Source: an uncultured Algibacter sp.
GTDB lineage: Bacteria > Bacteroidota > Bacteroidia > Flavobacteriales > Flavobacteriaceae
Assembly (NCBI RefSeq): GCF_947490405.1
Contig: NZ_CANLGU010000005.1
Coordinates: 246,740-310,739 of the forward strand
Reading direction: 5' to 3'
Length of the DNA stretch: 64,000 bases
Shown here: piece by piece, positions 1 to 64,000 of the stretch
How positions within the stretch are numbered: the stretch's first letter is position 1
Layout of the letters: every line of letters begins with the position of its first letter
Notes under the pieces: generated by a model
Seen by the model: the letters and a program-made list of their open reading frames with translations, nothing else
The model's database searches: none
Told to the model about the DNA's origin: nothing
Translations under genes and position numbers: made by a program

Positions 1-438
1 CTAAAACTTGGAAAACAAGATGCCACAGATGAAGATGTTATTGAAGCTTTAAAAATTGCCAATGCTTGGGAATTTGTTAAAGATTTATCTGAAGGCATTG
101 AAACAAACATTGGAGACGCTGGAAGCAAATTATCTGGTGGGCAAAAACAACGTTTAAGTATAGCCAGAGCTGTATTAAAAAGTCCTCCAATTATGATTTT
201 AGATGAGGCAACCTCAGCGCTTGATACAGAAAGCGAGCGCGTTGTTCAAGTAGCTTTAGAAAACATGATGAAAAACAGAACATCAATCGTAATAGCACAT
301 AGACTATCAACCATTCAAAACGCTGATAACATTGTGGTATTAAATAAAGGTGAAATTATTGAACAAGGTAAGCATGATGAACTTATTGCAAAAAATGGGG
401 CCTACAAAAAGCTTGTTGATATGCAAAGTTTAGATTAA
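1..438 (+). CDS. ABC exporter, C-terminal part (truncated by window edge)
   Basis: This is the 3' end of an ABC exporter ATPase; the reading frame is open from base 1, so the membrane domain and Walker A lie outside the window. Visible motifs are the signature LSGGQKQR, Walker [13 protein letters not shown] with the catalytic Glu and D-loop, and the H-loop [10 protein letters not shown]. All catalytic elements are intact. The domain resembles the MsbA/lipid-exporter class of fused membrane-ATPase half transporters, which work as homodimers in the inner membrane. The substrate cannot be inferred from this fragment. A hairpin terminator follows 25 bp after the stop. Confidence 0.9.
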
Positions 439-462
439 GCAATCTTAATTTTATAAATAAAA

Positions 463-496
463 AAAAGGATAGAGATTTGGGGGCGTCTATCCTTTT
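463..496 (+). terminator. Rho-independent terminator after ABC exporter
   Basis: Arms AAAAGGATAGA and TCTATCCTTTT are separated by a G-rich loop of about 12 bases. The position directly after the stop at 438 fits a terminator for the exporter gene. Between here and the sigma factor at 716 only AT-rich leader sequence is seen, with a near-consensus -7 element TATATTTA at 688-695. Confidence 0.75.
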
Positions 497-715
497 CTGT
501 TTTTGCTAGACTTGGGGAAGACTAACACATAAGTAGGTTTCTGATACAAACATATAACATAAAAACCTATACTACAAGAAAAAATGCATTTTATCGTATA
601 TTGTTTACACTTAATCGATAAAAAATAATTTAATGCTCTGATTTACAGAATAGTAAAATAATTCAAAAAACACCTTTAAACTTTTAGTATATTTAGTAGT
701 CTAAATACCAAACAA

Positions 716-1264
716 TTGTTTGTGATTGACGAAGCACAACTTATAAAACAACTACAATCTAAAACTAATAAGAACGAAGCCTTTAAAGAGCTCTTAGGCC
801 TTTACAAGGAACGTTTATATTGGCATATTAGAAACATCGTAAAATCTCATGATGACGCAGATGACGTGCTTCAGAATACATTCATCAAAATCTTTAAAAA
901 CATTGATAAATTTAAAGGGGATAGTAAATTGTTTTCTTGGATTTACAGAATAGCTACTAATGAATCTATTACCTTCATAAATAAAAGAGCAAAACAATTA
1001 CAAATAACTAACGAAGAGGTTCAGCAATTAACAATAAACAATTTAATATCGGATGTCTATTTTGAAGGTGACGCTATTCAATTGAAACTCCAAAAAGCTA
1101 TTTCAACATTACCTGAAAAGCAACAATTGGTGTTTAATATGAAATATTTTGAAGATATAAAGTACAAAGACATGTCTCATATTTTGGAAACTAGTGAAGG
1201 AGCCCTTAAAGCATCATATCATATTGCAGTTAAAAAAATAGAAGCGTACTTAACTGAAAATTAA
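716..1264 (+). CDS. ECF-type RNA polymerase sigma factor
   Basis: A 182-residue sigma-70 family protein of ECF size. Region 2 spans roughly residues 43-85, with the DDADDVLQNTFIKIF core helix and the FSWIYRIATN segment. Region 4 spans roughly residues 133-177, with LPEKQQLVFNMKYFEDIKY followed by a helix-turn-helix. It should direct RNA polymerase to a small envelope regulon. The start is TTG at 716 or GTG at 722, since no ATG is available near the N-terminus. It is followed by a membrane anti-sigma-like protein and a Spy-like periplasmic protein, so the three genes look like one signalling unit. Confidence 0.88.
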   Translation: MFVIDEAQLIKQLQSKTNKNEAFKELLGLYKERLYWHIRNIVKSHDDADDVLQNTFIKIFKNIDKFKGDSKLFSWIYRIATNESITFINKRAKQLQITNEEVQQLTINNLISDVYFEGDAIQLKLQKAISTLPEKQQLVFNMKYFEDIKYKDMSHILETSEGALKASYHIAVKKIEAYLTEN

Positions 1265-1307
1265 ACCTTTCAACAATTTATAAGTCAAATAAACAAGAGC
1301 ATACTCA

Positions 1308-1817
1308 ATGAAAAACAAGAATCTACATAATATTAAATCATCTGGATTTAAAATTCCTGAAGAATATTTTGATACTTTAGAGAAAAAGGTTCTTAATAAA
1401 ATTGATGGTGGTTATACTTTAAAAAACATTAAATCTAATAGTTTTAAAGTACCAGAAAATTATTTTGATACTATTGAATCACGTATTACTGAAAGGTTAT
1501 CAGAAGAAGATCAGGACACTAAAGTAATTTCACTAATCAACAAAAAAACGGTTATTTATATTTCAAGTATTGCTGCTGCTATTTTGATTTTATTCAATCT
1601 AACTATTTTTGATAATCATCCATCTTTTGATAATTTAGAAACCGAAACTGTTGAAAATTATATCTTAGACGAAAATATAAGTTCTTATGAAATAGCATCC
1701 TTATTTAGTACTGATTTACTTAATGAGAGCGATTTCGTCGAACATGATTTTGATGAGGAAAACCTTAAAGAATATCTATTAAACAATGCTGATATTGAGG
1801 CTTTAATGATAGAGTAA
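1308..1817 (+). CDS. Putative membrane anti-sigma factor with duplicated N-terminal motif
   Basis: A 169-residue protein with one membrane segment at about residues 83-102 (IYISSIAAAILILFNLTIF). The cytoplasmic part carries a tandem duplication: SSGFKIPEEYFDTLEKKV near residues 11-28 and SNSFKVPENYFDTIESRI near residues 44-61. The xVPExYFDxL motif is typical of Bacteroidetes proteins encoded just after ECF sigma factors, but usually occurs once. The C-terminal acidic tail would be periplasmic. The role as anti-sigma factor is inferred from position, topology and motif. No recognised zinc-binding anti-sigma domain is visible. Confidence 0.65.
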   Translation: MKNKNLHNIKSSGFKIPEEYFDTLEKKVLNKIDGGYTLKNIKSNSFKVPENYFDTIESRITERLSEEDQDTKVISLINKKTVIYISSIAAAILILFNLTIFDNHPSFDNLETETVENYILDENISSYEIASLFSTDLLNESDFVEHDFDEENLKEYLLNNADIEALMIE

Positions 1818-1828
1818 CACTTAAATAA

Positions 1829-2269
1829 ATGAAAAAGATAATACTTATAGCCATATGCTTTGTGTCATTCACTATGATGGCTCAAAAAGACAAAAGAGAA
1901 CAAATAAAAGCCCTGAAAGTAGCTTTTATTACAGAACAACTCAATTTAACAGAGAAAGAATCACAGAGTTTCTGGCCAGTATACAATGCCTTTGAGCAAG
2001 AAAAGAATAATATTAGGTTTAAAGAAATGAGAGCCATCAGAAAAGACATTAAAGAAAACCTAGATACCATGACTGATGCAGAAGCTAATGCGCTTATTGA
2101 ACGATTAAATAAAGCAGAAAACAGTATGCATAAATTAAGAACGGAATTACCTCAAAAACTCTCTAATATTATACCTGCAAAGAAAATAATTAAACTCAAA
2201 GTTGCAGAAGAAGACTTTAAAAAGAAAATGCTCAATGAGCTAAAAAAACGCAAAAAAGAGAGAGGTTAG
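1829..2269 (+). CDS. Spy/CpxP-like periplasmic protein
   Basis: A 146-residue exported protein with signal peptide MKKIILIAICFVSFTMMAQ. The mature part is almost entirely charged helix and includes LTEKESQSFWPVYNAFEQE, a motif seen in Bacteroidetes Spy/LTxxQ-type periplasmic sensors. Such proteins act as small chaperones or as sensor partners of ECF sigma/anti-sigma pairs (compare CnrX in CnrYXH systems). It starts 11 bp after the anti-sigma-like gene and is probably cotranscribed with it. The ligand or stress sensed is unknown. Confidence 0.7.
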   Translation: MKKIILIAICFVSFTMMAQKDKREQIKALKVAFITEQLNLTEKESQSFWPVYNAFEQEKNNIRFKEMRAIRKDIKENLDTMTDAEANALIERLNKAENSMHKLRTELPQKLSNIIPAKKIIKLKVAEEDFKKKMLNELKKRKKERG

Positions 2270-2287
2270 TTAACCTCTCTCTTTTTT
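2252..2287. terminator. Near-perfect 36-bp bidirectional terminator
   Basis: The half-site AAAAAAGAGAGAGGTTAG is repeated in inverted form with a single central mismatch, ending in a T-run on either strand. It overlaps the stop codon (2267-2269) of the Spy-like gene and also lies just downstream of the convergent gene ending at 2304, so it can serve both. Confidence 0.85.
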
Positions 2288-2303
2288 GAAAACAAATTTA
2301 AAA

Positions 2304-3443
2304 TTAGTCTTTAATTATTTTTTTAGAAACAGTTACTCCTGAATCTAGAATAATACTCATTAAATAAAGCCCATTTGAAAAATTACTAACATCTATCTTC
2401 AAATCAGATGTTGATAGTATTTTAGTCCCAACTGTATTAAATATATCTATTTTCTCAATAGCTTCTGAAGATTTAATAGTTACATAATCTCTTGATGGAT
2501 TAGGAAATATATCCATAGAAACCTGCTTATTTACAGCCTTATTCAAGCTTAAGACATTATTGTAATCGTAAGTCGTTCTGTAATTATTTGTGCTTGTTTC
2601 AGAAAGTATTTTATTAAAGTATGGATAGTCTTCATATAAATATTCAAATCCGTTGTCATCAGCAAATGGATTATCGAAACTACTCATTAAAGCTGTCATA
2701 TCATAAGCATAAGTAATTGTTTCGTCTCCACCTCCACCACCAGCAAAAGCATCAGTCTCTGATATTCTATTTCCATTACCATCAACTACATATGAAGTAG
2801 TAAAGACCTCTTCCCAAGCCATACCATTTCTAATATCGAATTTCACAGATGCTATTCTATTATTACCATCGTAGGTAAAACTATCTCTACCTTCCAACAC
2901 CCAAGTAGTTCCATTCCACTCTTCTTCAATAATTTCATCAATAGTACCATTGCCATTATAAGATACGGTAGATTGAAACGTATTTGTCCATACAGAACCA
3001 TCATAATCCTCTGAAATACCACCAGTTAATGTTGTACCAGAATATAGAATTGTTGATCTTGACTCTGCAACCCATGCACCAGTATCCCAAGTATAACTTT
3101 CAATTAAAGATAAATCACCATTCCCGTTGTAAGTATAAACTATTCTTTCATCGTTTTCATACATACCAGTAGATGAATTATAACTCTGATAAACCTCAAC
3201 AGTTACCTTATTACTTCCGTTATAGGTATAAGAAACTTTTCCCGAAACTTCCCAATTTAAGCCATTCCAAAAAAAATCTGTTTCACTTATTAAATTACCA
3301 TTTTCATATTCGTAGTTGTAACCTGAACTATTTATCCAAGTACCTCCTCCAATATCTACTTCTTCAATAGAAGACAATAGTTGGTTTTGACCGTAACAAA
3401 TTGTAGAGAGAATTAATAAACATAGTAGTGTAATTTTTTTCAT
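2304..3443 (-). CDS. Secreted repeat protein with type IX sorting domain
   Basis: A 379-residue protein with signal peptide MKKITLLCLLILSTICYGQ. The central region (about residues 40-250) is made of short repeats built on YTYNGNG and SYNGNGTIDEI, alternating with W-rich strands, and is similar in flavour to RHS/YD-type repeats. The last 75 residues contain IFPNPSRDYVTIKS, followed by beta strands and a final VSKKIIKD, which is the standard type A C-terminal domain for type IX secretion. It is therefore expected at or outside the outer surface. The specific function is unknown. Confidence 0.75.
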   Translation of the reverse strand: MKKITLLCLLILSTICYGQNQLLSSIEEVDIGGGTWINSSGYNYEYENGNLISETDFFWNGLNWEVSGKVSYTYNGSNKVTVEVYQSYNSSTGMYENDERIVYTYNGNGDLSLIESYTWDTGAWVAESRSTILYSGTTLTGGISEDYDGSVWTNTFQSTVSYNGNGTIDEIIEEEWNGTTWVLEGRDSFTYDGNNRIASVKFDIRNGMAWEEVFTTSYVVDGNGNRISETDAFAGGGGGDETITYAYDMTALMSSFDNPFADDNGFEYLYEDYPYFNKILSETSTNNYRTTYDYNNVLSLNKAVNKQVSMDIFPNPSRDYVTIKSSEAIEKIDIFNTVGTKILSTSDLKIDVSNFSNGLYLMSIILDSGVTVSKKIIKD

Positions 3444-3549
3444 AATACTTAAGGTTTTTAATTTGATTAATTAACTAACTTAAAAGTATAAAAAATACTT
3501 ACCAGATTAAAAAACAAGCACTTAAGTGTAATTTTTTTAGATAAACTGA

Positions 3550-4638
3550 TTACTTAAAAAGTAATTTGGATATTTTTCTTGCTCCAGCTGCATAAGCCAC
3601 AGAATCGTTTAAAAACCTAATGGTATAAAAACCTTCATCACTTATATGTTTCCATGAGCTTCCAGAATCACTACTATAATCAATACCTTTAAAACCAACA
3701 GCTACCAATTCTTTTCCACCTCTGTTAGGAATATATTGCACACAACTTCTGTATCCAGGGTTTTGATTTTGCGACACCAACTCCCAAGTTTTACCTCCAT
3801 CATTAGTTCTAATTTTATTAGCAGCATTATCATCGGGCTTGGTATAATCACCTCCTATGGCAAATCCAGTTAATTCATCATAAAAATCTATAGAATAAAT
3901 ACCCTCTGTATCTTTTTCTTTAACTATTGGTGTCTCGAAAACCTCCCAAGTTTTCCCTTTATCTGGCGAATAATAAACGCGTCCTGCTGTAGTTGCAACC
4001 CAAGTATTATCTCCAACTATTGCAATATTGGTATCACTTGCAGCAAAAGCACCTTCGTTTTCAATACCTTTTGGCAAATTATCACAAGACAATTTCTCCC
4101 AAGTACTTCCTCCGTCTCTGGTAATTATAATTGACAAACACCCCTCTACTGAATCTCCAATAGCAATTCCTTCTTGGTCATTCCAAAAATCCATGGAATC
4201 GTAAAAGACACTAGGGTGAGATTCTTGGTATACCACTTTATTTTTTTCTAAATCTGCATCAAGTTTATAAAGCAAAGCCGGAGAACCAATAGTAATACCA
4301 AATCCTCCTTTTTTGGTAACACCAAGCGCTCTAAAATTTAACTTTAAAGTATCATTTGACAAGTTTATTTTATGATTGTAAAACGCTTTTCCTTTTAACG
4401 AATCAACATGCTTAAAAATAGAGTTTGGAAAGATGATTCCAAATTCTCCAATAGATGTTAAATACGCCGGGGCAGAAAACTCAGCTTTAATAATTTCTAA
4501 GGCACGAACATTTAAAGTAGAATCTTGTACAAGTGTTTCTATTTCAACTTTACTAAAATCTCTTGATGTAACTTCATCTTTATTTACTTCTGAAAACAAA
4601 AACGTTAAGGAGAATACTATTAAGCAAAACTGTTTCAT
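3550..4638 (-). CDS. BNR/YCF48-like beta-propeller protein
   Basis: A 362-residue exported protein with an N-terminal hydrophobic stretch (CLIVFSLTFLFS). It contains repeated sialidase-type Asp-box motifs: SPDKGKTWEVF, TNDGGKTWELV, TRDGGSTWEKL and SSDSGSSWKHI. These mark a beta-propeller of the BNR or photosystem-assembly-factor (YCF48) type. Bacteroidetes annotate such proteins as oxidoreductases, but no catalytic site is visible, so a scaffold or binding role is as likely. A small palindrome with a T-run (about 3509-3540) may end transcription. Confidence 0.7.
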   Translation of the reverse strand: MKQFCLIVFSLTFLFSEVNKDEVTSRDFSKVEIETLVQDSTLNVRALEIIKAEFSAPAYLTSIGEFGIIFPNSIFKHVDSLKGKAFYNHKINLSNDTLKLNFRALGVTKKGGFGITIGSPALLYKLDADLEKNKVVYQESHPSVFYDSMDFWNDQEGIAIGDSVEGCLSIIITRDGGSTWEKLSCDNLPKGIENEGAFAASDTNIAIVGDNTWVATTAGRVYYSPDKGKTWEVFETPIVKEKDTEGIYSIDFYDELTGFAIGGDYTKPDDNAANKIRTNDGGKTWELVSQNQNPGYRSCVQYIPNRGGKELVAVGFKGIDYSSDSGSSWKHISDEGFYTIRFLNDSVAYAAGARKISKLLFK

Positions 4639-4665
4639 AACTTTTATAATTTCCTTAAAAATAGA

Positions 4666-4693
4666 AAAGCTCTATGAACAATCATAGAGCTTT
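4666..4693 (-). terminator. Terminator of the SCO gene block
   Basis: An 11-bp perfect stem (AAAGCTCTATG with CATAGAGCTTT) and a 6-base loop lie 27 bp beyond the SCO stop codon on the minus strand, followed by a T-rich stretch. Confidence 0.8.
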
Positions 4694-4719
4694 ACATGAA
4701 AAAATAACTATTAATCAAA

Positions 4720-5379
4720 TCAAATCTCTTTCTTTAATATTTCAACGTGTCGTTTTAAACGCTCCACATCAATAGGTAACGTACCGTTGTAAACACCTCT
4801 AATATAACCTTGCTTATCTACTAGGATAAAGTTTTCAGTATGAATAAAATTACTTTCATCTTGCGTTTTGGTAAAATCTTCATCTGCAAAATATCCTGTT
4901 CTTGCAATATCATAAAGCGCATCTTTATCACCTGTTACTAAATGCCACTTATTAGGGTTAACATGGTATGTTTCGGCATACTTTTTTAATAAAGGAATTG
5001 AATCTCGCCACGGCATAACCGTATGAGAGAGTAACATAATATCATTATTATTTTTATAAGCTTCTTGAATAGTTTGCATATTCTTTGTGAGTTTCGGACA
5101 GATACCTGGACAACTCGTAAAAAAGAAATCTGCTATATATATTTTTCCTTTAAATGTTTTATTATTAACCGTTTCACCATTTTGATTTATAAATGAAAAC
5201 TCAGGGATTTTATGTCTTGGTGTATTCCATTCTGGAGTAAAATCAGCCGAATTAAAATATGGTAATTCTGTAATTTCCTTTTTAGAAGCGATTCCCTTTG
5301 TTTCATTTTTACATGAAATAAAGCAAAAAACTAAAGGCATCACTATAAAATATAATTTACTTAATTTCATTTTTATCAA
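4720..5379 (-). CDS. SCO1/SenC-family copper/thiol protein
   Basis: A 219-residue lipoprotein (lipobox ending LVFCFISC) with a thioredoxin fold. The metal-binding Cys pair is in SCPGICPKLTKNMQ (about residues 94-107), and the third ligand His is in FIHTENFILVD near residue 180. SCO proteins deliver copper to, or reduce, the CuA site of cytochrome oxidases, or act as thiol-disulfide proteins in the periplasm. This copy is not beside oxidase genes. It ends a block of surface lipoproteins and overlaps the MORN-type gene upstream by 23 bp, so it is probably translationally coupled to it. Confidence 0.88.
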   Translation of the reverse strand: MIKMKLSKLYFIVMPLVFCFISCKNETKGIASKKEITELPYFNSADFTPEWNTPRHKIPEFSFINQNGETVNNKTFKGKIYIADFFFTSCPGICPKLTKNMQTIQEAYKNNNDIMLLSHTVMPWRDSIPLLKKYAETYHVNPNKWHLVTGDKDALYDIARTGYFADEDFTKTQDESNFIHTENFILVDKQGYIRGVYNGTLPIDVERLKRHVEILKKEI

Positions 5380-5926
5380 CCGTTACGGTATAACATTTTT
5401 TCAAACCAATTAATCCAAAGCGCTCACCATTTACAACTTCATAATTAGCCTTAATACTGCCATCTGGTTTCCACAGACGTTGGCTTCCTGTTTCTTTTCC
5501 ATTCTTATAATTAAAATCCATTAACAATAAACCATCGGCATACCATTCCTTGACCATGCCATGGAATTCGCCTTTACTATTAAAATGATATTCAAATTTT
5601 AAGTTGCCATTGTCCCACCAAGACTTGTGTATTCCTGTTTTTATTCCTTCAGCATAAAGTCTTTCTACAACTAATGCTCCATCTATATTCCACTGCTTTT
5701 CTTTGCCTTCTTTTAAACCATCTTTATAGAAAACTTCAGATTGTAATTGTCCATCAATAAAAGAACTTACTATTTTACCTGTAAAAGGCTTTTTATTAAA
5801 TTCTAGAATACCATTATTTAAGTTTAAATGTTTATTTGAAACATCTAAAACCATGGCATCCTGCTTCTCACAAGAAGTAAAAATTAAAAATAGAAAGCCG
5901 ATATTTAGAATAACCCAATACCGCAA
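5357..5926 (-). CDS. MORN/YwqK-type repeat lipoprotein
   Basis: A 189-residue lipoprotein (lipobox LIFTSCEKQ) made of repeats of about 23 residues with the pattern G-x-W-x-x-G, for example YKDGLKEGKEKQWNIDGAL and WYADGLLLMDFNYKNGKETG. This is the MORN-2 or YwqK-like repeat. Databases often call it an antitoxin, but there is no toxin partner here and the protein is exported, so that label should not be trusted. It starts one base from the end of the YHYH lipoprotein gene and overlaps the SCO gene, indicating one transcript. Confidence 0.75.
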   Translation of the reverse strand: MRYWVILNIGFLFLIFTSCEKQDAMVLDVSNKHLNLNNGILEFNKKPFTGKIVSSFIDGQLQSEVFYKDGLKEGKEKQWNIDGALVVERLYAEGIKTGIHKSWWDNGNLKFEYHFNSKGEFHGMVKEWYADGLLLMDFNYKNGKETGSQRLWKPDGSIKANYEVVNGERFGLIGLKKCYTVTVDKNEIK

Positions 5927-6730
5927 CTAACGAGAAATATTACCCGGTGTACCAAAAAACCCATTACCATTTAAGTATGGATCCTCACTAGTGATATGAT
6001 AATGATAAATACCTTCTGGAAAATCTGTTGTAACACCTGTATGACCATGGTAATCATCTAAATCTGAATTAGTAACAGTTTCTCCGTTTTCTAGAGGACC
6101 ATATACAGGAAAACCATCTGCCAATAATCCTAAAAATGCACCTTCACCAAATTGCTCCGTTAAATAGGTTGGCTCTATATGATAATGGTAATTACCTTGT
6201 CCTGCAGGGTGCCCTAAATACTGATCGAAAGAGTCAATTTCATTAGTTAATGGCGATCCTCCAGCTGCATATTGGTTAAAAAACACAACACCATTTCTAG
6301 AAATACCTATAGGTCCCATAGGGGTAGCCTCTTTATTAGTAGCTTCTTCCGGATTTAACGATATAGTAAACACAATATTTTGAGCTGAAATTCTATTTGG
6401 GTTTATTCTGAAATTTGAATTAGTACCGTTATAAGCTTCATACAAAGGGTTGTTTGTTGGCCAATATGGGCTTGTATGATTTGGTAGGTCTTGCGTCGTA
6501 AATGTTACTGCATTCCCGTTTACTGCGTAAGATAATCCAGTACCTTCAAACTTTGATAAAATATTACTAATATCATAAGCGGTTTCTATTTCCTCTTCCA
6601 TTTCTTCTTGTTCCTGTTGCTCTTCTTGAGTGGTATCATCTGATTCATCACTACTACACGAAAGAAATGTTATCGAGAATAGCAATACAATGCATATAAA
6701 TGTAGCTGTAGCTGTAAATAGGTTTTTCAT
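5927..6730 (-). CDS. YHYH-domain surface lipoprotein
   Basis: A 267-residue lipoprotein with lipobox TFLSCSSDESDD. The acidic run after the Cys resembles the lipoprotein export signal that sends Bacteroidetes lipoproteins to the cell surface. The domain has two copies of the name-giving motif, GNYHYHIEPTYL (about residue 180) and GIYHYHITSEDPYL (about residue 243), plus GLLADGFPVYGP. The His/Tyr clusters look like a metal site, but the biochemical function of the family is not established. It is a paralogue of the larger YHYH protein 200 bp upstream. Confidence 0.82.
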   Translation of the reverse strand: MKNLFTATATFICIVLLFSITFLSCSSDESDDTTQEEQQEQEEMEEEIETAYDISNILSKFEGTGLSYAVNGNAVTFTTQDLPNHTSPYWPTNNPLYEAYNGTNSNFRINPNRISAQNIVFTISLNPEEATNKEATPMGPIGISRNGVVFFNQYAAGGSPLTNEIDSFDQYLGHPAGQGNYHYHIEPTYLTEQFGEGAFLGLLADGFPVYGPLENGETVTNSDLDDYHGHTGVTTDFPEGIYHYHITSEDPYLNGNGFFGTPGNISR

Positions 6731-6760
6731 AGTTTTTAATTTAAAATAGTCAACTTTTGG

Positions 6761-6859
6761 CTAATTACACAAGTTAGAAATTAAAATCATATTCAATATG
6801 AGTATTATAATTACTAAAACTAATATAATGACAACCAAAGGGTTTTTCTTGGTTTTCAT
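6761..6859 (-). CDS. Possible 32-residue single-span membrane peptide
   Basis: A short open frame between the two YHYH genes encodes MKTKKNPLVVIILVLVIIIL and twelve further residues. It has three Lys in the first five residues, a long Leu/Ile/Val helix, and a short C-terminal tail. The layout (basic start, one membrane span) is that of real small membrane proteins, and the frame is complete from ATG to TAG. There is no clear ribosome binding site, and low-complexity AT-rich DNA can produce such frames by chance. Confidence 0.35.
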   Translation of the reverse strand: MKTKKNPLVVIILVLVIIILILNMILISNLCN

Positions 6860-6927
6860 GGAGCTAATATTAATAACTGTTTATATAGATGCTTTTAAAA
6901 CAAAAAACTTGCGTTTGAGTTAAAAAA

Positions 6928-8016
6928 TTATTGTCTACGCCTTTGGCTTCTATTTGGCCTAGGCAGGTTCTTTAGTTCGGATTCAACTAAAAATCCATCA
7001 TCATTTTTATCAAACTCCGAAAACTTTAAAGCTAAAGGGCCTTTAGTTTCAGTTTTAGATAGTTTTCCATCATTGTTGGAATCCATACGTTCAAGTAGTT
7101 GAGCTAAACTTGGTCTGCCTCGCCTTTCATTTAATGTCACTTCACCCATTAAACATCTACTTACATAAGGAAATGCATTCGTAACTAAATACATGTATTT
7201 ACCATCAATGGTAATTCCATTACATTCATCTAAATCACCTGAACCCTCAACATATTCAAAATCTGAAGTATATGTACCATCATGATGTCCTCCAACTGCA
7301 ATATCAAGAGTATTTCGTCTGGTTTCATAAGTACAATCTTCTCCATCACGAGTACCGTCCATTAACTTGTAACTTGGTTTATATCTATCGCTTTTTGAAT
7401 AATACATCGGGAACCCATCATGAGCAAAACCAACATGCACTAAATCTTTACCAGAATCAAACTTTTCAATAACTGAAGTAGGAGATCCATGATAATGATA
7501 AGCTCCCGTAGGTTGTACGTGTGCATTATTAAAATCTAAACCTAAATTAACCAATTCTTGAAATGCTTCTATACGATAGTTCTCTCCTGTATCACAGGCT
7601 ACAACCTCTGCGGTTCCTGGCTCGAACTTAACACCATTTAAAGCAACTCCTGGTTCTCTAACCCATTGAGGGTTTCCTGTATATTTTGGGTTTACAGGAA
7701 AGTTATACGTTCGTTTTTGAGCAGAAATAGTATTTGGGTTTCCCGGACCCGGAAATTCTCCAGTTTTATGATTTGGCAGGGCATTAGTAACCATCATTCT
7801 TGTATTATCCTTTATTGTAACGGATGTATTTGTCCCAAAACTTTCATCTTTTAAAACATAATCAGCAAAATAAGTCGTGAGGTGATTAGAAACAATTTCA
7901 TTATGATTATGGTTGTCATGACTGTGCTCGTTCTGACTATGACTATGCTGTGCCAAAATTTTATTGCTATTACAACTTATTACAAGTAAACAAGCAACTA
8001 TATATATGTGTTTCAT
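6928..8016 (-). CDS. YHYH-domain protein with C-terminal EF-hand-like calcium loops
   Basis: A 362-residue exported protein, probably a lipoprotein (LLVISCNSNK), with a His-rich segment (HSHSQNEHSHDNHNHNE) just after the signal. The YHYH core includes GAYHYHGSPTSVI near residue 168 and VGFAHDGFPMYY. The C-terminus carries two EF-hand-like loops, DSNNDGKLSKTE and DKNDDGFLVESE, which predict calcium binding. The His-rich stretch suggests binding of transition metals. It lies in the minus-strand envelope block downstream of the CotH gene. Confidence 0.82.
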   Translation of the reverse strand: MKHIYIVACLLVISCNSNKILAQHSHSQNEHSHDNHNHNEIVSNHLTTYFADYVLKDESFGTNTSVTIKDNTRMMVTNALPNHKTGEFPGPGNPNTISAQKRTYNFPVNPKYTGNPQWVREPGVALNGVKFEPGTAEVVACDTGENYRIEAFQELVNLGLDFNNAHVQPTGAYHYHGSPTSVIEKFDSGKDLVHVGFAHDGFPMYYSKSDRYKPSYKLMDGTRDGEDCTYETRRNTLDIAVGGHHDGTYTSDFEYVEGSGDLDECNGITIDGKYMYLVTNAFPYVSRCLMGEVTLNERRGRPSLAQLLERMDSNNDGKLSKTETKGPLALKFSEFDKNDDGFLVESELKNLPRPNRSQRRRQ

Positions 8017-8080
8017 TTTTAAACTTATTAGCTATGAATATTAGGATGCTTTATTAGATAAAAACTTGTGTTTTGAAATA

Positions 8081-8108
8081 AAAAAGCTTCGATTTAAACG
8101 AAGCTTTT
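8081..8108 (-). terminator. Terminator after CotH-like gene
   Basis: The stem AAAAGCTTCG/CGAAGCTTTT has a short AT loop and is followed on the minus strand by a T-run. It lies 28 bp beyond the CotH-like stop codon and separates that gene from the YHYH genes. Confidence 0.75.
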
Positions 8109-8135
8109 AAAAAACCAACTCAATCAAATTATTAT

Positions 8136-9596
8136 CTATTCATTCAGATATGTATTTACTGCAGAATTTCGAGAAATCACATGACTTTTTAACTGATTAA
8201 TCGCTGTTTGAAAATCAGCACTAGAATTTAAAAATGTATAACCATCTACTTCTGATGTTGCATAAGTCTCCACAAGAGCGGCATAAGAATCGTAAAGTGT
8301 TTGTATACTACTGTCGTTAAAAGGACCATCAATCACTTCTTGTAAATACGCATCATATTTAGCTTTATAGACCTTATCTTGGTACAAATAGCCAATTAAA
8401 GGCCACTGTGCAGAAGAAATATTCGAAAAATCCAAATTAGCAGCCCCTTGTCGTTTTCCTTCTTGAAGTGCCTCATTATTATCCCATGGAATCCATATTA
8501 ATTTGTTTGTTTCTGGGTTATTATATAAATAATAATTATGTGTCATACGCCCATAGGTATCCCAGTTTTGAATAATTGTATTGGCAGCTAAATATTTTAA
8601 AAAAACATCCGTATCAAAAATAGATTCTAAATTGGCTCTCCAAGTAGTTGCTTCAGTGGTTCTAATATCATCATTGATGGCTGCTAATAATGCCTTTACA
8701 TCTGAGAAATCTGTGTCATCCTCATTAGTTTTCTTCACATATTCATCTTCATTATAAGTTCCAGCAGCAAAACTCGCTGCATCACCATCAGGTTTATATA
8801 AATTACCATCATCACTTGTAAATTGTGTATCTAAAACACTGCCATCTACCTCTTCAACCAATGTATAAAATCCAAAGTACTTAGGACCATCTCCATAATC
8901 CACATAAAGTGTATAAAATGCTGTATGCGAACCTACTAATCCAGAATTCCTAAATACATCACCAGCTACTTTTTCACGTAGCATAGACCTATCATCAAAA
9001 TTATTTTTAAGACTAAACTTCTTAAAGCCATAAAAACGTTGGTTTTTTATCTGCGGGTAATCATCTTCAAATTCATCAAAATCTAATTTGAATGATAGCT
9101 TTAAAATACCGTTTCTCCAACTAGACTGCAAACTAGAATTTCCTTTAAAACGAACACCAACACGATACCATTGTTTACCGCCATAAAACACCTCAGCAGG
9201 CACAAATATTGGATCTTCATCGGTTTCAATTAAACCGCCACCTCCAGGTTCTCCTCCACCAGAACCAAAAGTGCCATAATTACTAGTCATATCATCTAAC
9301 ATACTTTGCCAACGTGCTTCTGTAATTACTATATCTAGCCTTTTCACAGCATTATCCTGAAATACTTCATCAAAATTAGGATCTATATCTTTAGTATGCG
9401 TTTCTGTAGTCCAGTCTGTGGCTTCAAAATCTGTATCATCAATTACAACTTCTTCATGCTCCTCTTCCTCCTCTTCTACCTCAACAATAATTTCTTCTGT
9501 TGTAGCATCGTCATTACTACATGCTATATGCGCTACTAAACAAAATACTAGTAACCATGTTTTCACCATTACTTTAAATAAATTAACCATCTTCAT
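8136..9596 (-). CDS. CotH kinase-like surface lipoprotein
   Basis: A 486-residue lipoprotein (lipobox VAHIACSNDD, then an acidic Glu-rich linker that resembles a surface export signal). The CotH fold is recognised by GVRFKGNSSLQSS, KKFSLKNNFDDRSMLREK, YTLVEEVDGSVL and WIPWDNNEAL. CotH proteins are atypical secreted protein kinases; the Lys/Asp positions above fit the family's nucleotide and metal sites. Its substrate may be a neighbouring envelope protein. A Gly-rich loop (FGSGGGEPGGGGL) near residue 110 is unusual for the family. Confidence 0.85.
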   Translation of the reverse strand: MKMVNLFKVMVKTWLLVFCLVAHIACSNDDATTEEIIVEVEEEEEEHEEVVIDDTDFEATDWTTETHTKDIDPNFDEVFQDNAVKRLDIVITEARWQSMLDDMTSNYGTFGSGGGEPGGGGLIETDEDPIFVPAEVFYGGKQWYRVGVRFKGNSSLQSSWRNGILKLSFKLDFDEFEDDYPQIKNQRFYGFKKFSLKNNFDDRSMLREKVAGDVFRNSGLVGSHTAFYTLYVDYGDGPKYFGFYTLVEEVDGSVLDTQFTSDDGNLYKPDGDAASFAAGTYNEDEYVKKTNEDDTDFSDVKALLAAINDDIRTTEATTWRANLESIFDTDVFLKYLAANTIIQNWDTYGRMTHNYYLYNNPETNKLIWIPWDNNEALQEGKRQGAANLDFSNISSAQWPLIGYLYQDKVYKAKYDAYLQEVIDGPFNDSSIQTLYDSYAALVETYATSEVDGYTFLNSSADFQTAINQLKSHVISRNSAVNTYLNE

Positions 9597-9676
9597 ATCT
9601 TTAGTTTTTATTGTTATAAATGTTTAGATGCTCGTATTTTTTTAAACTTGTGATGCTTCTTGTTAAAAAATTCACA

Positions 9677-9703
9677 AAAAAAACCTTCAATATTTTTGAA
9701 GGT
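9677..9703 (-). terminator. Terminator after Spy-like gene
   Basis: ACCTTCAA and TTGAAGGT form a perfect 8-bp stem with a T-rich loop. On the minus strand it is followed by eight T residues, a textbook intrinsic terminator 20 bp beyond the stop of the Spy-like gene. Confidence 0.85.
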
Positions 9704-9721
9704 CTAAATGCTGTTAATCAT

Positions 9722-10258
9722 TTAATGATTTGGCGGTGGTCTATCTCCTCGAGGGCCATCTGGCCTTGGCGGCCTATCTCCATTTGGTCTTCCTCCTCTT
9801 GGTGGCCCTTGTTCCCTGCCACCGCGCCTAAGCGCATCATTAATTATTTTACTAAATTTTTCCTTTTGTTTGGTATTACATAATTTCTGTACCTGTTTAA
9901 AATGGCGCAATACTTCTAAATCTTTCGCAGCTTCCTTTTTACCAATTAAAGCAGCTATAGAATCTGTATTTGCAGCATCCAAAGTAGCATCAGATAATCC
10001 ACTAAAAAGCTCATCTTTCAACACTCTAATCTCATCCGAAATACCTCGCATGGTTCTACGATGCGTTCGGGTTAAAACTCTAAATTCCTCCTTTTGGGTA
10101 TCATCAAAACCAAGCTCTTTAACCAAAAAAGCACCAGGAGGTTTCCGTGCCTCTGGTTGGTCTACTTTCTCATTGCTTCCTAGGTAATTGTAGAGAAAGA
10201 AAGCATTCACCACAATCAAAAAGAGCAATAAAATATATAAGGGTAAATTTTTTTGCAT
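9722..10258 (-). CDS. Spy/CnrX-like periplasmic sensor, membrane-anchored
   Basis: A 178-residue protein with an N-terminal membrane anchor (LYILLLFLIVVNAFFLYNYL) and a helical periplasmic domain containing LGFDDTQKEEFRVLTRTHR, matching the heavy-metal-sensor/Spy group. The last 35 residues are a Gly/Pro/Arg tail (PPRGGRPNGDRPPRPDGPRG). It starts 2 bp after the anti-sigma-like gene, which itself follows the ECF sigma gene. The three together have the layout of CnrYXH-like systems, in which the periplasmic protein detects metal or envelope stress. The ligand is unknown. Confidence 0.72.
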   Translation of the reverse strand: MQKNLPLYILLLFLIVVNAFFLYNYLGSNEKVDQPEARKPPGAFLVKELGFDDTQKEEFRVLTRTHRRTMRGISDEIRVLKDELFSGLSDATLDAANTDSIAALIGKKEAAKDLEVLRHFKQVQKLCNTKQKEKFSKIINDALRRGGREQGPPRGGRPNGDRPPRPDGPRGDRPPPNH

Positions 10259-10260
10259 AA

Positions 10261-10584
10261 TTAATTATTTAAAATTGAAGTATCCTCATCATTAGTTGAT
10301 AAACCGTAAGACGAAGCAAACTCAGTTACATTCTCCTCGTATGTCGATGCCGCTTCAAGTTTTGTAAACGCAAACACATTCAAAATCACCACACAAGCCA
10401 AAGTAGCTAGTTGCAATTTAGGCGTAAACCAAGTCCATGCCGTATTTTTCATCTCAACTTTTTCAGCAAACAAAACGTTCATAGTTTTATCCTTAAAAAA
10501 AGGCGATACATTAACCGTTTCCATGTTATCTAAAACATTTAAGGTCTCGTTAATTTGGCTTTGTATGTTTCTATCTCTGTCCAT
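10261..10584 (-). CDS. Putative anti-sigma factor, single membrane span
   Basis: A 107-residue protein. The cytoplasmic part contains TLNVLDNMETVNVSPFFKDK, a variant of the Bacteroidetes anti-sigma motif, and is followed by a membrane helix (LATLACVVILNVFAFTKL, about residues 60-77) and a short periplasmic tail. The position between the ECF sigma gene and the Spy-like gene suggests it holds the sigma factor at the membrane. No zinc-binding anti-sigma motif is visible. Confidence 0.65.
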   Translation of the reverse strand: MDRDRNIQSQINETLNVLDNMETVNVSPFFKDKTMNVLFAEKVEMKNTAWTWFTPKLQLATLACVVILNVFAFTKLEAASTYEENVTEFASSYGLSTNDEDTSILNN

Positions 10585-10622
10585 GTCAAATATTTAGATG
10601 CCGCAAGTTTTAAAAACTTGCG

Positions 10623-11201
10623 CTAGTTTTCATTTTTATAAAAATTCTCTAAAAGCTTCTGTAAATTCTTTTTCGCCCGAAACATTAAAGACTCTACCGA
10701 ACTCAAACTCTTTTCCGTAATATCACTAATCTCTTGGTAACTTTTCCCGTCTACTTTATGCAAAGTAAACACCACTTTTTGTGCTTCGGGCAACTGGTTA
10801 ATCGCGTAAAACAAAGTTTCGCTCCGCTCCTTATTCTCCAAAATAGCCCCCGGATGATTCATCTCTGTAAAATAGCTTGTCTTATCCACAGGAATCGCGT
10901 TCCCTAAAATCGATTGCATAAACCCAAACCGCTTTTTCGTGTTACGCTTCCTAATAAATTCCAAACACTTATTGGTTGTAATGCGGTAAATCCACGTCGA
11001 TAATGTCGAATTGCCTTTAAACTTCCCAATCGAATTAAACACCTCCACAAACACCTCCTGCGCAATATCCTCTGCATCCTCTTTGTTGGGCACAAACGAT
11101 ATACAGGTCGCAAACACCTTCTGCTGAAAATCATCCAGCAACCTCCCATACGCATTCGCATTATGGTTTCGCAATCCCGTTATAAATTCGTTTTCCGTCA
11201 A
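10623..11201 (-). CDS. ECF-type RNA polymerase sigma factor
   Basis: A 192-residue ECF sigma factor. Region 2 contains NKEDAEDIAQEVFVEVFNSI and LSTWIYRITTNKCLEFIRKR. Region 4 contains LPEAQKVVFTLHKVDGKSY followed by the SLSSVESLMFRAKKNL recognition helix. The start is TTG at 11201 with GGAGG 14 bases upstream; an in-frame stop lies four codons further up, so no longer form exists. It heads a minus-strand series of envelope genes and may control them, together with its own anti-sigma and Spy-like partner. Confidence 0.9.
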   Translation of the reverse strand: MTENEFITGLRNHNANAYGRLLDDFQQKVFATCISFVPNKEDAEDIAQEVFVEVFNSIGKFKGNSTLSTWIYRITTNKCLEFIRKRNTKKRFGFMQSILGNAIPVDKTSYFTEMNHPGAILENKERSETLFYAINQLPEAQKVVFTLHKVDGKSYQEISDITEKSLSSVESLMFRAKKNLQKLLENFYKNEN

Positions 11202-11278
11202 ATATGTAAATTAAACCTCCAGAGGTTTAGATGTCTAAAAAAATTAAAACTTGCACACTCCAAAATATTTTTTTTTTT

Positions 11279-11370
11279 GGCGTTACCCTAAAGGGTCAGG
11301 CTTTCCGTTACAAGTCCTCGCACCTCCTACGTCGGGCTGTGGGCTATCCACTGCAATCCTTAACGCGGGC
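11279..11370 (-). repeat. Dispersed repeat A, copy 1 (inverted)
   Basis: Read on the minus strand this copy has GCGTTAAGGATTGCAGTGG at one end and CGGAAAGCCTGACCC, then GGGTAACGCC, at the other. The same end blocks occur at 16802-16953, 50847-50891 and 56152-56234. It is much richer in GC than its surroundings and is intergenic. Confidence 0.7.
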
Positions 11371-11818
11371 AAGTCTGCAAAAGCAGTTTCTTAATCCAAA
11401 GTCAAACCCAATCCGCAAGAGTAAGCAATGTAAAGAAATAACAAATAGAATTAAAACGAACCCAGCAAAAAAAATCAACACCCTAATCAATTCAAAGAAT
11501 TGAACCCCCAAGGCGCAGAATAGATTTAAAAGCTCCGAGAACAGGAGGACACAGTCCGACGCGGAGTTTTTAAATCGGTTTTTAGTTTTTCTAAAAAACT
11601 AAAAAATTCCTCGGCTTGGGTGTGATCTTTTGGTTCGTTTTGGATCAAGCCAAAATGAACGTAATAGAAAATGCAATAATCGAGCGTCAGCGAGATATTA
11701 AATTACTGAGCAATAATATGAGATGTCTCCTATCGTCGACATGACAAACAACCAAATTTCAACCTAAAAATCAATCATTTATAAACACTAAAAAAATCAA
11801 AAATTCAACATTAAAACG
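11371..11818. other. Non-coding structured region without a gene
   Basis: No convincing gene lies here. A long hairpin has arms GATTTAAAAGCTCCG (11523-11537) and CGGAGTTTTTAAATC (11562-11576), and a second stem of TTTTTAGTTTTT type follows at about 11580-11606. Further on, a segment with ATGAGATGTCTCCTATCG (about 11718-11735) resembles the palindromic intergenic repeats common in Bacteroidetes. It could be a remnant of repeats or a structured RNA. Confidence 0.5.
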
Positions 11819-11826
11819 TACCTTTG
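11819..11826 (+). promoter_or_regulatory. Bacteroidetes -7 promoter element
   Basis: TACCTTTG matches TAnnTTTG exactly and lies 18 bp before the ATG of the RsmB-type gene, giving a very short leader. Confidence 0.6.
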
Positions 11827-11844
11827 CACCCTCAATAAAACACC

Positions 11845-13059
11845 ATGCGATTACACAGAAACCTTTGCTTCGCCGTTATAGACGGATTAACCCAAATCTT
11901 TAACGAAGGCAAATACGCCGATAAAGTGATTCAACAACTCCTAAAGCGAGACAAACGTTGGGGCGCACGAGACAGAGGCTTCGTAGCAGAAACCACATAC
12001 GACATCGTACGCTGGAAACGTCTATACGCAGAAATAGCAGAAGTAAAAGAACCTTTTGATCGTGATAACTTGTGGCGCATGTTTGCCGTTTGGGCAACAC
12101 TAAAAGGCATCAAATTACCAGACTGGAAATATTTTGAAAACACACCATTACGTAAAATTAAAGGGCGTTTTGATGAACTCTCGAAAGTTAGAAAATTAAG
12201 AGAATCCATTCCAGATTGGATGGACGAAATAGGTTTAGCCGAATTAGGCGAAACCAAATGGACCAAAGAAATAGCAATGCAAAACCAACAAGCAGAAGTT
12301 ATTTTAAGAACCAACACCCTTAAAACCACCAAGGAAAATTTACAAAACATTTTAGCTGATGCAGGTATAGAAACCGAATTCATAAAAGGTTATGACTCTG
12401 CATTAAAATTAGTAGAACGTGCTAATGTGTTTGTAACTGATGCCTTTAAAAAAGGCTATTTTGAGGTGCAAGATGCCTCCTCGCAATTGGTGGCCGATTT
12501 TCTAGACGTAGCGCCTGGTATGAAGGTCGTAGATACCTGTGCAGGCGCAGGCGGAAAAACACTACACATAGCTTCTTTAATGGAAAACAAAGGGCAAATT
12601 GTGGCTATGGATATCTACGAGAGTAAACTTAAAAAACTAAAAGTAAGAGCACGCAGAAACGGTGTACACAACGTCGATTTAAAAGTGATTGATTCTACAA
12701 AACCAATCAAAAAATTATACAATAAGGCCGACCGGGTTTTAATAGACGCGCCATGTTCAGGGTTAGGTGTTTTACGCAGAAATCCAGACGCTAAATGGAA
12801 ACTAGAACCTGAGTTTATAGATAACATTAGAGTAACCCAACAAGAGGTGTTGCAACAATATTCTAGAATGGTAAAAGCAGGCGGTAAATTAGTTTACGCA
12901 ACCTGTTCAGTCTTACCATCAGAAAATCAAGATCAAGTAAAAGCCTTTTTAAAATCTGAAGGTGGGGCAAATTTTGAGTTGGTAAAAGACAAAAAAATTC
13001 TAGCTCACGAAAATGGTTATGATGGGTTTTATATGGCGTTAATGGAGCGTAAAGCATAA
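11845..13059 (+). CDS. RsmB/NOP-family rRNA (cytosine-5) methyltransferase
   Basis: A 404-residue S-adenosylmethionine-dependent RNA methyltransferase. The SAM site is in VVDTCAGAGGKTLHIASLM. The two cysteines used by m5C enzymes are in DAPCSGLGVLRRNPDAKW (motif IV) and YATCSVLPSENQ (motif VI). The N-terminal region is an RNA-binding extension. Family members methylate rRNA in the cytoplasm; the exact position modified cannot be told from the sequence. It appears monocistronic with its own promoter. Confidence 0.88.
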   Translation: MRLHRNLCFAVIDGLTQIFNEGKYADKVIQQLLKRDKRWGARDRGFVAETTYDIVRWKRLYAEIAEVKEPFDRDNLWRMFAVWATLKGIKLPDWKYFENTPLRKIKGRFDELSKVRKLRESIPDWMDEIGLAELGETKWTKEIAMQNQQAEVILRTNTLKTTKENLQNILADAGIETEFIKGYDSALKLVERANVFVTDAFKKGYFEVQDASSQLVADFLDVAPGMKVVDTCAGAGGKTLHIASLMENKGQIVAMDIYESKLKKLKVRARRNGVHNVDLKVIDSTKPIKKLYNKADRVLIDAPCSGLGVLRRNPDAKWKLEPEFIDNIRVTQQEVLQQYSRMVKAGGKLVYATCSVLPSENQDQVKAFLKSEGGANFELVKDKKILAHENGYDGFYMALMERKA

Positions 13060-13095
13060 TTTCAATACCAATTAAATAATTTAAAAATATTTATC

Positions 13096-13629
13096 ATGAT
13101 ACGATTTTCAAAGCATATATTTTCAATAGCTGCTTTATCAATTTTATTTAGTTGTTCTTCTAAAGATGAGTGTAAAAAAGATATCATTGTTCAACATGAA
13201 CAAACTATATCTGGAGCTTCAGGCACAACTTTCATACCTGAAATTACACAAGAAGTTCCCTGTGATTTTCCTGAACCAGAGTTAGTTGACCCTAACGCAG
13301 TTGAAGGAAGTGAATTAGAAAATTTCACCTACGATGTAATCAGTTTCAATTATACGCCAGACACTGGAAATAACACCAGTAAAGTCCAATTTGAAATAAA
13401 ATTAAATAATAACAATAACTTTATTGCAAAAGGGCTTCCTATTTTAAGGATTGAAGCTGATGGTATTGCGTTTTCTTCAAGCTATCAACAAGATGCTACT
13501 TCACGTTGTAACGAAATTTCAGCAAACTCTAGTTGTACTTTTACTCTTGATAAAGAGTATCCAATATTACCAAACATCCCTCAACCTAGTGAATATAAAT
13601 TAGTTTCTGTTACTTATCGCCTCCTCTAA
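13096..13629 (+). CDS. Hypothetical surface lipoprotein
   Basis: A 177-residue lipoprotein with signal FSIAALSILFSCSSKDECKKD. The acidic/basic residues after the lipobox Cys resemble a surface export signal. The mature part looks like a beta-sandwich (alternating strands such as VISFNYTPDTGNNTSKVQFE) and has further cysteines (EVPCDFP, SRCNEI, SSCTF) that may form disulfides. No known family is recognised. It lies 36 bp after the RsmB-type gene. Confidence 0.65.
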   Translation: MIRFSKHIFSIAALSILFSCSSKDECKKDIIVQHEQTISGASGTTFIPEITQEVPCDFPEPELVDPNAVEGSELENFTYDVISFNYTPDTGNNTSKVQFEIKLNNNNNFIAKGLPILRIEADGIAFSSSYQQDATSRCNEISANSSCTFTLDKEYPILPNIPQPSEYKLVSVTYRLL

Positions 13630-13852
13630 AAAAACAAAAATATATCTACTCTCAAATCTAGTTTTAGTAGGTTTATATAGCTCTTGTTAGCCCCTAAAGG
13701 ATAATACTTTATCTAAAATTTAAGAAATACTTTTCTTAAATTAAGAAACCTTTTTGTTAATACTAGTTAAAAACGTTAAAGCTATTATAAACAGAATTTT
13801 ACACCCACAAAAAGCGGTTGATTTGTTTTAAATAATCAAAAATTTAAAACAA

Positions 13853-14407
13853 ATGAAAAAACTATTACTAGTAACAGCTATTAGCATTTTAGGTTTAGCG
13901 CATGTTAACGCCCAAGACATTGACTTTGGAGTTAAAGGTGGTTTAAACTTTGCCAGACTTATTGGAGACAACACCTCAAAAGATCAAACTGTAACTGCTT
14001 TTAATTTTGGTGCCATGGCCGAAATTAAAATTTCAGAAAAATTTGCTTTGCAGCCCGAAATATTATACTCTGGACAAGGCTATGATACTGGCGTTGCTTC
14101 TGAGGGTAATATAGCACTAAACTATTTAAACATTCCGGTAATTGCCAAATACTATCTTACAAAAAAACTGAGTCTGGAAACAGGACCACAAATAGGTTTT
14201 TTACTCTCTACTAAAGGCGGTACCCAAGATTATAAAGACCTTTTTAAAACAACAGATTTTGGCGTTAACTTTGGTCTTGGTTATAAACTAGATAATGGGC
14301 TTAATTTTACGGCACGCTATGTTTTAGGTTTAACTAATATTAACGATGTGGGTGGTACAACAAATAAAAATGGCGTATTCCAATTAAGTGTGGGTTACTT
14401 TTTTTAA
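13853..14407 (+). CDS. Outer-membrane beta-barrel protein, PorT-like
   Basis: A 184-residue protein with a signal peptide ending HVNAQ and the pattern of an eight-stranded barrel: DIDFGVKGGLNFARL, FALQPEILYSGQGY, LNIPVIAKYYLTKKLSLETG, and a C-terminal strand FQLSVGYFF ending in Phe, as required for outer-membrane assembly. It belongs to the outer-membrane beta-barrel/PorT-like group that is abundant in Bacteroidetes. Function is not predictable beyond location. A strong terminator follows. Confidence 0.85.
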   Translation: MKKLLLVTAISILGLAHVNAQDIDFGVKGGLNFARLIGDNTSKDQTVTAFNFGAMAEIKISEKFALQPEILYSGQGYDTGVASEGNIALNYLNIPVIAKYYLTKKLSLETGPQIGFLLSTKGGTQDYKDLFKTTDFGVNFGLGYKLDNGLNFTARYVLGLTNINDVGGTTNKNGVFQLSVGYFF

Positions 14408-14453
14408 CACTCAAGAAGTTTCAATTTTATAACTTCTTCATATGAGCATTATT

Positions 14454-14487
14454 AAAAATCCTGATAGAAAACTATCAGGATTTTTTT
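14454..14487 (+). terminator. Terminator after PorT-like gene
   Basis: AAATCCTGATAG and CTATCAGGATTT form a 12-bp stem with an AAAA loop, followed by a run of T. Confidence 0.9.
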
Positions 14488-14538
14488 GATTTATTCGTAG
14501 GAAAAATTAATTATATTTACGAGATAACTGTAACATAG

Positions 14539-14605
14539 ACTTGTTATATCCTGATAAGTTTACGGGATATGAAACATAAAAGTTATTATATAACGAGTTG
14601 GCAAA
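14539..14605 (+). repeat. Cassette-type stem-loop site 1 (attC-like)
   Basis: The outer arms ACTTGTTATAT (14539-14549) and ATATAACGAGT (14588-14598) enclose a nested pair ATATCC/GGGATAT. The right end ACGAGTTGGCAAACA matches the right ends of sites 2, 3 and 4. It immediately precedes the first orphan gene. No integrase gene is in the window, so the attC label is an inference from structure. Confidence 0.45.
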
Positions 14606-14612
14606 CATTAAT

Positions 14613-15110
14613 ATGAAATCGGAACTAAAGAAAAAAAATGACCTGAATTTCAAACTAATTCTATTAACTCTATTCCTTTTAGAAATAGTAGCGTGCTGCT
14701 ATGCTTACTATACTTTAGGAGAAGTCAAACAATTCTTTTGTATTTTAATTCTATCTCTAAATATTATACCGTTGATATTATATCTATATAGAATTAAAAC
14801 TATCTCTTTCATGATTGGATTAATAATTGGTTTAATATTAATTCCTTATCAGATTTTCTTAGTTACTAAATGGGTCGAATTAAAAAAAGAATCTTCAATG
14901 TTAGTTGAATATATTTATCGTTACCAAAAAGAAAACGGAGAATTTCCTGAGAGTATTTCTGATTACAATTTTGAAAATCACCAATTAACAGATAATTTTT
15001 CTTATGATATGGATTCGAAAGACTTCGTGCTCCAATATTATATAGGAACTAAGGGTACGACTCATTCCTACTATCATAGAAGTGAAAAATGGGGTTATTA
15101 TCCTGATTAA
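14613..15110 (+). CDS. Orphan membrane protein in cassette-like setting
   Basis: A 165-residue protein without recognised family. Three hydrophobic segments (about residues 17-35, 41-58 and 65-85) suggest a membrane protein; they are followed by a soluble C-terminal part rich in Tyr and Asp (VEYIYRYQKENGEFPESISD), whose layout resembles pilin-like or prepilin-tail modules (YRYQKENGEFP). The start is placed at ATG 14613. An upstream TTG at 14598 would lie inside the recombination-site-like repeat and is rejected. The gene is bounded by stem-loop sites 1 and 2. Confidence 0.6.
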   Translation: MKSELKKKNDLNFKLILLTLFLLEIVACCYAYYTLGEVKQFFCILILSLNIIPLILYLYRIKTISFMIGLIIGLILIPYQIFLVTKWVELKKESSMLVEYIYRYQKENGEFPESISDYNFENHQLTDNFSYDMDSKDFVLQYYIGTKGTTHSYYHRSEKWGYYPD

Positions 15111-15119
15111 AAAAACGTT

Positions 15120-15254
15120 TGCTAACACCGTATAAAAAAAATTGCAATTTTTAGCTAAACCAATGTTAGTTGCCCGTTTTCTAGATTCTGATTTTCCTTC
15201 GGAAAATCCTCGCACCCAAACTACGCACTATTCTTATACAAGCACGTTCTAAGC
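15120..15254 (+). repeat. Cassette-type stem-loop site 2 (attC-like)
   Basis: The left end TGCTAACACCGTATAAAA (15120-15137) pairs imperfectly with the right end CTTATACAAGCACGTTCTAAGCA (up to 15254). The inner part has the hairpin GATTTTCC-TTC-GGAAAATC (15190-15208). The segment around it, including TCCTCGCAC, is nearly identical to that in site 3. It begins 10 bases after the preceding stop codon. Confidence 0.5.
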
Positions 15255-15385
15255 AATTTAAGAACAGCTTCAAAATCAACAAATTTAGTATCTAAATCTT
15301 AAGATTTTCCCAATTATTAAATTCTTAACTAAAAATTATTTCTGATTTTTTAACATTGCTAACTAAACAAAAATCGGCGATTTTT

Positions 15386-16255
15386 ATGAAAATTTTCTTC
15401 TCTATAATATCCGTTATTATAAGTATAATTGTTCATTCTCAAGAAAAAACAATAACTGGAAAAGTTTGGGATTTCGAGAATAATGAACCTCTCTCCTATG
15501 TTAATATTGGAATTAAAAACAAAACGGTAGGAACAGTTTCTAATAATAATGGATTATTCAAGCTTTCATTAAATGACAAAGTATCATCAAAAGACACTAT
15601 TGTTTTTTCATACATTGGTTTTAAAAGCGAAAAATATTTGGTATCGGAACTAAATAAAATAAAAGAACCGATTTTACTTCATCCAATAAATATGCAATTA
15701 GATGAAGTCGTTGTGAGTTCAAAAAAGATAAAACTAAAATCTAAAAAAATTGGAAGGACATCAAAAGGACTTGGATTAATGCACTCGAATTTTTACTCAT
15801 ATTATGAAAAGGATGTCGATGATCGTTTGAGTAAAGAAAGAGGGATGAAATTTAAAATGAGACGAAATTGCCATATCAAAGATTTGAATTTTAATATAAC
15901 TTCAAATGATTTCAAATCATTAAAATTTAGGGTAAACTTTTATAAAATTAAAGACGGACTTCCTACAGGTTTGATAGTTCAAAAGAACATTGTATTCGAA
16001 ATAAAAGACAACTTTGTTGGTTGGTTTACAGTTGATTTAGAACCTTATGAAATTCATTTTAACAAAGAAATCGAAGATGTTGCAGTAACAATTCAATGGC
16101 TTGAAAGTGTAAAAGCAAATGAAAAGAGTAAATATTTTGCCATTTCAACTGCAAGTTCACCAACACACACAGCCTATTTCAGGGAAAAAGCAATGGACAG
16201 TTGGAATAAAGGAGGACAAAATTTGAGTTTTTATTTGAATGCAATGTGTGAATAA
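15386..16255 (+). CDS. Exported protein with carboxypeptidase-regulatory-like domain
   Basis: A 289-residue protein with signal peptide FFSIISVIISIIVHSQ. Residues about 20-105 form a CarboxypepD_reg-like beta-sandwich: ITGKVWDFENNEPLSYVNIG, VGTVSNNNGLFKLSL and FSYIGFKSEKYLV, ending in LDEVVVSSKK, the segment that in TonB-dependent receptors leads into the plug. No barrel follows. The C-terminal half is a separate beta-rich domain found with this module in Bacteroidetes proteins of unknown role. The start at ATG 15386 is preferred over TTG 15356 because it begins the signal peptide. It lies between stem-loop sites 2 and 3. Confidence 0.72.
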   Translation: MKIFFSIISVIISIIVHSQEKTITGKVWDFENNEPLSYVNIGIKNKTVGTVSNNNGLFKLSLNDKVSSKDTIVFSYIGFKSEKYLVSELNKIKEPILLHPINMQLDEVVVSSKKIKLKSKKIGRTSKGLGLMHSNFYSYYEKDVDDRLSKERGMKFKMRRNCHIKDLNFNITSNDFKSLKFRVNFYKIKDGLPTGLIVQKNIVFEIKDNFVGWFTVDLEPYEIHFNKEIEDVAVTIQWLESVKANEKSKYFAISTASSPTHTAYFREKAMDSWNKGGQNLSFYLNAMCE

Positions 16256-16259
16256 AATC

Positions 16260-16399
16260 TGCTTACAACAATGTATAAAAACAATGCTTAGTTTTATGCT
16301 TAATCAAGGGTTAGTGCGTATTTGTAACATCTGATTTTTCTTGGAAAATCCTCGCACACAAACCCGTAACTTTATATATTACATGGTTGTAAACAATTG
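16260..16399 (+). repeat. Cassette-type stem-loop site 3 (attC-like)
   Basis: The left end TTACAACAATGTATAAAA pairs with the right end TATATTACATGGTTGTAAAC: TTACAACxATGTA is matched on both sides with one mismatch. The inner block GATTTTTCTTGGAAAATCC and TCCTCGCAC repeats that of site 2. It starts 5 bases after the stop codon of the preceding gene. Confidence 0.55.
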
Positions 16400-16408
16400 C
16401 TCCTAAAA

Positions 16409-16624
16409 ATGGATAAGAAAGAATTGATTGGAATTTTAATTGGAATCATTCAAATTATTTTAACCCTATTAATTGGTTCGTTTTTGATATTCCTACCTTA
16501 TGCATTGTTGACTTACTTTTTCAATGAAAAAGTAGGTCTATTAGCTTTATTCTTAATTATATTAATTCCGTCGATTTACAAGTTTTTAAGGAACAATATT
16601 AATTGGGAAAGGTTTATAAATTGA
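16409..16624 (+). CDS. Small orphan membrane protein (71 residues)
   Basis: Starts at ATG 16409 (MDKKELIGILIGIIQIILTL) with two to three hydrophobic helices and a basic C-terminal end (KFLRNNINWERF). No family is recognised. A TTG at 16397 lies within the preceding repeat and is not used. Like the two genes before it, it sits directly after a cassette-type stem-loop, which suggests it is cassette cargo. Confidence 0.55.
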   Translation: MDKKELIGILIGIIQIILTLLIGSFLIFLPYALLTYFFNEKVGLLALFLIILIPSIYKFLRNNINWERFIN

Positions 16625-17116
16625 TTTTAACAAATATTACGGAACTCAAAACTGACTAAAGCAACACTCAACTTTTGCTTCGAACTTTTGCTCAGTCGAA
16701 AAAAATAAAAATAAGTAAATCGTGCTTACTCAAATGAGTCGCAACCGGATATACAAAAAATAAAAACTACCTATCGCAGAGAAAACACCTTAGCAAATAG
16801 GTTGCGTTAGGGATTGCAGCGGCATCCTTTTTTTGAAAAACACCAGAAATTAATACTTAAAACTAAGCTTAAACGGATTGCCACGTCGCTCACTCCTCGC
16901 AATGACATTTAAAAAAGATATAGCGGAAAGCCCGACCCTTTTCGGGTAACGCCCAAATAACTAAAATTACTCTCTATTTCTGAGTGAGTGTTGTTTTAAG
17001 ACTATCAGTTCTGTAATTTTCAAGCCTTTTTTTGATAGAAATCGTAAAGTAAGGCTTCAAAAAAATCAATCAGTTAATACTTTAAAAGGTCTTTACCTTT
17101 TCTTAACAATTAACAT
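16625..17116. other. Intergenic region with dispersed repeats, no gene
   Basis: About 490 bases without a credible gene. It contains repeat A copy 2 (16802-16953) and, inside it, GATTGCCACGTCGCTCACTC and CCTCGCAATGAC (about 16876-16907), a palindromic element that is widespread in Bacteroidetes intergenic DNA. Confidence 0.6.
16802..16953 (+). repeat. Dispersed repeat A, copy 2 with internal insertion
   Basis: Begins with TTGCGTTAGGGATTGCAGCG and GCATCC and ends with GATATAGCGGAAAGCCCGAC, then GGGTAACGCC. Compared with the copy at 56152-56234 it is longer, because a segment carrying CCACGTCGCTCACTCCTCGC sits between the two end blocks, as if another repeat had inserted. Confidence 0.7.
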
Positions 17117-17124
17117 TATTTTTG
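17117..17124 (+). promoter_or_regulatory. Bacteroidetes -7 promoter element of glucosidase gene
   Basis: TATTTTTG matches TAnnTTTG exactly, 90 bp ahead of the ATG at 17215. Confidence 0.5.
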
Positions 17125-17214
17125 CTCTAAACTCTAAAAACACAAGTACTTAACAGTGCATGATTGTGTTGCACAGAGTTACTAGTAAATTGCATTTTTT
17201 TATTTATAACATAT

Positions 17215-19839
17215 ATGATTCAAAAAGGTATTGAAGCACAACGTTTAGCTGTTGAAGACACTTATAAAACATGGAAAAAATGGGGCCCGTATTTAGCCGA
17301 AAGGCAGTGGGGAACTGTACGCGAGGATTATAGTGAACACGGTGAATCTTGGGAGTTTATAGACCACGAAAAAGCACGAAGTAACGCCTACCGCTGGGGA
17401 GAAGAAGGGATTGCTGGCTTTACCGATAATAAAGAAATTTTATGTTTAGCGCCTGCATTTTGGAATGGTAAAGACACCATTTTAAAGGAGCGTTTGTTTG
17501 GGTTAACTAACAACCAAGGTAACCACGGAGAGGATGTTAAGGAATTGTATTTTCATCAGGTATCTTCACCAACACACTCCTACAGCAAATATCTTTATAA
17601 ATACCCGCATGATGCGTTTCCGTATGGCGATTTGGTTAATAGAAACCGAACAGGTAGGGACCAACCTGAATACGAATTATTAGATACACCTGCGTTTAAA
17701 AACAACGCGTATTTTGATTGTTATATTGAATATGCTAAAGCTGATATTGAGGATATTTTAATGAAAGTTACGGTGGTAAACCGTGGTGATACTGCTGCTG
17801 AAATTCATGTGTTGCCACACCTTTGGTTTCGTAATTTCTGGAAACATAATACGCGCCACTCGCGCCCAACGATTAAATCGGTTTCTGATAGTGCTGTGCT
17901 TACTAAAAGTAAGAGAAATGGGAACTACTATTTTTATAATGAAAACGGCGAGCAGTTATTTTGCGATAACGAAACCAACAATAAGCGTATTTACAATTTT
18001 AAAAATGATGTGCCTTATGTTAAAGATGGTATTAACGACCATGTTGTTGATGGTAAACCAACGGTAAACCCGAAAAAAAGCGGCTCGAAAATGGCTGTTT
18101 GGCACAAATTTAATTTGAAGGCTGGCGAGGAAAAAACGATAAGAGTGCGTTTAAGTAAAACGAAACTGGATAATCCTTGGGCAGATTTTGATGCCATTTT
18201 TCATGATAGAATTACCGAATGTGAGGCATTCTACCATGAAACCATTAAGTCTGATATTCCAGAAACCCACCAAGCGATTGCTAAAAGTGCGTTTTCTGGT
18301 TTATTATGGACCAAACAGTTTTACTATAACGATGTGCATAAATGGCTTTTTGGTGGTCCTGGTGAAGCGAAACCCCATAGGTCTAACATGCGAAATTACA
18401 ATTGGCAACATTTAACAAATAGGCATGTAATTTCTATGCCTGATAAATGGGAATACCCGTGGTATGCGGCTTGGGATTTGGCTTTTCATATGGCATCGTT
18501 TGTAGAAATAGATCCGTTTTTTGCCAAAGAACAATTGCTTTTGGTTTTAAAAGAAAATTACATGCATCCTAACGGACAAATTCCTGCTTACGAATGGAAT
18601 TTTAGTGATGTAAACCCGCCTGTACACTCGTATGCGGTTTGGAATGTTTACGAAAAGGATAAAAACAATACGGGTGAAGGCGATATTGAATTTTTAGAAA
18701 AAGCCTTCCAAAAACTACTAATCAATTTTACCTGGTGGGTAAACCAAAAAGATACCAACGGCACCGATTTATTTGAAGGTGGATTTTTAGGATTGGATAA
18801 TATTGGGGTTTTTGATAGAAACCATATGCCTCCTGGAATTGCCAGAATGCAACAATCTGATGCTACTAGTTGGATGGCGATGTTCTCGCTTAATATGCTG
18901 CGCATGTCTTTCGAGTTGGCAAAAACCAATAAAATATACGAGGAATCTGCCGCAAAATTCTTTAGGCATTTCTTAAATATTGCTTGGGCAATGCACCACA
19001 TTGGGAAAAAAGATATTTCGCTTTGGGATGATGAAGACAACTTTTACTATGATGTTGTTGAAATGGATTCTGGTGCTACCGATCGCCTGAAGGTTAGATC
19101 TCTGGTAGGGGTTATTCCAATGTTTGCTGCTGAGATTATGCACAAAGACCTCTTTGAAGAATTAGAAGATTTTAGACATAGAGCAAATAAAATTATAAGA
19201 ACACGTCCTGATTTGGCGTCGTTAATTACCAATTTAAATGCACCTAATGAAGATGGGAATTACCTATTTGCCATTATGCGTGGTTTTAGGTTAGAACATT
19301 TATTGAAACGCTTGTTGGATGAGGATGAATTCTTATCTGATTACGGAATTCGGTCGTTGTCTAAATACCATGAAAAACACCCGTTTGTATTTCAACATCA
19401 TGGGCATCATCAAATTCAGTACGAATCTGGCGAAAGTCAATCAAATATGTTTGGAGGAAACTCTAACTGGCGCGGACCTATTTGGATGCCGCTTAATTAC
19501 ATGATTATTCAGTCGTTACGAAAGTATTACACATTTTACGGCGATGAGTACCAATATGAATTTCCAACTGGGTCTGGTAAAAAATTGAATCTTAAACAGA
19601 TTGCCAACGAGCTTACAAAACGGTTGGTGAAATTGTTTGAGGCTAATGAGGATGGTAAATTCCAATACCATTCTGATAATACAGGTAAGCATTTTACTAA
19701 AGAAGAACATTTTAAAGATTTACATCTTTTTTATGAATTTTTTGATGGGGATAATGGTAAAGGCCTAGGAGCTTCCCACCAAACTGGTTGGACAGCGCTA
19801 ATTGCCAATTTAATTATGGAAATGGATGCGGATGACTAA
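17215..19839 (+). CDS. GH63-like glucosidase
   Basis: An 874-residue cytoplasmic glycoside hydrolase (no signal peptide from this start). The N-terminal beta domain (LAERQWGTVREDYSEHGESW) and the alpha/alpha-barrel segments (YPWYAAWDLAFHMASFVEID, PAYEWNFSDVNPPVHSYAVW, GNSNWRGPIWMPLNYMIIQS) match the GH63 group, which includes bacterial glucosidases and mannosylglycerate hydrolases. The likely acidic catalytic residues are the Asp in the AAWD segment and a C-terminal acidic residue; the substrate is not determined. A longer frame to 17164 would add a hydrophobic N-terminus starting inside the leader and is less likely. Confidence 0.8.
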   Translation: MIQKGIEAQRLAVEDTYKTWKKWGPYLAERQWGTVREDYSEHGESWEFIDHEKARSNAYRWGEEGIAGFTDNKEILCLAPAFWNGKDTILKERLFGLTNNQGNHGEDVKELYFHQVSSPTHSYSKYLYKYPHDAFPYGDLVNRNRTGRDQPEYELLDTPAFKNNAYFDCYIEYAKADIEDILMKVTVVNRGDTAAEIHVLPHLWFRNFWKHNTRHSRPTIKSVSDSAVLTKSKRNGNYYFYNENGEQLFCDNETNNKRIYNFKNDVPYVKDGINDHVVDGKPTVNPKKSGSKMAVWHKFNLKAGEEKTIRVRLSKTKLDNPWADFDAIFHDRITECEAFYHETIKSDIPETHQAIAKSAFSGLLWTKQFYYNDVHKWLFGGPGEAKPHRSNMRNYNWQHLTNRHVISMPDKWEYPWYAAWDLAFHMASFVEIDPFFAKEQLLLVLKENYMHPNGQIPAYEWNFSDVNPPVHSYAVWNVYEKDKNNTGEGDIEFLEKAFQKLLINFTWWVNQKDTNGTDLFEGGFLGLDNIGVFDRNHMPPGIARMQQSDATSWMAMFSLNMLRMSFELAKTNKIYEESAAKFFRHFLNIAWAMHHIGKKDISLWDDEDNFYYDVVEMDSGATDRLKVRSLVGVIPMFAAEIMHKDLFEELEDFRHRANKIIRTRPDLASLITNLNAPNEDGNYLFAIMRGFRLEHLLKRLLDEDEFLSDYGIRSLSKYHEKHPFVFQHHGHHQIQYESGESQSNMFGGNSNWRGPIWMPLNYMIIQSLRKYYTFYGDEYQYEFPTGSGKKLNLKQIANELTKRLVKLFEANEDGKFQYHSDNTGKHFTKEEHFKDLHLFYEFFDGDNGKGLGASHQTGWTALIANLIMEMDADD

Positions 19840-19917
19840 TTAATTCATTTGTTGAAATACTGTTAATAAGAGTGTCTGCTTTCCTGAAAAAAGCCATATC
19901 AAATCGTTAAAAAAGTG

Positions 19918-19925
19918 TATTTTTG
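19918..19925 (+). promoter_or_regulatory. Bacteroidetes -7 promoter element of purL
   Basis: TATTTTTG matches TAnnTTTG exactly and lies 30 bp before the purL ATG. Confidence 0.6.
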
Positions 19926-19955
19926 CACTTTCTTTAAACACACAAACCGAACATA

Positions 19956-22900
19956 ATGATTCATTTCTTTGGAAACGTAAATAGCAAGGTATTTGCTGTT
20001 CAAACAACAAAAGAATTATCAACCGAAACCATCTCGAAATTAACATGGCTTTTTGGCAACCAGCCTAAAATTGAGCAAGCATCTTTGGATGCTTTTTTTG
20101 TTGGCCCTCGTGCTGCAATGATTACACCTTGGAGTACCAATGCGGTTGAAATCACCCAAAACATGGGTGTTTCTGATATAATTCGAATAGAAGAATTTAA
20201 AGTTGTTGCTGAAAATTTTAAGGATTTTGACCCGATGATTTCGGAGAAATTTAAGGGCTTGAACCAAAGCTCTTTTACGATTGACATTACACCAGAATCT
20301 ATTCTTGATATTGAGGATATAGCAGCGTATAACGTGCAGGAAGGTTTATCGTTAAGCGATGAAGAAGTGGCGTATTTGGAAGGTGTTGCTAAGAAAATTG
20401 GGCGTCCGTTAACTGATAGTGAAGTGTTTGGATTCTCTCAGGTGAATTCTGAGCATTGTCGCCATAAAATATTTAATGGTACGTTTGTAATTGATGGTGA
20501 AGAGAAATCAACATCGTTATTCAAATTAATTAAAGAAACATCAAAACAAAACCCGAACGATATTGTTTCGGCATATAAAGATAATGTGGCTTTTATTAAA
20601 GGGCCAAAAGTAGAACAGTTTGCACCAAAGCGCGCCGATGTTCCTGATTATTACACTACTGAAGATTTTGATTCTGTAATTTCTTTGAAAGCAGAAACAC
20701 ACAACTTCCCTACTACTGTTGAGCCTTTTAACGGTGCTGCAACGGGCTCTGGTGGCGAAATTAGAGATAGACTTGCTGGTGGAAAAGGCTCTTTACCTTT
20801 AGCAGGAACTGCTGTTTATATAACATCCTATTCTCGTTTGGAAGAAAATAGACCTTGGGAAAAAGGTGTTAAAGAACGTGATTGGTTATACCAAACACCA
20901 ATGGATATTTTAATAAAAGCATCGAACGGTGCATCAGACTTTGGTAACAAATTTGGGCAACCATTAATCTGTGGTTCGGTATTAACTTTTGAGCATGAAG
21001 AAGATGCTAGAAAATTAGGGTTTGACAAAGTGATTATGCAAGCCGGTGGTATTGGCTACGGCAAAGCAAATCAAGCTTTAAAAGACACCCCAAAAACGGG
21101 TGATAAAATAGTAATTCTTGGTGGTGAAAATTACCGTATTGGTATGGGTGGTGCAGCGGTATCATCGGCTGATACTGGTGAATTTGCCTCTGGAATTGAA
21201 TTAAACGCAGTACAACGTTCTAACCCAGAAATGCAAAAACGTGCTGCCAATGCAGTACGCGGTATGGTAGAAAGTGATGAAAACTTTATCGTTTCTATTC
21301 ACGATCATGGTGCCGGAGGCCATTTAAATTGTTTATCTGAACTCGTTGAAGATACGGGCGGAAAAATTGATTTAGATGCTTTACCTGTTGGCGATCCTAC
21401 CCTATCTGATAAAGAAATAATAGGTAACGAATCTCAGGAACGTATGGGATTGGTTATTAGCGAAAAACACTTAGAAACACTTAATAAAATTGCAGACCGT
21501 GAGCGTTCGCCAATGTATACCGTTGGTGATGTTACTGGTGATGATCGTTTTACGTTTCAGTCTAAAACTAAAGGTAACAAACCTATGGATTTAGCTATGG
21601 AAGACATGTTTGGAAGTTCGCCAAAAACGGTGATGACAGACCAAACGATTCAGCGTAATTATGCTGATGTTGCTTATAATTCTGATAATTTCCATGACTA
21701 TTTAGACCAGGTGTTACAACTAGAAGCCGTGGCTTGTAAAGACTGGTTAACTAACAAAGTAGACCGTTGTGTTGGTGGTAAAGTAGCCAAACAACAATGT
21801 GTTGGCGCGTTACAAATACCTCTAAACAATGTTGGCGTTATGGCTTTAGATTATAAAGGAAAAGAAGGTATTGCTACGTCTATTGGGCACTCGCCTATTT
21901 CTGGATTGATTAATCCTGTAGCTGGGAGTAGAAATTCTATTACCGAGGCCTTGACTAATATCATTTGGGCGCCTTTAAAAGATGGTTTACAATCGGTATC
22001 GTTATCTGCAAACTGGATGTGGCCTTGTAAAAATGAAGGGGAAGATGCTAGATTATATGAGGCTGTTGAAGCTATTTCAGAATTCTCGATTGACTTAGGT
22101 ATTAATGTGCCTACTGGAAAGGATTCGCTTTCCATGAAACAAAAATATCCTAATGAGGATGTGATTTCTCCTGGAACCGTTATTATTTCTGCAGCAGCCA
22201 ATTGTAACGCTATTTCTAAAGTAGTTGAACCTGTTTTTAAGAAAAATGGTGGCGGTATTTATTACATAAATATCTCTCAAGATGATTTTAAGTTAGGTGG
22301 AAGCTCTTTTGCGCAAGTACTGAATAAAATTGGAAACGATGCACCTAACGTAAAAGATGCTGGGTATGTTAAAACCGTTTTTAATACCATTCAAGAATTA
22401 ATACAGAATGAGCAAATTATTGCCGGACACGATGTGGCTTCTGGTGGTTTAATTACTACGTTATTAGAACTTTGTTTTGCTGACACGAATTTAGGTGCCG
22501 CATTAGATCTTTCTGCATTAAATGAAAGTGATTCTGTTAAACTATTATTTTCTGAAAATTCTGGTATTGTAATTCAGGCGAAAGACAGTTCAATTGAAAA
22601 CATCTTAACTGATGCTAATATTGAGTTTTTCAACATAGGAAACGTTACTGAAAGCGATACGTTAAGCATCATTAACAATACTGATGTATTTACTTTAACC
22701 GTTTCAAGATTGCGTGATGTTTGGTACAAAACATCGTTTTTATTAGACCAAAAACAAACAGCGAATGGTTTAGCACAAGACCGTTTTGATAATTATAAAA
22801 ATCAACCTTTACAATATACTTTCCCAAAACATTTTACGGGTAAATTACCTGTAACTGGAAGTTATAGACCAAAGGCTGCCATACTTCGTGAAAAAGGTTC

Positions 22901-23612
22901 AAACTCTGAACGTGAAATGGCAAATGCTATGTACTTAGCTGGTTTTGATGTAAAAGATGTACACATGACCGATTTAATTTCTGGTCGTGAAACCTTAGAA
23001 GATATTCAGTTTTTAGGAGCAGTTGGTGGTTTCTCAAACTCTGATGTTTTAGGTTCCGCAAAAGGTTGGGCTGGTGCTATAAAATATAATGATAAAGCAA
23101 AAGCTGTTATTGACAACTTCTTTGCTAGAGAAGATACATTATCTGTAGGGATTTGTAATGGGTGTCAACTTTGGATGGAATTAGACCTCATCAATCCAGA
23201 CCATGAAGTTCATGGTAAAATGCATCATAATGAGTCACAAAAACACGAAAGTTCGTTTACTTCAGTAAAAATTCAAGAGAATAATTCGGTAATGCTTTCA
23301 ACACTTGCAGGCACTACATTAGGAGTTTGGATTTCGCATGGTGAAGGTAAATTTAATCTACCTTATAGTGAAGACCAATATCACATTGTTGCTAAATATG
23401 GTTACGAAGGCTATCCTCATAATCCTAATGGTTCAGATTTTAATACCGCCATGATGAGTGATAAAACTGGAAGACACTTGGTAACGATGCCACATATTGA
23501 GCGTTCTACATTCCAATGGAATTGGGCAAACTACCCTGATAGTAGAAAAGATGACGTTTCGCCTTGGCTAGAAGCTTTTGTGAATGCCAGAAAATGGATT
23601 GAACAGAAATAA
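19956..23612 (+). CDS. purL: Phosphoribosylformylglycinamidine synthase
   Basis: A 1218-residue single-chain FGAM synthase of the large (proteobacterial/eukaryotic) type; it converts FGAR to FGAM with glutamine and ATP in purine synthesis. The N-terminal PurS-like domain is followed by the linker with SQVNSEHCRHKIF and AETHNFPTTVEPFNGAATGS, the two AIR-synthase-like halves (VSIHDHGAGGHLNCLSELVE; VPTGKDSLSMKQKYP), and a C-terminal class I glutaminase with nucleophile Cys in VGICNGCQLWMELD (near residue 1067) and His in ISHGEGKF. All domains appear complete. It is monocistronic, with its own promoter and a hairpin after the stop. Confidence 0.97.
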   Translation: MIHFFGNVNSKVFAVQTTKELSTETISKLTWLFGNQPKIEQASLDAFFVGPRAAMITPWSTNAVEITQNMGVSDIIRIEEFKVVAENFKDFDPMISEKFKGLNQSSFTIDITPESILDIEDIAAYNVQEGLSLSDEEVAYLEGVAKKIGRPLTDSEVFGFSQVNSEHCRHKIFNGTFVIDGEEKSTSLFKLIKETSKQNPNDIVSAYKDNVAFIKGPKVEQFAPKRADVPDYYTTEDFDSVISLKAETHNFPTTVEPFNGAATGSGGEIRDRLAGGKGSLPLAGTAVYITSYSRLEENRPWEKGVKERDWLYQTPMDILIKASNGASDFGNKFGQPLICGSVLTFEHEEDARKLGFDKVIMQAGGIGYGKANQALKDTPKTGDKIVILGGENYRIGMGGAAVSSADTGEFASGIELNAVQRSNPEMQKRAANAVRGMVESDENFIVSIHDHGAGGHLNCLSELVEDTGGKIDLDALPVGDPTLSDKEIIGNESQERMGLVISEKHLETLNKIADRERSPMYTVGDVTGDDRFTFQSKTKGNKPMDLAMEDMFGSSPKTVMTDQTIQRNYADVAYNSDNFHDYLDQVLQLEAVACKDWLTNKVDRCVGGKVAKQQCVGALQIPLNNVGVMALDYKGKEGIATSIGHSPISGLINPVAGSRNSITEALTNIIWAPLKDGLQSVSLSANWMWPCKNEGEDARLYEAVEAISEFSIDLGINVPTGKDSLSMKQKYPNEDVISPGTVIISAAANCNAISKVVEPVFKKNGGGIYYINISQDDFKLGGSSFAQVLNKIGNDAPNVKDAGYVKTVFNTIQELIQNEQIIAGHDVASGGLITTLLELCFADTNLGAALDLSALNESDSVKLLFSENSGIVIQAKDSSIENILTDANIEFFNIGNVTESDTLSIINNTDVFTLTVSRLRDVWYKTSFLLDQKQTANGLAQDRFDNYKNQPLQYTFPKHFTGKLPVTGSYRPKAAILREKGSNSEREMANAMYLAGFDVKDVHMTDLISGRETLEDIQFLGAVGGFSNSDVLGSAKGWAGAIKYNDKAKAVIDNFFAREDTLSVGICNGCQLWMELDLINPDHEVHGKMHHNESQKHESSFTSVKIQENNSVMLSTLAGTTLGVWISHGEGKFNLPYSEDQYHIVAKYGYEGYPHNPNGSDFNTAMMSDKTGRHLVTMPHIERSTFQWNWANYPDSRKDDVSPWLEAFVNARKWIEQK

Positions 23613-23649
23613 AGTAACCCCAAAACATATCACATGTTTTAGGGTTACT
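23613..23649. terminator. Hairpin between purL and OFA transporter gene
   Basis: AGTAACCC...AAAACAT and ATGTTTT...GGGTTACT form a long stem with a 5-base loop immediately after the purL stop. The following T-run is weak, so it may act as a bidirectional barrier between the convergent genes. Confidence 0.65.
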
Positions 23650-23691
23650 TACTAATTAATGACAAATCAATCAATCATAAAACTCGCAACG

Positions 23692-24969
23692 CTAAGCGAA
23701 CTTTAATTTCTTATTAACGTTTTTATCTTTTTTTTGATAAGCTTTTACTACGGTACGCTTCATTAGTAACGATACTAAAAATGCTATTATAAATAAGCCT
23801 GCAAATACTTTCAAGGTTGTATCCAGAGATCCAGTAGCTGTTTTAACCATATCGTAAATGGTTGGACCAACAACGCCTGCTAATCCCCACGCAGCTAATA
23901 CCATACCGTGAATAGCACCTAATTGTTTTGTGCCAAATAAGTCTCCTAAAAATGCTGGTAGGGTTGCAAAACCTCCACCATACATGGTTATTACCGTAAA
24001 TAACACAATTAAGAAGGCTAATTCCATTGATATTTGTGGCAAGAAATAAAATGCTAAAATTTGAAATGCAAAGAAAATGATATAAGTATTTGCTCGCCCA
24101 AGATAATCTGATAGTGTAGACCACATGATTCTACCCAAGCCATTAAACACACCTATTAACCCAACAATTGCTGCGGCTTCCATGGGGCTATAATTTAGCT
24201 TTTCTTGCATCATAGGGCTTGCTGCAGAAATAATAGCGATACCACATGCTATATTAATAAACATCATCACCCAGATATAATAAAAACGTGGTGTCTTTAA
24301 GGCTTCATTAGCCGTAATGTTTGCCATATCTTTCTTAATGGTTTTCCCTTCTCCAGGTTTAAAACCATCTGGTAAATAACCTTCTGGTGGTCTTTCAATA
24401 TATCTTGCAGAAGATAAAATAAGTACCATATAAATCAATCCTAAAATGTAAAATGCGTTTGAAACACCTACTGATTCAAACAAGGATTGCATTACAGGTC
24501 CAAAAATTAAAGCTGCAAAACCAAAGCCCATAATAGCCATTCCTGTAGCTAAACCACGTCTGTCTGGAAACCATTTTACCAAAGTACTTACTGGCGTTAT
24601 ATAACCTAAACCTAATCCAATACCTCCAATAACGCCATAACATAAATAGAATAACCATAAGGATTCTAATTGAACAGCTAGTCCTGAACCCAAAATACCA
24701 ACGCCGTAAAATATACCAGCTGTTGTACCACTTACTTTGGGGCCAACTTTTTCCACCCATCTTCCCAAAAACGCTGCTGATAAACCCAATAGTAAAATAG
24801 CTATTTTAAAAGCCCATTTTATAACGCTTCCATCAACATCAAAAATATCTTTAACAGGATTAGTCATAACCGAATAGGCATAAACTGATCCAATTGAAAT
24901 ATGTATTCCCACTGCAGATGCAGCAATTAACCAACGGTTTTTTAGTTTTTGTGTACTCATAATATTCAT
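23692..24969 (-). CDS. OFA-family MFS transporter (oxalate/formate antiporter type)
   Basis: A 425-residue, twelve-span major facilitator protein. The N-terminal AASAVGIHISIGSVYAYSVM is typical of the OFA family, as are GIGLGLGYITPVSTLVKWFP and DRRGLATGMAIMGFG in the loop after helix 4. The family includes oxalate/formate exchangers and monocarboxylate carriers. Here it lies next to PflA and PflB, so export of formate or uptake of a monocarboxylate such as pyruvate is a reasonable guess. The start could be either ATG 24969 or ATG 24960. A basic C-terminal tail (KKDKNVNKKLKF) faces the cytoplasm. Confidence 0.85.
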   Translation of the reverse strand: MNIMSTQKLKNRWLIAASAVGIHISIGSVYAYSVMTNPVKDIFDVDGSVIKWAFKIAILLLGLSAAFLGRWVEKVGPKVSGTTAGIFYGVGILGSGLAVQLESLWLFYLCYGVIGGIGLGLGYITPVSTLVKWFPDRRGLATGMAIMGFGFAALIFGPVMQSLFESVGVSNAFYILGLIYMVLILSSARYIERPPEGYLPDGFKPGEGKTIKKDMANITANEALKTPRFYYIWVMMFINIACGIAIISAASPMMQEKLNYSPMEAAAIVGLIGVFNGLGRIMWSTLSDYLGRANTYIIFFAFQILAFYFLPQISMELAFLIVLFTVITMYGGGFATLPAFLGDLFGTKQLGAIHGMVLAAWGLAGVVGPTIYDMVKTATGSLDTTLKVFAGLFIIAFLVSLLMKRTVVKAYQKKDKNVNKKLKFA

Positions 24970-24996
24970 TGTTTGAGATCGCTCTCGCTATACTCA

Positions 24997-25797
24997 TTAA
25001 TTTACTCTAACTTCTTTAAAATACTGTTGTAATATTTCAACAGCTGCATCAATCTCTTCTGGTGTATTTTCTCTTGCATCCTTTAATTTATAGTCCCAAC
25101 CTAAAGCAGCCCATTTATGAACACCTAATTTGTGATAAGGTTGAATTTCAATTTTCTCAATGGTTTTGTAATCTTTAAAATACTCTCCCATTTGATGTAA
25201 TAATTCTGGTTTATTCGTTATTTCTGGGATGAGCACATAACGCAACCACATAGGTTTCCCTGAAGTCTCTCTATACTTTGCAAAATTGAAAGTGGTGTCT
25301 TTGTTTTTCTGCCCAGTAATATATTGATAGCCTTTTTCAGTCATGTGTTTTACATCAAGCATCACCAAATCAGTATACTCATCCAATAACTCTTCAGAAA
25401 AATGATTGAGTAAGCGACCATTGGTATCAAGATTTGTATGAATACCTTCTTCTTTTAATCTTTTAAAAAGCGGCACCAATTCTTTTGATTGTAATAAAGG
25501 CTCTCCTCCAGAAACGGTTACACCTCCTTTTTTTCCAAAATAAGGTTTCTCCTTTATGGCCATTTGTACTAATTCTTCAATCTGATATTCCTTACCGCCA
25601 TGGGTATCTATAGTATCTGGATTGTGGCAATACAAGCATTTTAATTTACAGCCTTGTAAAAAAATCACCATTCGTACTCCTGGACCATCATGTGTGCCAA
25701 AGGATTCTATAGAATGAACTCGTAATATGTTGTATTTGTGCTGGATAACTTTAGGTTTTAAAATTAGCATCTGAAAAAAGAAGCTTATATACTTCAT
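24997..25797 (-). CDS. pflA: Pyruvate formate-lyase activating enzyme
   Basis: A radical SAM enzyme that installs the glycyl radical on PflB. The CX3CX2C iron-sulfur motif is in QGCKLKCLYCHNPDTIDTHG, SAM-binding GGEPLLQ follows, and HSIESFGTHDGPGVRMVIFL is the family N-terminal signature. The open frame gives 266 residues, about 20 more than E. coli PflA. An internal ATG at 25770 is an equally possible start. It lies 30 bp after pflB and is cotranscribed with it. Confidence 0.93.
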   Translation of the reverse strand: MKYISFFFQMLILKPKVIQHKYNILRVHSIESFGTHDGPGVRMVIFLQGCKLKCLYCHNPDTIDTHGGKEYQIEELVQMAIKEKPYFGKKGGVTVSGGEPLLQSKELVPLFKRLKEEGIHTNLDTNGRLLNHFSEELLDEYTDLVMLDVKHMTEKGYQYITGQKNKDTTFNFAKYRETSGKPMWLRYVLIPEITNKPELLHQMGEYFKDYKTIEKIEIQPYHKLGVHKWAALGWDYKLKDARENTPEEIDAAVEILQQYFKEVRVN

Positions 25798-25827
25798 TTT
25801 TTCAGATGCTTACAAAATATATAGAGT

Positions 25828-28053
25828 TTAGATAGATTCGTGGAATGATCTAGTAATCACTTCCATTTGCTGTTCTCTAGTTAATCTCACAAAGTTTACT
25901 GCGTATCCTGAAACTCTAATGGTTAACTGTGGGTATTCTTCTGGGTGATCCATAGCGTCAAGTAATGTTTCTTTGTCCAAGACATTCACATTAACATGTT
26001 GGGCATTTTTAGAAAAATAGCCATCCAAGATACATGCAAGATTTTCAATTCTTTCTTCTTCATTGGTTCCTAATGATTTAGGAACTATAGAGAAGGTATT
26101 TGAAATCCCATCTTGTGAATCTTTATAATCTATTTTAGCAACAGAGTTTAAAGAAGCAATAGCACCATGAGAATCTCTACCATGCATTGGGTTTGCGCCT
26201 GGTGCAAAAGGTATGCCTTTAGATCTTCCATCTGGTGTAGCGCCAGTTTTCTTACCGTAAACCACATTTGAGGTAATGGTTAATACAGACATCGTTGGTT
26301 CTGCGTTTTTATATACAGATAACTTTTTCAATTCATCATTAAAATCAGCAACAGCTTTTGCTGCTAAAACATCAACTCTGTCATCATCATTACCATAACA
26401 TGGGAACTCCCCTTCAATTTTAAAATCGACCGTTAAACCTTCCTCATTTCTAATTGGTTTTACCTTAGCATATTTAATAGCTGAAAGTGAATCTGCTACA
26501 ATTGATAATCCTGCAATACCATAAGCAATATTAATTTCTGGATTAGTATCAATTAAAGCCATTTGTGCTTTTTCGTAATAGTACTTATCGTGCATGTAGT
26601 GGATAATATTCATAGAATCATTATATACTCTTGCAACCTCTTTCATGGCAATTTTGAAGTTTGCCATGACTTTATCAAAATCTAAAACCTCACAATTACA
26701 TGGTTCAATACCTTCCACCATTTGCGTACCAGTAATCTCGCATCGTCCTCCGTTTATAGCTAACAATAAGGTTTTTGCTAAGTTGGTACGTGCGCCAAAG
26801 AATTGAATTGACTTTCCCAGAGCTTGGTAAGACACACAACACGCAATACCGTAATCATCAGAACCTCGATTGGTTCTCATCATTTCATCATTTTCAAATT
26901 GGATTGAAGAAGTATCGATTGCCACTTTTGCACAAAAATCCTTGAAGTTTTGAGGCAACTCTTTAGACCAAAGAATTGTCATATTTGGTTCTGGCGAAGG
27001 CCCTAAGTTGTATAATGTATTTAAGAAACGGAAAGAGGTTTTTGTCACCTTAGTTCTTCCATCATCAAACATACCGCCAATAGCTTCTGTAACCCATGTT
27101 GGATCGCCAGCAAAAATCTCATCGTAAGCACTCATTCTTAAATGACGTACCATACGCAATTTCATCACAAATTGGTCGATAAATTCTTGAGCTTCTTCTT
27201 CAGTAATTAAACCTTCTTGTAAATCATTCTCAATATAAATATCAAGGAAAGTAGAAACATTACCAAGTGACATCGCTGCACCATCTTGCTCTTTTACAGC
27301 TGCCAAATACCCCATGTAAGTCCATTGTACAGCTTCTCTAGCATTTTCAGCAGGACGAGTTAGATCTAAATCATATTTAGAACCTAAAACAATCATGTCT
27401 TTTAATGCTTTAATTTGATCTGAAACTTCCTCACGCAAACGAATTACAGCATCCGTCATTGGTCCTGTAATATTTGCTAAATCTTTTTTCTTAGCTTCAA
27501 TTAAAGCGTTAATACCATATAGTGCTACACGACGGTAATCTCCAATAACTCTACCACGAGCATAGTTATCTGGTAAACCTGTTAAAAACCCTAAAGAACG
27601 GAATTTTTTAATTTCAGCATTGTAAGCAGAAAACACACCATCATTATGAGTTTTTACATATTTAGAAAATAATTCGGTTAAATTATCATTAGGTTTTACG
27701 CCTTGTTCTGCTAAAGCCTTTTGCACCACTTTAAAACCTCCAAAAGGCTTCATGGTACGTTTCAACAATTCGTCGGTTTGTAAACCAACAATCACTTCAT
27801 TTGCTTCATCAATATATCCTGCGTTAAATGCGCTTACGGTAGAAATAGTGTTCGTATCCAAAGATCTAACACCGTTATTTTGACGCTCTTCTTTAGTTGC
27901 TGCCTTACAGATATCCCATAAGCGCTCTGTTCTTAAACTTGGGCCTACTAAAAACCCATCTGTTCCATAATAAGGTGTAACGTTATTATACACAAAATCT
28001 CTTACATCAATTTTTTCAATCCAAATTCCAGGTTTAAATGCTTTTACTTCCAT
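25828..28053 (-). CDS. pflB: Formate C-acetyltransferase (pyruvate formate-lyase)
   Basis: A 741-residue glycyl-radical enzyme that converts pyruvate and CoA to acetyl-CoA and formate without oxygen. The catalytic Cys pair is in [10 protein letters not shown], and the C-terminal glycyl-radical loop is in [18 protein letters not shown]. The frame is open to 28104, but a start there would fall inside the predicted -7 promoter element at 28102-28109. ATG 28053 ([14 protein letters not shown]) fits the family start. It is controlled by a promoter with an Fnr-type box, which makes expression under low oxygen likely. Confidence 0.96.
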
Positions 28054-28101
28054 CTCTATATATTTTATATTTTGTAAAATTTTAGTCAGTACTTGACTAT
28101 C

Positions 28102-28109
28102 CAAAAGTA
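28102..28109 (-). promoter_or_regulatory. -7 promoter element of pflB
   Basis: On the minus strand TACTTTTG matches TAnnTTTG exactly. It is identical to the element ahead of ccoS at 50954-50961 and lies at the same distance from an Fnr-type dyad. It rules out the longer PflB start. Confidence 0.75.
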
Positions 28110-28132
28110 AAAACAGAATAGATGATAAATTA

Positions 28133-28144
28133 TGACAATTGTCA
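28133..28144 (-). promoter_or_regulatory. Fnr-type operator upstream of pflB
   Basis: A perfect palindrome TGACAATTGTCA. Its centre is 29.5 bp upstream of the first base of the -7 element, about 41 bp from the expected transcription start, where class II Crp/Fnr activators bind. Confidence 0.75.
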
Positions 28145-28411
28145 GTAAACCACTGAAAATGAATATTTTTTCAACTTGGAATTAAATTATGCATAAACTA
28201 AAACATATGGTTCTAACGAAACCTTTTTTTTAAATTATTTTAATTTTTTGAGTTAAAAAAATGCTAATCTTATAATATAATAAATGTTATTTTTTTATTT
28301 TAATAAAACTTTTATTTAAAAAAGTAAAGTGTATTTTACGCTCTAAAGATTAATGCCATTTGAAAATCTTATTTATTTTCATACTTTGCATTGATATAAT
28401 CTATATTAACT

Positions 28412-30184
28412 ATGACAGAGATTACTAGACTTTTTGACTTCCCATATTATCAGCTAGAAAACCATCCATTGGAAGCTTCGCTTAACACAAAAGTTAATGG
28501 TGTTTGGATAAAAACATCTACTGAAAAATATTTATACAAAGCAAATGCAATAAGTAGAGCGTTACTAAAATTAGGTGTTAAAAAGAATGATAAAATTGCT
28601 GTTATCTCTTCTAATAATAGAACGGAATGGAATATTGTAGATATAGGCATCTTGCAAGTTGGTGCACAAAGTATACCTATTTACCCAACTATTAGTTCTG
28701 AAGATTATGAATATGTTTTAAACCATAGTGAAGCTATTTATTGTTTTGTTAGTTGCTCTGAGGTACTAGAGAAAATCAACAAGGTTAAAAAGAAAACAAA
28801 TCTTAAAGAAGTTTACTCATTTGATGAAATTAATGGATGTAAAAACTACGCTGAATTATTAAAATTAGGAGCAGATGATTCAAACCAAACAGAGGTTGAA
28901 ACTATTAAATCTAATGTAAAAGCTGAAGAGTTAGCAACAATAATTTACACTTCTGGAACCACAGGTAAACCCAAAGGCGTAATGTTGTCTCACAACAATA
29001 TAGTTTCAAATGTATTATCTGCTTCAAATAGATTCCCATTAAACGAAGAACATAGAGCATTGAGTTTTTTGCCCATATGTCATATTTTTGAGCGTGTTTT
29101 TACGTATTTATACCAATATAGAAGTATTGAAACCTATTATGCAGAAGCTATCGATAAAATAGGAGACAATGCAAAAGAAATCAAACCTCACACCATGACG
29201 GTTGTACCCAGACTTATTGAAAAAGTATACGATAAGATTATGGATAAAGGCACAGATTTAGATGGTTTAAAAAAGAAACTCTTCTTTTGGGCTGTAGAAT
29301 TAGGCTCGCATTTTAAACCCTATAAACAAAACGGGTTCTTATATGAGCTAAAGCTATCCATAGCGCGCAAGCTTATATTTAGTAAGTGGCAAGATGCGTT
29401 AGGAGGTGAAATTGTATTTATGGCTTCAGGGAGCGCAGCACTTCAATCTAGGTTAGGAAGAATTTTTGGTGCGGCTGGTATGCCTATTATGGAATGTTAT
29501 GGGTTAACAGAAACCTCACCGGGTATTTCTGCTAGCGATAGAAGAAATGGAGGTTGGAAAATTGGATATGTTGGTAGAGTTATAGATGATGTTGAAGTTA
29601 AAATTGCTGAAGATGGAGAAATACTTTGTAAAGGGCCTAATGTTATGATGGGCTACTATAAAGATATTGAAAAAACTACTGGTGTTATGACCGGAGAATA
29701 TTTTCATACTGGTGACAAAGGTGAAATTGACGAAGATGGTTTTTTAAAAATTACTGGGCGTAAAAAAGAGATGTTTAAAACCTCTGGTGGTAAATACATT
29801 ATCCCAACACTTCTTGAAAACCAATTAAAACAATCTCGTTTTATAGAACAAATAATAGTTATAGGAGAAGGTGAAAAAATGCCTGCTGCTTTAATTCAAC
29901 CTAATTTTGAATTTGTTCAAGAATGGATTGAACGGAAAAACCTTTCTGTCTTAAATACCTTTGAAGACATTGCAAACTCAGAAATTGTTCGAAAACGAAT
30001 TCAAAAAGAAGTTGACAAATGCAACAAAAAGTTTGGCAAATGGGAACAAATTAAAAAGTTTGAAATTACCCCTGAGGAGTGGTCTATTGATGCCGGCCAT
30101 CTTACACCTACAATGAAAATGAAAAGAGATGTGATTAAAAGCATGTATACCACCTTAATTGAAAGAATATATCGTCCATCTTAG
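28412..30184 (+). CDS. Long-chain acyl-CoA ligase
   Basis: A 590-residue AMP-forming ligase that activates fatty acids for beta-oxidation or lipid synthesis. The P-loop motif is YTSGTTGKPKGVMLSH, the acyl-adenylate motif is MECYGLTETSPGI, and the hinge and C-terminal motif are EYFHTGDKGEIDEDG and KITGRKKEMFKTSGGKYIIP. The family resembles eukaryotic-type and Mycobacterium FadD15-like ligases, which are common in Bacteroidetes. It precedes the beta-oxidation operon by about 1 kb and works in the same pathway, but it has its own transcription unit. Confidence 0.9.
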   Translation: MTEITRLFDFPYYQLENHPLEASLNTKVNGVWIKTSTEKYLYKANAISRALLKLGVKKNDKIAVISSNNRTEWNIVDIGILQVGAQSIPIYPTISSEDYEYVLNHSEAIYCFVSCSEVLEKINKVKKKTNLKEVYSFDEINGCKNYAELLKLGADDSNQTEVETIKSNVKAEELATIIYTSGTTGKPKGVMLSHNNIVSNVLSASNRFPLNEEHRALSFLPICHIFERVFTYLYQYRSIETYYAEAIDKIGDNAKEIKPHTMTVVPRLIEKVYDKIMDKGTDLDGLKKKLFFWAVELGSHFKPYKQNGFLYELKLSIARKLIFSKWQDALGGEIVFMASGSAALQSRLGRIFGAAGMPIMECYGLTETSPGISASDRRNGGWKIGYVGRVIDDVEVKIAEDGEILCKGPNVMMGYYKDIEKTTGVMTGEYFHTGDKGEIDEDGFLKITGRKKEMFKTSGGKYIIPTLLENQLKQSRFIEQIIVIGEGEKMPAALIQPNFEFVQEWIERKNLSVLNTFEDIANSEIVRKRIQKEVDKCNKKFGKWEQIKKFEITPEEWSIDAGHLTPTMKMKRDVIKSMYTTLIERIYRPS

Positions 30185-30293
30185 ATAACTTATTCTATTA
30201 ATAAGATTTCCATATTAATACTTCAACTCAATGACATTTAAGCAGTTAATCATTTTTTAGTATATTTAGACATAACCAATTAAAACTAATAAA

Positions 30294-30689
30294 ATGAAAA
30301 CTAAAAATTTCTTAGTATCAGGTATTGTCGGAGGTATTGTTGATTTCCTTTTAGGATGGCTCTTTTACGGTATCATTTTTAAAGATGTTTTTCCTCAACC
30401 AGAAGAAAGTAGTAGTACAATGTTATTTATCTTTCTTGGGTGCTTAACTTTTGGTCTATTTGTAGCTTATATTTACACAAAATGGGCACAAATAACCACT
30501 GCTTCAACTGGAGCAAAAGCTGGTGCGATTATAGGACTATTTATTGGCTTGTTTTACAACTTTTTTAATATGGCTATGATTCCAGGAGCAGAATTGCAAC
30601 TGGCTGCGCTAGATGTTGGCATATCGGTTATCATGACTTCAATTATTGGTGCTGTTATTGGTGCTTTAAATGGTAAATTAGGCGAATAA
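30294..30689 (+). CDS. Hypothetical four-helix membrane protein
   Basis: A 131-residue protein with four membrane helices and several small-residue faces (SGIVGGIVDFLLGWLFYG, GAKAGAIIGLFIGLFYNFF, IIGAVIGALNGKLGE). It resembles the small DUF1761-like membrane proteins but the assignment is weak. It ends 41 bases before a large palindrome that could be its terminator. Confidence 0.6.
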   Translation: MKTKNFLVSGIVGGIVDFLLGWLFYGIIFKDVFPQPEESSSTMLFIFLGCLTFGLFVAYIYTKWAQITTASTGAKAGAIIGLFIGLFYNFFNMAMIPGAELQLAALDVGISVIMTSIIGAVIGALNGKLGE

Positions 30690-30730
30690 GTAAATTATTT
30701 TACTTTATTTAAAAGCAGTAAATATAATTT

Positions 30731-30768
30731 AACAAAAAAATACTATGCATGCATAGTATTTTTTTGTT
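30731..30768. promoter_or_regulatory. Perfect 38-bp palindrome at MarR promoter
   Basis: The half-site AAC-A7-TACTATGCA (30731-30749) is repeated exactly in inverted orientation to 30768. It directly abuts the -7 element at 30768-30775. It can be read as a MarR-type operator covering the promoter, as a terminator for the gene before it (the stem ends in T7), or as both. Confidence 0.65.
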
Positions 30769-30775
30769 ATATTTG
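30768..30775 (+). promoter_or_regulatory. -7 promoter element of marR / beta-oxidation operon
   Basis: TATATTTG matches TAnnTTTG exactly and lies 17 bp before the MarR ATG. It shares its first base with the palindrome. Confidence 0.6.
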
Positions 30776-30792
30776 GAATCCAATCAACAAAC

Positions 30793-31239
30793 ATGAAAGA
30801 CAAAACCATTGATTATGTACTAAGAACCACTTGGTTATCGGTTCAGAAAATGTACAATGAAGAAGCTTCTAAATTTGGAAGTACCATGGCAACAGGCTTC
30901 ACACTATTAAGTATAGATCCAGAAAAAGGAACGCCTTCAACAGCCTTGGGACCAAAAATGGGAATGGAAGCAACAAGTTTATCAAGAATCTTAAAAACTA
31001 TGGAAGAAAAAGGTTTAATAACAAGAAAACCAAATCCAAAAGACGGAAGAGGGGTCATTATTTGTTTAACCGATTTTGGCATAGAAAAACGAGATTACTC
31101 AAGAGAAAAAGTTTTAATGTTCAATGAAGCAATAAGAAATAACGTTTCAGAAGAACAACTAAAAAACTTTTATGAAGTTGCAGAAGTTATTAACGACATG
31201 GTTTGCAATAAAAAAATATACAATCAATCTGATAGTTAA
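30793..31239 (+). CDS. MarR-family transcriptional regulator
   Basis: A 148-residue winged-helix protein. The DNA-binding part is visible in GMEATSLSRILKTMEEKGLI (recognition helix) and TRKPNPKDGRGVIICLTDFG (wing with the conserved Asp-x-Arg). It stands at the head of the beta-oxidation genes, 4 bp before the dehydrogenase/hydratase gene. It is therefore a likely repressor of the operon responding to fatty acids or acyl-CoA, and probably autoregulated through the palindrome in its promoter. Confidence 0.88.
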   Translation: MKDKTIDYVLRTTWLSVQKMYNEEASKFGSTMATGFTLLSIDPEKGTPSTALGPKMGMEATSLSRILKTMEEKGLITRKPNPKDGRGVIICLTDFGIEKRDYSREKVLMFNEAIRNNVSEEQLKNFYEVAEVINDMVCNKKIYNQSDS

Positions 31240-31243
31240 AAAA

Positions 31244-33649
31244 ATGAGCAAAAGACGAATTAAGAAAATAGCTATTATTGGTTCTGGAATTATGGGAAGT
31301 GGCATTGCTTGCCATTTTGCTAATATTGGTGTAGATGTCTTGCTTTTAGATATCGTTCCAAGGGAACTCAATGAAAAAGAAAAAGCTAAAGGTTTAACCT
31401 TAGAAGACAAAGTGGTTAAAAACCGATTAGTAAATGATGCTCTAAAAGCTTCATTAAAATCTAAACCCTCCCCTATTTATCATCAAAAATTTGCCAATAG
31501 AATTACTACTGGTAACTTAGAAGACGATATTGTTAAAGTTGCCAATGTAGATTGGATTATGGAAGTTGTAGTAGAACGTCTAGATATTAAACAACAAGTC
31601 TTTGAAAAACTCGAAAAACACAGAACTCCAGGAACACTTATAACGAGCAATACATCGGGGATTCCTATAAAATTTATGAGTGAAGGGCGTTCAGAAGATT
31701 TCCAAAAGCACTTCTGTGGCACACATTTTTTTAATCCTGCTAGATATCTTAAGCTATTCGAAATTATTCCCGGTCCAAAAACAGACCAGTCTATTTTAGA
31801 TTTTTTAAACGGATATGGGGAACAATTTCTTGGAAAGACATCAGTAATTGCCAAAGACACACCGGCTTTTATTGGCAACAGAATAGGAATCTTTAGTATC
31901 ATGAGTTTGTTCCATGCTGTTAAAGAGATGGATTTAACGGTTGAAGAAGTAGATAAACTTACCGGCCCTGTTATAGGCAGACCCAAATCGGCTACTTTTA
32001 GAACTGTAGATGTTGTTGGCTTAGATACGTTGGTACATGTTGCAAATGGTATCGCCGATAACTGTAAAGATGATGAACGTTTAGAGTTATTTAAGCTTCC
32101 AGGTTTCATAAGTACCATGGTTGAAAATAAATGGCTAGGTAGCAAAACAGGTCAAGGATTTTATAAAAAACAAGTCACAGATGGTAAAAAAGAGATTTTA
32201 GCATTAGACCTAAACACACTAGAATATAGGTCTTCTAAAAAAGCTAAATTTGCCACTTTAGAGCTTACTAAAACTGTCGATAATGTCATAGACCGCTTTG
32301 AGATACTTATCAATGGTAAAGACAAAGCAGGAGAATTTTACAGAAAAACGTTCGCGGCTTTATTTGCTTACGTATCGCATAGAATTCCAGAAATCTCTGA
32401 TGAGTTATACAAAATAGATGATGCTATGAAAGCTGGTTTTGGATGGGGTCATGGTCCTTTTCAAATCTGGGATGCTATTGGTATAAAAAAAGGTTTAGAA
32501 TTAATTAAAGCTGAAGGTTTACAAGCTGCAGATTGGGTTAATGATATGTTGTCTTCTAATAATGAATCATTCTACACCATAAAGGATGGTGCAACTTATT
32601 TTTACAATATTTCTTCAAAATCACAACAAAAAGTTCCAGGTCAAGATGCTTTCATCATACTAGATAATATTAGAAAGTCCAACGAGGTCTTTAAAAACTC
32701 TGGAGTAGTTATTGAGGATTTAGGAGATGGTATTTTAAACTGTGAATTTCAATCTAAAATGAACACTATTGGAGGTGATGTTCTAGCAGGTTTAAATAAA
32801 GCCGTAGATCTAGCTGAAAAAGATTTCGAAGGTTTGGTTATTGGTAATCAAGGGGCAAATTTCTCTGTAGGAGCTAATATAGGTATGATTTTCATGATGG
32901 CTGTAGAGCAAGAGTATCAGGAATTAAATGGCGCTATAAAATACTTTCAAGATACTATGATGCGTATGCGTTATTCGTCTATACCAACAATTTCTGCACC
33001 TCACGGCATGTCATTAGGTGGTGCATGTGAGTTGTCCATGCATGCCGATAAAGTTGTAGCTGCTGCCGAAACCTATATGGGATTAGTTGAATTTGGTGTT
33101 GGCGTTATTCCAGGAGGTGCAGGTTCAAAAGAAATGGCACTTCGTGCTTCTGATATGTTTAAAAAAGGAGATGTGGAATTGAATGTATTACAAGAATATT
33201 TCTTAACCATAGGAATGGCAAAAGTATCAACATCTGCTTATGAAGCTTTTGATTTAGGAGTTCTTCAAAAAGGAAAAGATATTGTTGTTGTTAATAAAGA
33301 CCGACAAATAGCTACAGCAAAAGCACATGCAAAATTATTGGCTGAATCAGGTTATACGCAACCTGTTAAACGAAAGGATGTAAAAGTTCTTGGTAAACAG
33401 GCACTTGGTATGTTCTTGGTAGGAACCGATGCTATGGAAGCTAGTAATTATATTAGTGAACACGACCATAAAATTGCAAATAAATTGGCTTATGTTATGG
33501 CTGGAGGAGATTTATCAGAACCAACTCTAGTCAGCGAGCAATACTTATTAGACTTAGAACGTGAAGCCTTTTTAAGCTTGTGTACAGAGCGTAAAACCTT
33601 AGAACGTATTCAGCATATGTTGAAAACTGGTAAACCTTTAAGAAACTAA
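31244..33649 (+). CDS. 3-hydroxyacyl-CoA dehydrogenase / enoyl-CoA hydratase fusion
   Basis: An 801-residue bifunctional beta-oxidation enzyme with the dehydrogenase first: the NAD site IAIIGSGIMGSGIACHFANI at the N-terminus, then HFFNPARYLKLFEIIPGP. The hydratase/crotonase domain lies in the C-terminal third, with the oxyanion-hole region ANFSVGANIGMIF and APHGMSLGGACELSMHADKV. This is the opposite domain order to E. coli FadB. ATG 31244 (MSKRRIKKIAI) is the true start; the longer frame from 31172 overlaps the regulator gene and adds no domain. Confidence 0.92.
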   Translation: MSKRRIKKIAIIGSGIMGSGIACHFANIGVDVLLLDIVPRELNEKEKAKGLTLEDKVVKNRLVNDALKASLKSKPSPIYHQKFANRITTGNLEDDIVKVANVDWIMEVVVERLDIKQQVFEKLEKHRTPGTLITSNTSGIPIKFMSEGRSEDFQKHFCGTHFFNPARYLKLFEIIPGPKTDQSILDFLNGYGEQFLGKTSVIAKDTPAFIGNRIGIFSIMSLFHAVKEMDLTVEEVDKLTGPVIGRPKSATFRTVDVVGLDTLVHVANGIADNCKDDERLELFKLPGFISTMVENKWLGSKTGQGFYKKQVTDGKKEILALDLNTLEYRSSKKAKFATLELTKTVDNVIDRFEILINGKDKAGEFYRKTFAALFAYVSHRIPEISDELYKIDDAMKAGFGWGHGPFQIWDAIGIKKGLELIKAEGLQAADWVNDMLSSNNESFYTIKDGATYFYNISSKSQQKVPGQDAFIILDNIRKSNEVFKNSGVVIEDLGDGILNCEFQSKMNTIGGDVLAGLNKAVDLAEKDFEGLVIGNQGANFSVGANIGMIFMMAVEQEYQELNGAIKYFQDTMMRMRYSSIPTISAPHGMSLGGACELSMHADKVVAAAETYMGLVEFGVGVIPGGAGSKEMALRASDMFKKGDVELNVLQEYFLTIGMAKVSTSAYEAFDLGVLQKGKDIVVVNKDRQIATAKAHAKLLAESGYTQPVKRKDVKVLGKQALGMFLVGTDAMEASNYISEHDHKIANKLAYVMAGGDLSEPTLVSEQYLLDLEREAFLSLCTERKTLERIQHMLKTGKPLRN

Positions 33650-33654
33650 AAAAA

Positions 33655-34845
33655 ATGAAACAAGCATATATAGTTAAAGCATATAGAACAGCTGTTGGAA
33701 AAGCACCAAAAGGTGTTTTTAGATTTAAAAGAGCTGATGAGTTGGGTGCAGAAACCATTCAATACATGATGAAAGAATTACCAAATCTTGATGTCTCAAG
33801 AATTGATGATGTTATTGTTGGTAATGCTATGCCTGAAGGCTCCCAGGGGTTAAATATGGCCCGATTTATTTCTTTAATAGGGCTGAATAGTGTAGATGTT
33901 CCAGGTGTAACCGTAAACCGTTTTTGTTCTTCTGGAATTGAAACTATAGGTATAGCCACTGCAAAAATTCAAGCTGGAATGGCAGATTGTATTATTGCTG
34001 GAGGCGCTGAAAGTATGAGTTCTGTGCCTATGACGGGTTTTAAACCCGAATTAAATTATGACACCGTAAAAGCTGGCCATGAAGAGTATTATTGGGGTAT
34101 GGGAAATACTGCTGAGGCGGTAGCAAATCAATTTAAAGTCTCTCGTAAAGATCAGGATGAATTTGCATACAACTCACACATGAAAGCCTTAAAAGCTCAA
34201 GCTGAAAATCGTTTCCAAGATCAAATTGTTCCTATTGATGTAGAGCAAATTTATATTGACTCTAATGGAAAAAAAGCTACTAAAAAATATACCGTTACTA
34301 AAGATGAAGGGCCTCGTGCTGGAACCAGTATTGAAGTACTTTCTAAATTAAGAGCTGTTTTTGCTCAAGGCGGAAGTGTTACTGCTGGTAATTCTTCTCA
34401 AATGAGTGATGGTGCAGCTTTTGTAATGGTAATGAGTGAAGATATGGTTAAAGAGCTAAATCTAGAACCTGTTGCAAGATTAGTAAGTTATGCTGCTGCG
34501 GGTGTTGAGCCAAGAATCATGGGTATTGGTCCGGTGAAAGCCATTCCAAAAGCACTAAAACAAGCAGGACTAAACCAAAACGACTTAAACTTAATAGAAC
34601 TTAATGAGGCTTTCGCTTCACAATCCTTAGCAGTAATTCGGGAACTCGGATTAAATCCAGATATCGTGAATGTAAATGGTGGTGCTATAGCACTAGGTCA
34701 TCCTTTGGGTTGTACAGGGGCAAAACTTTCAGTTCAACTATTTGATGAAATGCGTAAGCAAGATATGAAAGGTAAATATGGAGCCGTGACTATGTGTGTA
34801 GGTACTGGACAAGGTGCCTGCGGAATTTTTGAATTTTTAAATTAA
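33655..34845 (+). CDS. Acetyl-CoA C-acyltransferase (thiolase)
   Basis: A 396-residue thiolase for the last step of beta-oxidation. The nucleophilic Cys is in VNRFCSSGIETIG (near residue 91), the catalytic His in GGAIALGHPLGCTGAKL (near residue 348), and the second Cys in CVGTGQGACGIFE (near residue 382). It starts 5 bp after the fusion gene and forms with it the functional equivalent of FadBA. Confidence 0.95.
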   Translation: MKQAYIVKAYRTAVGKAPKGVFRFKRADELGAETIQYMMKELPNLDVSRIDDVIVGNAMPEGSQGLNMARFISLIGLNSVDVPGVTVNRFCSSGIETIGIATAKIQAGMADCIIAGGAESMSSVPMTGFKPELNYDTVKAGHEEYYWGMGNTAEAVANQFKVSRKDQDEFAYNSHMKALKAQAENRFQDQIVPIDVEQIYIDSNGKKATKKYTVTKDEGPRAGTSIEVLSKLRAVFAQGGSVTAGNSSQMSDGAAFVMVMSEDMVKELNLEPVARLVSYAAAGVEPRIMGIGPVKAIPKALKQAGLNQNDLNLIELNEAFASQSLAVIRELGLNPDIVNVNGGAIALGHPLGCTGAKLSVQLFDEMRKQDMKGKYGAVTMCVGTGQGACGIFEFLN

Positions 34846-34861
34846 AAAATAAAGTAAAGAA

Positions 34862-36664
34862 ATGGAAAAAGACATTTTACGTGGTGGTCAATTCTTAGTC
34901 AAAGAAATCGATTGTGAAGATATTTTCACCCCTGAAGATTTCAATGAAGATCAAGAAATGATGAAAGAAGCTGTAACTGAATTTGTAGACAGAGAAGTTT
35001 GGGCTAAAAAAGCACAATTTGAAAAGAAAGATTATGCTTTAACCGAATCTTGTATGCGTCAAGCTGGAGAACTTGGTTTTTTAAGTGTATCTGTACCTGA
35101 AGAATATGGAGGCATGGGTATGGGCTTTGTCGATACTGTTTTAGTTTGCGATTATATTTCAGGAGCTACAGGGTCTTTTAGTACTGCGTTTGGTGCGCAT
35201 ACAGGTATAGGAACCATGCCAATTACTTTATATGGAAATGAAGAACAAAAACAAAAATATGTTCCCAAATTAGCATCTGGTGAGTGGTTTGGATCTTATT
35301 GTTTAACTGAGCCAAGTGCAGGTAGTGATGCCAATTCTGGCAAAACAAAAGCGGTTTTATCTGCTGATGGAAAGACTTATAAAATTACTGGACAAAAAAT
35401 GTGGATTTCAAATGCAGGGTTCTGTAGTTTGATGATTGTTTTTGCTCGTATTGAAGATGATAAAAACATTACTGGATTTATAGTTGAATATGATCCTGAA
35501 AATCCTAATGGGATTACGATGGGTGAAGAAGAACATAAATTAGGTATTCGTGCATCATCAACAAGACAAGTGTTTTTTAATGAAACGGTAGTTCCTGTTG
35601 AAAATATGTTATCAGATAGAGGTAATGGATTCAAAATAGCTATGAATGCCTTAAATGTTGGTAGAATTAAGCTTGCTGCTGCATGTTTAGATGCTCAAAG
35701 ACGTGTTATTTCTGAATCTGTTAAATATGCTAATGAGCGTATTCAATTTAAAACACCTATCTCTAGTTTTGGTGCTATTCGCCAAAAAATAGCAGAAATG
35801 GCAACCAATTGTTGGGTTGGTGAAGCTGCTACATATCGTGCTTCAAAAAATATTGAAGACCGCATAGAAATAAGAAAGAATAATGGAAAAGATACTCACC
35901 AAGAAGCGGAATTAAAAGGTGTTGAAGAATACGCTATTGAATGTTCTATTCTTAAAGTAGCTGTTTCAGAATTTATTCAAAATTGTTCTGATGAAGGTAT
36001 TCAAATTTATGGAGGTATGGGCTTCTCTGAAGAGACTCCAATTGAATCTGCTTGGAGAGACGCCAGAATTGCCAGAATTTATGAGGGTACAAACGAAATC
36101 AACAGAATGCTTTCCATTGGTATGCTTATTAAAAAAGCCATGAAAGGTCATGTAGATTTATTAACACCTGCACAAGCAGTAGCAGAAGAACTTGTTGGAA
36201 TTCCTTCTTTTGATGTACCAGATTTCTCTGAATTATTTTCTGAAGAAAAAAGTATTATAAAAAACCTTAAAAAATTATTTTTAATGGTTGCTGGAGCTGC
36301 ATTAAAGAAGTATGGTGAAAAAATTGAAGAGCAACAACAGTTAATGTTGGCAGCATCAGATATTTTAATTCAAGTTTATCTTGCGGAATCTGCTATTCTT
36401 CGTGCTGAAAAAATGGCAAAAAAGGAAGGTGAAGATAGGGTTAAAGAACAAATTGCTATGGCAAAACTAAACTTATTTCATGCCATTGATGTTATTGAAA
36501 CTGCTGGTAAACATTCAATTATTTCGTTTTCAACTGGTGATGAACAGCGTATGATGCTTATGGGATTAAAACGTTATATTAAATACGTAAACATGCCTAA
36601 CATTATAGAGTTAAGACATATTATTGCTGAAAAAGTGATTAAAGAAAACAAGTATTGTTTTTAA
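34862..36664 (+). CDS. Acyl-CoA dehydrogenase
   Basis: A 600-residue flavoprotein that makes the trans-2-enoyl-CoA. It has the family signatures CLTEPSAGSDANSGKTKAVL and QIYGGMGFSEETPIESAWRD, and the catalytic Glu in RIYEGTNEINRMLSIG. It is about 200 residues longer than standard dehydrogenases, with a helical C-terminal extension as in VLCAD-type enzymes. It is the last gene of the beta-oxidation operon and is followed by a terminator. Confidence 0.93.
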   Translation: MEKDILRGGQFLVKEIDCEDIFTPEDFNEDQEMMKEAVTEFVDREVWAKKAQFEKKDYALTESCMRQAGELGFLSVSVPEEYGGMGMGFVDTVLVCDYISGATGSFSTAFGAHTGIGTMPITLYGNEEQKQKYVPKLASGEWFGSYCLTEPSAGSDANSGKTKAVLSADGKTYKITGQKMWISNAGFCSLMIVFARIEDDKNITGFIVEYDPENPNGITMGEEEHKLGIRASSTRQVFFNETVVPVENMLSDRGNGFKIAMNALNVGRIKLAAACLDAQRRVISESVKYANERIQFKTPISSFGAIRQKIAEMATNCWVGEAATYRASKNIEDRIEIRKNNGKDTHQEAELKGVEEYAIECSILKVAVSEFIQNCSDEGIQIYGGMGFSEETPIESAWRDARIARIYEGTNEINRMLSIGMLIKKAMKGHVDLLTPAQAVAEELVGIPSFDVPDFSELFSEEKSIIKNLKKLFLMVAGAALKKYGEKIEEQQQLMLAASDILIQVYLAESAILRAEKMAKKEGEDRVKEQIAMAKLNLFHAIDVIETAGKHSIISFSTGDEQRMMLMGLKRYIKYVNMPNIIELRHIIAEKVIKENKYCF

Positions 36665-36701
36665 CGCTTAACCGAACATATAGAGTGACTAACTCAAATT
36701 T

Positions 36702-36739
36702 AAAAAACGTTTCGAAACATGTGTTCGAAGCGTTTTTTT
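36702..36739 (+). terminator. Terminator of beta-oxidation operon
   Basis: AAAAAACG-TTTCGAA and TTCGAAG-CGTTTTTTT form a strong stem ending in a long T-run, 38 bases after the dehydrogenase stop. Confidence 0.88.
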
Positions 36740-36773
36740 ATTTTATTATCTTTATGATATTAATTCATTCATA

Positions 36774-37517
36774 ATGAAACTTACATTTAAAGTATTTTTT
36801 TTCCTTTTCTCTATTTTAGTTTTTTCGCAGGCAGATACAGTTCAAGAAAATAGCGCTTCCGCAAAAATTGTACAAAAGCATATAAAGCCTTTCAATAACA
36901 GAGATTTGGACTCTTTTTTAGGTGTTTTCCATGAAGATGTTCTGGTAAAACGATTTCCTAATGATACGATGTATTTAGGAAAGAATATGTTAAAAGAAAA
37001 CTATAAAAAGTTCTTTGAGAATAATAAAAAATCTCACGTATCTATTTTAAATAGAATGACCCTTAAAAATTGGGTTATAGATGAAGAGTTAGGGGTGGTA
37101 AACAACTCAACAAATAGACATATAACTATTTATAATACGGGTAACGAAAAAATAAAGTCGATGACTTTTGTTAGTAATAGAAAAACAACTTCTAACCCGG
37201 AGTCAATTGTAAATAAACAGCTTTTAGCTTACAATAATCGGGAACTTGATAACTTCATAGAAACTTACTCAAACGATATAAAACTCTACTTCTTTCCGAA
37301 TCAATTAATTTCAGAAGGTCATGATAGTATGCGCAAACAATATGGCACTATGTTTGAAACCATATTAGATTTAAATGCGCAAATAGTAAATAGAATGGTG
37401 CTTGGAAACAAAGTGATTGACAAAGAAAAAGTTTTGTACAATGGCAGTATTTTTTACGCCATTGCTATATATGAGGTGAATGATGGCAAAATCTCGAAAG
37501 TTACATTCATTCAATAA
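36774..37517 (+). CDS. Exported tandem NTF2/SnoaL-like protein
   Basis: A 247-residue protein with a signal peptide (VFFFLFSILVFSQAD) and two tandem NTF2-like domains of about 105 residues. The repeats align at HIKPFNNRDLDSFLGVFHED with LLAYNNRELDNFIETYSND, and at SILNRMTLKNWVIDEE with QIVNRMVLGNKVIDKE. NTF2-like folds bind small hydrophobic ligands or act as scaffolds. The periplasmic function is unknown. It clearly arose by internal duplication. Confidence 0.7.
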   Translation: MKLTFKVFFFLFSILVFSQADTVQENSASAKIVQKHIKPFNNRDLDSFLGVFHEDVLVKRFPNDTMYLGKNMLKENYKKFFENNKKSHVSILNRMTLKNWVIDEELGVVNNSTNRHITIYNTGNEKIKSMTFVSNRKTTSNPESIVNKQLLAYNNRELDNFIETYSNDIKLYFFPNQLISEGHDSMRKQYGTMFETILDLNAQIVNRMVLGNKVIDKEKVLYNGSIFYAIAIYEVNDGKISKVTFIQ

Positions 37518-37561
37518 TTTATTAGTTTGCTTTTTATTTAAATTTTGACAAAATTAAAACC

Positions 37562-39208
37562 ATGAAAAATATTATTTACTTACTTCTAGTTATATTACTA
37601 ATACCAATTAATGTTTTAAATGCTCAAGGTCTATTATCTGAAAAAAACATATTTACAAGACAAGACAGTATTAGAGGAAGTATTACCCCTGAACGAGAAT
37701 GGTGGGATTTAACCTATTACCATTTAGACATAAAAGTAGATCCAGACAACAAATTTATTTCCGGAAAAAACACCATTCAATACAAGGTTTTAAAAGAAAA
37801 TTCTGCGATGCAGATTGATTTACAACCACCAATGAAGCTTTTAAAAGCCACACAAAATGGTAAGGAGTTAAAAATCAAACATGATGGAAATGCACATTTT
37901 ATCTCTTTAATGGATAGTCAAAATGTTGATGACATAAACGACATAATAGTATATTACGAAGGACACCCAAGAGAAGCGGTAAGAGCACCTTGGGATGGAG
38001 GTATTTCATGGAAAAAAGATAAAAACGAGAATCACTTCATAGCGTCTTCTTGTCAAGGCTTAGGTGCGAGTGTTTGGTGGCCTTGTAAGGATCACATGTA
38101 TGATGAAGTAGATAGCATGAAGATTAGTGTCAATGTACCTGATAAATTAACAAACGTCTCAAATGGTAGATTACAACTTGTAGAGCGTATAGGCGATACT
38201 AAAACGTACCATTGGGTTGTAAAAAACCCTATTAACAATTACGGAGTAAACATTAATATTGGAGACTATGTAAACTTTTCTGAGGTATATGATGGTATGG
38301 CTGGAAATCTTGATATGGATTACTATGTTTTGAGTTATAATCTTGAAAAAGCTAAAGAACAGTTTAAACAAGCGCCTATGATGATGAAAGCTTTTGAACA
38401 TTGGTTTGGTCAATACCCTTTTTATGCAGATAGTTTTAAACTTGTTGAAGTACCTTATTTAGGTATGGAACATCAAAGTTCTGTAACCTACGGAAATAAA
38501 TATATGAATGGTTATTTAGGTAATGATTTATCTGGTACCGGATGGGGCTTAAAATTTGATTTTATAATTATTCATGAAGCTGGCCATGAATGGTTTGCTA
38601 ATAATATTACCAATAAAGATGTTGCTGATATGTGGATTCACGAAGGATTTACGGCTTATTCTGAGAACTTATATTTGGATTATCATTTTGGAAAAGAAGC
38701 CTCGGCAGAATATGTTATAGGAACTCGTAAAAACATACAAAACGATAGACCATTAATTGGCTATTATAATGTTAATAAAGAGGGTTCTAGTGATATGTAC
38801 TATAAAGGTGCAAACATGCTTCATACACTAAGGCAACTCATTGAAGATGATGAAAAATGGCGAAAAATATTGCGTAAAATGAATGTTGAGTTTTATCATC
38901 AAACGGTAACATCGCAACAGATAGAAAACTTTTTAAGCAGAGAAACAGGTTATGACTTAACTGAGTTTTTTAATCAATATTTAAGAACAACCAAAGTACC
39001 TACATTAGAATACCAGATTAAAAAGAAAACCTTAAAGTATAGGTGGACAAATATTGTAGATGGTTTTGATATGCCTATTCAAATAAAAATAAATGATGAA
39101 GAAAAATGGATATTTCCAAAAGCTGAATGGAAAGAGGAATCTTTAGAATCGAAAATAAATACTTTTAAAACAGATATTGATTTTTATGTGGAGTCTAAAA
39201 AACTATAA
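37562..39208 (+). CDS. M1-family metallo-aminopeptidase, exported
   Basis: A 548-residue protein with a signal peptide ending LNAQ. The zinc site is HEAGHEWFANNI (near residue 337), with the third ligand Glu in MWIHEGFTAYSENLY. The exopeptidase substrate loop is LGMEHQSSVTYGNKY, in place of the GAMEN of classical members. The N-terminal beta domain precedes it (TYYHLDIKVDPDNKFISGKN). It should trim peptides in the periplasm or at the surface. The closest types are the Bacteroidetes M1 peptidases that lack the large C-terminal helical domain. Confidence 0.9.
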   Translation: MKNIIYLLLVILLIPINVLNAQGLLSEKNIFTRQDSIRGSITPEREWWDLTYYHLDIKVDPDNKFISGKNTIQYKVLKENSAMQIDLQPPMKLLKATQNGKELKIKHDGNAHFISLMDSQNVDDINDIIVYYEGHPREAVRAPWDGGISWKKDKNENHFIASSCQGLGASVWWPCKDHMYDEVDSMKISVNVPDKLTNVSNGRLQLVERIGDTKTYHWVVKNPINNYGVNINIGDYVNFSEVYDGMAGNLDMDYYVLSYNLEKAKEQFKQAPMMMKAFEHWFGQYPFYADSFKLVEVPYLGMEHQSSVTYGNKYMNGYLGNDLSGTGWGLKFDFIIIHEAGHEWFANNITNKDVADMWIHEGFTAYSENLYLDYHFGKEASAEYVIGTRKNIQNDRPLIGYYNVNKEGSSDMYYKGANMLHTLRQLIEDDEKWRKILRKMNVEFYHQTVTSQQIENFLSRETGYDLTEFFNQYLRTTKVPTLEYQIKKKTLKYRWTNIVDGFDMPIQIKINDEEKWIFPKAEWKEESLESKINTFKTDIDFYVESKKL

Positions 39209-39211
39209 GTT

Positions 39212-39787
39212 TTGAAAGATTTACCAGAACTTTATTTTGAACGTGATACCGACTGGTATGATTGGTTACTTAATAATCATAATACAAAAAAAGGTGTATA
39301 CCTCATCTTTTATAAGCTTGAAATGAATATCCCAACTATGCGTTGGGAAGAAGCCGTTAAAGTTGCTATTTGTTTTGGTTGGATTGATTCTACAGTAAAA
39401 AGTTTAGGTCATGGTAAAAGACGTCAATACTTTTGCCCAAGAAATCCAAAAAGTACTTGGAGTGCTCTTAATAAAAAATATGTTGAAGCTCTAGAATTGA
39501 ATGGATTAATTCATGAAGCGGGTTATAAAATGATTGATTTAGCAAAAGAAACAGGAACTTGGATAGCCATGGATGATGTTGAAAATGGTATTATTCCTGA
39601 AGATTTGCAGAATGCTTTTGATAAAAATGATAGAGCTTTTGAAAACTATCAAAATTTTGCAAAAGGGTATAGAAAAGGTTATTTGTCTTGGCTACATAGT
39701 GCCAAACGTGACGCTACTAGACAAAAACGAATCGCAGAAATCATTAGACTTTGTAAAACAAATATTAAATCTCGAGATAATTGGTAA
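39212..39787 (+). CDS. YdeI/OmpD-associated family protein
   Basis: A 191-residue soluble protein of the YdeI group (bacteriocin-protection family). Signatures are WLLNNHNTKKGVYLIFYKLE, WEEAVKVAICFGWIDSTVKS and RRQYFCPRNPKSTWSALNKK, with a basic C-terminal helix region ending in SAKRDATRQKRIAEI. The start is TTG at 39212, 3 bp after the peptidase stop. The molecular function is not known; the bacteriocin link comes from overexpression studies in the family, not from this context. Confidence 0.82.
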   Translation: MKDLPELYFERDTDWYDWLLNNHNTKKGVYLIFYKLEMNIPTMRWEEAVKVAICFGWIDSTVKSLGHGKRRQYFCPRNPKSTWSALNKKYVEALELNGLIHEAGYKMIDLAKETGTWIAMDDVENGIIPEDLQNAFDKNDRAFENYQNFAKGYRKGYLSWLHSAKRDATRQKRIAEIIRLCKTNIKSRDNW

Positions 39788-39790
39788 ATC

Positions 39791-40276
39791 ATGAAAACTA
39801 ATATTTTTGATGTTGGTCTATTACATCAATATCACATTTTCATACCTGAAAATATATTCAAACCATTTGCTGAGGCTAAACTCAACCGTGTAAGAGTAAA
39901 AGCTTCATTCCATAGTAAAACAATAGAATTTTATGCTGCTGTAAAAAGAGATATGGAAACTACAGATTTTAAGATAATGTTTGGCAAACGCCTTCAAAAA
40001 GAATTAGGCGTTTTCCAAAATGATTATTTTGAAATGCAGTTATTTGAAGATAATTCAAAATATGGAGTTGATGTTCCAGAAGAACTAGAAGTAGTTTTCA
40101 AGAGTGATGTTGAAGCTTTTGAAGTCTTCGAAACGCTAACAGCAGGAAAAAAAAGAAGTATAATTTACGCTATTTCAAGATATAAAAATATTCAAACCAG
40201 AATAGATAAAGCATTGATTATGTGTCAAAATTTGAAACGTGGTCATTTAAATCCATATACCATTTTAAAAAATTAA
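39791..40276 (+). CDS. DUF1905 / YdeI C-terminal domain protein
   Basis: A 161-residue protein. The N-terminal part is a DUF1905-like barrel (IFIPENIFKPFAEAKLNRVR, FGKRLQKELGVFQNDYFEMQ) and the C-terminal part is the OmdA/YdeI helix pair (VEAFEVFETLTAGKKRSIIY, RIDKALIMCQNLKRG). The gene before it encodes the related YdeI-type protein and the two are 3 bp apart, suggesting they act together. It ends 9 bp from the convergent PfkB gene. Confidence 0.78.
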   Translation: MKTNIFDVGLLHQYHIFIPENIFKPFAEAKLNRVRVKASFHSKTIEFYAAVKRDMETTDFKIMFGKRLQKELGVFQNDYFEMQLFEDNSKYGVDVPEELEVVFKSDVEAFEVFETLTAGKKRSIIYAISRYKNIQTRIDKALIMCQNLKRGHLNPYTILKN

Positions 40277-40285
40277 AAATTAGTA

Positions 40286-41170
40286 TTAAGGATTAATAAA
40301 TACTCCTATTTCATCTAGACTAATCTTTGGAGTAGCACCTTCTTTTTGGGCAACCAAAGCCCCTACAGCGCAGGCAAAATCCAAAGCTTGTTGTGGGTTA
40401 GTTTTATCTATTAATTCACTAATTAACGAACCCAAAAAAGAATCGCCTGCTCCCACAGTATCTACTACCGACACCTTATAACCACTATTATAATAAAGAT
40501 TGTCATTATATAATAAGACAGCTCCATGCTCGCCTTTAGTTACACAAACATGTTTAGTATGGGTTTGTTCTGCAATAAACTTCAAATTCTGTTCAAGACC
40601 ATTATATTTAGAACCAAAATATTTACTTACTTCATAAAGTTCATCATCATTAAACTTTATAAAATCTGCTTTCTCCATGAGTGCGATTAAAATATCCTTT
40701 GAATAGTGAGGTGGTCGTAAATTCAAATCAAAAATTTTATATTTAGATAAATCAATAAGCTCAAAAAGCGTATATCTAGAAACCTCATCTCGAGTTATTA
40801 AACTACCAAAAACTAGCGCATCAGAATTCTTAACTTTTTCTACTATAGTATTAGTAAGCTCAATCTTATCCCACGCACTTGGGTGCGAGATTCTATAGGT
40901 AGCAGAACCTTTATTATTTAAAGTAACTTGAACTTCTCCAGTAGAAACACCTACTTTTTTTTGAACACCTTCAACACTTAAATTGTTTTCAATTAAATAA
41001 TCTAATAACTCAATTCCATTTTGGTCATTACCAATAGCACTTATCATAGTTACCTCATTATTAAAAGCATGTAAGCGTAATGCAACATTTAAGGGTGCCC
41101 CACCTATTTTCTTATTTCCATTTGAAAATACATCCCATAATACTTCACCAAAACAAACAATTTTAGACAT
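40286..41170 (-). CDS. PfkB-family sugar kinase, probably fructokinase
   Basis: A 294-residue ribokinase-fold kinase. The N-terminal FGEVLWDVFSNGNKKIGGAP and the C-terminal VDTVGAGDSFLGSLISELID (anion hole and catalytic Asp) are characteristic; GEVLWDxF and KIGGAPxNVA favour fructokinase. It is last in an operon with a sucrose-phosphate-synthase-like enzyme and a phosphatase/invertase fusion, 8 bp after the former. Phosphorylating fructose released by invertase would return it to glycolysis. Confidence 0.85.
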   Translation of the reverse strand: MSKIVCFGEVLWDVFSNGNKKIGGAPLNVALRLHAFNNEVTMISAIGNDQNGIELLDYLIENNLSVEGVQKKVGVSTGEVQVTLNNKGSATYRISHPSAWDKIELTNTIVEKVKNSDALVFGSLITRDEVSRYTLFELIDLSKYKIFDLNLRPPHYSKDILIALMEKADFIKFNDDELYEVSKYFGSKYNGLEQNLKFIAEQTHTKHVCVTKGEHGAVLLYNDNLYYNSGYKVSVVDTVGAGDSFLGSLISELIDKTNPQQALDFACAVGALVAQKEGATPKISLDEIGVFINP

Positions 41171-41178
41171 AATGTTAT

Positions 41179-42453
41179 TTAGAAAATGTTAGACTCCATA
41201 GTTTGTTGATTGATAGAATTTCTAAAAACTTGCAACATACGCTTAGCTATACCTGTCCAACCAAAATTTCGTCGTGCAAAACGAGCTCCTTCAACTGATA
41301 ATTCATTTCTCAAGTTTGGATACAATAAAGGCATAGCCATCATAGCACCAAACTCTACTGGTCTATGAGGATCTGCAAATAATGCTTGATTACCAAAATC
41401 AATCAAATCATTTAAACCACCATGTACTGTGACTACGCTAGGTGTGCCACAAGCCATAGCTTCAATAGCAACCATACCGAATGGCTCATATCTAGATGGC
41501 ATTACAAATATATTTGCCGAACGATATACATTTGCTAAATCTTCATCAGCAATATAATTCTTCCATTTAATCTTATCGTTAACACCTAACTCATTAGCTA
41601 AGGTTTTTAACTTTTTTATACCTTGCTTATCTTGTGGTGAGTCTCCTCCAACTGCAGCAACTAGTCTAGCCTCTGGACATAATTCAAAAACTGTTGGTAA
41701 AGATTTTATAAGTAAATCATAACCTTTATTATGTGCCATCCTACCTAGCGCTAAAATATCTGTAGGATGAATATCGTATTTAGCCCTTATTTTATCATTT
41801 TCTTTAGAAGGTACTGGATAAAATCTATTCTCATCTATTCCTGGAGGTATCATTGTACAATTTCTTGATAATACGTCATATTGTTGCGTTAATAAATCAA
41901 CTTGAGGCAAAGTGGTAGCTATAACATGATTACACATTTGATACACAAAATATTCTTTACGAATACGCTCTTTAAAACGGTAAATTTTCTCCATTTCCTT
42001 TTCATCCATATCACTCCCCATGGTGTGCTGTTTCCACCAGCCTAAAGAGTGTGGTGTATGTACATGAGAAACACCAAGCTCCTCTGCTATTTTTTGTCCA
42101 GCCCAACCTGCATCCCAATAATGAGAATATACTACATCATATTTCTTACGTTCTTTTTTTATGGCTGCTAAAGTATTGGTAACAAACTTTTTAAGATAAT
42201 CATGCATATCCTCTTTTCGTATAAATTCCTTACCGCCAAAAGGGATACGCCATACACTATAATTTTCATCAACTATATCATACTCTGGTTGATCTTCAAA
42301 TTGACGTGTCACTAAATCCACCTTTTTACCTAGTCTACTGAAACGCTCTGCTAACTCTAATACATAAACTACTTGTCCTCCTGTATCAGGCTTTCCTAAT
42401 TCTGCATTTGCTCCTACATATCCATGTAGGGATATCATCAATATTGATTTCAT
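41179..42453 (-). CDS. Sucrose-phosphate-synthase-type glycosyltransferase (GT4)
   Basis: A 424-residue GT-B glycosyltransferase. The N-terminal GKPDTGGQVVYVLELAERF and VWRIPFGG are the signature of sucrose-phosphate and sucrose synthases, as is HTPHSLGWWKQH. The nucleotide-sugar site with the EX7E motif is EPFGMVAIEAMACGTPSVVT. It lacks the extra N- and C-terminal domains of plant SPS, as the short bacterial enzymes do. The expected product is sucrose-6-phosphate from NDP-glucose and fructose-6-phosphate, which the next enzyme in the operon could dephosphorylate. Confidence 0.83.
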   Translation of the reverse strand: MKSILMISLHGYVGANAELGKPDTGGQVVYVLELAERFSRLGKKVDLVTRQFEDQPEYDIVDENYSVWRIPFGGKEFIRKEDMHDYLKKFVTNTLAAIKKERKKYDVVYSHYWDAGWAGQKIAEELGVSHVHTPHSLGWWKQHTMGSDMDEKEMEKIYRFKERIRKEYFVYQMCNHVIATTLPQVDLLTQQYDVLSRNCTMIPPGIDENRFYPVPSKENDKIRAKYDIHPTDILALGRMAHNKGYDLLIKSLPTVFELCPEARLVAAVGGDSPQDKQGIKKLKTLANELGVNDKIKWKNYIADEDLANVYRSANIFVMPSRYEPFGMVAIEAMACGTPSVVTVHGGLNDLIDFGNQALFADPHRPVEFGAMMAMPLLYPNLRNELSVEGARFARRNFGWTGIAKRMLQVFRNSINQQTMESNIF

Positions 42454-42471
42454 AGTTTAATATTTTAGTTA

Positions 42472-44556
42472 CTATCTGATTATTTTCAAATTATGACAAG
42501 CTGAAATGAACTGCGCTGCAGACCATGCTTGATAAGCTTTCCCCATTGGTTTACCTGTGGTTCCGTGTGCCCATTCGGTAAATTCCCATTCGTGATTAAT
42601 ACCTTCTTTATTAATTAGTGCCAGCTTATACAATTCTGAAATAGCGACATCTTTAAGACCTAGCTTATTGACAAATTTTACCCAAAAACCACCAACAAAT
42701 GGCCATATACCACCATTATGATAATGGTTAGGTAAATTCAACAGGTTAACTGTATAATAAGGTCTCCAATCTGGATCTCCTGGACTTACAACAGGATACA
42801 CATTAGCTACTGGATACGGATCATTAACACCAACACCTAACATAAATTTAAAGGTTTGATGTGCTTTTTCAGAATCAATTGTACCATGTAAAAAAGCCAG
42901 TACATTTCCGAGGATATCACATCGCCAACTAAAATCAAATGGAGTCGTTTGGGCAATCAAATAAGATGTATCACCTAAGGTAAACTGCTTTTCTGCAAAG
43001 GATACCGATTGAAACAATTGCTGTTGTGTAGATGGCCAAAAATTTTGAACAATTTCTTTTTTTATAACTTGAGACCAACGAATATATTCCCCTGCTTCTT
43101 CATGCTCTCCCAACATCTCTAACATACGTCCAAAACAAACATTAGAACGATACCAGAGAATTTCATCATAAAGAATGTTATAACTTCTTCCGAATAAATC
43201 TGTCCAATCTCCGGCTTCAGGAATTTCTAAAAGCGCATCATTATTACTATCGTGGGCTCCTAACCAACGCATCGTTTCTTTTATATCTGAAATATACTCC
43301 CTTAAAAAGGCTATATCCTTAGTTATATTAACATACTCGTAAAAGGCAATAACTACCCATATACCACTATCTATGGAACAAATACCACCTACTCCAGAGT
43401 AATCAGGAGTATTATCTTTAATACGTACATTTGATGGAATTTGACCATTTCGTGAAATATGCTCAAACAAGGTTACAAGCGTTTGTCTTGCACATTTATG
43501 AATATCTTCATCTTGATGAATTAATGGTAATGCTCCTATAACTGTTATTGCTCCATCTCGTGCCCATACACTATAATAGTTCTCATCTGTACCATGAGCA
43601 ACATTATCTTCAATTGAACATGCTGAAAATCCAAGCGGTGTTATGTTCTTTTTTAAGGCTATTATAGCCTTAATATAACCTTCTTTAATAAGTGCTATCT
43701 TTTCATCTTCATCTTCTGTTGCGATATTATCAATCTCTTTTTTAATAAAGAAATCATCACTATGATCTATATCACTTGTTACTTTAGCCTCCTCGGGTAA
43801 TACTCCGTAATAAATAAGCCCTTCAATAATACCATCACCCTTCTCTTGTTCAGAATGATAAACCTTTCTGTGCTTAGTGTATTGATAAAGTTCTTCATGT
43901 GCATTAGAAACGACGATTCCTGTTACATTTTTCAAATCAAACATAGCAGAATCGTTACCACTATCTCCAGCTACAATTACATTGGTAGTTTTGATATTTA
44001 ATTTATTAAGTAACCATTGTAACGCATTACCTTTATTGGCATACTTTGGAAGTATATCTAAAAATTTGTTTCCTGAATACACAACATTAACATCCATTTG
44101 GGCTTCAGAAAAATTCTGTTCTATGTCTGATATTAAATCTAAACTCGCATCATGAAAGAAATAACTTCTTTTATAGGCATGCTGAAATCTAGTAGGTTGT
44201 TCACTAATTGGATGATTAATGGACTGAATAATGTTTTCAACAGATTTTAAGTTCCAACCATCATCCAATACATCATTAAATTCTTTTACAATACTTTTAT
44301 TATTATAATCAAAAATATGTGTACCAACACCTGAAATTATATAGTCTGGCTTAGGAAGAATACCTTTATCAATTAAGTTGAGGACATCATCAATTAAACG
44401 CCCTGTATTATAGGTTAACAAAATGTTTTTAGGCTGGAACATTTCCCATACATTTTTAAAATTACTTTTATAGGTATGAAAGTCTATTAACGTATTATCT
44501 ATATCGAATGAAAGTAGACTTATATTATTTTGAATACCGACTTCACTTTTGCTCAT
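42472..44556 (-). CDS. Sucrose-phosphate phosphatase fused to invertase-like hydrolase
   Basis: A 694-residue fusion. Residues about 10-255 are a HAD-IIB phosphatase of the sucrose-phosphate type: SFDIDNTLIDF (motif I), LLTYNTGRLIDDV (II), DILPKYANKGNALQWLL (III) and VIVAGDSGNDSAMFDL (IV), followed by VVSNAHEELYQY, which is characteristic of SPP. After a linker, residues about 290-690 form an alpha/alpha-barrel hydrolase with SVWARDGAITVIGALPLI, GGICSIDSGIWVVIAFYEYV, EIPEAGDWTDLFGR and NHYHNGGIWPFVGGFW, resembling GH100 neutral invertases and amylo-glucosidases. It is the first gene of the three-gene operon. Confidence 0.82.
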   Translation of the reverse strand: MSKSEVGIQNNISLLSFDIDNTLIDFHTYKSNFKNVWEMFQPKNILLTYNTGRLIDDVLNLIDKGILPKPDYIISGVGTHIFDYNNKSIVKEFNDVLDDGWNLKSVENIIQSINHPISEQPTRFQHAYKRSYFFHDASLDLISDIEQNFSEAQMDVNVVYSGNKFLDILPKYANKGNALQWLLNKLNIKTTNVIVAGDSGNDSAMFDLKNVTGIVVSNAHEELYQYTKHRKVYHSEQEKGDGIIEGLIYYGVLPEEAKVTSDIDHSDDFFIKKEIDNIATEDEDEKIALIKEGYIKAIIALKKNITPLGFSACSIEDNVAHGTDENYYSVWARDGAITVIGALPLIHQDEDIHKCARQTLVTLFEHISRNGQIPSNVRIKDNTPDYSGVGGICSIDSGIWVVIAFYEYVNITKDIAFLREYISDIKETMRWLGAHDSNNDALLEIPEAGDWTDLFGRSYNILYDEILWYRSNVCFGRMLEMLGEHEEAGEYIRWSQVIKKEIVQNFWPSTQQQLFQSVSFAEKQFTLGDTSYLIAQTTPFDFSWRCDILGNVLAFLHGTIDSEKAHQTFKFMLGVGVNDPYPVANVYPVVSPGDPDWRPYYTVNLLNLPNHYHNGGIWPFVGGFWVKFVNKLGLKDVAISELYKLALINKEGINHEWEFTEWAHGTTGKPMGKAYQAWSAAQFISACHNLKIIR

Positions 44557-44761
44557 AAACAGTTTTTGAAAAATTTAATTTTTGACGTTTTTTACATCAT
44601 TTTTGAAGAAATTAACGCTAAAAACACATAAAAACAAGTGAAAACAACCTGTTTTGAGTAGAATTTGGAATGTGTCAACCAGATACTTTATGATTATGAA
44701 ATCATAAAATTGCCTATTAAATTTTTGAGGATATTACAATCGTAAAAACAAGTGTATATAA

Positions 44762-44795
44762 AAAAACGCCCTCTTTTCGATAAAGAGCACGTTTA
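44762..44795 (-). terminator. Terminator after MoxR-type gene
   Basis: AAACG-CC-CTCTTT and AAAGAG-CA-CGTTT pair around a short loop, with T-rich flanks on the minus strand, 22 bp beyond the ATPase stop. The rest of the 260-bp gap to the sucrose operon is AT-rich with no gene. Confidence 0.7.
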
Positions 44796-44816
44796 AAAAA
44801 ATTAATTTAAAAGCGT

Positions 44817-46283
44817 TTAAATACCATTTATAAAGCTCCCATAAGGATCTTTAAACTGAACTCCTTCTGTGAAACGGTGTTTACTTAATTGCTTGTATTC
44901 TACTAAAGCCCATAGCACAAATTCTTTTACAAAATAACTATCTTGTTTTGATAGGTTAGGCTGGTATTCACCAAGCAAGTCATCCAATGGTGCTATGGCA
45001 TTTAATAAGCTTTTATATTCTTTATCTCTTAAATCATCCAATAATTCAAATCCATCTTTTTGATTGAAGAACCAAGATACAATATCATCATAGGGACTCT
45101 CATCATCTTGTTTTTGTAATTTTTCAATCTTAGGAAAAAACTCAATAAATAAGCTCTTAACTGCTTCACCTATTAAATTATAGGCTACTGCAGCTGCTCC
45201 TTCTTGTTCGCCCTCATATACCAATTCTACCTTACCAGTAATCGCTGGAATAATCCCTACAAAATCTGATAACCTAAGAGTTGTTTGTCCATCACCACTT
45301 ATCAAAGCCCGTCGTTCTGCAGTACTTAATAAATTTTCCAAAGCTGTAATACTTAAACGTGCACTTACACCACTTTTTGCATCAATAAATTCACTCTCAC
45401 GTGCTTCAAAAACAATTTGTTCTAATAAATCTCTGGCTAAATCAGGTACGATAACTGATGCTTTTTGGTTCTCAACTAATCTAGCTTCTTGCTCAGTAAT
45501 TTGTCTTGCTGTTTCTATATTCTCTGGGTAATGCGTTAATATCTGAGAGCCTATTCTATCTTTTAAAGGGGTTACTATACTCCCCCTATTTGTATAATCT
45601 TCAGGGTTTGCTGTAAATACAAACTGCATATCTAATGGCAACCTTAGCTTAAACCCTCTTATTTGAATGTCACCTTCTTGTAAAATATTAAATAGAGCTA
45701 CCTGAATCCTGGCTTGTAAATCGGGTAATTCATTAATTACAAAAATACAGCGATTTGCTCTTGGAATCATACCATAATGAATCACACGATCATCGGCATA
45801 GCTTAATTTTAGGTTTGCAGCTTTTATAGGGTCTACATCGCCAATAATATCAGCAACTGTAACATCTGGTGTTGCTAATTTTTCAGCAAAACGCTCGCTT
45901 CTATGTAACCAGGAAATTGGAGTGTTTTCCCCTTTATCTTTTATCAATTCAACTGCATATCTTGAAATGGGGTTTAATGGGTCGTCGTTAATTTCAGAGC
46001 CTTCAACAATTGGAATGTATTCATCCAATAGATTCAACATTAAACGTGCTAAACGGGTTTTTGCTTGCCCACGCAGCCCTAATAAATTGATATTGTGTCT
46101 AGATAATATGGCTCTTTCTAATTCAGGAATTACAGTGTTCTCATAACCATGTACGCCTTCAAATGTAGTTTCCTTATCTTTTATTTTTTTAATCAAGTTA
46201 TTTCTCAGCTCATCTTTAATAGACTTGCTCTTGTAACCTGACTTCTTTAATTCTCCTATTGTTTTTATTTTTTCTATTTTCAT
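44817..46283 (-). CDS. MoxR/magnesium-chelatase-like AAA ATPase
   Basis: A 488-residue AAA+ protein. Walker A is LLGLRGQAKTRLARLMLNLL (about residues 66-85), Walker B is CIFVINELPDL, and sensor 1 is FVFTANPEDYTNRGS; REGDIQIRG-type and PLKDRIGSQI segments match the BchI/MoxR clade. It pairs with the VWA protein encoded 76 bp upstream in the same direction, as in chelatase-like or chaperone-type complexes that insert metals or remodel proteins. No magnesium-chelatase H subunit is nearby, so chlorophyll synthesis is not implied. Confidence 0.85.
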   Translation of the reverse strand: MKIEKIKTIGELKKSGYKSKSIKDELRNNLIKKIKDKETTFEGVHGYENTVIPELERAILSRHNINLLGLRGQAKTRLARLMLNLLDEYIPIVEGSEINDDPLNPISRYAVELIKDKGENTPISWLHRSERFAEKLATPDVTVADIIGDVDPIKAANLKLSYADDRVIHYGMIPRANRCIFVINELPDLQARIQVALFNILQEGDIQIRGFKLRLPLDMQFVFTANPEDYTNRGSIVTPLKDRIGSQILTHYPENIETARQITEQEARLVENQKASVIVPDLARDLLEQIVFEARESEFIDAKSGVSARLSITALENLLSTAERRALISGDGQTTLRLSDFVGIIPAITGKVELVYEGEQEGAAAVAYNLIGEAVKSLFIEFFPKIEKLQKQDDESPYDDIVSWFFNQKDGFELLDDLRDKEYKSLLNAIAPLDDLLGEYQPNLSKQDSYFVKEFVLWALVEYKQLSKHRFTEGVQFKDPYGSFINGI

Positions 46284-46359
46284 TTTATAGCTTTTGGTTG
46301 GTTGCCTTTGGCTATTAGCAAACCTTATTTAATAAGGCTAAAAGCTAACAGCAAGTTAA
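46284..46359. repeat. Intergenic palindromic element between ATPase and VWA genes
   Basis: Contains CCTTATTTAATAAGG (palindrome) flanked by short repeated AGC blocks (ATAGCTTTTGG, CTATTAGC, TAAAAGCTAACAGC). This is the kind of degenerate repeat often found between Flavobacteriaceae genes. It separates two genes that presumably share a transcript. Confidence 0.4.
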
Positions 46360-47487
46360 TTATCCTCTAATTCTTTTTTTTCTATTTGTTTCGTAATCTT
46401 CAAAAATCATTTCACCCAGACCTTTAAGTCCTGTATAAAATGCTTTACCTTGATTTGCATGGGTAAATTCTCTAACAAATTGCATTAAATAACTATCCTG
46501 AGCAATCATAAAGGTTGTTATTGGAATATGCAAGCGCCTCGCTTGTTGCGCCATAGCATAACATTTATTTACAATATACATATCCAAACCGTTACTATTC
46601 TTATAATATTCTCCATCTGGCAAACGCAAACAACTAGGTTTACCATCAGTAATCATAAAAATTTGTTTATTAGTATTTCGCTTTCTTCTAAGTAAATCCA
46701 TCGCTAATTGTAACCCCGCTACAGTATTAGTATGATAAGGGCCTACTTTTAAATACGGCAAATCTTTAATTTCTATTTGCCAAGCATCATTTCCAAAAAC
46801 TAAAATATCTAAAGTATCTTTCGGGTAACGTGTCGTTATTAATTCAGCTAAAGCCATGGCTACTTTTTTGGCGGGCGTTATTCGGTCTTCACCATATAGA
46901 ATCATACTATGGCTAATATCAATCATCAAAACGGTGCTCATTTGAGATTTGTGAAGTGCTTCTTCTACTACCAAATCATCTTCAGATAGCGTAAAATCTG
47001 AAATACCATGATTTATTTGAGCATTTTTTAAACTTTCGGTCATGGAAACTTTATCCAAAGCATCACCAAATTGGTAATTTCTATAATCGCCAGTATGCTC
47101 GTCCCCAATGCCAGAACTTTTACTTTTATGATTCCCTTGCCCGCTTCGTTTTATCTTACCAAAAATTTGATCTAAAGCTTGCTGACGAATGGCACGTTCG
47201 GTTTTTGCAGTAATTTCTAAGGTACCATTCCCATCAGGATCTATTTCTTCACGTAAATAACCTTTTTTCTTTAAATCTTCAATAAAATCTTCAATAGTAT
47301 ATTCGGGAGTTGTAAGTTTATATTCTTTATCTAACTCTCGTAACCAATCTATAGCTTCGTCAAAATCCCCAGAGGTATGAGTAATAAGTTCTTTAAAAAC
47401 TTCAAAAAGTGTATCAAAGGGTGATTTGTTAGGCGATTCGTATTTTTTAAAAACGAAACCTTTTCTGGGCATTTTATCTTTTTTCAT
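46360..47487 (-). CDS. VWA-domain protein, partner of MoxR ATPase
   Basis: A 375-residue protein. The C-terminal half is a von Willebrand A domain with MIDAS motif MIDISHSMILYGEDR (near residue 193), Thr in HTNTVAGLQLAM, and Asp in MITDGKPSC. The N-terminal half is helical and charged (SPFDTLFEVFKELITHTSGD). VWA/MoxR pairs work as metal-insertion or protein-maturation complexes. The Arg/Lys-rich C-terminus is RKKRIRG. Transcribed in the same direction as the ATPase gene, presumably as one unit. Confidence 0.85.
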   Translation of the reverse strand: MKKDKMPRKGFVFKKYESPNKSPFDTLFEVFKELITHTSGDFDEAIDWLRELDKEYKLTTPEYTIEDFIEDLKKKGYLREEIDPDGNGTLEITAKTERAIRQQALDQIFGKIKRSGQGNHKSKSSGIGDEHTGDYRNYQFGDALDKVSMTESLKNAQINHGISDFTLSEDDLVVEEALHKSQMSTVLMIDISHSMILYGEDRITPAKKVAMALAELITTRYPKDTLDILVFGNDAWQIEIKDLPYLKVGPYHTNTVAGLQLAMDLLRRKRNTNKQIFMITDGKPSCLRLPDGEYYKNSNGLDMYIVNKCYAMAQQARRLHIPITTFMIAQDSYLMQFVREFTHANQGKAFYTGLKGLGEMIFEDYETNRKKRIRG

Positions 47488-47576
47488 AGCACTATAAAAA
47501 TACTATTTTTATAAAGAATATTAAAAAGGTAACTATCAGATTTATCTATACTTTAACAGATATTCAGTTATAGATG

Positions 47577-48254
47577 TTATTCAATACGCTTCAGACCATT
47601 TATATCCTCTAGTTTAATATATTTTCCAACAGTTGAAATTAAACCATCCTTTTTAAATTGAGATAACACTCTTATAGCAGATTCTGTAGCGGTTCCAACA
47701 ATATTTGCATAATCTTCTCGAGAAAGAAGAATACTCATCGTACCATCAGGGTTTACACCAAAACTATCGTGAATATAAATTAAAGTTTCTGCTAAACGTT
47801 GACGCACTGATTTTTGCGCCATATTCACAATAACATCATCGGCTTCTTTTAAGTCATGAGCCATATCCTTGAGAACATCAAACGAGAATTTTGGGTTTTT
47901 TTGAAGATCTGCAATAATTTCACTTTTTGGAATAAAACAAACTTCCATATCGTTGAGTGCAGTTGCTTGTAAATTAGAACTTTCATCACTTATTAAAGAG
48001 CGTTGGCCCAGTAACTGGCCCTTTACAACCATTTTCACAATTTGATCTTTACCATTTTCACTTAATTTAGAAAGTTTACATATACCATCTTTCACACAAT
48101 AAACACCATGAAGCGTTTCACCTTCTTCAAAAATAATCTCTCCTTTTTTTATAGTTTTAGAAGTTTTACATCCAGAAATTCTTATTAACTCTTCTTTAGT
48201 CAATGACTTAAGTGAATTAAACTGCTTAATGATACACTGTTCACACTTTCCCAT
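47577..48254 (-). CDS. Crp/Fnr-family regulator, probable oxygen sensor
   Basis: A 225-residue protein with a cyclic-nucleotide-type sensor domain (KKGEIIFEEGETLHGVYCVK) and a C-terminal helix-turn-helix (LSREDYANIVGTATESAIRV, recognition helix with Glu and Arg as in FNR/CRP). Cysteines at 4, 7, 29 and 106 could hold an iron-sulfur cluster: C4-x2-C7 fits the N-terminal FNR pair and C106 (MEVCFIP) aligns with FNR Cys122, although the third Cys is displaced. It is divergent from the cbb3 oxidase genes, and dyads TGACANNTGTCA in three promoters are its likely sites. Confidence 0.85.
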   Translation of the reverse strand: MGKCEQCIIKQFNSLKSLTKEELIRISGCKTSKTIKKGEIIFEEGETLHGVYCVKDGICKLSKLSENGKDQIVKMVVKGQLLGQRSLISDESSNLQATALNDMEVCFIPKSEIIADLQKNPKFSFDVLKDMAHDLKEADDVIVNMAQKSVRQRLAETLIYIHDSFGVNPDGTMSILLSREDYANIVGTATESAIRVLSQFKKDGLISTVGKYIKLEDINGLKRIE

Positions 48255-48293
48255 TTGTAATAGTTTGATTGTCCAGTAAAAATATACAAAACA

Positions 48294-48305
48294 TGACAGA
48301 TATCA
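48294..48305 (+). promoter_or_regulatory. Fnr-type operator between fnr-like gene and ccoI
   Basis: TGACAGATATCA is an imperfect dyad of the TGACANNTGTCA type. Its centre lies 29.5 bp upstream of GACTTTTG (48329-48336), a -7-like element with one mismatch to TACTTTTG, so the geometry equals that at pflB and ccoS. Being in the divergent region, it could also act on the regulator gene. Confidence 0.6.
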
Positions 48306-48367
48306 TATTTAAAACACAGTTGTTTTATGACTTTTGTCTCAGGTATAAATGAGCAAATAAAAAAATT

Positions 48368-50770
48368 ATGGAACATAAAACATGTTTCCATTGTGGATTA
48401 GATTCTACAACTTCCGAAATTATTTATGATGACAAATCATTTTGCTGTAATGGTTGTAAGACTGTTTACGAGATATTTTCTGCAAACGATTTAACGTGTT
48501 ACTACGATTTACAAAACGCTCCAGGTACTACACCAAAAGAGATTGAAGGCAAATATAATTTTTTAGACAACCCTAAAATAGTTGAACGTTTATTGGAATT
48601 TAATGACGAAAAAACGCAAATCGTTACTTTATATATTCCGCATATACATTGCAGTTCTTGTATTTGGATTCTTGAGAATTTGAATAAACTGCATCCTTCT
48701 GTAAGTTCATCAATTGTAAATTTTGGAAAGAAAACAGTTCGGGTAAATTACAATACGGAACATTTTTCTTTGAAAGGTTTAGTAAAACTTCTAAGCAGCA
48801 TTGGCTATGAGCCTTTTATAAGTTTAGATGATTATAGCGTTGGGAAAAAGAATGTAGACCGCTCACTAATTTACAAACTAGGTGTTGCTAGTTTTGCTTT
48901 TGGTAACATTATGTTTTTGTCGTTTCCTGAGTATTTTCAGGTGAGTGGATTTTGGATTGAAAAATACGCACCCGTTTTTAGATGGTTGATGTTTGTGTTT
49001 TCTTTACCTGTTGTTTTTTACTCGGCTCAAGATTATTTTATTTCAGCTTATAAAGGAATACGCTCTAAAATTTTAAATATTGATGTGCCTATTGCTTTGG
49101 GTGCAGCAGTTTTATTTATAAGAAGTACCGCAGAAATTGTTTTTAATATTGGCACAGGTTTTTTTGATAGTTTATCTGGACTCATTTTCTTTTTATTACT
49201 CGGGAAGTTTTTTCAGCAGAAAACCTATACGTTTTTATCTTTTGAGCGCGATTATAAATCGTATTTCCCGATTGGAATCACTAAAATTTTATCTGATAAT
49301 TCTGAAACGTCTATTCAGGTTTATGACATTGAAAAAGGCGACAGACTTTTAATTAGAAATGAAGAATTGATTCCTGTAGATTGTATTTTGATTAAAGGGA
49401 AAGCTCGCATTGATTACAGTTTTGTAACTGGCGAATCTGAAGCAGTTTCGAAACAATCTGGCGATAAATTATTTGCTGGAGGAAAACAGTTGAATGGTAG
49501 TATTGAAGTTGATGCTTTAAAAACGGTTGAGCAAAGTTACTTGACCCAACTTTGGAGTAACGATGTATTTAGCAAGAATAAAGAGGATGGTTTCACTACA
49601 TTAACTAATGCCATTAGTAAACGTTTTACCATTGCTGTTTTAAGTATTGCTATAGTAGCCACAAGCTATTGGTTATTTTCAGATGCTTCTAAAGCATTAA
49701 ATGTGTTTACATCGGTATTAATAATTGCTTGTCCTTGCGCCATTGCTTTGGCTGCTCCTTTTACGTTTGGCAACTTGTTACGCATTTTTGGGAAGCTTAA
49801 ATTTTACGCAAAAAACGCTTCGGTTATTGAACAATTAGCAGCTGTTGATACTATCATTTTTGATAAAACAGGAACCATTACTGCTAATAAAGAAACGTCA
49901 ATTGAATATAATGGATTAGAACTTTCAGAAGATGAAGAAGCGTTATTGAAAAGTACATTGCGAAATTCTAATCATCCGTTAAGTAGGTCGTTATACTCGC
50001 TTTTGAATGATAATGATATTGTGACTTTGGATACTTATGAAGAACATGTTGGAAAAGGTATTGAAGCACAACATAATCAAGATTCTATAAAAATTGGTTC
50101 TGCTCCTTTTGTGGGTTATACTTCTGAAACAGCTACGTTAAATACGGCGGTACATGTGAGTACTAATAACAAATACAAAGGGTCGTTTACGTTTTACAAT
50201 AAGTATAGAAAAGGATTATCTAAGTTATTTAATAAACTGAAAAAGGAGTATGATTTAGTGATTCTTTCTGGCGATAATGCTGGAGAAAAAGAAAATTTAA
50301 CAAAACTGCTTCCTGCTAAAACGAAATTATTTTTTAACCAAAAACCTGAGGATAAACTAGAGTATATAAAACATCATCAAAATTCGGGTGCTAAAGTATT
50401 AATGATTGGAGATGGTTTAAATGATGCTGGTGCTTTGGCGCAGAGTAATGTTGGGATTGCAATTTCTGAAAATGTAAATGTGTTTTCTCCAGCTTGTGAC
50501 GCTATTTTGGATGCTACTAAATTTAATCAACTATATCATTTTATTAAGGCTTCAAAATCGGCTATAAAAATTATAAAATGGAGTTTTTTACTGTCGCTTA
50601 TTTACAACTGTATCGGGCTTTATTTTGCGGTTACAGGACAATTAGCACCTGTAATTGCTGCTATTTTAATGCCTTTAAGTTCGATTAGTATTGTGGTTTT
50701 TACAACCATTTGTACGAATATAATAGCCCCACCTAGCCTCTCCATAGGGGAGGAATACTCAGACGAATGA
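48368..50770 (+). CDS. ccoI: Copper-translocating P-type ATPase for cbb3 oxidase assembly
   Basis: An 800-residue P1B-type ATPase. The N-terminal Cys-rich module (CFHCGLDSTTSE, CCNGCKTVYEIF) precedes an HMA domain with HCSSCIWILENL. The translocation motif is IACPCAIALAAP, phosphorylation is at DKTGTIT, and the hinge is GDGLNDAGALAQ. This CcoI/FixI type exports copper for assembly of cbb3 oxidase. The last 14 or so residues (PPSLSIGEEYSDE) are encoded by the first arm of an inverted repeat, not by conserved ATPase sequence. It is divergent from the Fnr-like gene. Confidence 0.93.
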   Translation: MEHKTCFHCGLDSTTSEIIYDDKSFCCNGCKTVYEIFSANDLTCYYDLQNAPGTTPKEIEGKYNFLDNPKIVERLLEFNDEKTQIVTLYIPHIHCSSCIWILENLNKLHPSVSSSIVNFGKKTVRVNYNTEHFSLKGLVKLLSSIGYEPFISLDDYSVGKKNVDRSLIYKLGVASFAFGNIMFLSFPEYFQVSGFWIEKYAPVFRWLMFVFSLPVVFYSAQDYFISAYKGIRSKILNIDVPIALGAAVLFIRSTAEIVFNIGTGFFDSLSGLIFFLLLGKFFQQKTYTFLSFERDYKSYFPIGITKILSDNSETSIQVYDIEKGDRLLIRNEELIPVDCILIKGKARIDYSFVTGESEAVSKQSGDKLFAGGKQLNGSIEVDALKTVEQSYLTQLWSNDVFSKNKEDGFTTLTNAISKRFTIAVLSIAIVATSYWLFSDASKALNVFTSVLIIACPCAIALAAPFTFGNLLRIFGKLKFYAKNASVIEQLAAVDTIIFDKTGTITANKETSIEYNGLELSEDEEALLKSTLRNSNHPLSRSLYSLLNDNDIVTLDTYEEHVGKGIEAQHNQDSIKIGSAPFVGYTSETATLNTAVHVSTNNKYKGSFTFYNKYRKGLSKLFNKLKKEYDLVILSGDNAGEKENLTKLLPAKTKLFFNQKPEDKLEYIKHHQNSGAKVLMIGDGLNDAGALAQSNVGIAISENVNVFSPACDAILDATKFNQLYHFIKASKSAIKIIKWSFLLSLIYNCIGLYFAVTGQLAPVIAAILMPLSSISIVVFTTICTNIIAPPSLSIGEEYSDE

Positions 50771-50845
50771 AACTCTTGAATAGAAATATATGATGAGTGA
50801 GCATGCAACAGTTCCCTTCCCTTTGGGGAGGGTTAGGGTGGGGCT
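50725..50845. repeat. Inverted repeat spanning the ccoI stop codon
   Basis: The left arm AGCCCCACCTAGCCTCTCC (50725-50743) and the right arm GGAGGGTTAGGGTGGGGCT (50827-50845) are imperfect inverse complements; small stems CTCCATAGGGGAG and CCCTTTGGGGAGG lie inside. The left arm is translated as the end of CcoI. Confidence 0.7.
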
Positions 50846-50846
50846 T

Positions 50847-50891
50847 TACGTTAGGGATAGCAGCGAATAGCCCGACCCTTGTGGTAACGCC
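50847..50891 (+). repeat. Dispersed repeat A, copy 3 (short form)
   Basis: TACGTTAGGGATAGCAGCG is joined directly to AATAGCCCGACCC and GTAACGCC; the middle portion present in the other copies is deleted. It follows the inverted repeat after ccoI without a gap. Confidence 0.65.
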
Positions 50892-50918
50892 AAAAAAATG
50901 AAAATAAACGATAGAACA

Positions 50919-50930
50919 TGACAAATGTCA
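50919..50930 (+). promoter_or_regulatory. Fnr-type operator upstream of cbb3 operon
   Basis: The dyad TGACAAATGTCA has its centre 29.5 bp upstream of the -7 element TACTTTTG (50954-50961), exactly as at pflB. It lies about 41 bp before the expected start of transcription. Confidence 0.75.
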
Positions 50931-50953
50931 TCTTTTAAAAAGAACTATGAAAG

Positions 50954-50961
50954 TACTTTTG
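50954..50961 (+). promoter_or_regulatory. -7 promoter element of ccoS-ccoNO operon
   Basis: TACTTTTG matches TAnnTTTG exactly, 21 bp before the ccoS ATG. It shows that the oxidase genes have a promoter of their own, independent of ccoI. Confidence 0.7.
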
Positions 50962-50981
50962 AACCATAACTTCAAGTAGGT

Positions 50982-51176
50982 ATGAGTGTTATATATATTT
51001 TATTAACTATAAGTATTGTAGTAGCTATTGGCTTTTTTGTGGCCTTTATTGTTGCGGTAAAACGTGGGCAGTTTGACGATAGTTACACACCGTCTGTACG
51101 CATGCTTTTTGAAGACGAACTCGTTAAAGACAAACCTGAAAAAACAATACTAACCAAAGAAGATCAACAATTTTAA
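50982..51176 (+). CDS. ccoS: cbb3-type oxidase assembly protein CcoS
   Basis: A 64-residue membrane protein with one N-terminal span ([20 protein letters not shown]) and the tail motif [18 protein letters not shown] typical of CcoS. It is required for heme or copper insertion into the oxidase. It ends 2 bp before ccoNO. Confidence 0.9.
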
Positions 51177-51178
51177 TT

Positions 51179-53374
51179 ATGGAAATGCAACAGTTTCATT
51201 ACGATAACAAAATCGTTACTAAATTTCTCTACGCCACTATAGTTTTTGGGGTTGTAGGTATGGCAGTAGGTTTGCTACTTGCTTTTATGTTTTTATTCCC
51301 GAACCTTACGGATGGGATTTCGTGGCTTAGTTTTGGAAGGTTAAGACCTTTACACACTAACGCCGTGATTTTTGCTTTTGTGGGGAATGCGATGTTTGCA
51401 GGGATTTATTACTCGCTACAACGTTTATTAAAAACGCGTATGGCGAGCGACCTTTTAAGTAATATTAACTTTTGGGGTTGGCAATTAATTATTGTTGCTG
51501 CGGCAATTTCGTTGCCGTTGGGTTACACCACATCTAAAGAGTATGCTGAATTGGAATGGCCTATTGATATTGCGATTGCCCTAATTTGGGTGGTTTTTGG
51601 TGTGAATATGATTTGGACGATTTTAAAACGTCGTCAACGCCATTTATATGTGGCTGTTTGGTTTTACCTAGCTACGTTTATTACGGTTGCGGTGCTTCAT
51701 ATTTTTAATAGTTTGGAGTTACCTGTTAGTGGTATGAAAAGTTATTCGGTTTACGCTGGTGTACAAGATGCCTTGGTACAGTGGTGGTACGGACATAATG
51801 CGGTGGCTTTCTTTTTAACAACGCCGTTTTTAGGTTTGATGTATTATTTTGTTCCTAAAGCTGCGAATAGACCTGTATACTCTTATAGATTATCTATTGT
51901 CCACTTTTGGTCGTTAATCTTTATTTATATCTGGGCAGGACCACACCACTTATTATACACCGCTTTACCAGAATGGGCGCAAAACTTAGGTGTTGCATTT
52001 TCTGTAATGTTATTAATGCCGTCTTGGGGTGGTATGATAAACGGACTTTTAACACTTCGTGGTGCTTGGGATAAAGTTAGAACAGACCCAGTTTTAAAAT
52101 TTATGGTGGTAGCCATTACGGGTTACGGTATGGCAACTTTTGAAGGCCCTACCCTTTCACTTAAAAACGTAAATGCGATTGCCCACTTTACCGATTGGAT
52201 TATTGCTCACGTACACGTTGGTGCATTAGCTTGGAATGGGTTTATGGCTTTTGGTATTATTTATTACTTAATTCCAAGGTTATTTAAAACGAAACTATAC
52301 TCTTTGGGGCTAGCTAATTTACACTTTTGGTTAGGTACTTTAGGGATTATTATATACGCTTTACCAATGTATGTTGCTGGATTTACCCAAGCAAGTATGT
52401 GGAAGCAATTTAATCCTGATGGCACTTTGGTTTATGGTAATTTTTTAGAAACGGTTACTGAAATTATGCCTATGTACTGGATGCGTGCTATTGGTGGTAC
52501 ACTTTATATTATTGGTATGTTTATACTGGTTTATAATGTAATTGCTACCGTAAGAAACGGAAGTAAAGTACAAGATGAATTGGCTGAAGCTCCTGCTTTA
52601 GAGCGTGTGACTAAAAAGCGTACAGCTAGCGAAGGATGGCATACTTGGTTGGAAAGACGCCCAATTCAATTAACATTATTAGCTACTGTGGCTATTTTAA
52701 TTGGTGGCATTATTCAAATTGTACCGACTATAATGGTTAAATCCAATATCCCAACAATTGCTAGTGTTAAACCTTATTCGCCTTTAGAATTAGAGGGTAG
52801 AGACATATACATCCGTGAAGGTTGTGTGGGTTGTCACTCGCAAATGATTCGTCCGTTTAGAAGTGAAGTTGAACGTTATGGTGAATACTCAAAAGCTGGA
52901 GAATTTGTTTACGATCATCCATTCCTTTGGGGTAGTAAACGTACCGGACCAGACTTACACCGTGTTGGCTCTAAGTATTCTGACAATTGGCACTTTAACC
53001 ACATGTATGATCCGCAGAGTACCTCATCGGGTTCAATAATGCCTCGTTATCCTTGGTTGATTACTGGTAGCAGTAATGAGTTAGATAAATCAATGACAGA
53101 AGCAAAAATGGAAGCCATGGTTACTTTAGGTGTGCCTTACACGGAGGAAGATATTGCCAATGCACAACAGAATATGTTAGATCAAGGGGCTCAAATTGAG
53201 CAAAACTTATACAGCGATCCTGATTTTGCTAAAAACTATGAAGCTGATAAAAAATATGCTGCTGATAATGGCGAAAATTTTATAGAGATGAAAAACCGAG
53301 AAATAGTAGCACTTATTGCTTATTTACAGCGATTAGGAACTGATATTCAAGTGAAACCAGAACAGCAACAATAA
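51179..53374 (+). CDS. ccoNO: Fused cbb3 cytochrome oxidase subunits I and II
   Basis: A 731-residue fusion. Residues 1 to about 480 are CcoN with twelve spans and heme/copper ligands in [49 protein letters not shown] and [20 protein letters not shown]. The C-terminal part from about residue 500 has a membrane span and the CcoO monoheme domain with [20 protein letters not shown] and Met ligand in GSIMPRYPW. The fusion is common in Bacteroidetes. The enzyme reduces oxygen with high affinity in the inner membrane and pumps protons. Confidence 0.96.
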
Positions 53375-53395
53375 CCATCAAAACAATTTAAGACT

Positions 53396-53590
53396 ATGTT
53401 GAAATTTGTAAAAAACCACATGGAGAGTATCACAGGCATAGAAATCTATCCTATTATATCACTGCTCATCTTTTTCATCTTTTTTGTTGCACTTTTTTGG
53501 TGGGTAGTAACTGCTAAAAAAGACTATATAAAAACTGTTAGTAACATTCCATTAGACAACCAAAACGACGATATATCATGCGAAATTTAA
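53396..53590 (+). CDS. CcoQ/FixQ-like small subunit
   Basis: A 64-residue protein with one span (IYPIISLLIFFIFFVALFWW) and a short cytoplasmic tail. Position between ccoNO and ccoP and this topology identify it as the stabilising small subunit. Its 3' end overlaps ccoP by 13 bp. Confidence 0.8.
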   Translation: MLKFVKNHMESITGIEIYPIISLLIFFIFFVALFWWVVTAKKDYIKTVSNIPLDNQNDDISCEI

Positions 53591-54480
53591 TCCCATCCTG
53601 GATTCGTGTTCCAGTAGCATTCTTTATTATTTTCGGAGCCGTAGAATTCTTTATCGATTCTGGAGAAAAACCTGCATTTATCGAATATCCTGCAGTATTA
53701 CTTTTTTTACTGTTAGTGCTTTTAATTCTCATAGCTATTGAAGCCATTGTTGGTGCCCTAGAAAACGTAATGCTTCATAAACTCGATGAAGAAGCTAAAG
53801 CCCGTTTTCTAGCTGAAAAAGAAAAGTCGTTTAAATTTACTTGGTTAAAAGAAACGTACCAAAAACTTCTTGGGCAAAAGCCTATTGAAGAAGAAGGAGA
53901 AATTATTTTAGACCATAATTATGATGGTATAAAAGAATTAGATAATAATTTACCGCCTTGGTGGTTATATGGCTTTTATGCTTCTATCATTTTTGCTGCT
54001 GTTTACTTAGTAAAGTATCATGTTTTTGATGGCGATAACCAAATTGATGAGTTAGAAACTGAATTAGCTGAAGCTAGAATTGCTATTGAAGCTTATAAAA
54101 AAACAGCTAAAAACCTAGTGGACATTAATACCGTTACACAACTTACTGATGCTGCAGACTTAAGTGCTGGTAAAACCATTTTCCAAACCAATTGTGTGGC
54201 TTGCCATATGGCTGATGGAGGTGGTGGTATTGGACCAAATTTAACTGATGACCATTGGATACTTGGTGGCGGCATAAAAAATGTGTTTAGAACCGTATCT
54301 GAAGGTGGGCGTTCTGGAAAAGGAATGATTGCATGGAAAGCACAATTAAAACCTTTAGAAATGGCTCAGGTAGCCAGTTATGTTTTAACCTTTCAAGGTA
54401 CAACACCAGCTAACCCAAAAGTTGCAGAAGGCGATATTTGGGTGGACGAAAGTACTGAAACACCTACTGAAACTGATTGA
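53578..54480 (+). CDS. ccoP: cbb3 oxidase subunit III (CcoP), mono-heme
   Basis: A 300-residue protein. The two N-terminal spans (VPVAFFIIFGAVEFFI and LLFLLLVLLILIAIEAIVGAL) and the segment YDGIKELDNNLPPWWLYGFY are the CcoP/FixP N-terminal domain. Only one CXXCH is present, in CVACHMADGGGGIGPNLTDD, whereas proteobacterial CcoP has two heme-binding cytochrome domains. It receives electrons from cytochrome c and passes them to CcoO. Overlap with ccoQ indicates coupled translation. Confidence 0.92.
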   Translation: MRNLIPSWIRVPVAFFIIFGAVEFFIDSGEKPAFIEYPAVLLFLLLVLLILIAIEAIVGALENVMLHKLDEEAKARFLAEKEKSFKFTWLKETYQKLLGQKPIEEEGEIILDHNYDGIKELDNNLPPWWLYGFYASIIFAAVYLVKYHVFDGDNQIDELETELAEARIAIEAYKKTAKNLVDINTVTQLTDAADLSAGKTIFQTNCVACHMADGGGGIGPNLTDDHWILGGGIKNVFRTVSEGGRSGKGMIAWKAQLKPLEMAQVASYVLTFQGTTPANPKVAEGDIWVDESTETPTETD

Positions 54481-54524
54481 AATAATACAACACAAACCAT
54501 ATCAAACTAAGCTAAACACTAGAT

Positions 54525-54556
54525 GACCTGTTAGGTCTTAATAAACCTAGCAGGTC
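54525..54556. repeat. Palindromic element before ccoG
   Basis: GACCTGTTAGGT and ACCTAGCAGGTC form 12-bp arms with one mismatch around a TCTTAATAA-type loop. It belongs to the class of small palindromes that also occur at 56061-56087 and 56286-56312. Confidence 0.6.
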
Positions 54557-54571
54557 TAAATTAAAAAAACA

Positions 54572-55996
54572 GTGGAAACCCCAGAAAACGAAACATTTAG
54601 AGATTCGATTGGCACCATTACTGAAGATGGAAAGCGTGCTTGGGTTTTTCCTAAAAAACCTAGTGGGAAGTTTTATGAATATAGAAAGTATGTAAGTTAC
54701 TTTTTACTGGCTATTTTACTATTGTCGCCTTTCATAAAAATTAATGGGAATCAGTTTTTGATGTTCAATGTATTAGAACGTCGTTTTAATATTTTCGGGT
54801 TTCCTTTTTGGCCACAAGATTTTCATTTGTTTGTAATTTCAATGTTGATTGGTGTGGTTTTTATCACACTGTTTACGGTGGCTTTTGGTAGAATATTTTG
54901 CGGTTGGATTTGTCCGCAAACCATTTTTATGGAAATGGTTTTTAGACGAATTGAATACTGGATTGAAGGCGATAGAAATAAACAACGTAAACTAGCTAGA
55001 CAAAAATGGGATGCTGAAAAAATAAGAAAGAATGGTATAAAATTTTTCATATTTGCGCTTATCTCTTTCATCATAGCTAATGTGTTTTTAGCTTATTTAA
55101 TTGGTAGCGATAAGCTTATAGAACATATAACTGAAGGCCCGCTAAATAACACAAGTACCTTAATTTCTCTGCTCATTTTTACTGCAGTATTTTATTTTGT
55201 TTTCGCATGGTTTAGAGAACAGGTTTGTATTATTGCTTGCCCCTACGGAAGGTTGCAAGGAGTTTTACTTGACACCAAATCTATTGTTGTGGCTTACGAC
55301 CATAAACGAGGAGAAGGCGAAAGTGGGAGAAAGAAATTTAGAAAAAATGAAGACCGTGAAGCCTTAGGACATGGCGATTGTATTGATTGTTTGCAATGTG
55401 TACATGTTTGCCCAACGGGTATTGATATTAGAAACGGTACACAATTAGAGTGTGTAAACTGTACAGCTTGTATTGATGAATGCGACCATATAATGGAAAG
55501 TATCAACTTACCAAAGGGTTTGATTCGTTATGCTAGTGAGGAGGAAATTGAGAAGAAAACAAAGTTTAAACTTACACCAAGAATAAAAGGTTATATAGCT
55601 GTACTCTCTATAATGATTGGATTGTTAATTGGAATGTTGTTTTTACGACATGATGTAGAAGCCAATGTACTAAGATTGCCTGGGCAATTGTATGAGCATA
55701 AAGATGGTAATATTATCAGTAATGTGTTTACTTATAAATTGGTAAATAAAACCTCATCAGATATTGAAGATGTGAGTTTTAAATTGATGTCTCATAAAGG
55801 CGAATTGAAATTGGTATCGACTAGTGAAGATTTTATAGTACCAAGTCAAGGTATTGCAGAAGGGACTTTGTTTATTGAGATTAATAATTCGGCATTGTCT
55901 GGAGATAGAAATAAAATTAAAATTGGTGTTTATAAAGGTGAAAAACTCATTGAAACTACTACGGCTAATTTTTTAGGGCCTAGGAGTTATAAGTAA
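54572..55996 (+). CDS. ccoG: Cytochrome oxidase accessory protein CcoG (RdxA/FixG)
   Basis: A 474-residue membrane ferredoxin-type protein. It has several N-terminal spans, a cysteine motif in FCGWICPQTIFMEM, and two [4Fe-4S] motifs in CIDCLQCVHVCPTGID and CVNCTACIDECDHI, with a C-terminal immunoglobulin-like domain in the periplasm. It functions in copper reduction during cbb3 assembly. The start codon is GTG at 54572. Confidence 0.94.
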   Translation: METPENETFRDSIGTITEDGKRAWVFPKKPSGKFYEYRKYVSYFLLAILLLSPFIKINGNQFLMFNVLERRFNIFGFPFWPQDFHLFVISMLIGVVFITLFTVAFGRIFCGWICPQTIFMEMVFRRIEYWIEGDRNKQRKLARQKWDAEKIRKNGIKFFIFALISFIIANVFLAYLIGSDKLIEHITEGPLNNTSTLISLLIFTAVFYFVFAWFREQVCIIACPYGRLQGVLLDTKSIVVAYDHKRGEGESGRKKFRKNEDREALGHGDCIDCLQCVHVCPTGIDIRNGTQLECVNCTACIDECDHIMESINLPKGLIRYASEEEIEKKTKFKLTPRIKGYIAVLSIMIGLLIGMLFLRHDVEANVLRLPGQLYEHKDGNIISNVFTYKLVNKTSSDIEDVSFKLMSHKGELKLVSTSEDFIVPSQGIAEGTLFIEINNSALSGDRNKIKIGVYKGEKLIETTTANFLGPRSYK

Positions 55997-56060
55997 GTTG
56001 GGAGCTAGAAGACAGAAGTTGGAAGTGCTTACTGTTGTGGAAACGTGAGTTAACTCGTTT

Positions 56061-56087
56061 CCTGCAAGGTTTTTAAAACCTTGTAGG
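56061..56087. repeat. Small palindrome B, copy 1
   Basis: CCTGCAAGGTTTTTAAAACC continues with TTGTAGG to form a near-perfect palindrome of 27 bases. The copy at 56286-56312 differs at about two positions. Confidence 0.65.
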
Positions 56088-56151
56088 TATTGAAAAAAAC
56101 ACAAAACAAAAAAACGAAATGTTTGGTTTGAAAAACAACTTTGGCGGATGG

Positions 56152-56234
56152 GTGCATTAGGGATTGAAACGGCATCCTTTTTTGAGGCACGAGAAAAAGA
56201 TATAGTGGAAAGCCCGACCCAACGGGGTAATGCC
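56152..56234 (+). repeat. Dispersed repeat A, copy 4
   Basis: GCATTAGGGATTGAAACGGC and ATCC lead to GATATAGTGGAAAGCCCGAC and GGGGTAATGCC. It has the intermediate length of the four copies and lies between ccoG and ccoH. Confidence 0.7.
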
Positions 56235-56285
56235 ATAAAAAAAGACGGAAGCTCGAAGACGGGAGACAGAAGTTTGAGCTTATTT

Positions 56286-56312
56286 CCTGCGAGGTTTTAA
56301 AAACCTTGTAGG
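56286..56312. repeat. Small palindrome B, copy 2
   Basis: CCTGCGAGGTTTTAAAAACC followed by TTGTAGG, the same 27-base element as at 56061. Confidence 0.65.
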
Positions 56313-56372
56313 TATAAATTTAAAAATATTATTAACTAAAAATAGATTCCTGCCTTCGCAGGAATAACAGAT

Positions 56373-56819
56373 ATGAAATTTAATTGGGGTACCGGAATTG
56401 TATTAGCGTTTATTGGATTTATTTCCTTTATTATGTACTTTATTATTACCATGAATGTGGATAATAAGTACGACCACGACTTGGTTAGCGAGGATTATTA
56501 TGCTGATGAATTGCAATACCAAAACGATATAAACAAGCTTGAAAACGCGAACACTTTAGAGGCGAATTTAAGCTATGAGAAAACAGCCGAGGGGCTTGTA
56601 ATACACTTCCCTGAAACTGTAAATTATAATGATATTACTGGAAAATTGTTCCTATACAGGCCATCTAACAAACAACTAGACTTTGAGACTGCTATCTCTT
56701 TGTCTAATCCATATTTGCTCATACCTGACAAACGTTTGGTAGATGGCCGTTGGAACATTAAAGTGGATTGGCAATATAAAGGAAAATCTTATTTATTTAA
56801 AGAATCTATAAACTATTAA
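56373..56819 (+). CDS. ccoH: CcoH/FixH-family protein
   Basis: A 148-residue protein with one N-terminal span (VLAFIGFISFIMYFIITMNV) and a periplasmic beta domain containing HDLVSEDYYADELQYQNDIN, the FixH signature. It assists assembly of the cbb3 oxidase. It follows ccoG after a repeat-rich gap and ends 1 bp before the SafE-like gene. Confidence 0.88.
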   Translation: MKFNWGTGIVLAFIGFISFIMYFIITMNVDNKYDHDLVSEDYYADELQYQNDINKLENANTLEANLSYEKTAEGLVIHFPETVNYNDITGKLFLYRPSNKQLDFETAISLSNPYLLIPDKRLVDGRWNIKVDWQYKGKSYLFKESINY

Positions 56820-56820
56820 C

Positions 56821-57522
56821 ATGCTGTTATCGGCTTTCATATTAGGGCTATTGGGGAGTTTTCATTGCGTAGGCATGTGCGGACCCATTGCGTTTATGTT
56901 ACCTGTAGACAGAACAAATCAAGTAAAAAAAATATCTCAAATTGGTATATATCATTTTGGTAGATTAATTGCATACAGTTTAATTGGGTTAGTGTTCGGG
57001 CTTATTGGCAAAAGTCTGTTTATTTTTGGTTATCAACAGCAACTCTCTATTATTATTGGCGTTTTAATGATTCTGGTGGTTGTAATTCCGCAAAAAACAT
57101 TCAACAAATACAACTTTTCTAAGCCAATTTACAAAGCCATTTCAAAAGTAAAATCAGCCTTGGGTAACGCTCTCAAGAAAAAAACTATGGATACTTTTTT
57201 AACCATTGGTTTTTTAAACGGATTTCTACCTTGTGGTTTGGTCTATATGGCACTTTTTGCTGCTATGGCTGGCGGAAATGCTGCAAGTGGTAGTCTATAT
57301 ATGGCTGTTTTTGGTGTAGGTACAATACCTTTAATGACCACTGCTATTTACTTTAGCCACTTTTTAAAAGGTACTGCCAGACAACGCATTCAAAAAATTA
57401 TCCCAATTTTTGTAGTACTTATTGGCGCGCTTTTTATACTTCGTGGTTTAGGTTTAGGCATCCCTTACCTCTCTCCTGCTCCTATATTTGATTTGGTTTC
57501 TAATGAGATGGATTGTCATTAA
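56821..57522 (+). CDS. SafE/TauE-like membrane protein of cbb3 locus
   Basis: A 233-residue, six- to seven-span membrane protein. The N-terminal motif LLGSFHCVGMCGPIAFMLPV with its two cysteines, together with GFLNGFLPCGLVYMALFAAM, matches the family annotated as sulfite exporter TauE/SafE or UreH-like, which regularly follows CcoGH. The Cys residues suggest copper handling for the oxidase rather than sulfite export. It ends the locus. Confidence 0.82.
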   Translation: MLLSAFILGLLGSFHCVGMCGPIAFMLPVDRTNQVKKISQIGIYHFGRLIAYSLIGLVFGLIGKSLFIFGYQQQLSIIIGVLMILVVVIPQKTFNKYNFSKPIYKAISKVKSALGNALKKKTMDTFLTIGFLNGFLPCGLVYMALFAAMAGGNAASGSLYMAVFGVGTIPLMTTAIYFSHFLKGTARQRIQKIIPIFVVLIGALFILRGLGLGIPYLSPAPIFDLVSNEMDCH

Positions 57523-57786
57523 TAGATTTTATGCTTTACTCTCCTTAAGTTAGTTAAGACTTTCCTTTTTAATATTTTTTCTTGAACATCACTGTTTTGG
57601 TCTATTTTTTTTATTAGTCCTTATTAAAGCCTCATACAATTACCCGAGAAAACAAATACTTGTAGTTAATGAAAGACTACTTTCTATGGTATGCAATATC
57701 ACCTATTAAATATATCCATAAGATTTCTTTATGAGTATCATTAACAAAAACAATAGCTTTATTTTCATTTTTAATAGTATTACTAT

Positions 57787-57794
57787 TATATTTG
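57787..57794 (+). promoter_or_regulatory. -7 promoter element of TetR operon
   Basis: TATATTTG matches TAnnTTTG exactly, 18 bp before ATG 57813. It overlaps the TTG at 57792, so that codon cannot be the start. The preceding 260 bases (57523-57786) contain no gene or evident repeat. Confidence 0.55.
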
Positions 57795-57812
57795 AAACCA
57801 AATTTATTAATC

Positions 57813-58484
57813 ATGGATTCATTACTTTCAAATTTAAAGATTTCGGTTCCAGAAAAAATCTATGTTAAAGACCCAGAGTCTTCAGATTTAGGTAAGCGCA
57901 TTGTAGAAAATAGTATCATCTTAATTGATGATATAGGTTTTGACAGCTTTACGTTTAAAAAACTAGGAAATTTAATAGGCTCAAACGAAAGCTCTATATA
58001 TAGATATTTTGAAAATAAACATAAACTTCTAGTTTATTTATCCTCATGGTATTGGGCATGGATTGAGTATCAACTTGTTTTTGAAACACACACCTTAAGT
58101 GCTGATAACAAATTAGAGAAAGCCATAGAGATTGTAACCAGAGCAATTAAAGAGGATTCTAACTTCTCTCATATTAACGAAGTAGTTTTAAACCGCATTA
58201 TGGTTAACGAAAACTCAAAATCCTTTTTAACAAAAGAAGTAGATCAAGAAAACAAAGAAGGTTATTTTGTTATTTATAAACGTATTGTGCACCGACTACG
58301 CGATATGATAAAAGCCAATAAACCTGATTACAAATTCGCTTCAAGTTTAGCAAGTACTATTATTGAAGGTAGCTTACATCAGCACTTTTTAAAAGATCAT
58401 TTCACTTCTATTACAGATTGTGGTGATAATGTTACCCCAACCCAATTTATGAAGAATCTTGTACTTAACACCTTGAAATCCTAA
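57813..58484 (+). CDS. TetR-family regulator of export operon
   Basis: A 223-residue protein with an N-terminal TetR helix-turn-helix (SIILIDDIGFDSFTFKKLGN, then SNESSIYRYFENKHKLLVYL). The C-terminal ligand domain is all-helical. It ends 2 bp before the ABC gene and heads the ABC-HlyD-TolC operon, which it presumably represses until a ligand is present. The start at ATG 57813 is chosen from the promoter position. Confidence 0.85.
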   Translation: MDSLLSNLKISVPEKIYVKDPESSDLGKRIVENSIILIDDIGFDSFTFKKLGNLIGSNESSIYRYFENKHKLLVYLSSWYWAWIEYQLVFETHTLSADNKLEKAIEIVTRAIKEDSNFSHINEVVLNRIMVNENSKSFLTKEVDQENKEGYFVIYKRIVHRLRDMIKANKPDYKFASSLASTIIEGSLHQHFLKDHFTSITDCGDNVTPTQFMKNLVLNTLKS

Positions 58485-58486
58485 TT

Positions 58487-60145
58487 ATGGAAAACAAAAA
58501 AATGACCCCTTGGCAACGTTTAGTGGGTTTGCTACAATTAGAAAAAAGAGACATTTTACAAATTTTTTACTATGCTATATTTGCTGGTATAGTGGCCTTA
58601 TCCTTACCATTGGGTATTCAAGCCATTATTAACTTAATACAAGGTGCACAAATATCAACCTCATGGGTTGTACTTGTCGTTATAGTAACTTTGGGTGTTG
58701 CATTCTCTGGCGCATTACAACTAATGCAACTAAGAATCATTGAAACCATTCAGCAACGTATCTTCACAAGATCTTCTTTTGAATTGGCATATCGATTTCC
58801 AAAGATAAAAATGTCTGAATTACGTAATTACTATCCCCCAGAGTTAGCAAATCGTTTTTTTGATACCCTAACTATTCAAAAGAGTTTATCTAAAATATTA
58901 ATAGATGTGCCTACAGCAGTATTACAGATTTTATTTGCTTTAATTCTGTTGTCATTTTATCATCCTTTCTTTATTATTTTTGGTTTGCTTCTACTTATAC
59001 TTGTTTTTGTGGTATTCAAATTTACTGCTATCAGAGGTCTGGAAACCAGTTTAAAAGAATCTAAAAATAAATATAAAGTAGCCCATTGGATTCAAGAAAT
59101 TGCACGTTCAGTAATCAGTTTTAAACTTTCAGGAAGCACAAATTTAGGTATAAGTAAAAATGATGATTTAGTAAGTAATTATTTAAAAGCTAGGGAAAGT
59201 CATTTTAAAGTTTTGATGTTACAATTTATACAAATGATAAGCTTTAAAGTTATTGTAACCGCGAGTTTACTATTAATTGGTGGTGCTTTGGTATTAAATC
59301 AAGAAATGAATATTGGTCAGTTTGTTGCTGCTGAAATCATTATCATTTTAGTAATTGCTTCGGTTGAAAAACTCATTCTTGGTTTAGAATCATTTTATGA
59401 TACCTTAACATCTTTGGAAAAAATAGGTCAGATTGTTGATAAGGACTTAGAAAGTCAAACAGGAGATACACCTCAATTTAGTAAAGGTATTCACATAGAA
59501 TTAGAAAATGTGGATTATGAAGTATCAAATAGAGATAAGCACATCCTAAAAGATGTTTCTCTGAAAATAAATCCAGATAGTAGGATTCTAATAAAAGGAG
59601 AAAGCGGTTCAGGTAAATCAACACTACTTCGACTTATTTCAGGAGTAATAAAATCCACCGCAGGACATGTCTATGTTAACGATATGTCTATTGATAGCTT
59701 ACACCTTAATTTCTTTAGATCGCAATTAGGATTATCACTCTCTGATGAGACTCCTTTTGAAGGCTCAATAAGAGATAACTTAACATTTGCAAATACAGAC
59801 ATATCTGATGATAAAATTTATGAAGTTCTTGACATTGTAGGTTTAAAACCTTTTATCAAAGAGCAACCTGACGGATTAAAAACCATTCTTTATCCAGATG
59901 GTAAACAAATGTCTTATACATTATCTAAGAAATTAGTTTTAGCACGTGCTATTTTAAAACAACCTAAAGTGCTAATTCTTGAGGATGCTCTAGATCGATT
60001 TAATCAAGCAGAGACCAAATCCATTGTAGACTATTTAAGCCATAAAGACAGAGCATGGGCACTTGTAGTAGTTAGTAGCAGCGATGTTTGGTTAAACAAG
60101 TGTAGTGAAATTATTACTCTAGATAAAGGTAAAATAAAATCTTAA
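58487..60145 (+). CDS. ABC transporter with degenerate ATPase motifs
   Basis: A 552-residue protein with a six-helix membrane domain and an ATPase domain. Walker A is intact (KGESGSGKSTLLRLI, near residue 371) and Walker B is VLILEDALDRF. However, the Q-loop Gln is absent (LGLSLSDETPF), the LSGGQ signature is replaced by YTLSKK near residue 476, and the H-loop His is replaced in VVVSSSDVW. No N-terminal peptidase domain is present. With the HlyD and TolC proteins encoded next, it forms a type I-like export system of unknown substrate. Confidence 0.86.
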   Translation: MENKKMTPWQRLVGLLQLEKRDILQIFYYAIFAGIVALSLPLGIQAIINLIQGAQISTSWVVLVVIVTLGVAFSGALQLMQLRIIETIQQRIFTRSSFELAYRFPKIKMSELRNYYPPELANRFFDTLTIQKSLSKILIDVPTAVLQILFALILLSFYHPFFIIFGLLLLILVFVVFKFTAIRGLETSLKESKNKYKVAHWIQEIARSVISFKLSGSTNLGISKNDDLVSNYLKARESHFKVLMLQFIQMISFKVIVTASLLLIGGALVLNQEMNIGQFVAAEIIIILVIASVEKLILGLESFYDTLTSLEKIGQIVDKDLESQTGDTPQFSKGIHIELENVDYEVSNRDKHILKDVSLKINPDSRILIKGESGSGKSTLLRLISGVIKSTAGHVYVNDMSIDSLHLNFFRSQLGLSLSDETPFEGSIRDNLTFANTDISDDKIYEVLDIVGLKPFIKEQPDGLKTILYPDGKQMSYTLSKKLVLARAILKQPKVLILEDALDRFNQAETKSIVDYLSHKDRAWALVVVSSSDVWLNKCSEIITLDKGKIKS

Positions 60146-60158
60146 AAACAACTAAGTC

Positions 60159-61511
60159 ATGCTCAATATATCGCATAATCAATTGAATAAAAAAATAGAC
60201 TTAGCCACATATAAGTCTGGAAAAAATATAATGAATGTTAAGTACTATAAATACTTTAATAGGTTTTTACTAGCTGCAGCCATCATATTATTTATTGTAC
60301 TATTCTTACCTTGGACACAAAATATTACTGGGCAGGGTATTGTTACTACATTAAAACCAAATCAACGTCCACAAACCATACAATCTCAAATACCCGGAAG
60401 AATAGAACAGTGGTTTGTGCAAGAAGGTGATTACGTAGAAAAAGGTGATACTATTTTAAGAATTTCTGAAGTAAAAAGTGATTACTTTGATGATAAACTT
60501 GTAGAAAGAACAAATGATCAAATTAAAGCTAAATCATCTTCTGTTGTTGCTTATGAAGGCAAAGTAAATGCTTTAAATAGGCAAATTTCAGCATTAAGAA
60601 ACGAACAAAATTTAAAAATTCAGCAAACTAAAAACAAATTGCTACAATCTAAATTAAAAGTAAAAAGTGATAGTATTGATTTAGAAGCTGCAAAAACAAA
60701 TTTAAAAATTGCTAAAACACAGTTTAATCGTATTCAAACATTACAAGAAGAGGGTTTAAAAGCGGTAAAAGATGTTGAAGAAAAACGGTTAAAACTTCAA
60801 GAAACTCAAGCTAAATACATTTCTCAAGAAAACAAATATTTAGCAAGCCAAAATCAAGTAATTAACGCACGTTTAGAACTCTCAAGAACTAATGCTGCTT
60901 TTGCTGATAAAATTTCTAAAGCGCAAAGCGATATGTTTACAGCACAATCTAGCGGTTTTGATACCCAAGCACAAGTCTCAAAACTTGAGAATGCTTCTAC
61001 AAACTACAAACGCCGTAGCGACTTACTGTATGTAACGGCACCGCAAAACGGATTTATTAATAAAGTTTTAAAAGGTGGTATTGGCATCACCTTTAAAGAA
61101 GGATCTGAACTCGTTGGTATTATGCCCGCTCAAATAGATTTAGCTGTTGAAACTTTTGTTAGACCTATAGATTTGCCATTACTTCATATTGGTGAAAAAG
61201 TACGTGTACAATTTGATGGATGGCCTGCCATTGTATTTAGCGGCTGGCCCAATGTATCTTATGGTACATATGGCGCAGAAGTAGTAGCTATAGAGCGTTT
61301 TATAAGTCAAAATGGTAAGTATCGGGTATTATTAGCACCAGATGAAACAGATCATGAATGGCCTAATGCCATTCGCGCAGGTTCAGGCGCAAAAACTATT
61401 GCTTTATTAGAAGACGTTCCTATTTGGTTTGAATTATGGCGACAAATTAACAGCTTCCCTCCTAATTATTATCAACCTGAAGGCAGTAAAACGGCATCAA
61501 AAAAAGGATAA
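60159..61511 (+). CDS. HlyD-type membrane fusion protein
   Basis: A 450-residue periplasmic adaptor. It has one N-terminal span (FLLAAAIILFIVLFLPW), a lipoyl half-motif (IPGRIEQWFVQEGDYVEKGD), a long coiled-coil hairpin (about residues 120-290, rich in K, Q, L), and the second lipoyl half and beta-barrel (VTAPQNGFINKVLKGGIGIT, VRVQFDGWPAIVFSGWPNVS). It bridges the ABC transporter and the TolC channel. The gene lies 13 bp after the ABC gene. Confidence 0.9.
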   Translation: MLNISHNQLNKKIDLATYKSGKNIMNVKYYKYFNRFLLAAAIILFIVLFLPWTQNITGQGIVTTLKPNQRPQTIQSQIPGRIEQWFVQEGDYVEKGDTILRISEVKSDYFDDKLVERTNDQIKAKSSSVVAYEGKVNALNRQISALRNEQNLKIQQTKNKLLQSKLKVKSDSIDLEAAKTNLKIAKTQFNRIQTLQEEGLKAVKDVEEKRLKLQETQAKYISQENKYLASQNQVINARLELSRTNAAFADKISKAQSDMFTAQSSGFDTQAQVSKLENASTNYKRRSDLLYVTAPQNGFINKVLKGGIGITFKEGSELVGIMPAQIDLAVETFVRPIDLPLLHIGEKVRVQFDGWPAIVFSGWPNVSYGTYGAEVVAIERFISQNGKYRVLLAPDETDHEWPNAIRAGSGAKTIALLEDVPIWFELWRQINSFPPNYYQPEGSKTASKKG

Positions 61512-61514
61512 AAA

Positions 61515-62918
61515 ATGAGAGTAATCTTATTCAATATAATATTATTTTGTAGTGGTTTAGTTTCGGCTCAAGATTCAACTTCAGTTATCACACTTTCTGA
61601 ATATTTAGGCTATGTCAAATCGTTTCACCCCATAGTAAAACAAGCCAATTTAGTAATTAACGTAAGTGAGGCTAAACTTATGAAAGCCCGTGGTGCTTTT
61701 GACCCTAAACTTGAGGTTGATTACGATAGAAAGAAATTTAAAAATACTGAATACTTTGACAGGTTAAATGCAACGTTTAAAATACCAACTTGGTTTGGTG
61801 TTGAAATAAAAGGAAACTTTGAAGAAAATACTGGTGAGTTTTTAAACCCCCAAGCTTTTGTTCCAGAAGATGGTTTGTATAGCGCAGGTGTCTCGGTGCC
61901 TGTTGCTCGTGGCTTATTAACCAATAAGCGTATGGCTATGTTAAGACAGTCTCGTTTATACGTTAAACAAGCGCAAGCTGATAGGCAATTGCTAGTCAAT
62001 AATATTCTATATGAAGCTACAGTTAGCTATTTTAATTGGTTAAGGCGGTACAATGAAAAACGCGTATATGAAGATTTTCTAGATAATGCTAAAATCCGTT
62101 TTGATGGTATCGTAAAAAGCTATGAGGTTGGAGACAAACCAGCTATTGATACTCTTGAAGCTAGAATTACTTTAAATAACCGAAGGTTAAATTTAGAAAA
62201 ATCAAGGATTAAATTTATTAAATCTTCTTTGGAGTTATCAAATTTTTTATGGCTAAATGACAACACACCAATTGAAATTCAGGATGGTGTTATTCCGGAT
62301 GTGAGTACCATTGCATCTATTGATACAATTCTGAATACCTCGGGTTTAGATATTGAGAATTTTGATATTGAAAGTCACCCAAAACTACAATCTTTAGATT
62401 ATAAATACAGAAGTTTAAATATAGAAAAACGATTGAAAGCGAATAATTTATTACCCCAAATCGATTTGCAATATAACTTTTTATCCGAAACTCCAGAGGT
62501 AGCACGATCCTTTAGTACGGCTGCATACAAAAGCGCCTTAAATATTAGCTTTCCACTGTTTTTAAGAAAGGAACGCGGAGATTTAAAGCTAGCAAAATTA
62601 AAACTGCAAGACACAAGGTTTGACATTCAAAACACTAGAGTGAGTCTTAAAAATAAAATTGATGCCATTAATCAAGAATTAGATTCTTATGTATTGCAAA
62701 ATGATTATACAGAAACAATTGTAAACGATTATTCTAAAATGTTATCCGCTGAAGAGCGCAAATTCTTTTTAGGAGAAAGCTCTTTATTTCTTGTAAACTC
62801 GCGTGAATCCAAATTAATAGATGCGAAACTTAAAGCTATAGAAATTGAAAACGATTTCTTTAAAACAAAAGCTAATCTATTTAATGTTTTAGCACTTTCA
62901 GATGTACAAATGAATTAA
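61515..62918 (+). CDS. TolC-family outer-membrane channel
   Basis: A 467-residue exported protein (signal ending LVSAQDS). It has the TolC layout of two internally repeated halves with long helices; ALEARITLNNRRLNLEKSRI-type stretches and a second half with RKERGDLKLAKLKLQDTRFD are typical. It forms the outer-membrane exit duct for the ABC-HlyD pair. It starts 3 bp after the HlyD gene and ends the operon. Confidence 0.88.
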   Translation: MRVILFNIILFCSGLVSAQDSTSVITLSEYLGYVKSFHPIVKQANLVINVSEAKLMKARGAFDPKLEVDYDRKKFKNTEYFDRLNATFKIPTWFGVEIKGNFEENTGEFLNPQAFVPEDGLYSAGVSVPVARGLLTNKRMAMLRQSRLYVKQAQADRQLLVNNILYEATVSYFNWLRRYNEKRVYEDFLDNAKIRFDGIVKSYEVGDKPAIDTLEARITLNNRRLNLEKSRIKFIKSSLELSNFLWLNDNTPIEIQDGVIPDVSTIASIDTILNTSGLDIENFDIESHPKLQSLDYKYRSLNIEKRLKANNLLPQIDLQYNFLSETPEVARSFSTAAYKSALNISFPLFLRKERGDLKLAKLKLQDTRFDIQNTRVSLKNKIDAINQELDSYVLQNDYTETIVNDYSKMLSAEERKFFLGESSLFLVNSRESKLIDAKLKAIEIENDFFKTKANLFNVLALSDVQMN

Positions 62919-63023
62919 AAGGTTTATAAATAATTAGGGTTCAAAAGCACAAGTATTTATTCTGCTAAAAATTTTAGTGCCCTTCAATTTAAATTACTCG
63001 CCATATTTGGCTCGTTTAAAAGT

Positions 63024-63082
63024 AGTGCATTTTGTATATCAAAACTGAATTATATCAAATATTGATATACAAAATACACACT
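63024..63082. repeat. Inverted repeat downstream of TolC gene
   Basis: AGTGCATTTTGTATATCAA and TTGATATACAAAATACACACT are near-perfect inverse complements with about 19 bases between. It may terminate the export operon or mark the edge of the cassette-like segment that follows. Confidence 0.6.
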
Positions 63083-63171
63083 ATTAAAAACTTTGTAACC
63101 CATTATTAATAAATAAATTACTACATTTTTTATATTTTATTTATTTTAGCATTAACTGTATATATATACGT

Positions 63172-63181
63172 GTTGCCAACC
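63172..63181. repeat. 10-bp inverted end flanking orphan gene (left)
   Basis: GTTGCCAACC here and its exact inverse complement GGTTGGCAAC at 63736-63745 flank the orphan gene at 63329-63712. The first resembles the right ends of the cassette-type sites near 14.5-16.4 kb. Confidence 0.5.
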
Positions 63182-63328
63182 ATTACCCATCAGAATCCGA
63201 TAAATTCCTTGGGCTAAAGAGAAAAAAAACTCTAAAATGTTTATTAAAATTGGTAGATTTGACCCAAATATAATTAACTGAATAACAAAACTTGACATTA
63301 GACAAGATAAAAAGAAGCATACGATATT

Positions 63329-63712
63329 GTGATAACTGTTTTTTTAAAATATTTCAAAAATATAACATCCCAAAAAATGATTTTATGGTGTTATTTAGTT
63401 TGGTATCTAACAATTATAAGCATATACTTTGAAGCTTCACTAAAATTATGGGCTAGCTCTATAGGAATTTCACTTATCATCGGGTTTGCCCTAATACTAT
63501 CCACTATTCAACAAGGCATAAAGCAAAATATTTGGGTAAAAATTAGACTTTTTTTGTTCCCTTTCTGTGTTTCTAGTTATTCAGCTACAATAAAAGATTA
63601 TGATTTCATTCTATTATTTCCTAGTAATTTCTTACACTTATCTATTTCAATACTGAATTGCTTATTGTTTTTATTTCCAATTTGGTGCATAAAAACTTTC
63701 TATAGACCATAA
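63329..63712 (+). CDS. Orphan membrane protein in cassette-like setting
   Basis: A 127-residue protein with about four hydrophobic helices (MILWCYLVWYLTIISIYF, LWASSIGISLIIGFALIL, WVKIRLFLFPFCVSSY, LHLSISILNCLLFLFPIWC). No family is recognised. The start is GTG at 63329; an internal ATG (Met17) is the alternative. It is bounded by a 10-bp inverted repeat and followed after 23 bp by a long stem-loop like those around the orphan genes at 14.6-16.6 kb. Confidence 0.55.
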   Translation: MITVFLKYFKNITSQKMILWCYLVWYLTIISIYFEASLKLWASSIGISLIIGFALILSTIQQGIKQNIWVKIRLFLFPFCVSSYSATIKDYDFILLFPSNFLHLSISILNCLLFLFPIWCIKTFYRP

Positions 63713-63735
63713 GATACCCAATAAATTGAAATAAC

Positions 63736-63932
63736 GGTTGGCAACAAGGGCTATAATTAATACGGGTTTTGATGCTTAACCCAAAGTTTTGGTATATTTA
63801 CTAAGTCCGCCAAATCTTTTGATTTGGCTTTAATAAAGAAAAGATAAAACAAAATAAAAAAATTTGGCTAAGTGATTAATCGGAAATTCATTACTTTTAA
63901 TTCCCGTACTAACCATAGCCGAGACGTTGTGC
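63736..63932 (+). repeat. Cassette-type stem-loop site 4 (attC-like)
   Basis: The left arm contains GGCTAT and, 6 bases on, TACGGG (63749-63766). The right arm contains CCCGTA and ATAGCC at the same spacing (63903-63920), ending in ACGTTGTGC. Inside is the perfect hairpin GCCAAATC-TTTT-GATTTGGC (about 63810-63829). The overall plan is that of sites 2 and 3, but the internal sequence is different. Confidence 0.55.
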
Positions 63933-64000
63933 TTCATTGCGGAACGCACTCAAAACGGAAACAAGCAATTTAAGAATATCTGACTTTTGACAAATTTCAC

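Follow-up and report, generated by a model that had tools for sequence, protein, structure and literature searches.

Three promoters in the window, the 64,000-nucleotide stretch of DNA that was analysed, carry a dyad of the Fnr type ahead of genes for pyruvate formate-lyase (PFL) and cbb3 oxidase, which raises the question of what reads this dyad, in answer to which signal, and in how many other genomes. The features concerned are as follows:

24997..25797, minus strand: pflA, PFL-activating enzyme, downstream of pflB (TIGR02493 over cut-off)
25828..28053, minus strand: pflB, pyruvate formate-lyase (TIGR01255 over cut-off)
28102..28109, minus strand: -7 box TACTTTTG of pflB (plus-strand CAAAAGTA), 23 bp from the dyad
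28133..28144, minus strand: dyad TGACAATTGTCA, putative pflB activator site whose centre is predicted to lie at -41.5
47577..48254, minus strand: Fnr-like regulator (PF00027 and PF13545; helix TATESAIR)
48294..48305, plus strand: dyad TGACAGATATCA, in the gap that separates ccoI from the divergent regulator gene
48329..48336, plus strand: ccoI -7 box GACTTTTG, a weak one, at 23 bp from the dyad
48368..50770, plus strand: heavy-metal P-type ATPase, ccoI by domains and place (PF12156, PF00403, PF00122)
50919..50930, plus strand: dyad TGACAAATGTCA, where an activator of ccoS-ccoNO is predicted to bind
50954..50961, plus strand: -7 box TACTTTTG of ccoS-ccoNO
50982..51176, plus strand: ccoS (TIGR00847 over cut-off)
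51179..53374, plus strand: fused ccoNO (NF011053 over cut-off)
53578..54480, plus strand: ccoP
54572..55996, plus strand: ccoG (TIGR02745 over cut-off)
56373..56819, plus strand: ccoH (FixH)

The ATPase assigned to ccoI passed the cut-off of TIGR01494, and the copper models stayed below theirs. The dyads and boxes of pflB, ccoI and ccoS were all found where the initial annotation had located them, and the equal spacing that it described holds at all three window promoters (29.5 bp from dyad centre to box, with a 23-bp spacer). Its TAnnTTTG box is present at pflB and ccoS-ccoNO and fails at ccoI, where an imperfect version stands. The pflB ATG lies 48 nt past the -7 box. Bacteroidota have their own promoter type, and class II Crp/Fnr activators are positioned at -41.5. 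In the accessible text on Flavobacterium psychrophilum, the TAnnTTTG box occupies -12 to -5 (PMC9723704), and a dyad centre 29.5 bp from the first base of the box therefore lies at -41.5, that is, 41.5 bp ahead of the predicted start as in FNR regulons, which agrees with the proposal that TAnnTTTG is the -7 element of class II promoters.

The dyad between the regulator and ccoI genes was at the same place in eight of eight gaps (our own and seven related ones), with the form TGAC...ATCA in seven and TGATTAATATCA in one (L107), and a relaxed box was matched 23 bp from it in five of the eight. This dyad begins about 39 bp ahead of the regulator start codon. A class II site through which the regulator gene might control itself was found in none of our own and seven close orthologues and in 4 of the 18 more distant orthologue loci parsed; two of the 28 regulator loci (L285 and L288) were left unparsed. 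An Rfam scan of the ccoI-ccoS gap found nothing.

The genome scan suggested by the initial annotation was performed, and a peak at one single spacing appeared at all three levels covered: own genome, family and class. The expected motif enrichment was absent for the bare dyad and present for the dyad at 23-bp spacing to the box. With up to two mismatches, the bare dyad occurred at 24 places in the window against 29 expected, and TGACN4GTCA occurred at 14 places in the 3.69-Mb genome against 15 for the reversed pattern; the bare dyad was thus ruled out as a signal, being at background frequency in both. When the box was included and spacers of 21-25 bp were allowed, five genome matches were found, all at 23 bp, and the reversed control gave one. 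The loosest dyad, TGAN6TCA with spacers of 8-38 bp, gave a total (74) little above its reversed control (58), and 10 of these 74 fell at 23 bp against 2.4 expected (p = 1.3e-4). Exact TGACAnnTGTCA occurs at five places in the genome, with TAnnTTTG at 23 bp in three, at 35 bp in one and nowhere within 8-38 bp in the other. Beyond the window promoters, own-genome sites precede hemN, pta and moeA, and 3 of the 10 relaxed sites at 23 bp are without a plausible gene start close by.

Across 249 genomes of the family, with spacers of 8-38 bp allowed, 122 of the 150 matches listed (of 211) were at exactly 23 bp (p = 9e-153 for these 150 against a flat spread, counts that are non-independent because the genomes are related). 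The reversed pattern gave 16 matches and the swapped-halves palindrome 11, two of them at 23 bp. Outside the family, 33 of 80 matches were at 23 bp (p = 4e-28); here the spacing peak alone is strong, because the class-level reversed control gave 31 matches beside the 80. Bacteroidota taxa accounted for 78 of the 80 site-bearing stretches listed (of at least 117), and some of these 80 belong to species that the family sample also covers. The base ahead of TGACA was A in 60% and T in 6% of 117 sites, and the predicted +1 was A or G in 74% of them; spacing within this set carries no weight, because its sites were mostly fetched by spacing. An ORF start lay within 100 nt of the site in 102 of 126 cases.

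The proposed proximity to low-oxygen genes was recovered across relatives, where the sites often stand upstream of such genes: the 118 downstream ORFs included hemN (15), ccoS (13), pflB (10), usp (6), pta (3), fnr (3), ccoNO (2) and moeA (2). Among 81 named sites, 34 were ahead of genes unlike any in the gene set used for comparison, and six had no near ORF. In F. psychrophilum, cbb3 oxidase and heme enzymes are raised when oxygen is limited, according to the accessible text of PMC9723704.

The window regulator combines a PF00027 cNMP-binding beta-roll with a PF13545 Crp helix-turn-helix, and solved entries for FNR of the Aliivibrio type can be aligned over its residues 4-222 (E 1.9e-22 to 1.7e-21), a full-length similarity expected of an FNR protein. 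Among solved structures it comes closest to 2gau, a member of the Crp/Fnr family that does not bear the FNR label, and the NCBIfam Fnr model NF008365, although the best of 13 models, scored 96.8 bits against a cut-off of 228. Cysteines C4, C7, C53 and C106 are invariant in 240 of 240 sequences, its own included. In the alignment, FNR has cysteines where C4, C7 and C106 stand, N13 is at the position of FNR's third ligand, and C53 belongs to the beta-roll. Among the five PF13545 matches of the genome, only this protein carries the TATESAIR helix, which points to it as the predicted box reader, as the initial annotation had proposed. The same or nearly the same helix was found in regulators of other site-bearing genomes. 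Its invariance in the loci parsed among the 28 is partly a matter of selection, because the parsed loci were chosen by helix pattern; in a 24-row alignment not picked by helix, T190, E191, S192, I194 and R195 were invariant. A structure prediction of the regulator (pLDDT 77, pTM 0.45) was left out of the evidence.

Unexpectedly, the Fnr-like regulator is accompanied or replaced in many relatives by a receiver-Crp response regulator whose recognition helix is almost the same. PF00072, PF00027 and PF13545 were present in both copies scanned, the acidic pocket E8, D9 and D52 in 120 of the 120 nearest relatives, and a PAS-HisKA-HATPase kinase gene adjoined in four of four neighbours scanned, so that the protein has the receiver pocket and adjoining kinase of a two-component response regulator. 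Some copies have deviant helices, such as TAKETAIR (L204) and MASETLIR (L207). This protein probably reads the same box as the Fnr-like regulator. Of the 215 genomes that carry either regulator, 114 had matches, counted at any spacer of 8-38 bp, against 2 of the 34 that carry neither (p = 5e-8); absences of the regulators, as of the paralogue L110 treated below, may be overcounted because first-look candidates were only partly scored in some genomes. After genomes under about 2.5 Mb were dropped, the figures were 111 of 204 and 1 of 14 (p = 5e-4), with one 2.5-Mb genome grouped with the small ones. Perfect matches were lacking in 101 of the 215 regulator-bearing genomes, and two genomes (G155 and G185) had matches and neither regulator at the cut-offs used. 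Ten genomes whose best Fnr-type E value was 1e-30 to 1e-37 were left out of the Fnr-bearing group; all ten carry the receiver-Crp protein.

On these sequence data, the three near-identical dyads of the window are best read, with a probability of about 0.8, as -41.5 class II sites of the Fnr-like activator encoded at 47577-48254, a predicted oxygen-responsive protein; the arrangement recurs in other Bacteroidota. The alternative is chance, with palindromes arising near TAnnTTTG in AT-rich intergenic DNA and three of them being noticed together; it draws on the background frequency of the bare dyad, but a single-base spacing peak within and outside the family and the few matches of the swapped palindrome make it barely credible. 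Another signal, such as redox state, nitric oxide or carbon supply, with low oxygen as a secondary theme, is unlikely: one of the four cysteines is off the FNR position, and the accessible text of PMC8510549 predicts sensing of carbon availability for CRP/FNR homologues of Flavobacteriales and Saprospiraceae, but the regulon contains cbb3 oxidase, oxygen-independent hemN and PFL, and the four cysteines of the Fnr-like regulator are invariant.

The box might instead be read by L110, another FNR-like, cysteine-rich protein of the genome encoded near moeA. It has a Cys-rich N-terminus and, by eye, a cysteine in the segment matching C106, and it lies about 6 kb from the moeA site, which has a gap of 24. 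However, among the 46 of 249 genomes in which L110 was found (E 1e-60), 25 had matches, against 91 of the 203 without it (p = 0.26), and its helix TEEQVIR is unlike the one common to both regulator types of site-bearing genomes; L110 in place of the window regulator is therefore quite improbable. As a general box reader it was ruled out by this lack of association. As a separate observation, L110, the genome's own FNR-like cysteine-rich paralogue, could share targets with the window regulator.

With the window regulator as activator, low oxygen would allow an Fe-S cluster to form on C4, C7, C53 and C106, followed by dimerisation; the dimer would read TGACA-NN-TGTCA through the TATESAIR helix and, from -41.5, contact RNA polymerase. 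Activation would then switch on the assembly of cbb3 oxidase, together with heme synthesis through hemN and mixed-acid fermentation through pflBA and pta. Among relatives, the receiver-Crp protein, with the PAS histidine kinase alongside, would read the same box, and the input sensor would have been swapped or doubled as box, position and targets were kept. The data give good support to an Fnr regulon in a Bacteroidota form, in which one box probably serves two alternative sensors. We lean, by a narrower margin than for the site itself, towards a single Bacteroidota low-oxygen code (TGACA-NN-TGTCA at -41.5 with TAnnTTTG) that serves two unlike sensors through the same helix, a rearranged-cysteine Fnr and a PAS-kinase receiver-Crp protein, with lineages keeping one, the other or both and targets not being rewired.

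To our knowledge, activator regulons of Bacteroidota are poorly charted. With a code that can be read off the sequence, low-oxygen responses could be predicted for many genomes from marine, soil and host-associated bacteria. Such a code also suggests that an activator at -41.5 keeps its geometry even where the -10 element is quite different. A box that stays constant while its sensor is exchanged would, if true, offer a clear natural example of an input rewired with the output conserved. No description of this box was found in the accessible open-access literature, subscription journals and regulon databases being outside the scope of the search.

Proteobacterial FNR, Anr, FnrL and FixK use TTGAT-N4-ATCAA or TTGAC-N4-GTCAA sites, class II at -41.5, and regulons of this type include cbb3 oxidase, hemN, usp and fermentation. 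The TGAC-N4-GTCA core, half-site spacing, position and regulon are alike here. In contrast, the window sites and the enriched pattern resemble TGACA-NN-TGTCA rather than the FNR consensus TTGAT-N4-ATCAA, the outer base is mostly A and seldom T, the box is the Bacteroidota TAnnTTTG, the third cysteine position appears shifted, and a receiver-Crp protein probably acts on the same box. The Fnr of the Bacillus type, which has one aspartate beside three cysteines, also departs from the standard ligand set, as is predicted here, whereas the four invariant cysteines here comprise two N-terminal ones, C53 in the beta-roll and C106 at an FNR position. FixLJ-FixK and DosRS likewise feed a PAS-type sensor kinase into a low-oxygen regulon, with cbb3 oxidase or universal stress proteins, but receiver and Crp DNA-binding domains are joined in one protein here. 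In the accessible text of PMC1274295, the HcpR consensus is TTGACnnnnGTCAA and the FNR box TTGATnnnnATCAA. The HcpR2 of Bacteroides and others described there is similarly a Crp/Fnr-family regulator with a 4-bp-spaced dyad, but its consensus is GTAACnnnnGTTAC and most Bacteroides are predicted to have hcp genes only as its regulon, so that both the site and the downstream genes found here differ from those of HcpR2 as given in that text.

The initial annotation proposed that an Fnr-type regulator activates pyruvate formate-lyase and cbb3 oxidase genes through a shared 12-letter palindrome (the dyad, resembling TGACA-NN-TGTCA) placed at a fixed distance from a -7 box, TAnnTTTG. The three dyads and boxes were found where it had placed them, with 29.5 bp from dyad centre to first box base in each; positions and distance hold, but the ccoI box, GACTTTTG, is a poor match to TAnnTTTG. 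The genes concerned are as follows:

Site 1: pflB-pflA, named by NCBIfam
Site 2: heavy-metal P-type ATPase, named ccoI from its domains and place
Site 3: ccoS, then ccoNO, ccoP, ccoG and ccoH
47577-48254, minus strand: Fnr-type regulator, 225 aa, with cNMP and Crp HTH domains

The genome scan proposed with this activator model came out in its support; that the regulator binds the dyads, that it responds to oxygen and where transcription starts are predictions for this organism. Judged from sequence, the system belongs to a known kind, the Fnr regulon, here in a Bacteroidota version that differs from the known regulon in the box flank, the -7 element and the cysteine set. Between ccoI and the ccoS dyad lies a G/C-rich, inverted-looking element (50732-50850; GGGAGGGTTAGGGTGGGG at 50826, a single match in the window), which had no match in an Rfam search and seems to make up the end of the ccoI frame.

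The signal above chance lies in the composite of dyad and box at their spacing, not in the dyad alone. The bare dyad occurred at 24 places in the window at up to 2 mismatches (29 expected). Across the 3.69-Mb genome, TGACN4GTCA by itself occurred 14 times and its reversed pattern 15 times, so that neither count shows an excess. TGACN5TCA-N21-25-TAnnTTTG gave 5 matches in the same genome, all with a 23-bp spacer, and 1 in the reversed control. When the dyad was at its loosest and any spacer of 8-38 bp was accepted, totals were close (74 vs 58 reversed), and 10 of the 74 had the 23-bp spacer (p = 1.3e-4). Relatives decide whether the composite exceeds chance: TGACAnnTGTCA-N8-38-TAnnTTTG was matched in 116 of 249 family genomes, 211 times in total, vs 16 for the reversed control. 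Among the 150 matches listed of these 211, the spacer was exactly 23 bp in 122 and 22-24 bp in 132; a swapped-halves palindrome gave 11 matches in the family, 2 with 23 bp. Seventy genomes of a class sample of 396 had a match, and the 23-bp spacer was present in 33 of the 80 class matches outside the family, where spacing rather than total is the evidence because the reversed control in the class gave 31 matches (hand count). Scanning one genome per species at exact spacing returned at least 117 stretches; 78 of the 80 listed were titled as Bacteroidota taxa and 1 as Acetobacterium, which, in a scan of undefined order, is only suggestive of phylum specificity. At L125, L136 and L174, a single dyad has a -7 box at 23 bp on either side, and one palindrome could there drive two divergent promoters.

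The classical position of a class II activator is -41.5. The dyad centre falls at -41.5 when the TAnnTTTG box is set at -12 to -5, as given for Flavobacterium psychrophilum in PMC9723704. Across 117 gap-23 sites, the predicted +1 was a purine in 74%, A was enriched directly before the dyad, and TCAT-N-TTTT stood at -38 to -30, features that agree with the predicted promoter position. Of 126 sites, 118 were followed within 350 nt by the start of an ORF with an ATG and 60 or more codons (median distance 25 nt); for 102 sites this start lay no more than 100 nt away. Two near-identical promoters about 1 kb apart in this genome (G000:C1:37800-37854 and 38893-38947), both preceding protein genes, have the dyad displaced upstream by 12 bp to a spacer of 35, about one helical turn beyond the class II position.

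The 118 downstream ORFs were clustered by similarity and named from cluster representatives. The largest groups were hemN (15), ccoS (13), pflB (10) and universal stress proteins (6), followed by metallo-beta-lactamase-rhodanese (5), cytochrome c (4), a cysteine-rich small protein (4), the fnr gene itself, phosphate acetyltransferase and glyoxalase-like proteins (3 each), and ccoNO and moeA (2 each). Singles included korA-like, hemA, resB, feoA, ferritin-like and flavodoxin-like proteins; the remainder had no name or no obvious tie to oxygen. Own-genome copies of hemN, ccoS, pflB and pta were confirmed by NCBIfam, and outside the window sites precede hemN, pta, a thioredoxin-like protein and, at gap 24, moeA. 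The 81 sites in the 80 listed stretches preceded ccoS (9), S30EA/hibernation-factor type (5), hemN (4), usp (3), pflB (2) and others; 34 had no gene match to the set and 6 no nearby ORF. Oxygen limitation raises cbb3 oxidase and heme enzymes in F. psychrophilum (PMC9723704), as the promoter code predicts. A 606-aa protein (L190 and relatives) without Pfam or NCBIfam match recurs behind the site (3 of 118 ORFs; 2 of the 81 sites).

Residues 4-222 of the regulator align with solved FNR entries; the solved structure that it matches best is 2gau, a different Crp/Fnr protein, and its best NCBIfam model is Fnr, below the model cut-off. C4, C7, C53 and C106 are kept in 240/240 compared sequences, its own included, and in each of the 26 genome copies that were parsed, from a set of 28 made up of 8 close and 20 more distant ones. 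C4, C7 and C106 align onto FNR cysteines, N13 stands at the third, for which C53 may substitute, and the four would hold a cluster. Flavobacteriales CRP/FNR homologues were predicted as carbon sensors in a bioreactor-genome study (PMC8510549); the regulator described here points to oxygen, not carbon, and those homologues are possibly different proteins.

The main difference from the known regulon is probably that two alternative sensors serve one box, the second candidate being a response regulator with receiver and Crp domains (receiver-Crp). Over the 249 family genomes, matches were present in 41/87 with Fnr only, 26/51 with receiver-Crp only, 47/77 with both and 2/34 with neither (Fisher p = 5e-8). 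Genome size explains part of this association but not all, as above ~2.5 Mb matches remained in 111/204 genomes with either regulator vs 1/14 with neither (p = 5e-4). The genome also encodes a second FNR-like protein:

G000:C3:164626-165372: L110, with C-x2-C-x4-C near its start and helix TEEQVIR, ~6 kb from a moeA site

Its type, found in 46/249 family genomes, was not associated with matches (25/46 with vs 91/203 without, p = 0.26).

Twenty-one match-bearing genomes lacked an Fnr-type hit at E 1e-30, and 19 of them encode a ~350-aa protein with receiver, cNMP-like and Crp HTH domains. Its recognition helix, IATESLIR, differs in two letters from TATESAIR of the Fnr-type regulator; this helix and receiver E8, D9 and D52 are invariant in the 120 nearest relatives, and other copies vary in the helix. 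The protein has no cysteine at the Fnr positions. A PAS histidine kinase gene adjoins (4/4 scanned), and in the loci examined the receiver-Crp gene is followed by usp-like genes that carry relaxed sites. The order at L232, L233 and L239 is cco operon, kinase, receiver-Crp, usp and fnr; L233 has two additional genes ahead of the kinase. In the own genome, fnr occupies this position and the kinase, receiver-Crp and usp genes are missing; a receiver-Crp search there gave no hit, and a PF13545 search showed no protein of that size. At L235, L236 and L238, runs of ~4-6 genes with usp-like starts (by eye) adjoin the receiver-Crp gene, and some of these genes have a site to themselves. Elsewhere in the window, 40286-44556 is perhaps a sucrose cluster: it encodes a PfkB kinase, a glycosyltransferase and a fusion of a sucrose-phosphate-phosphatase domain with a glycosidase-like part.
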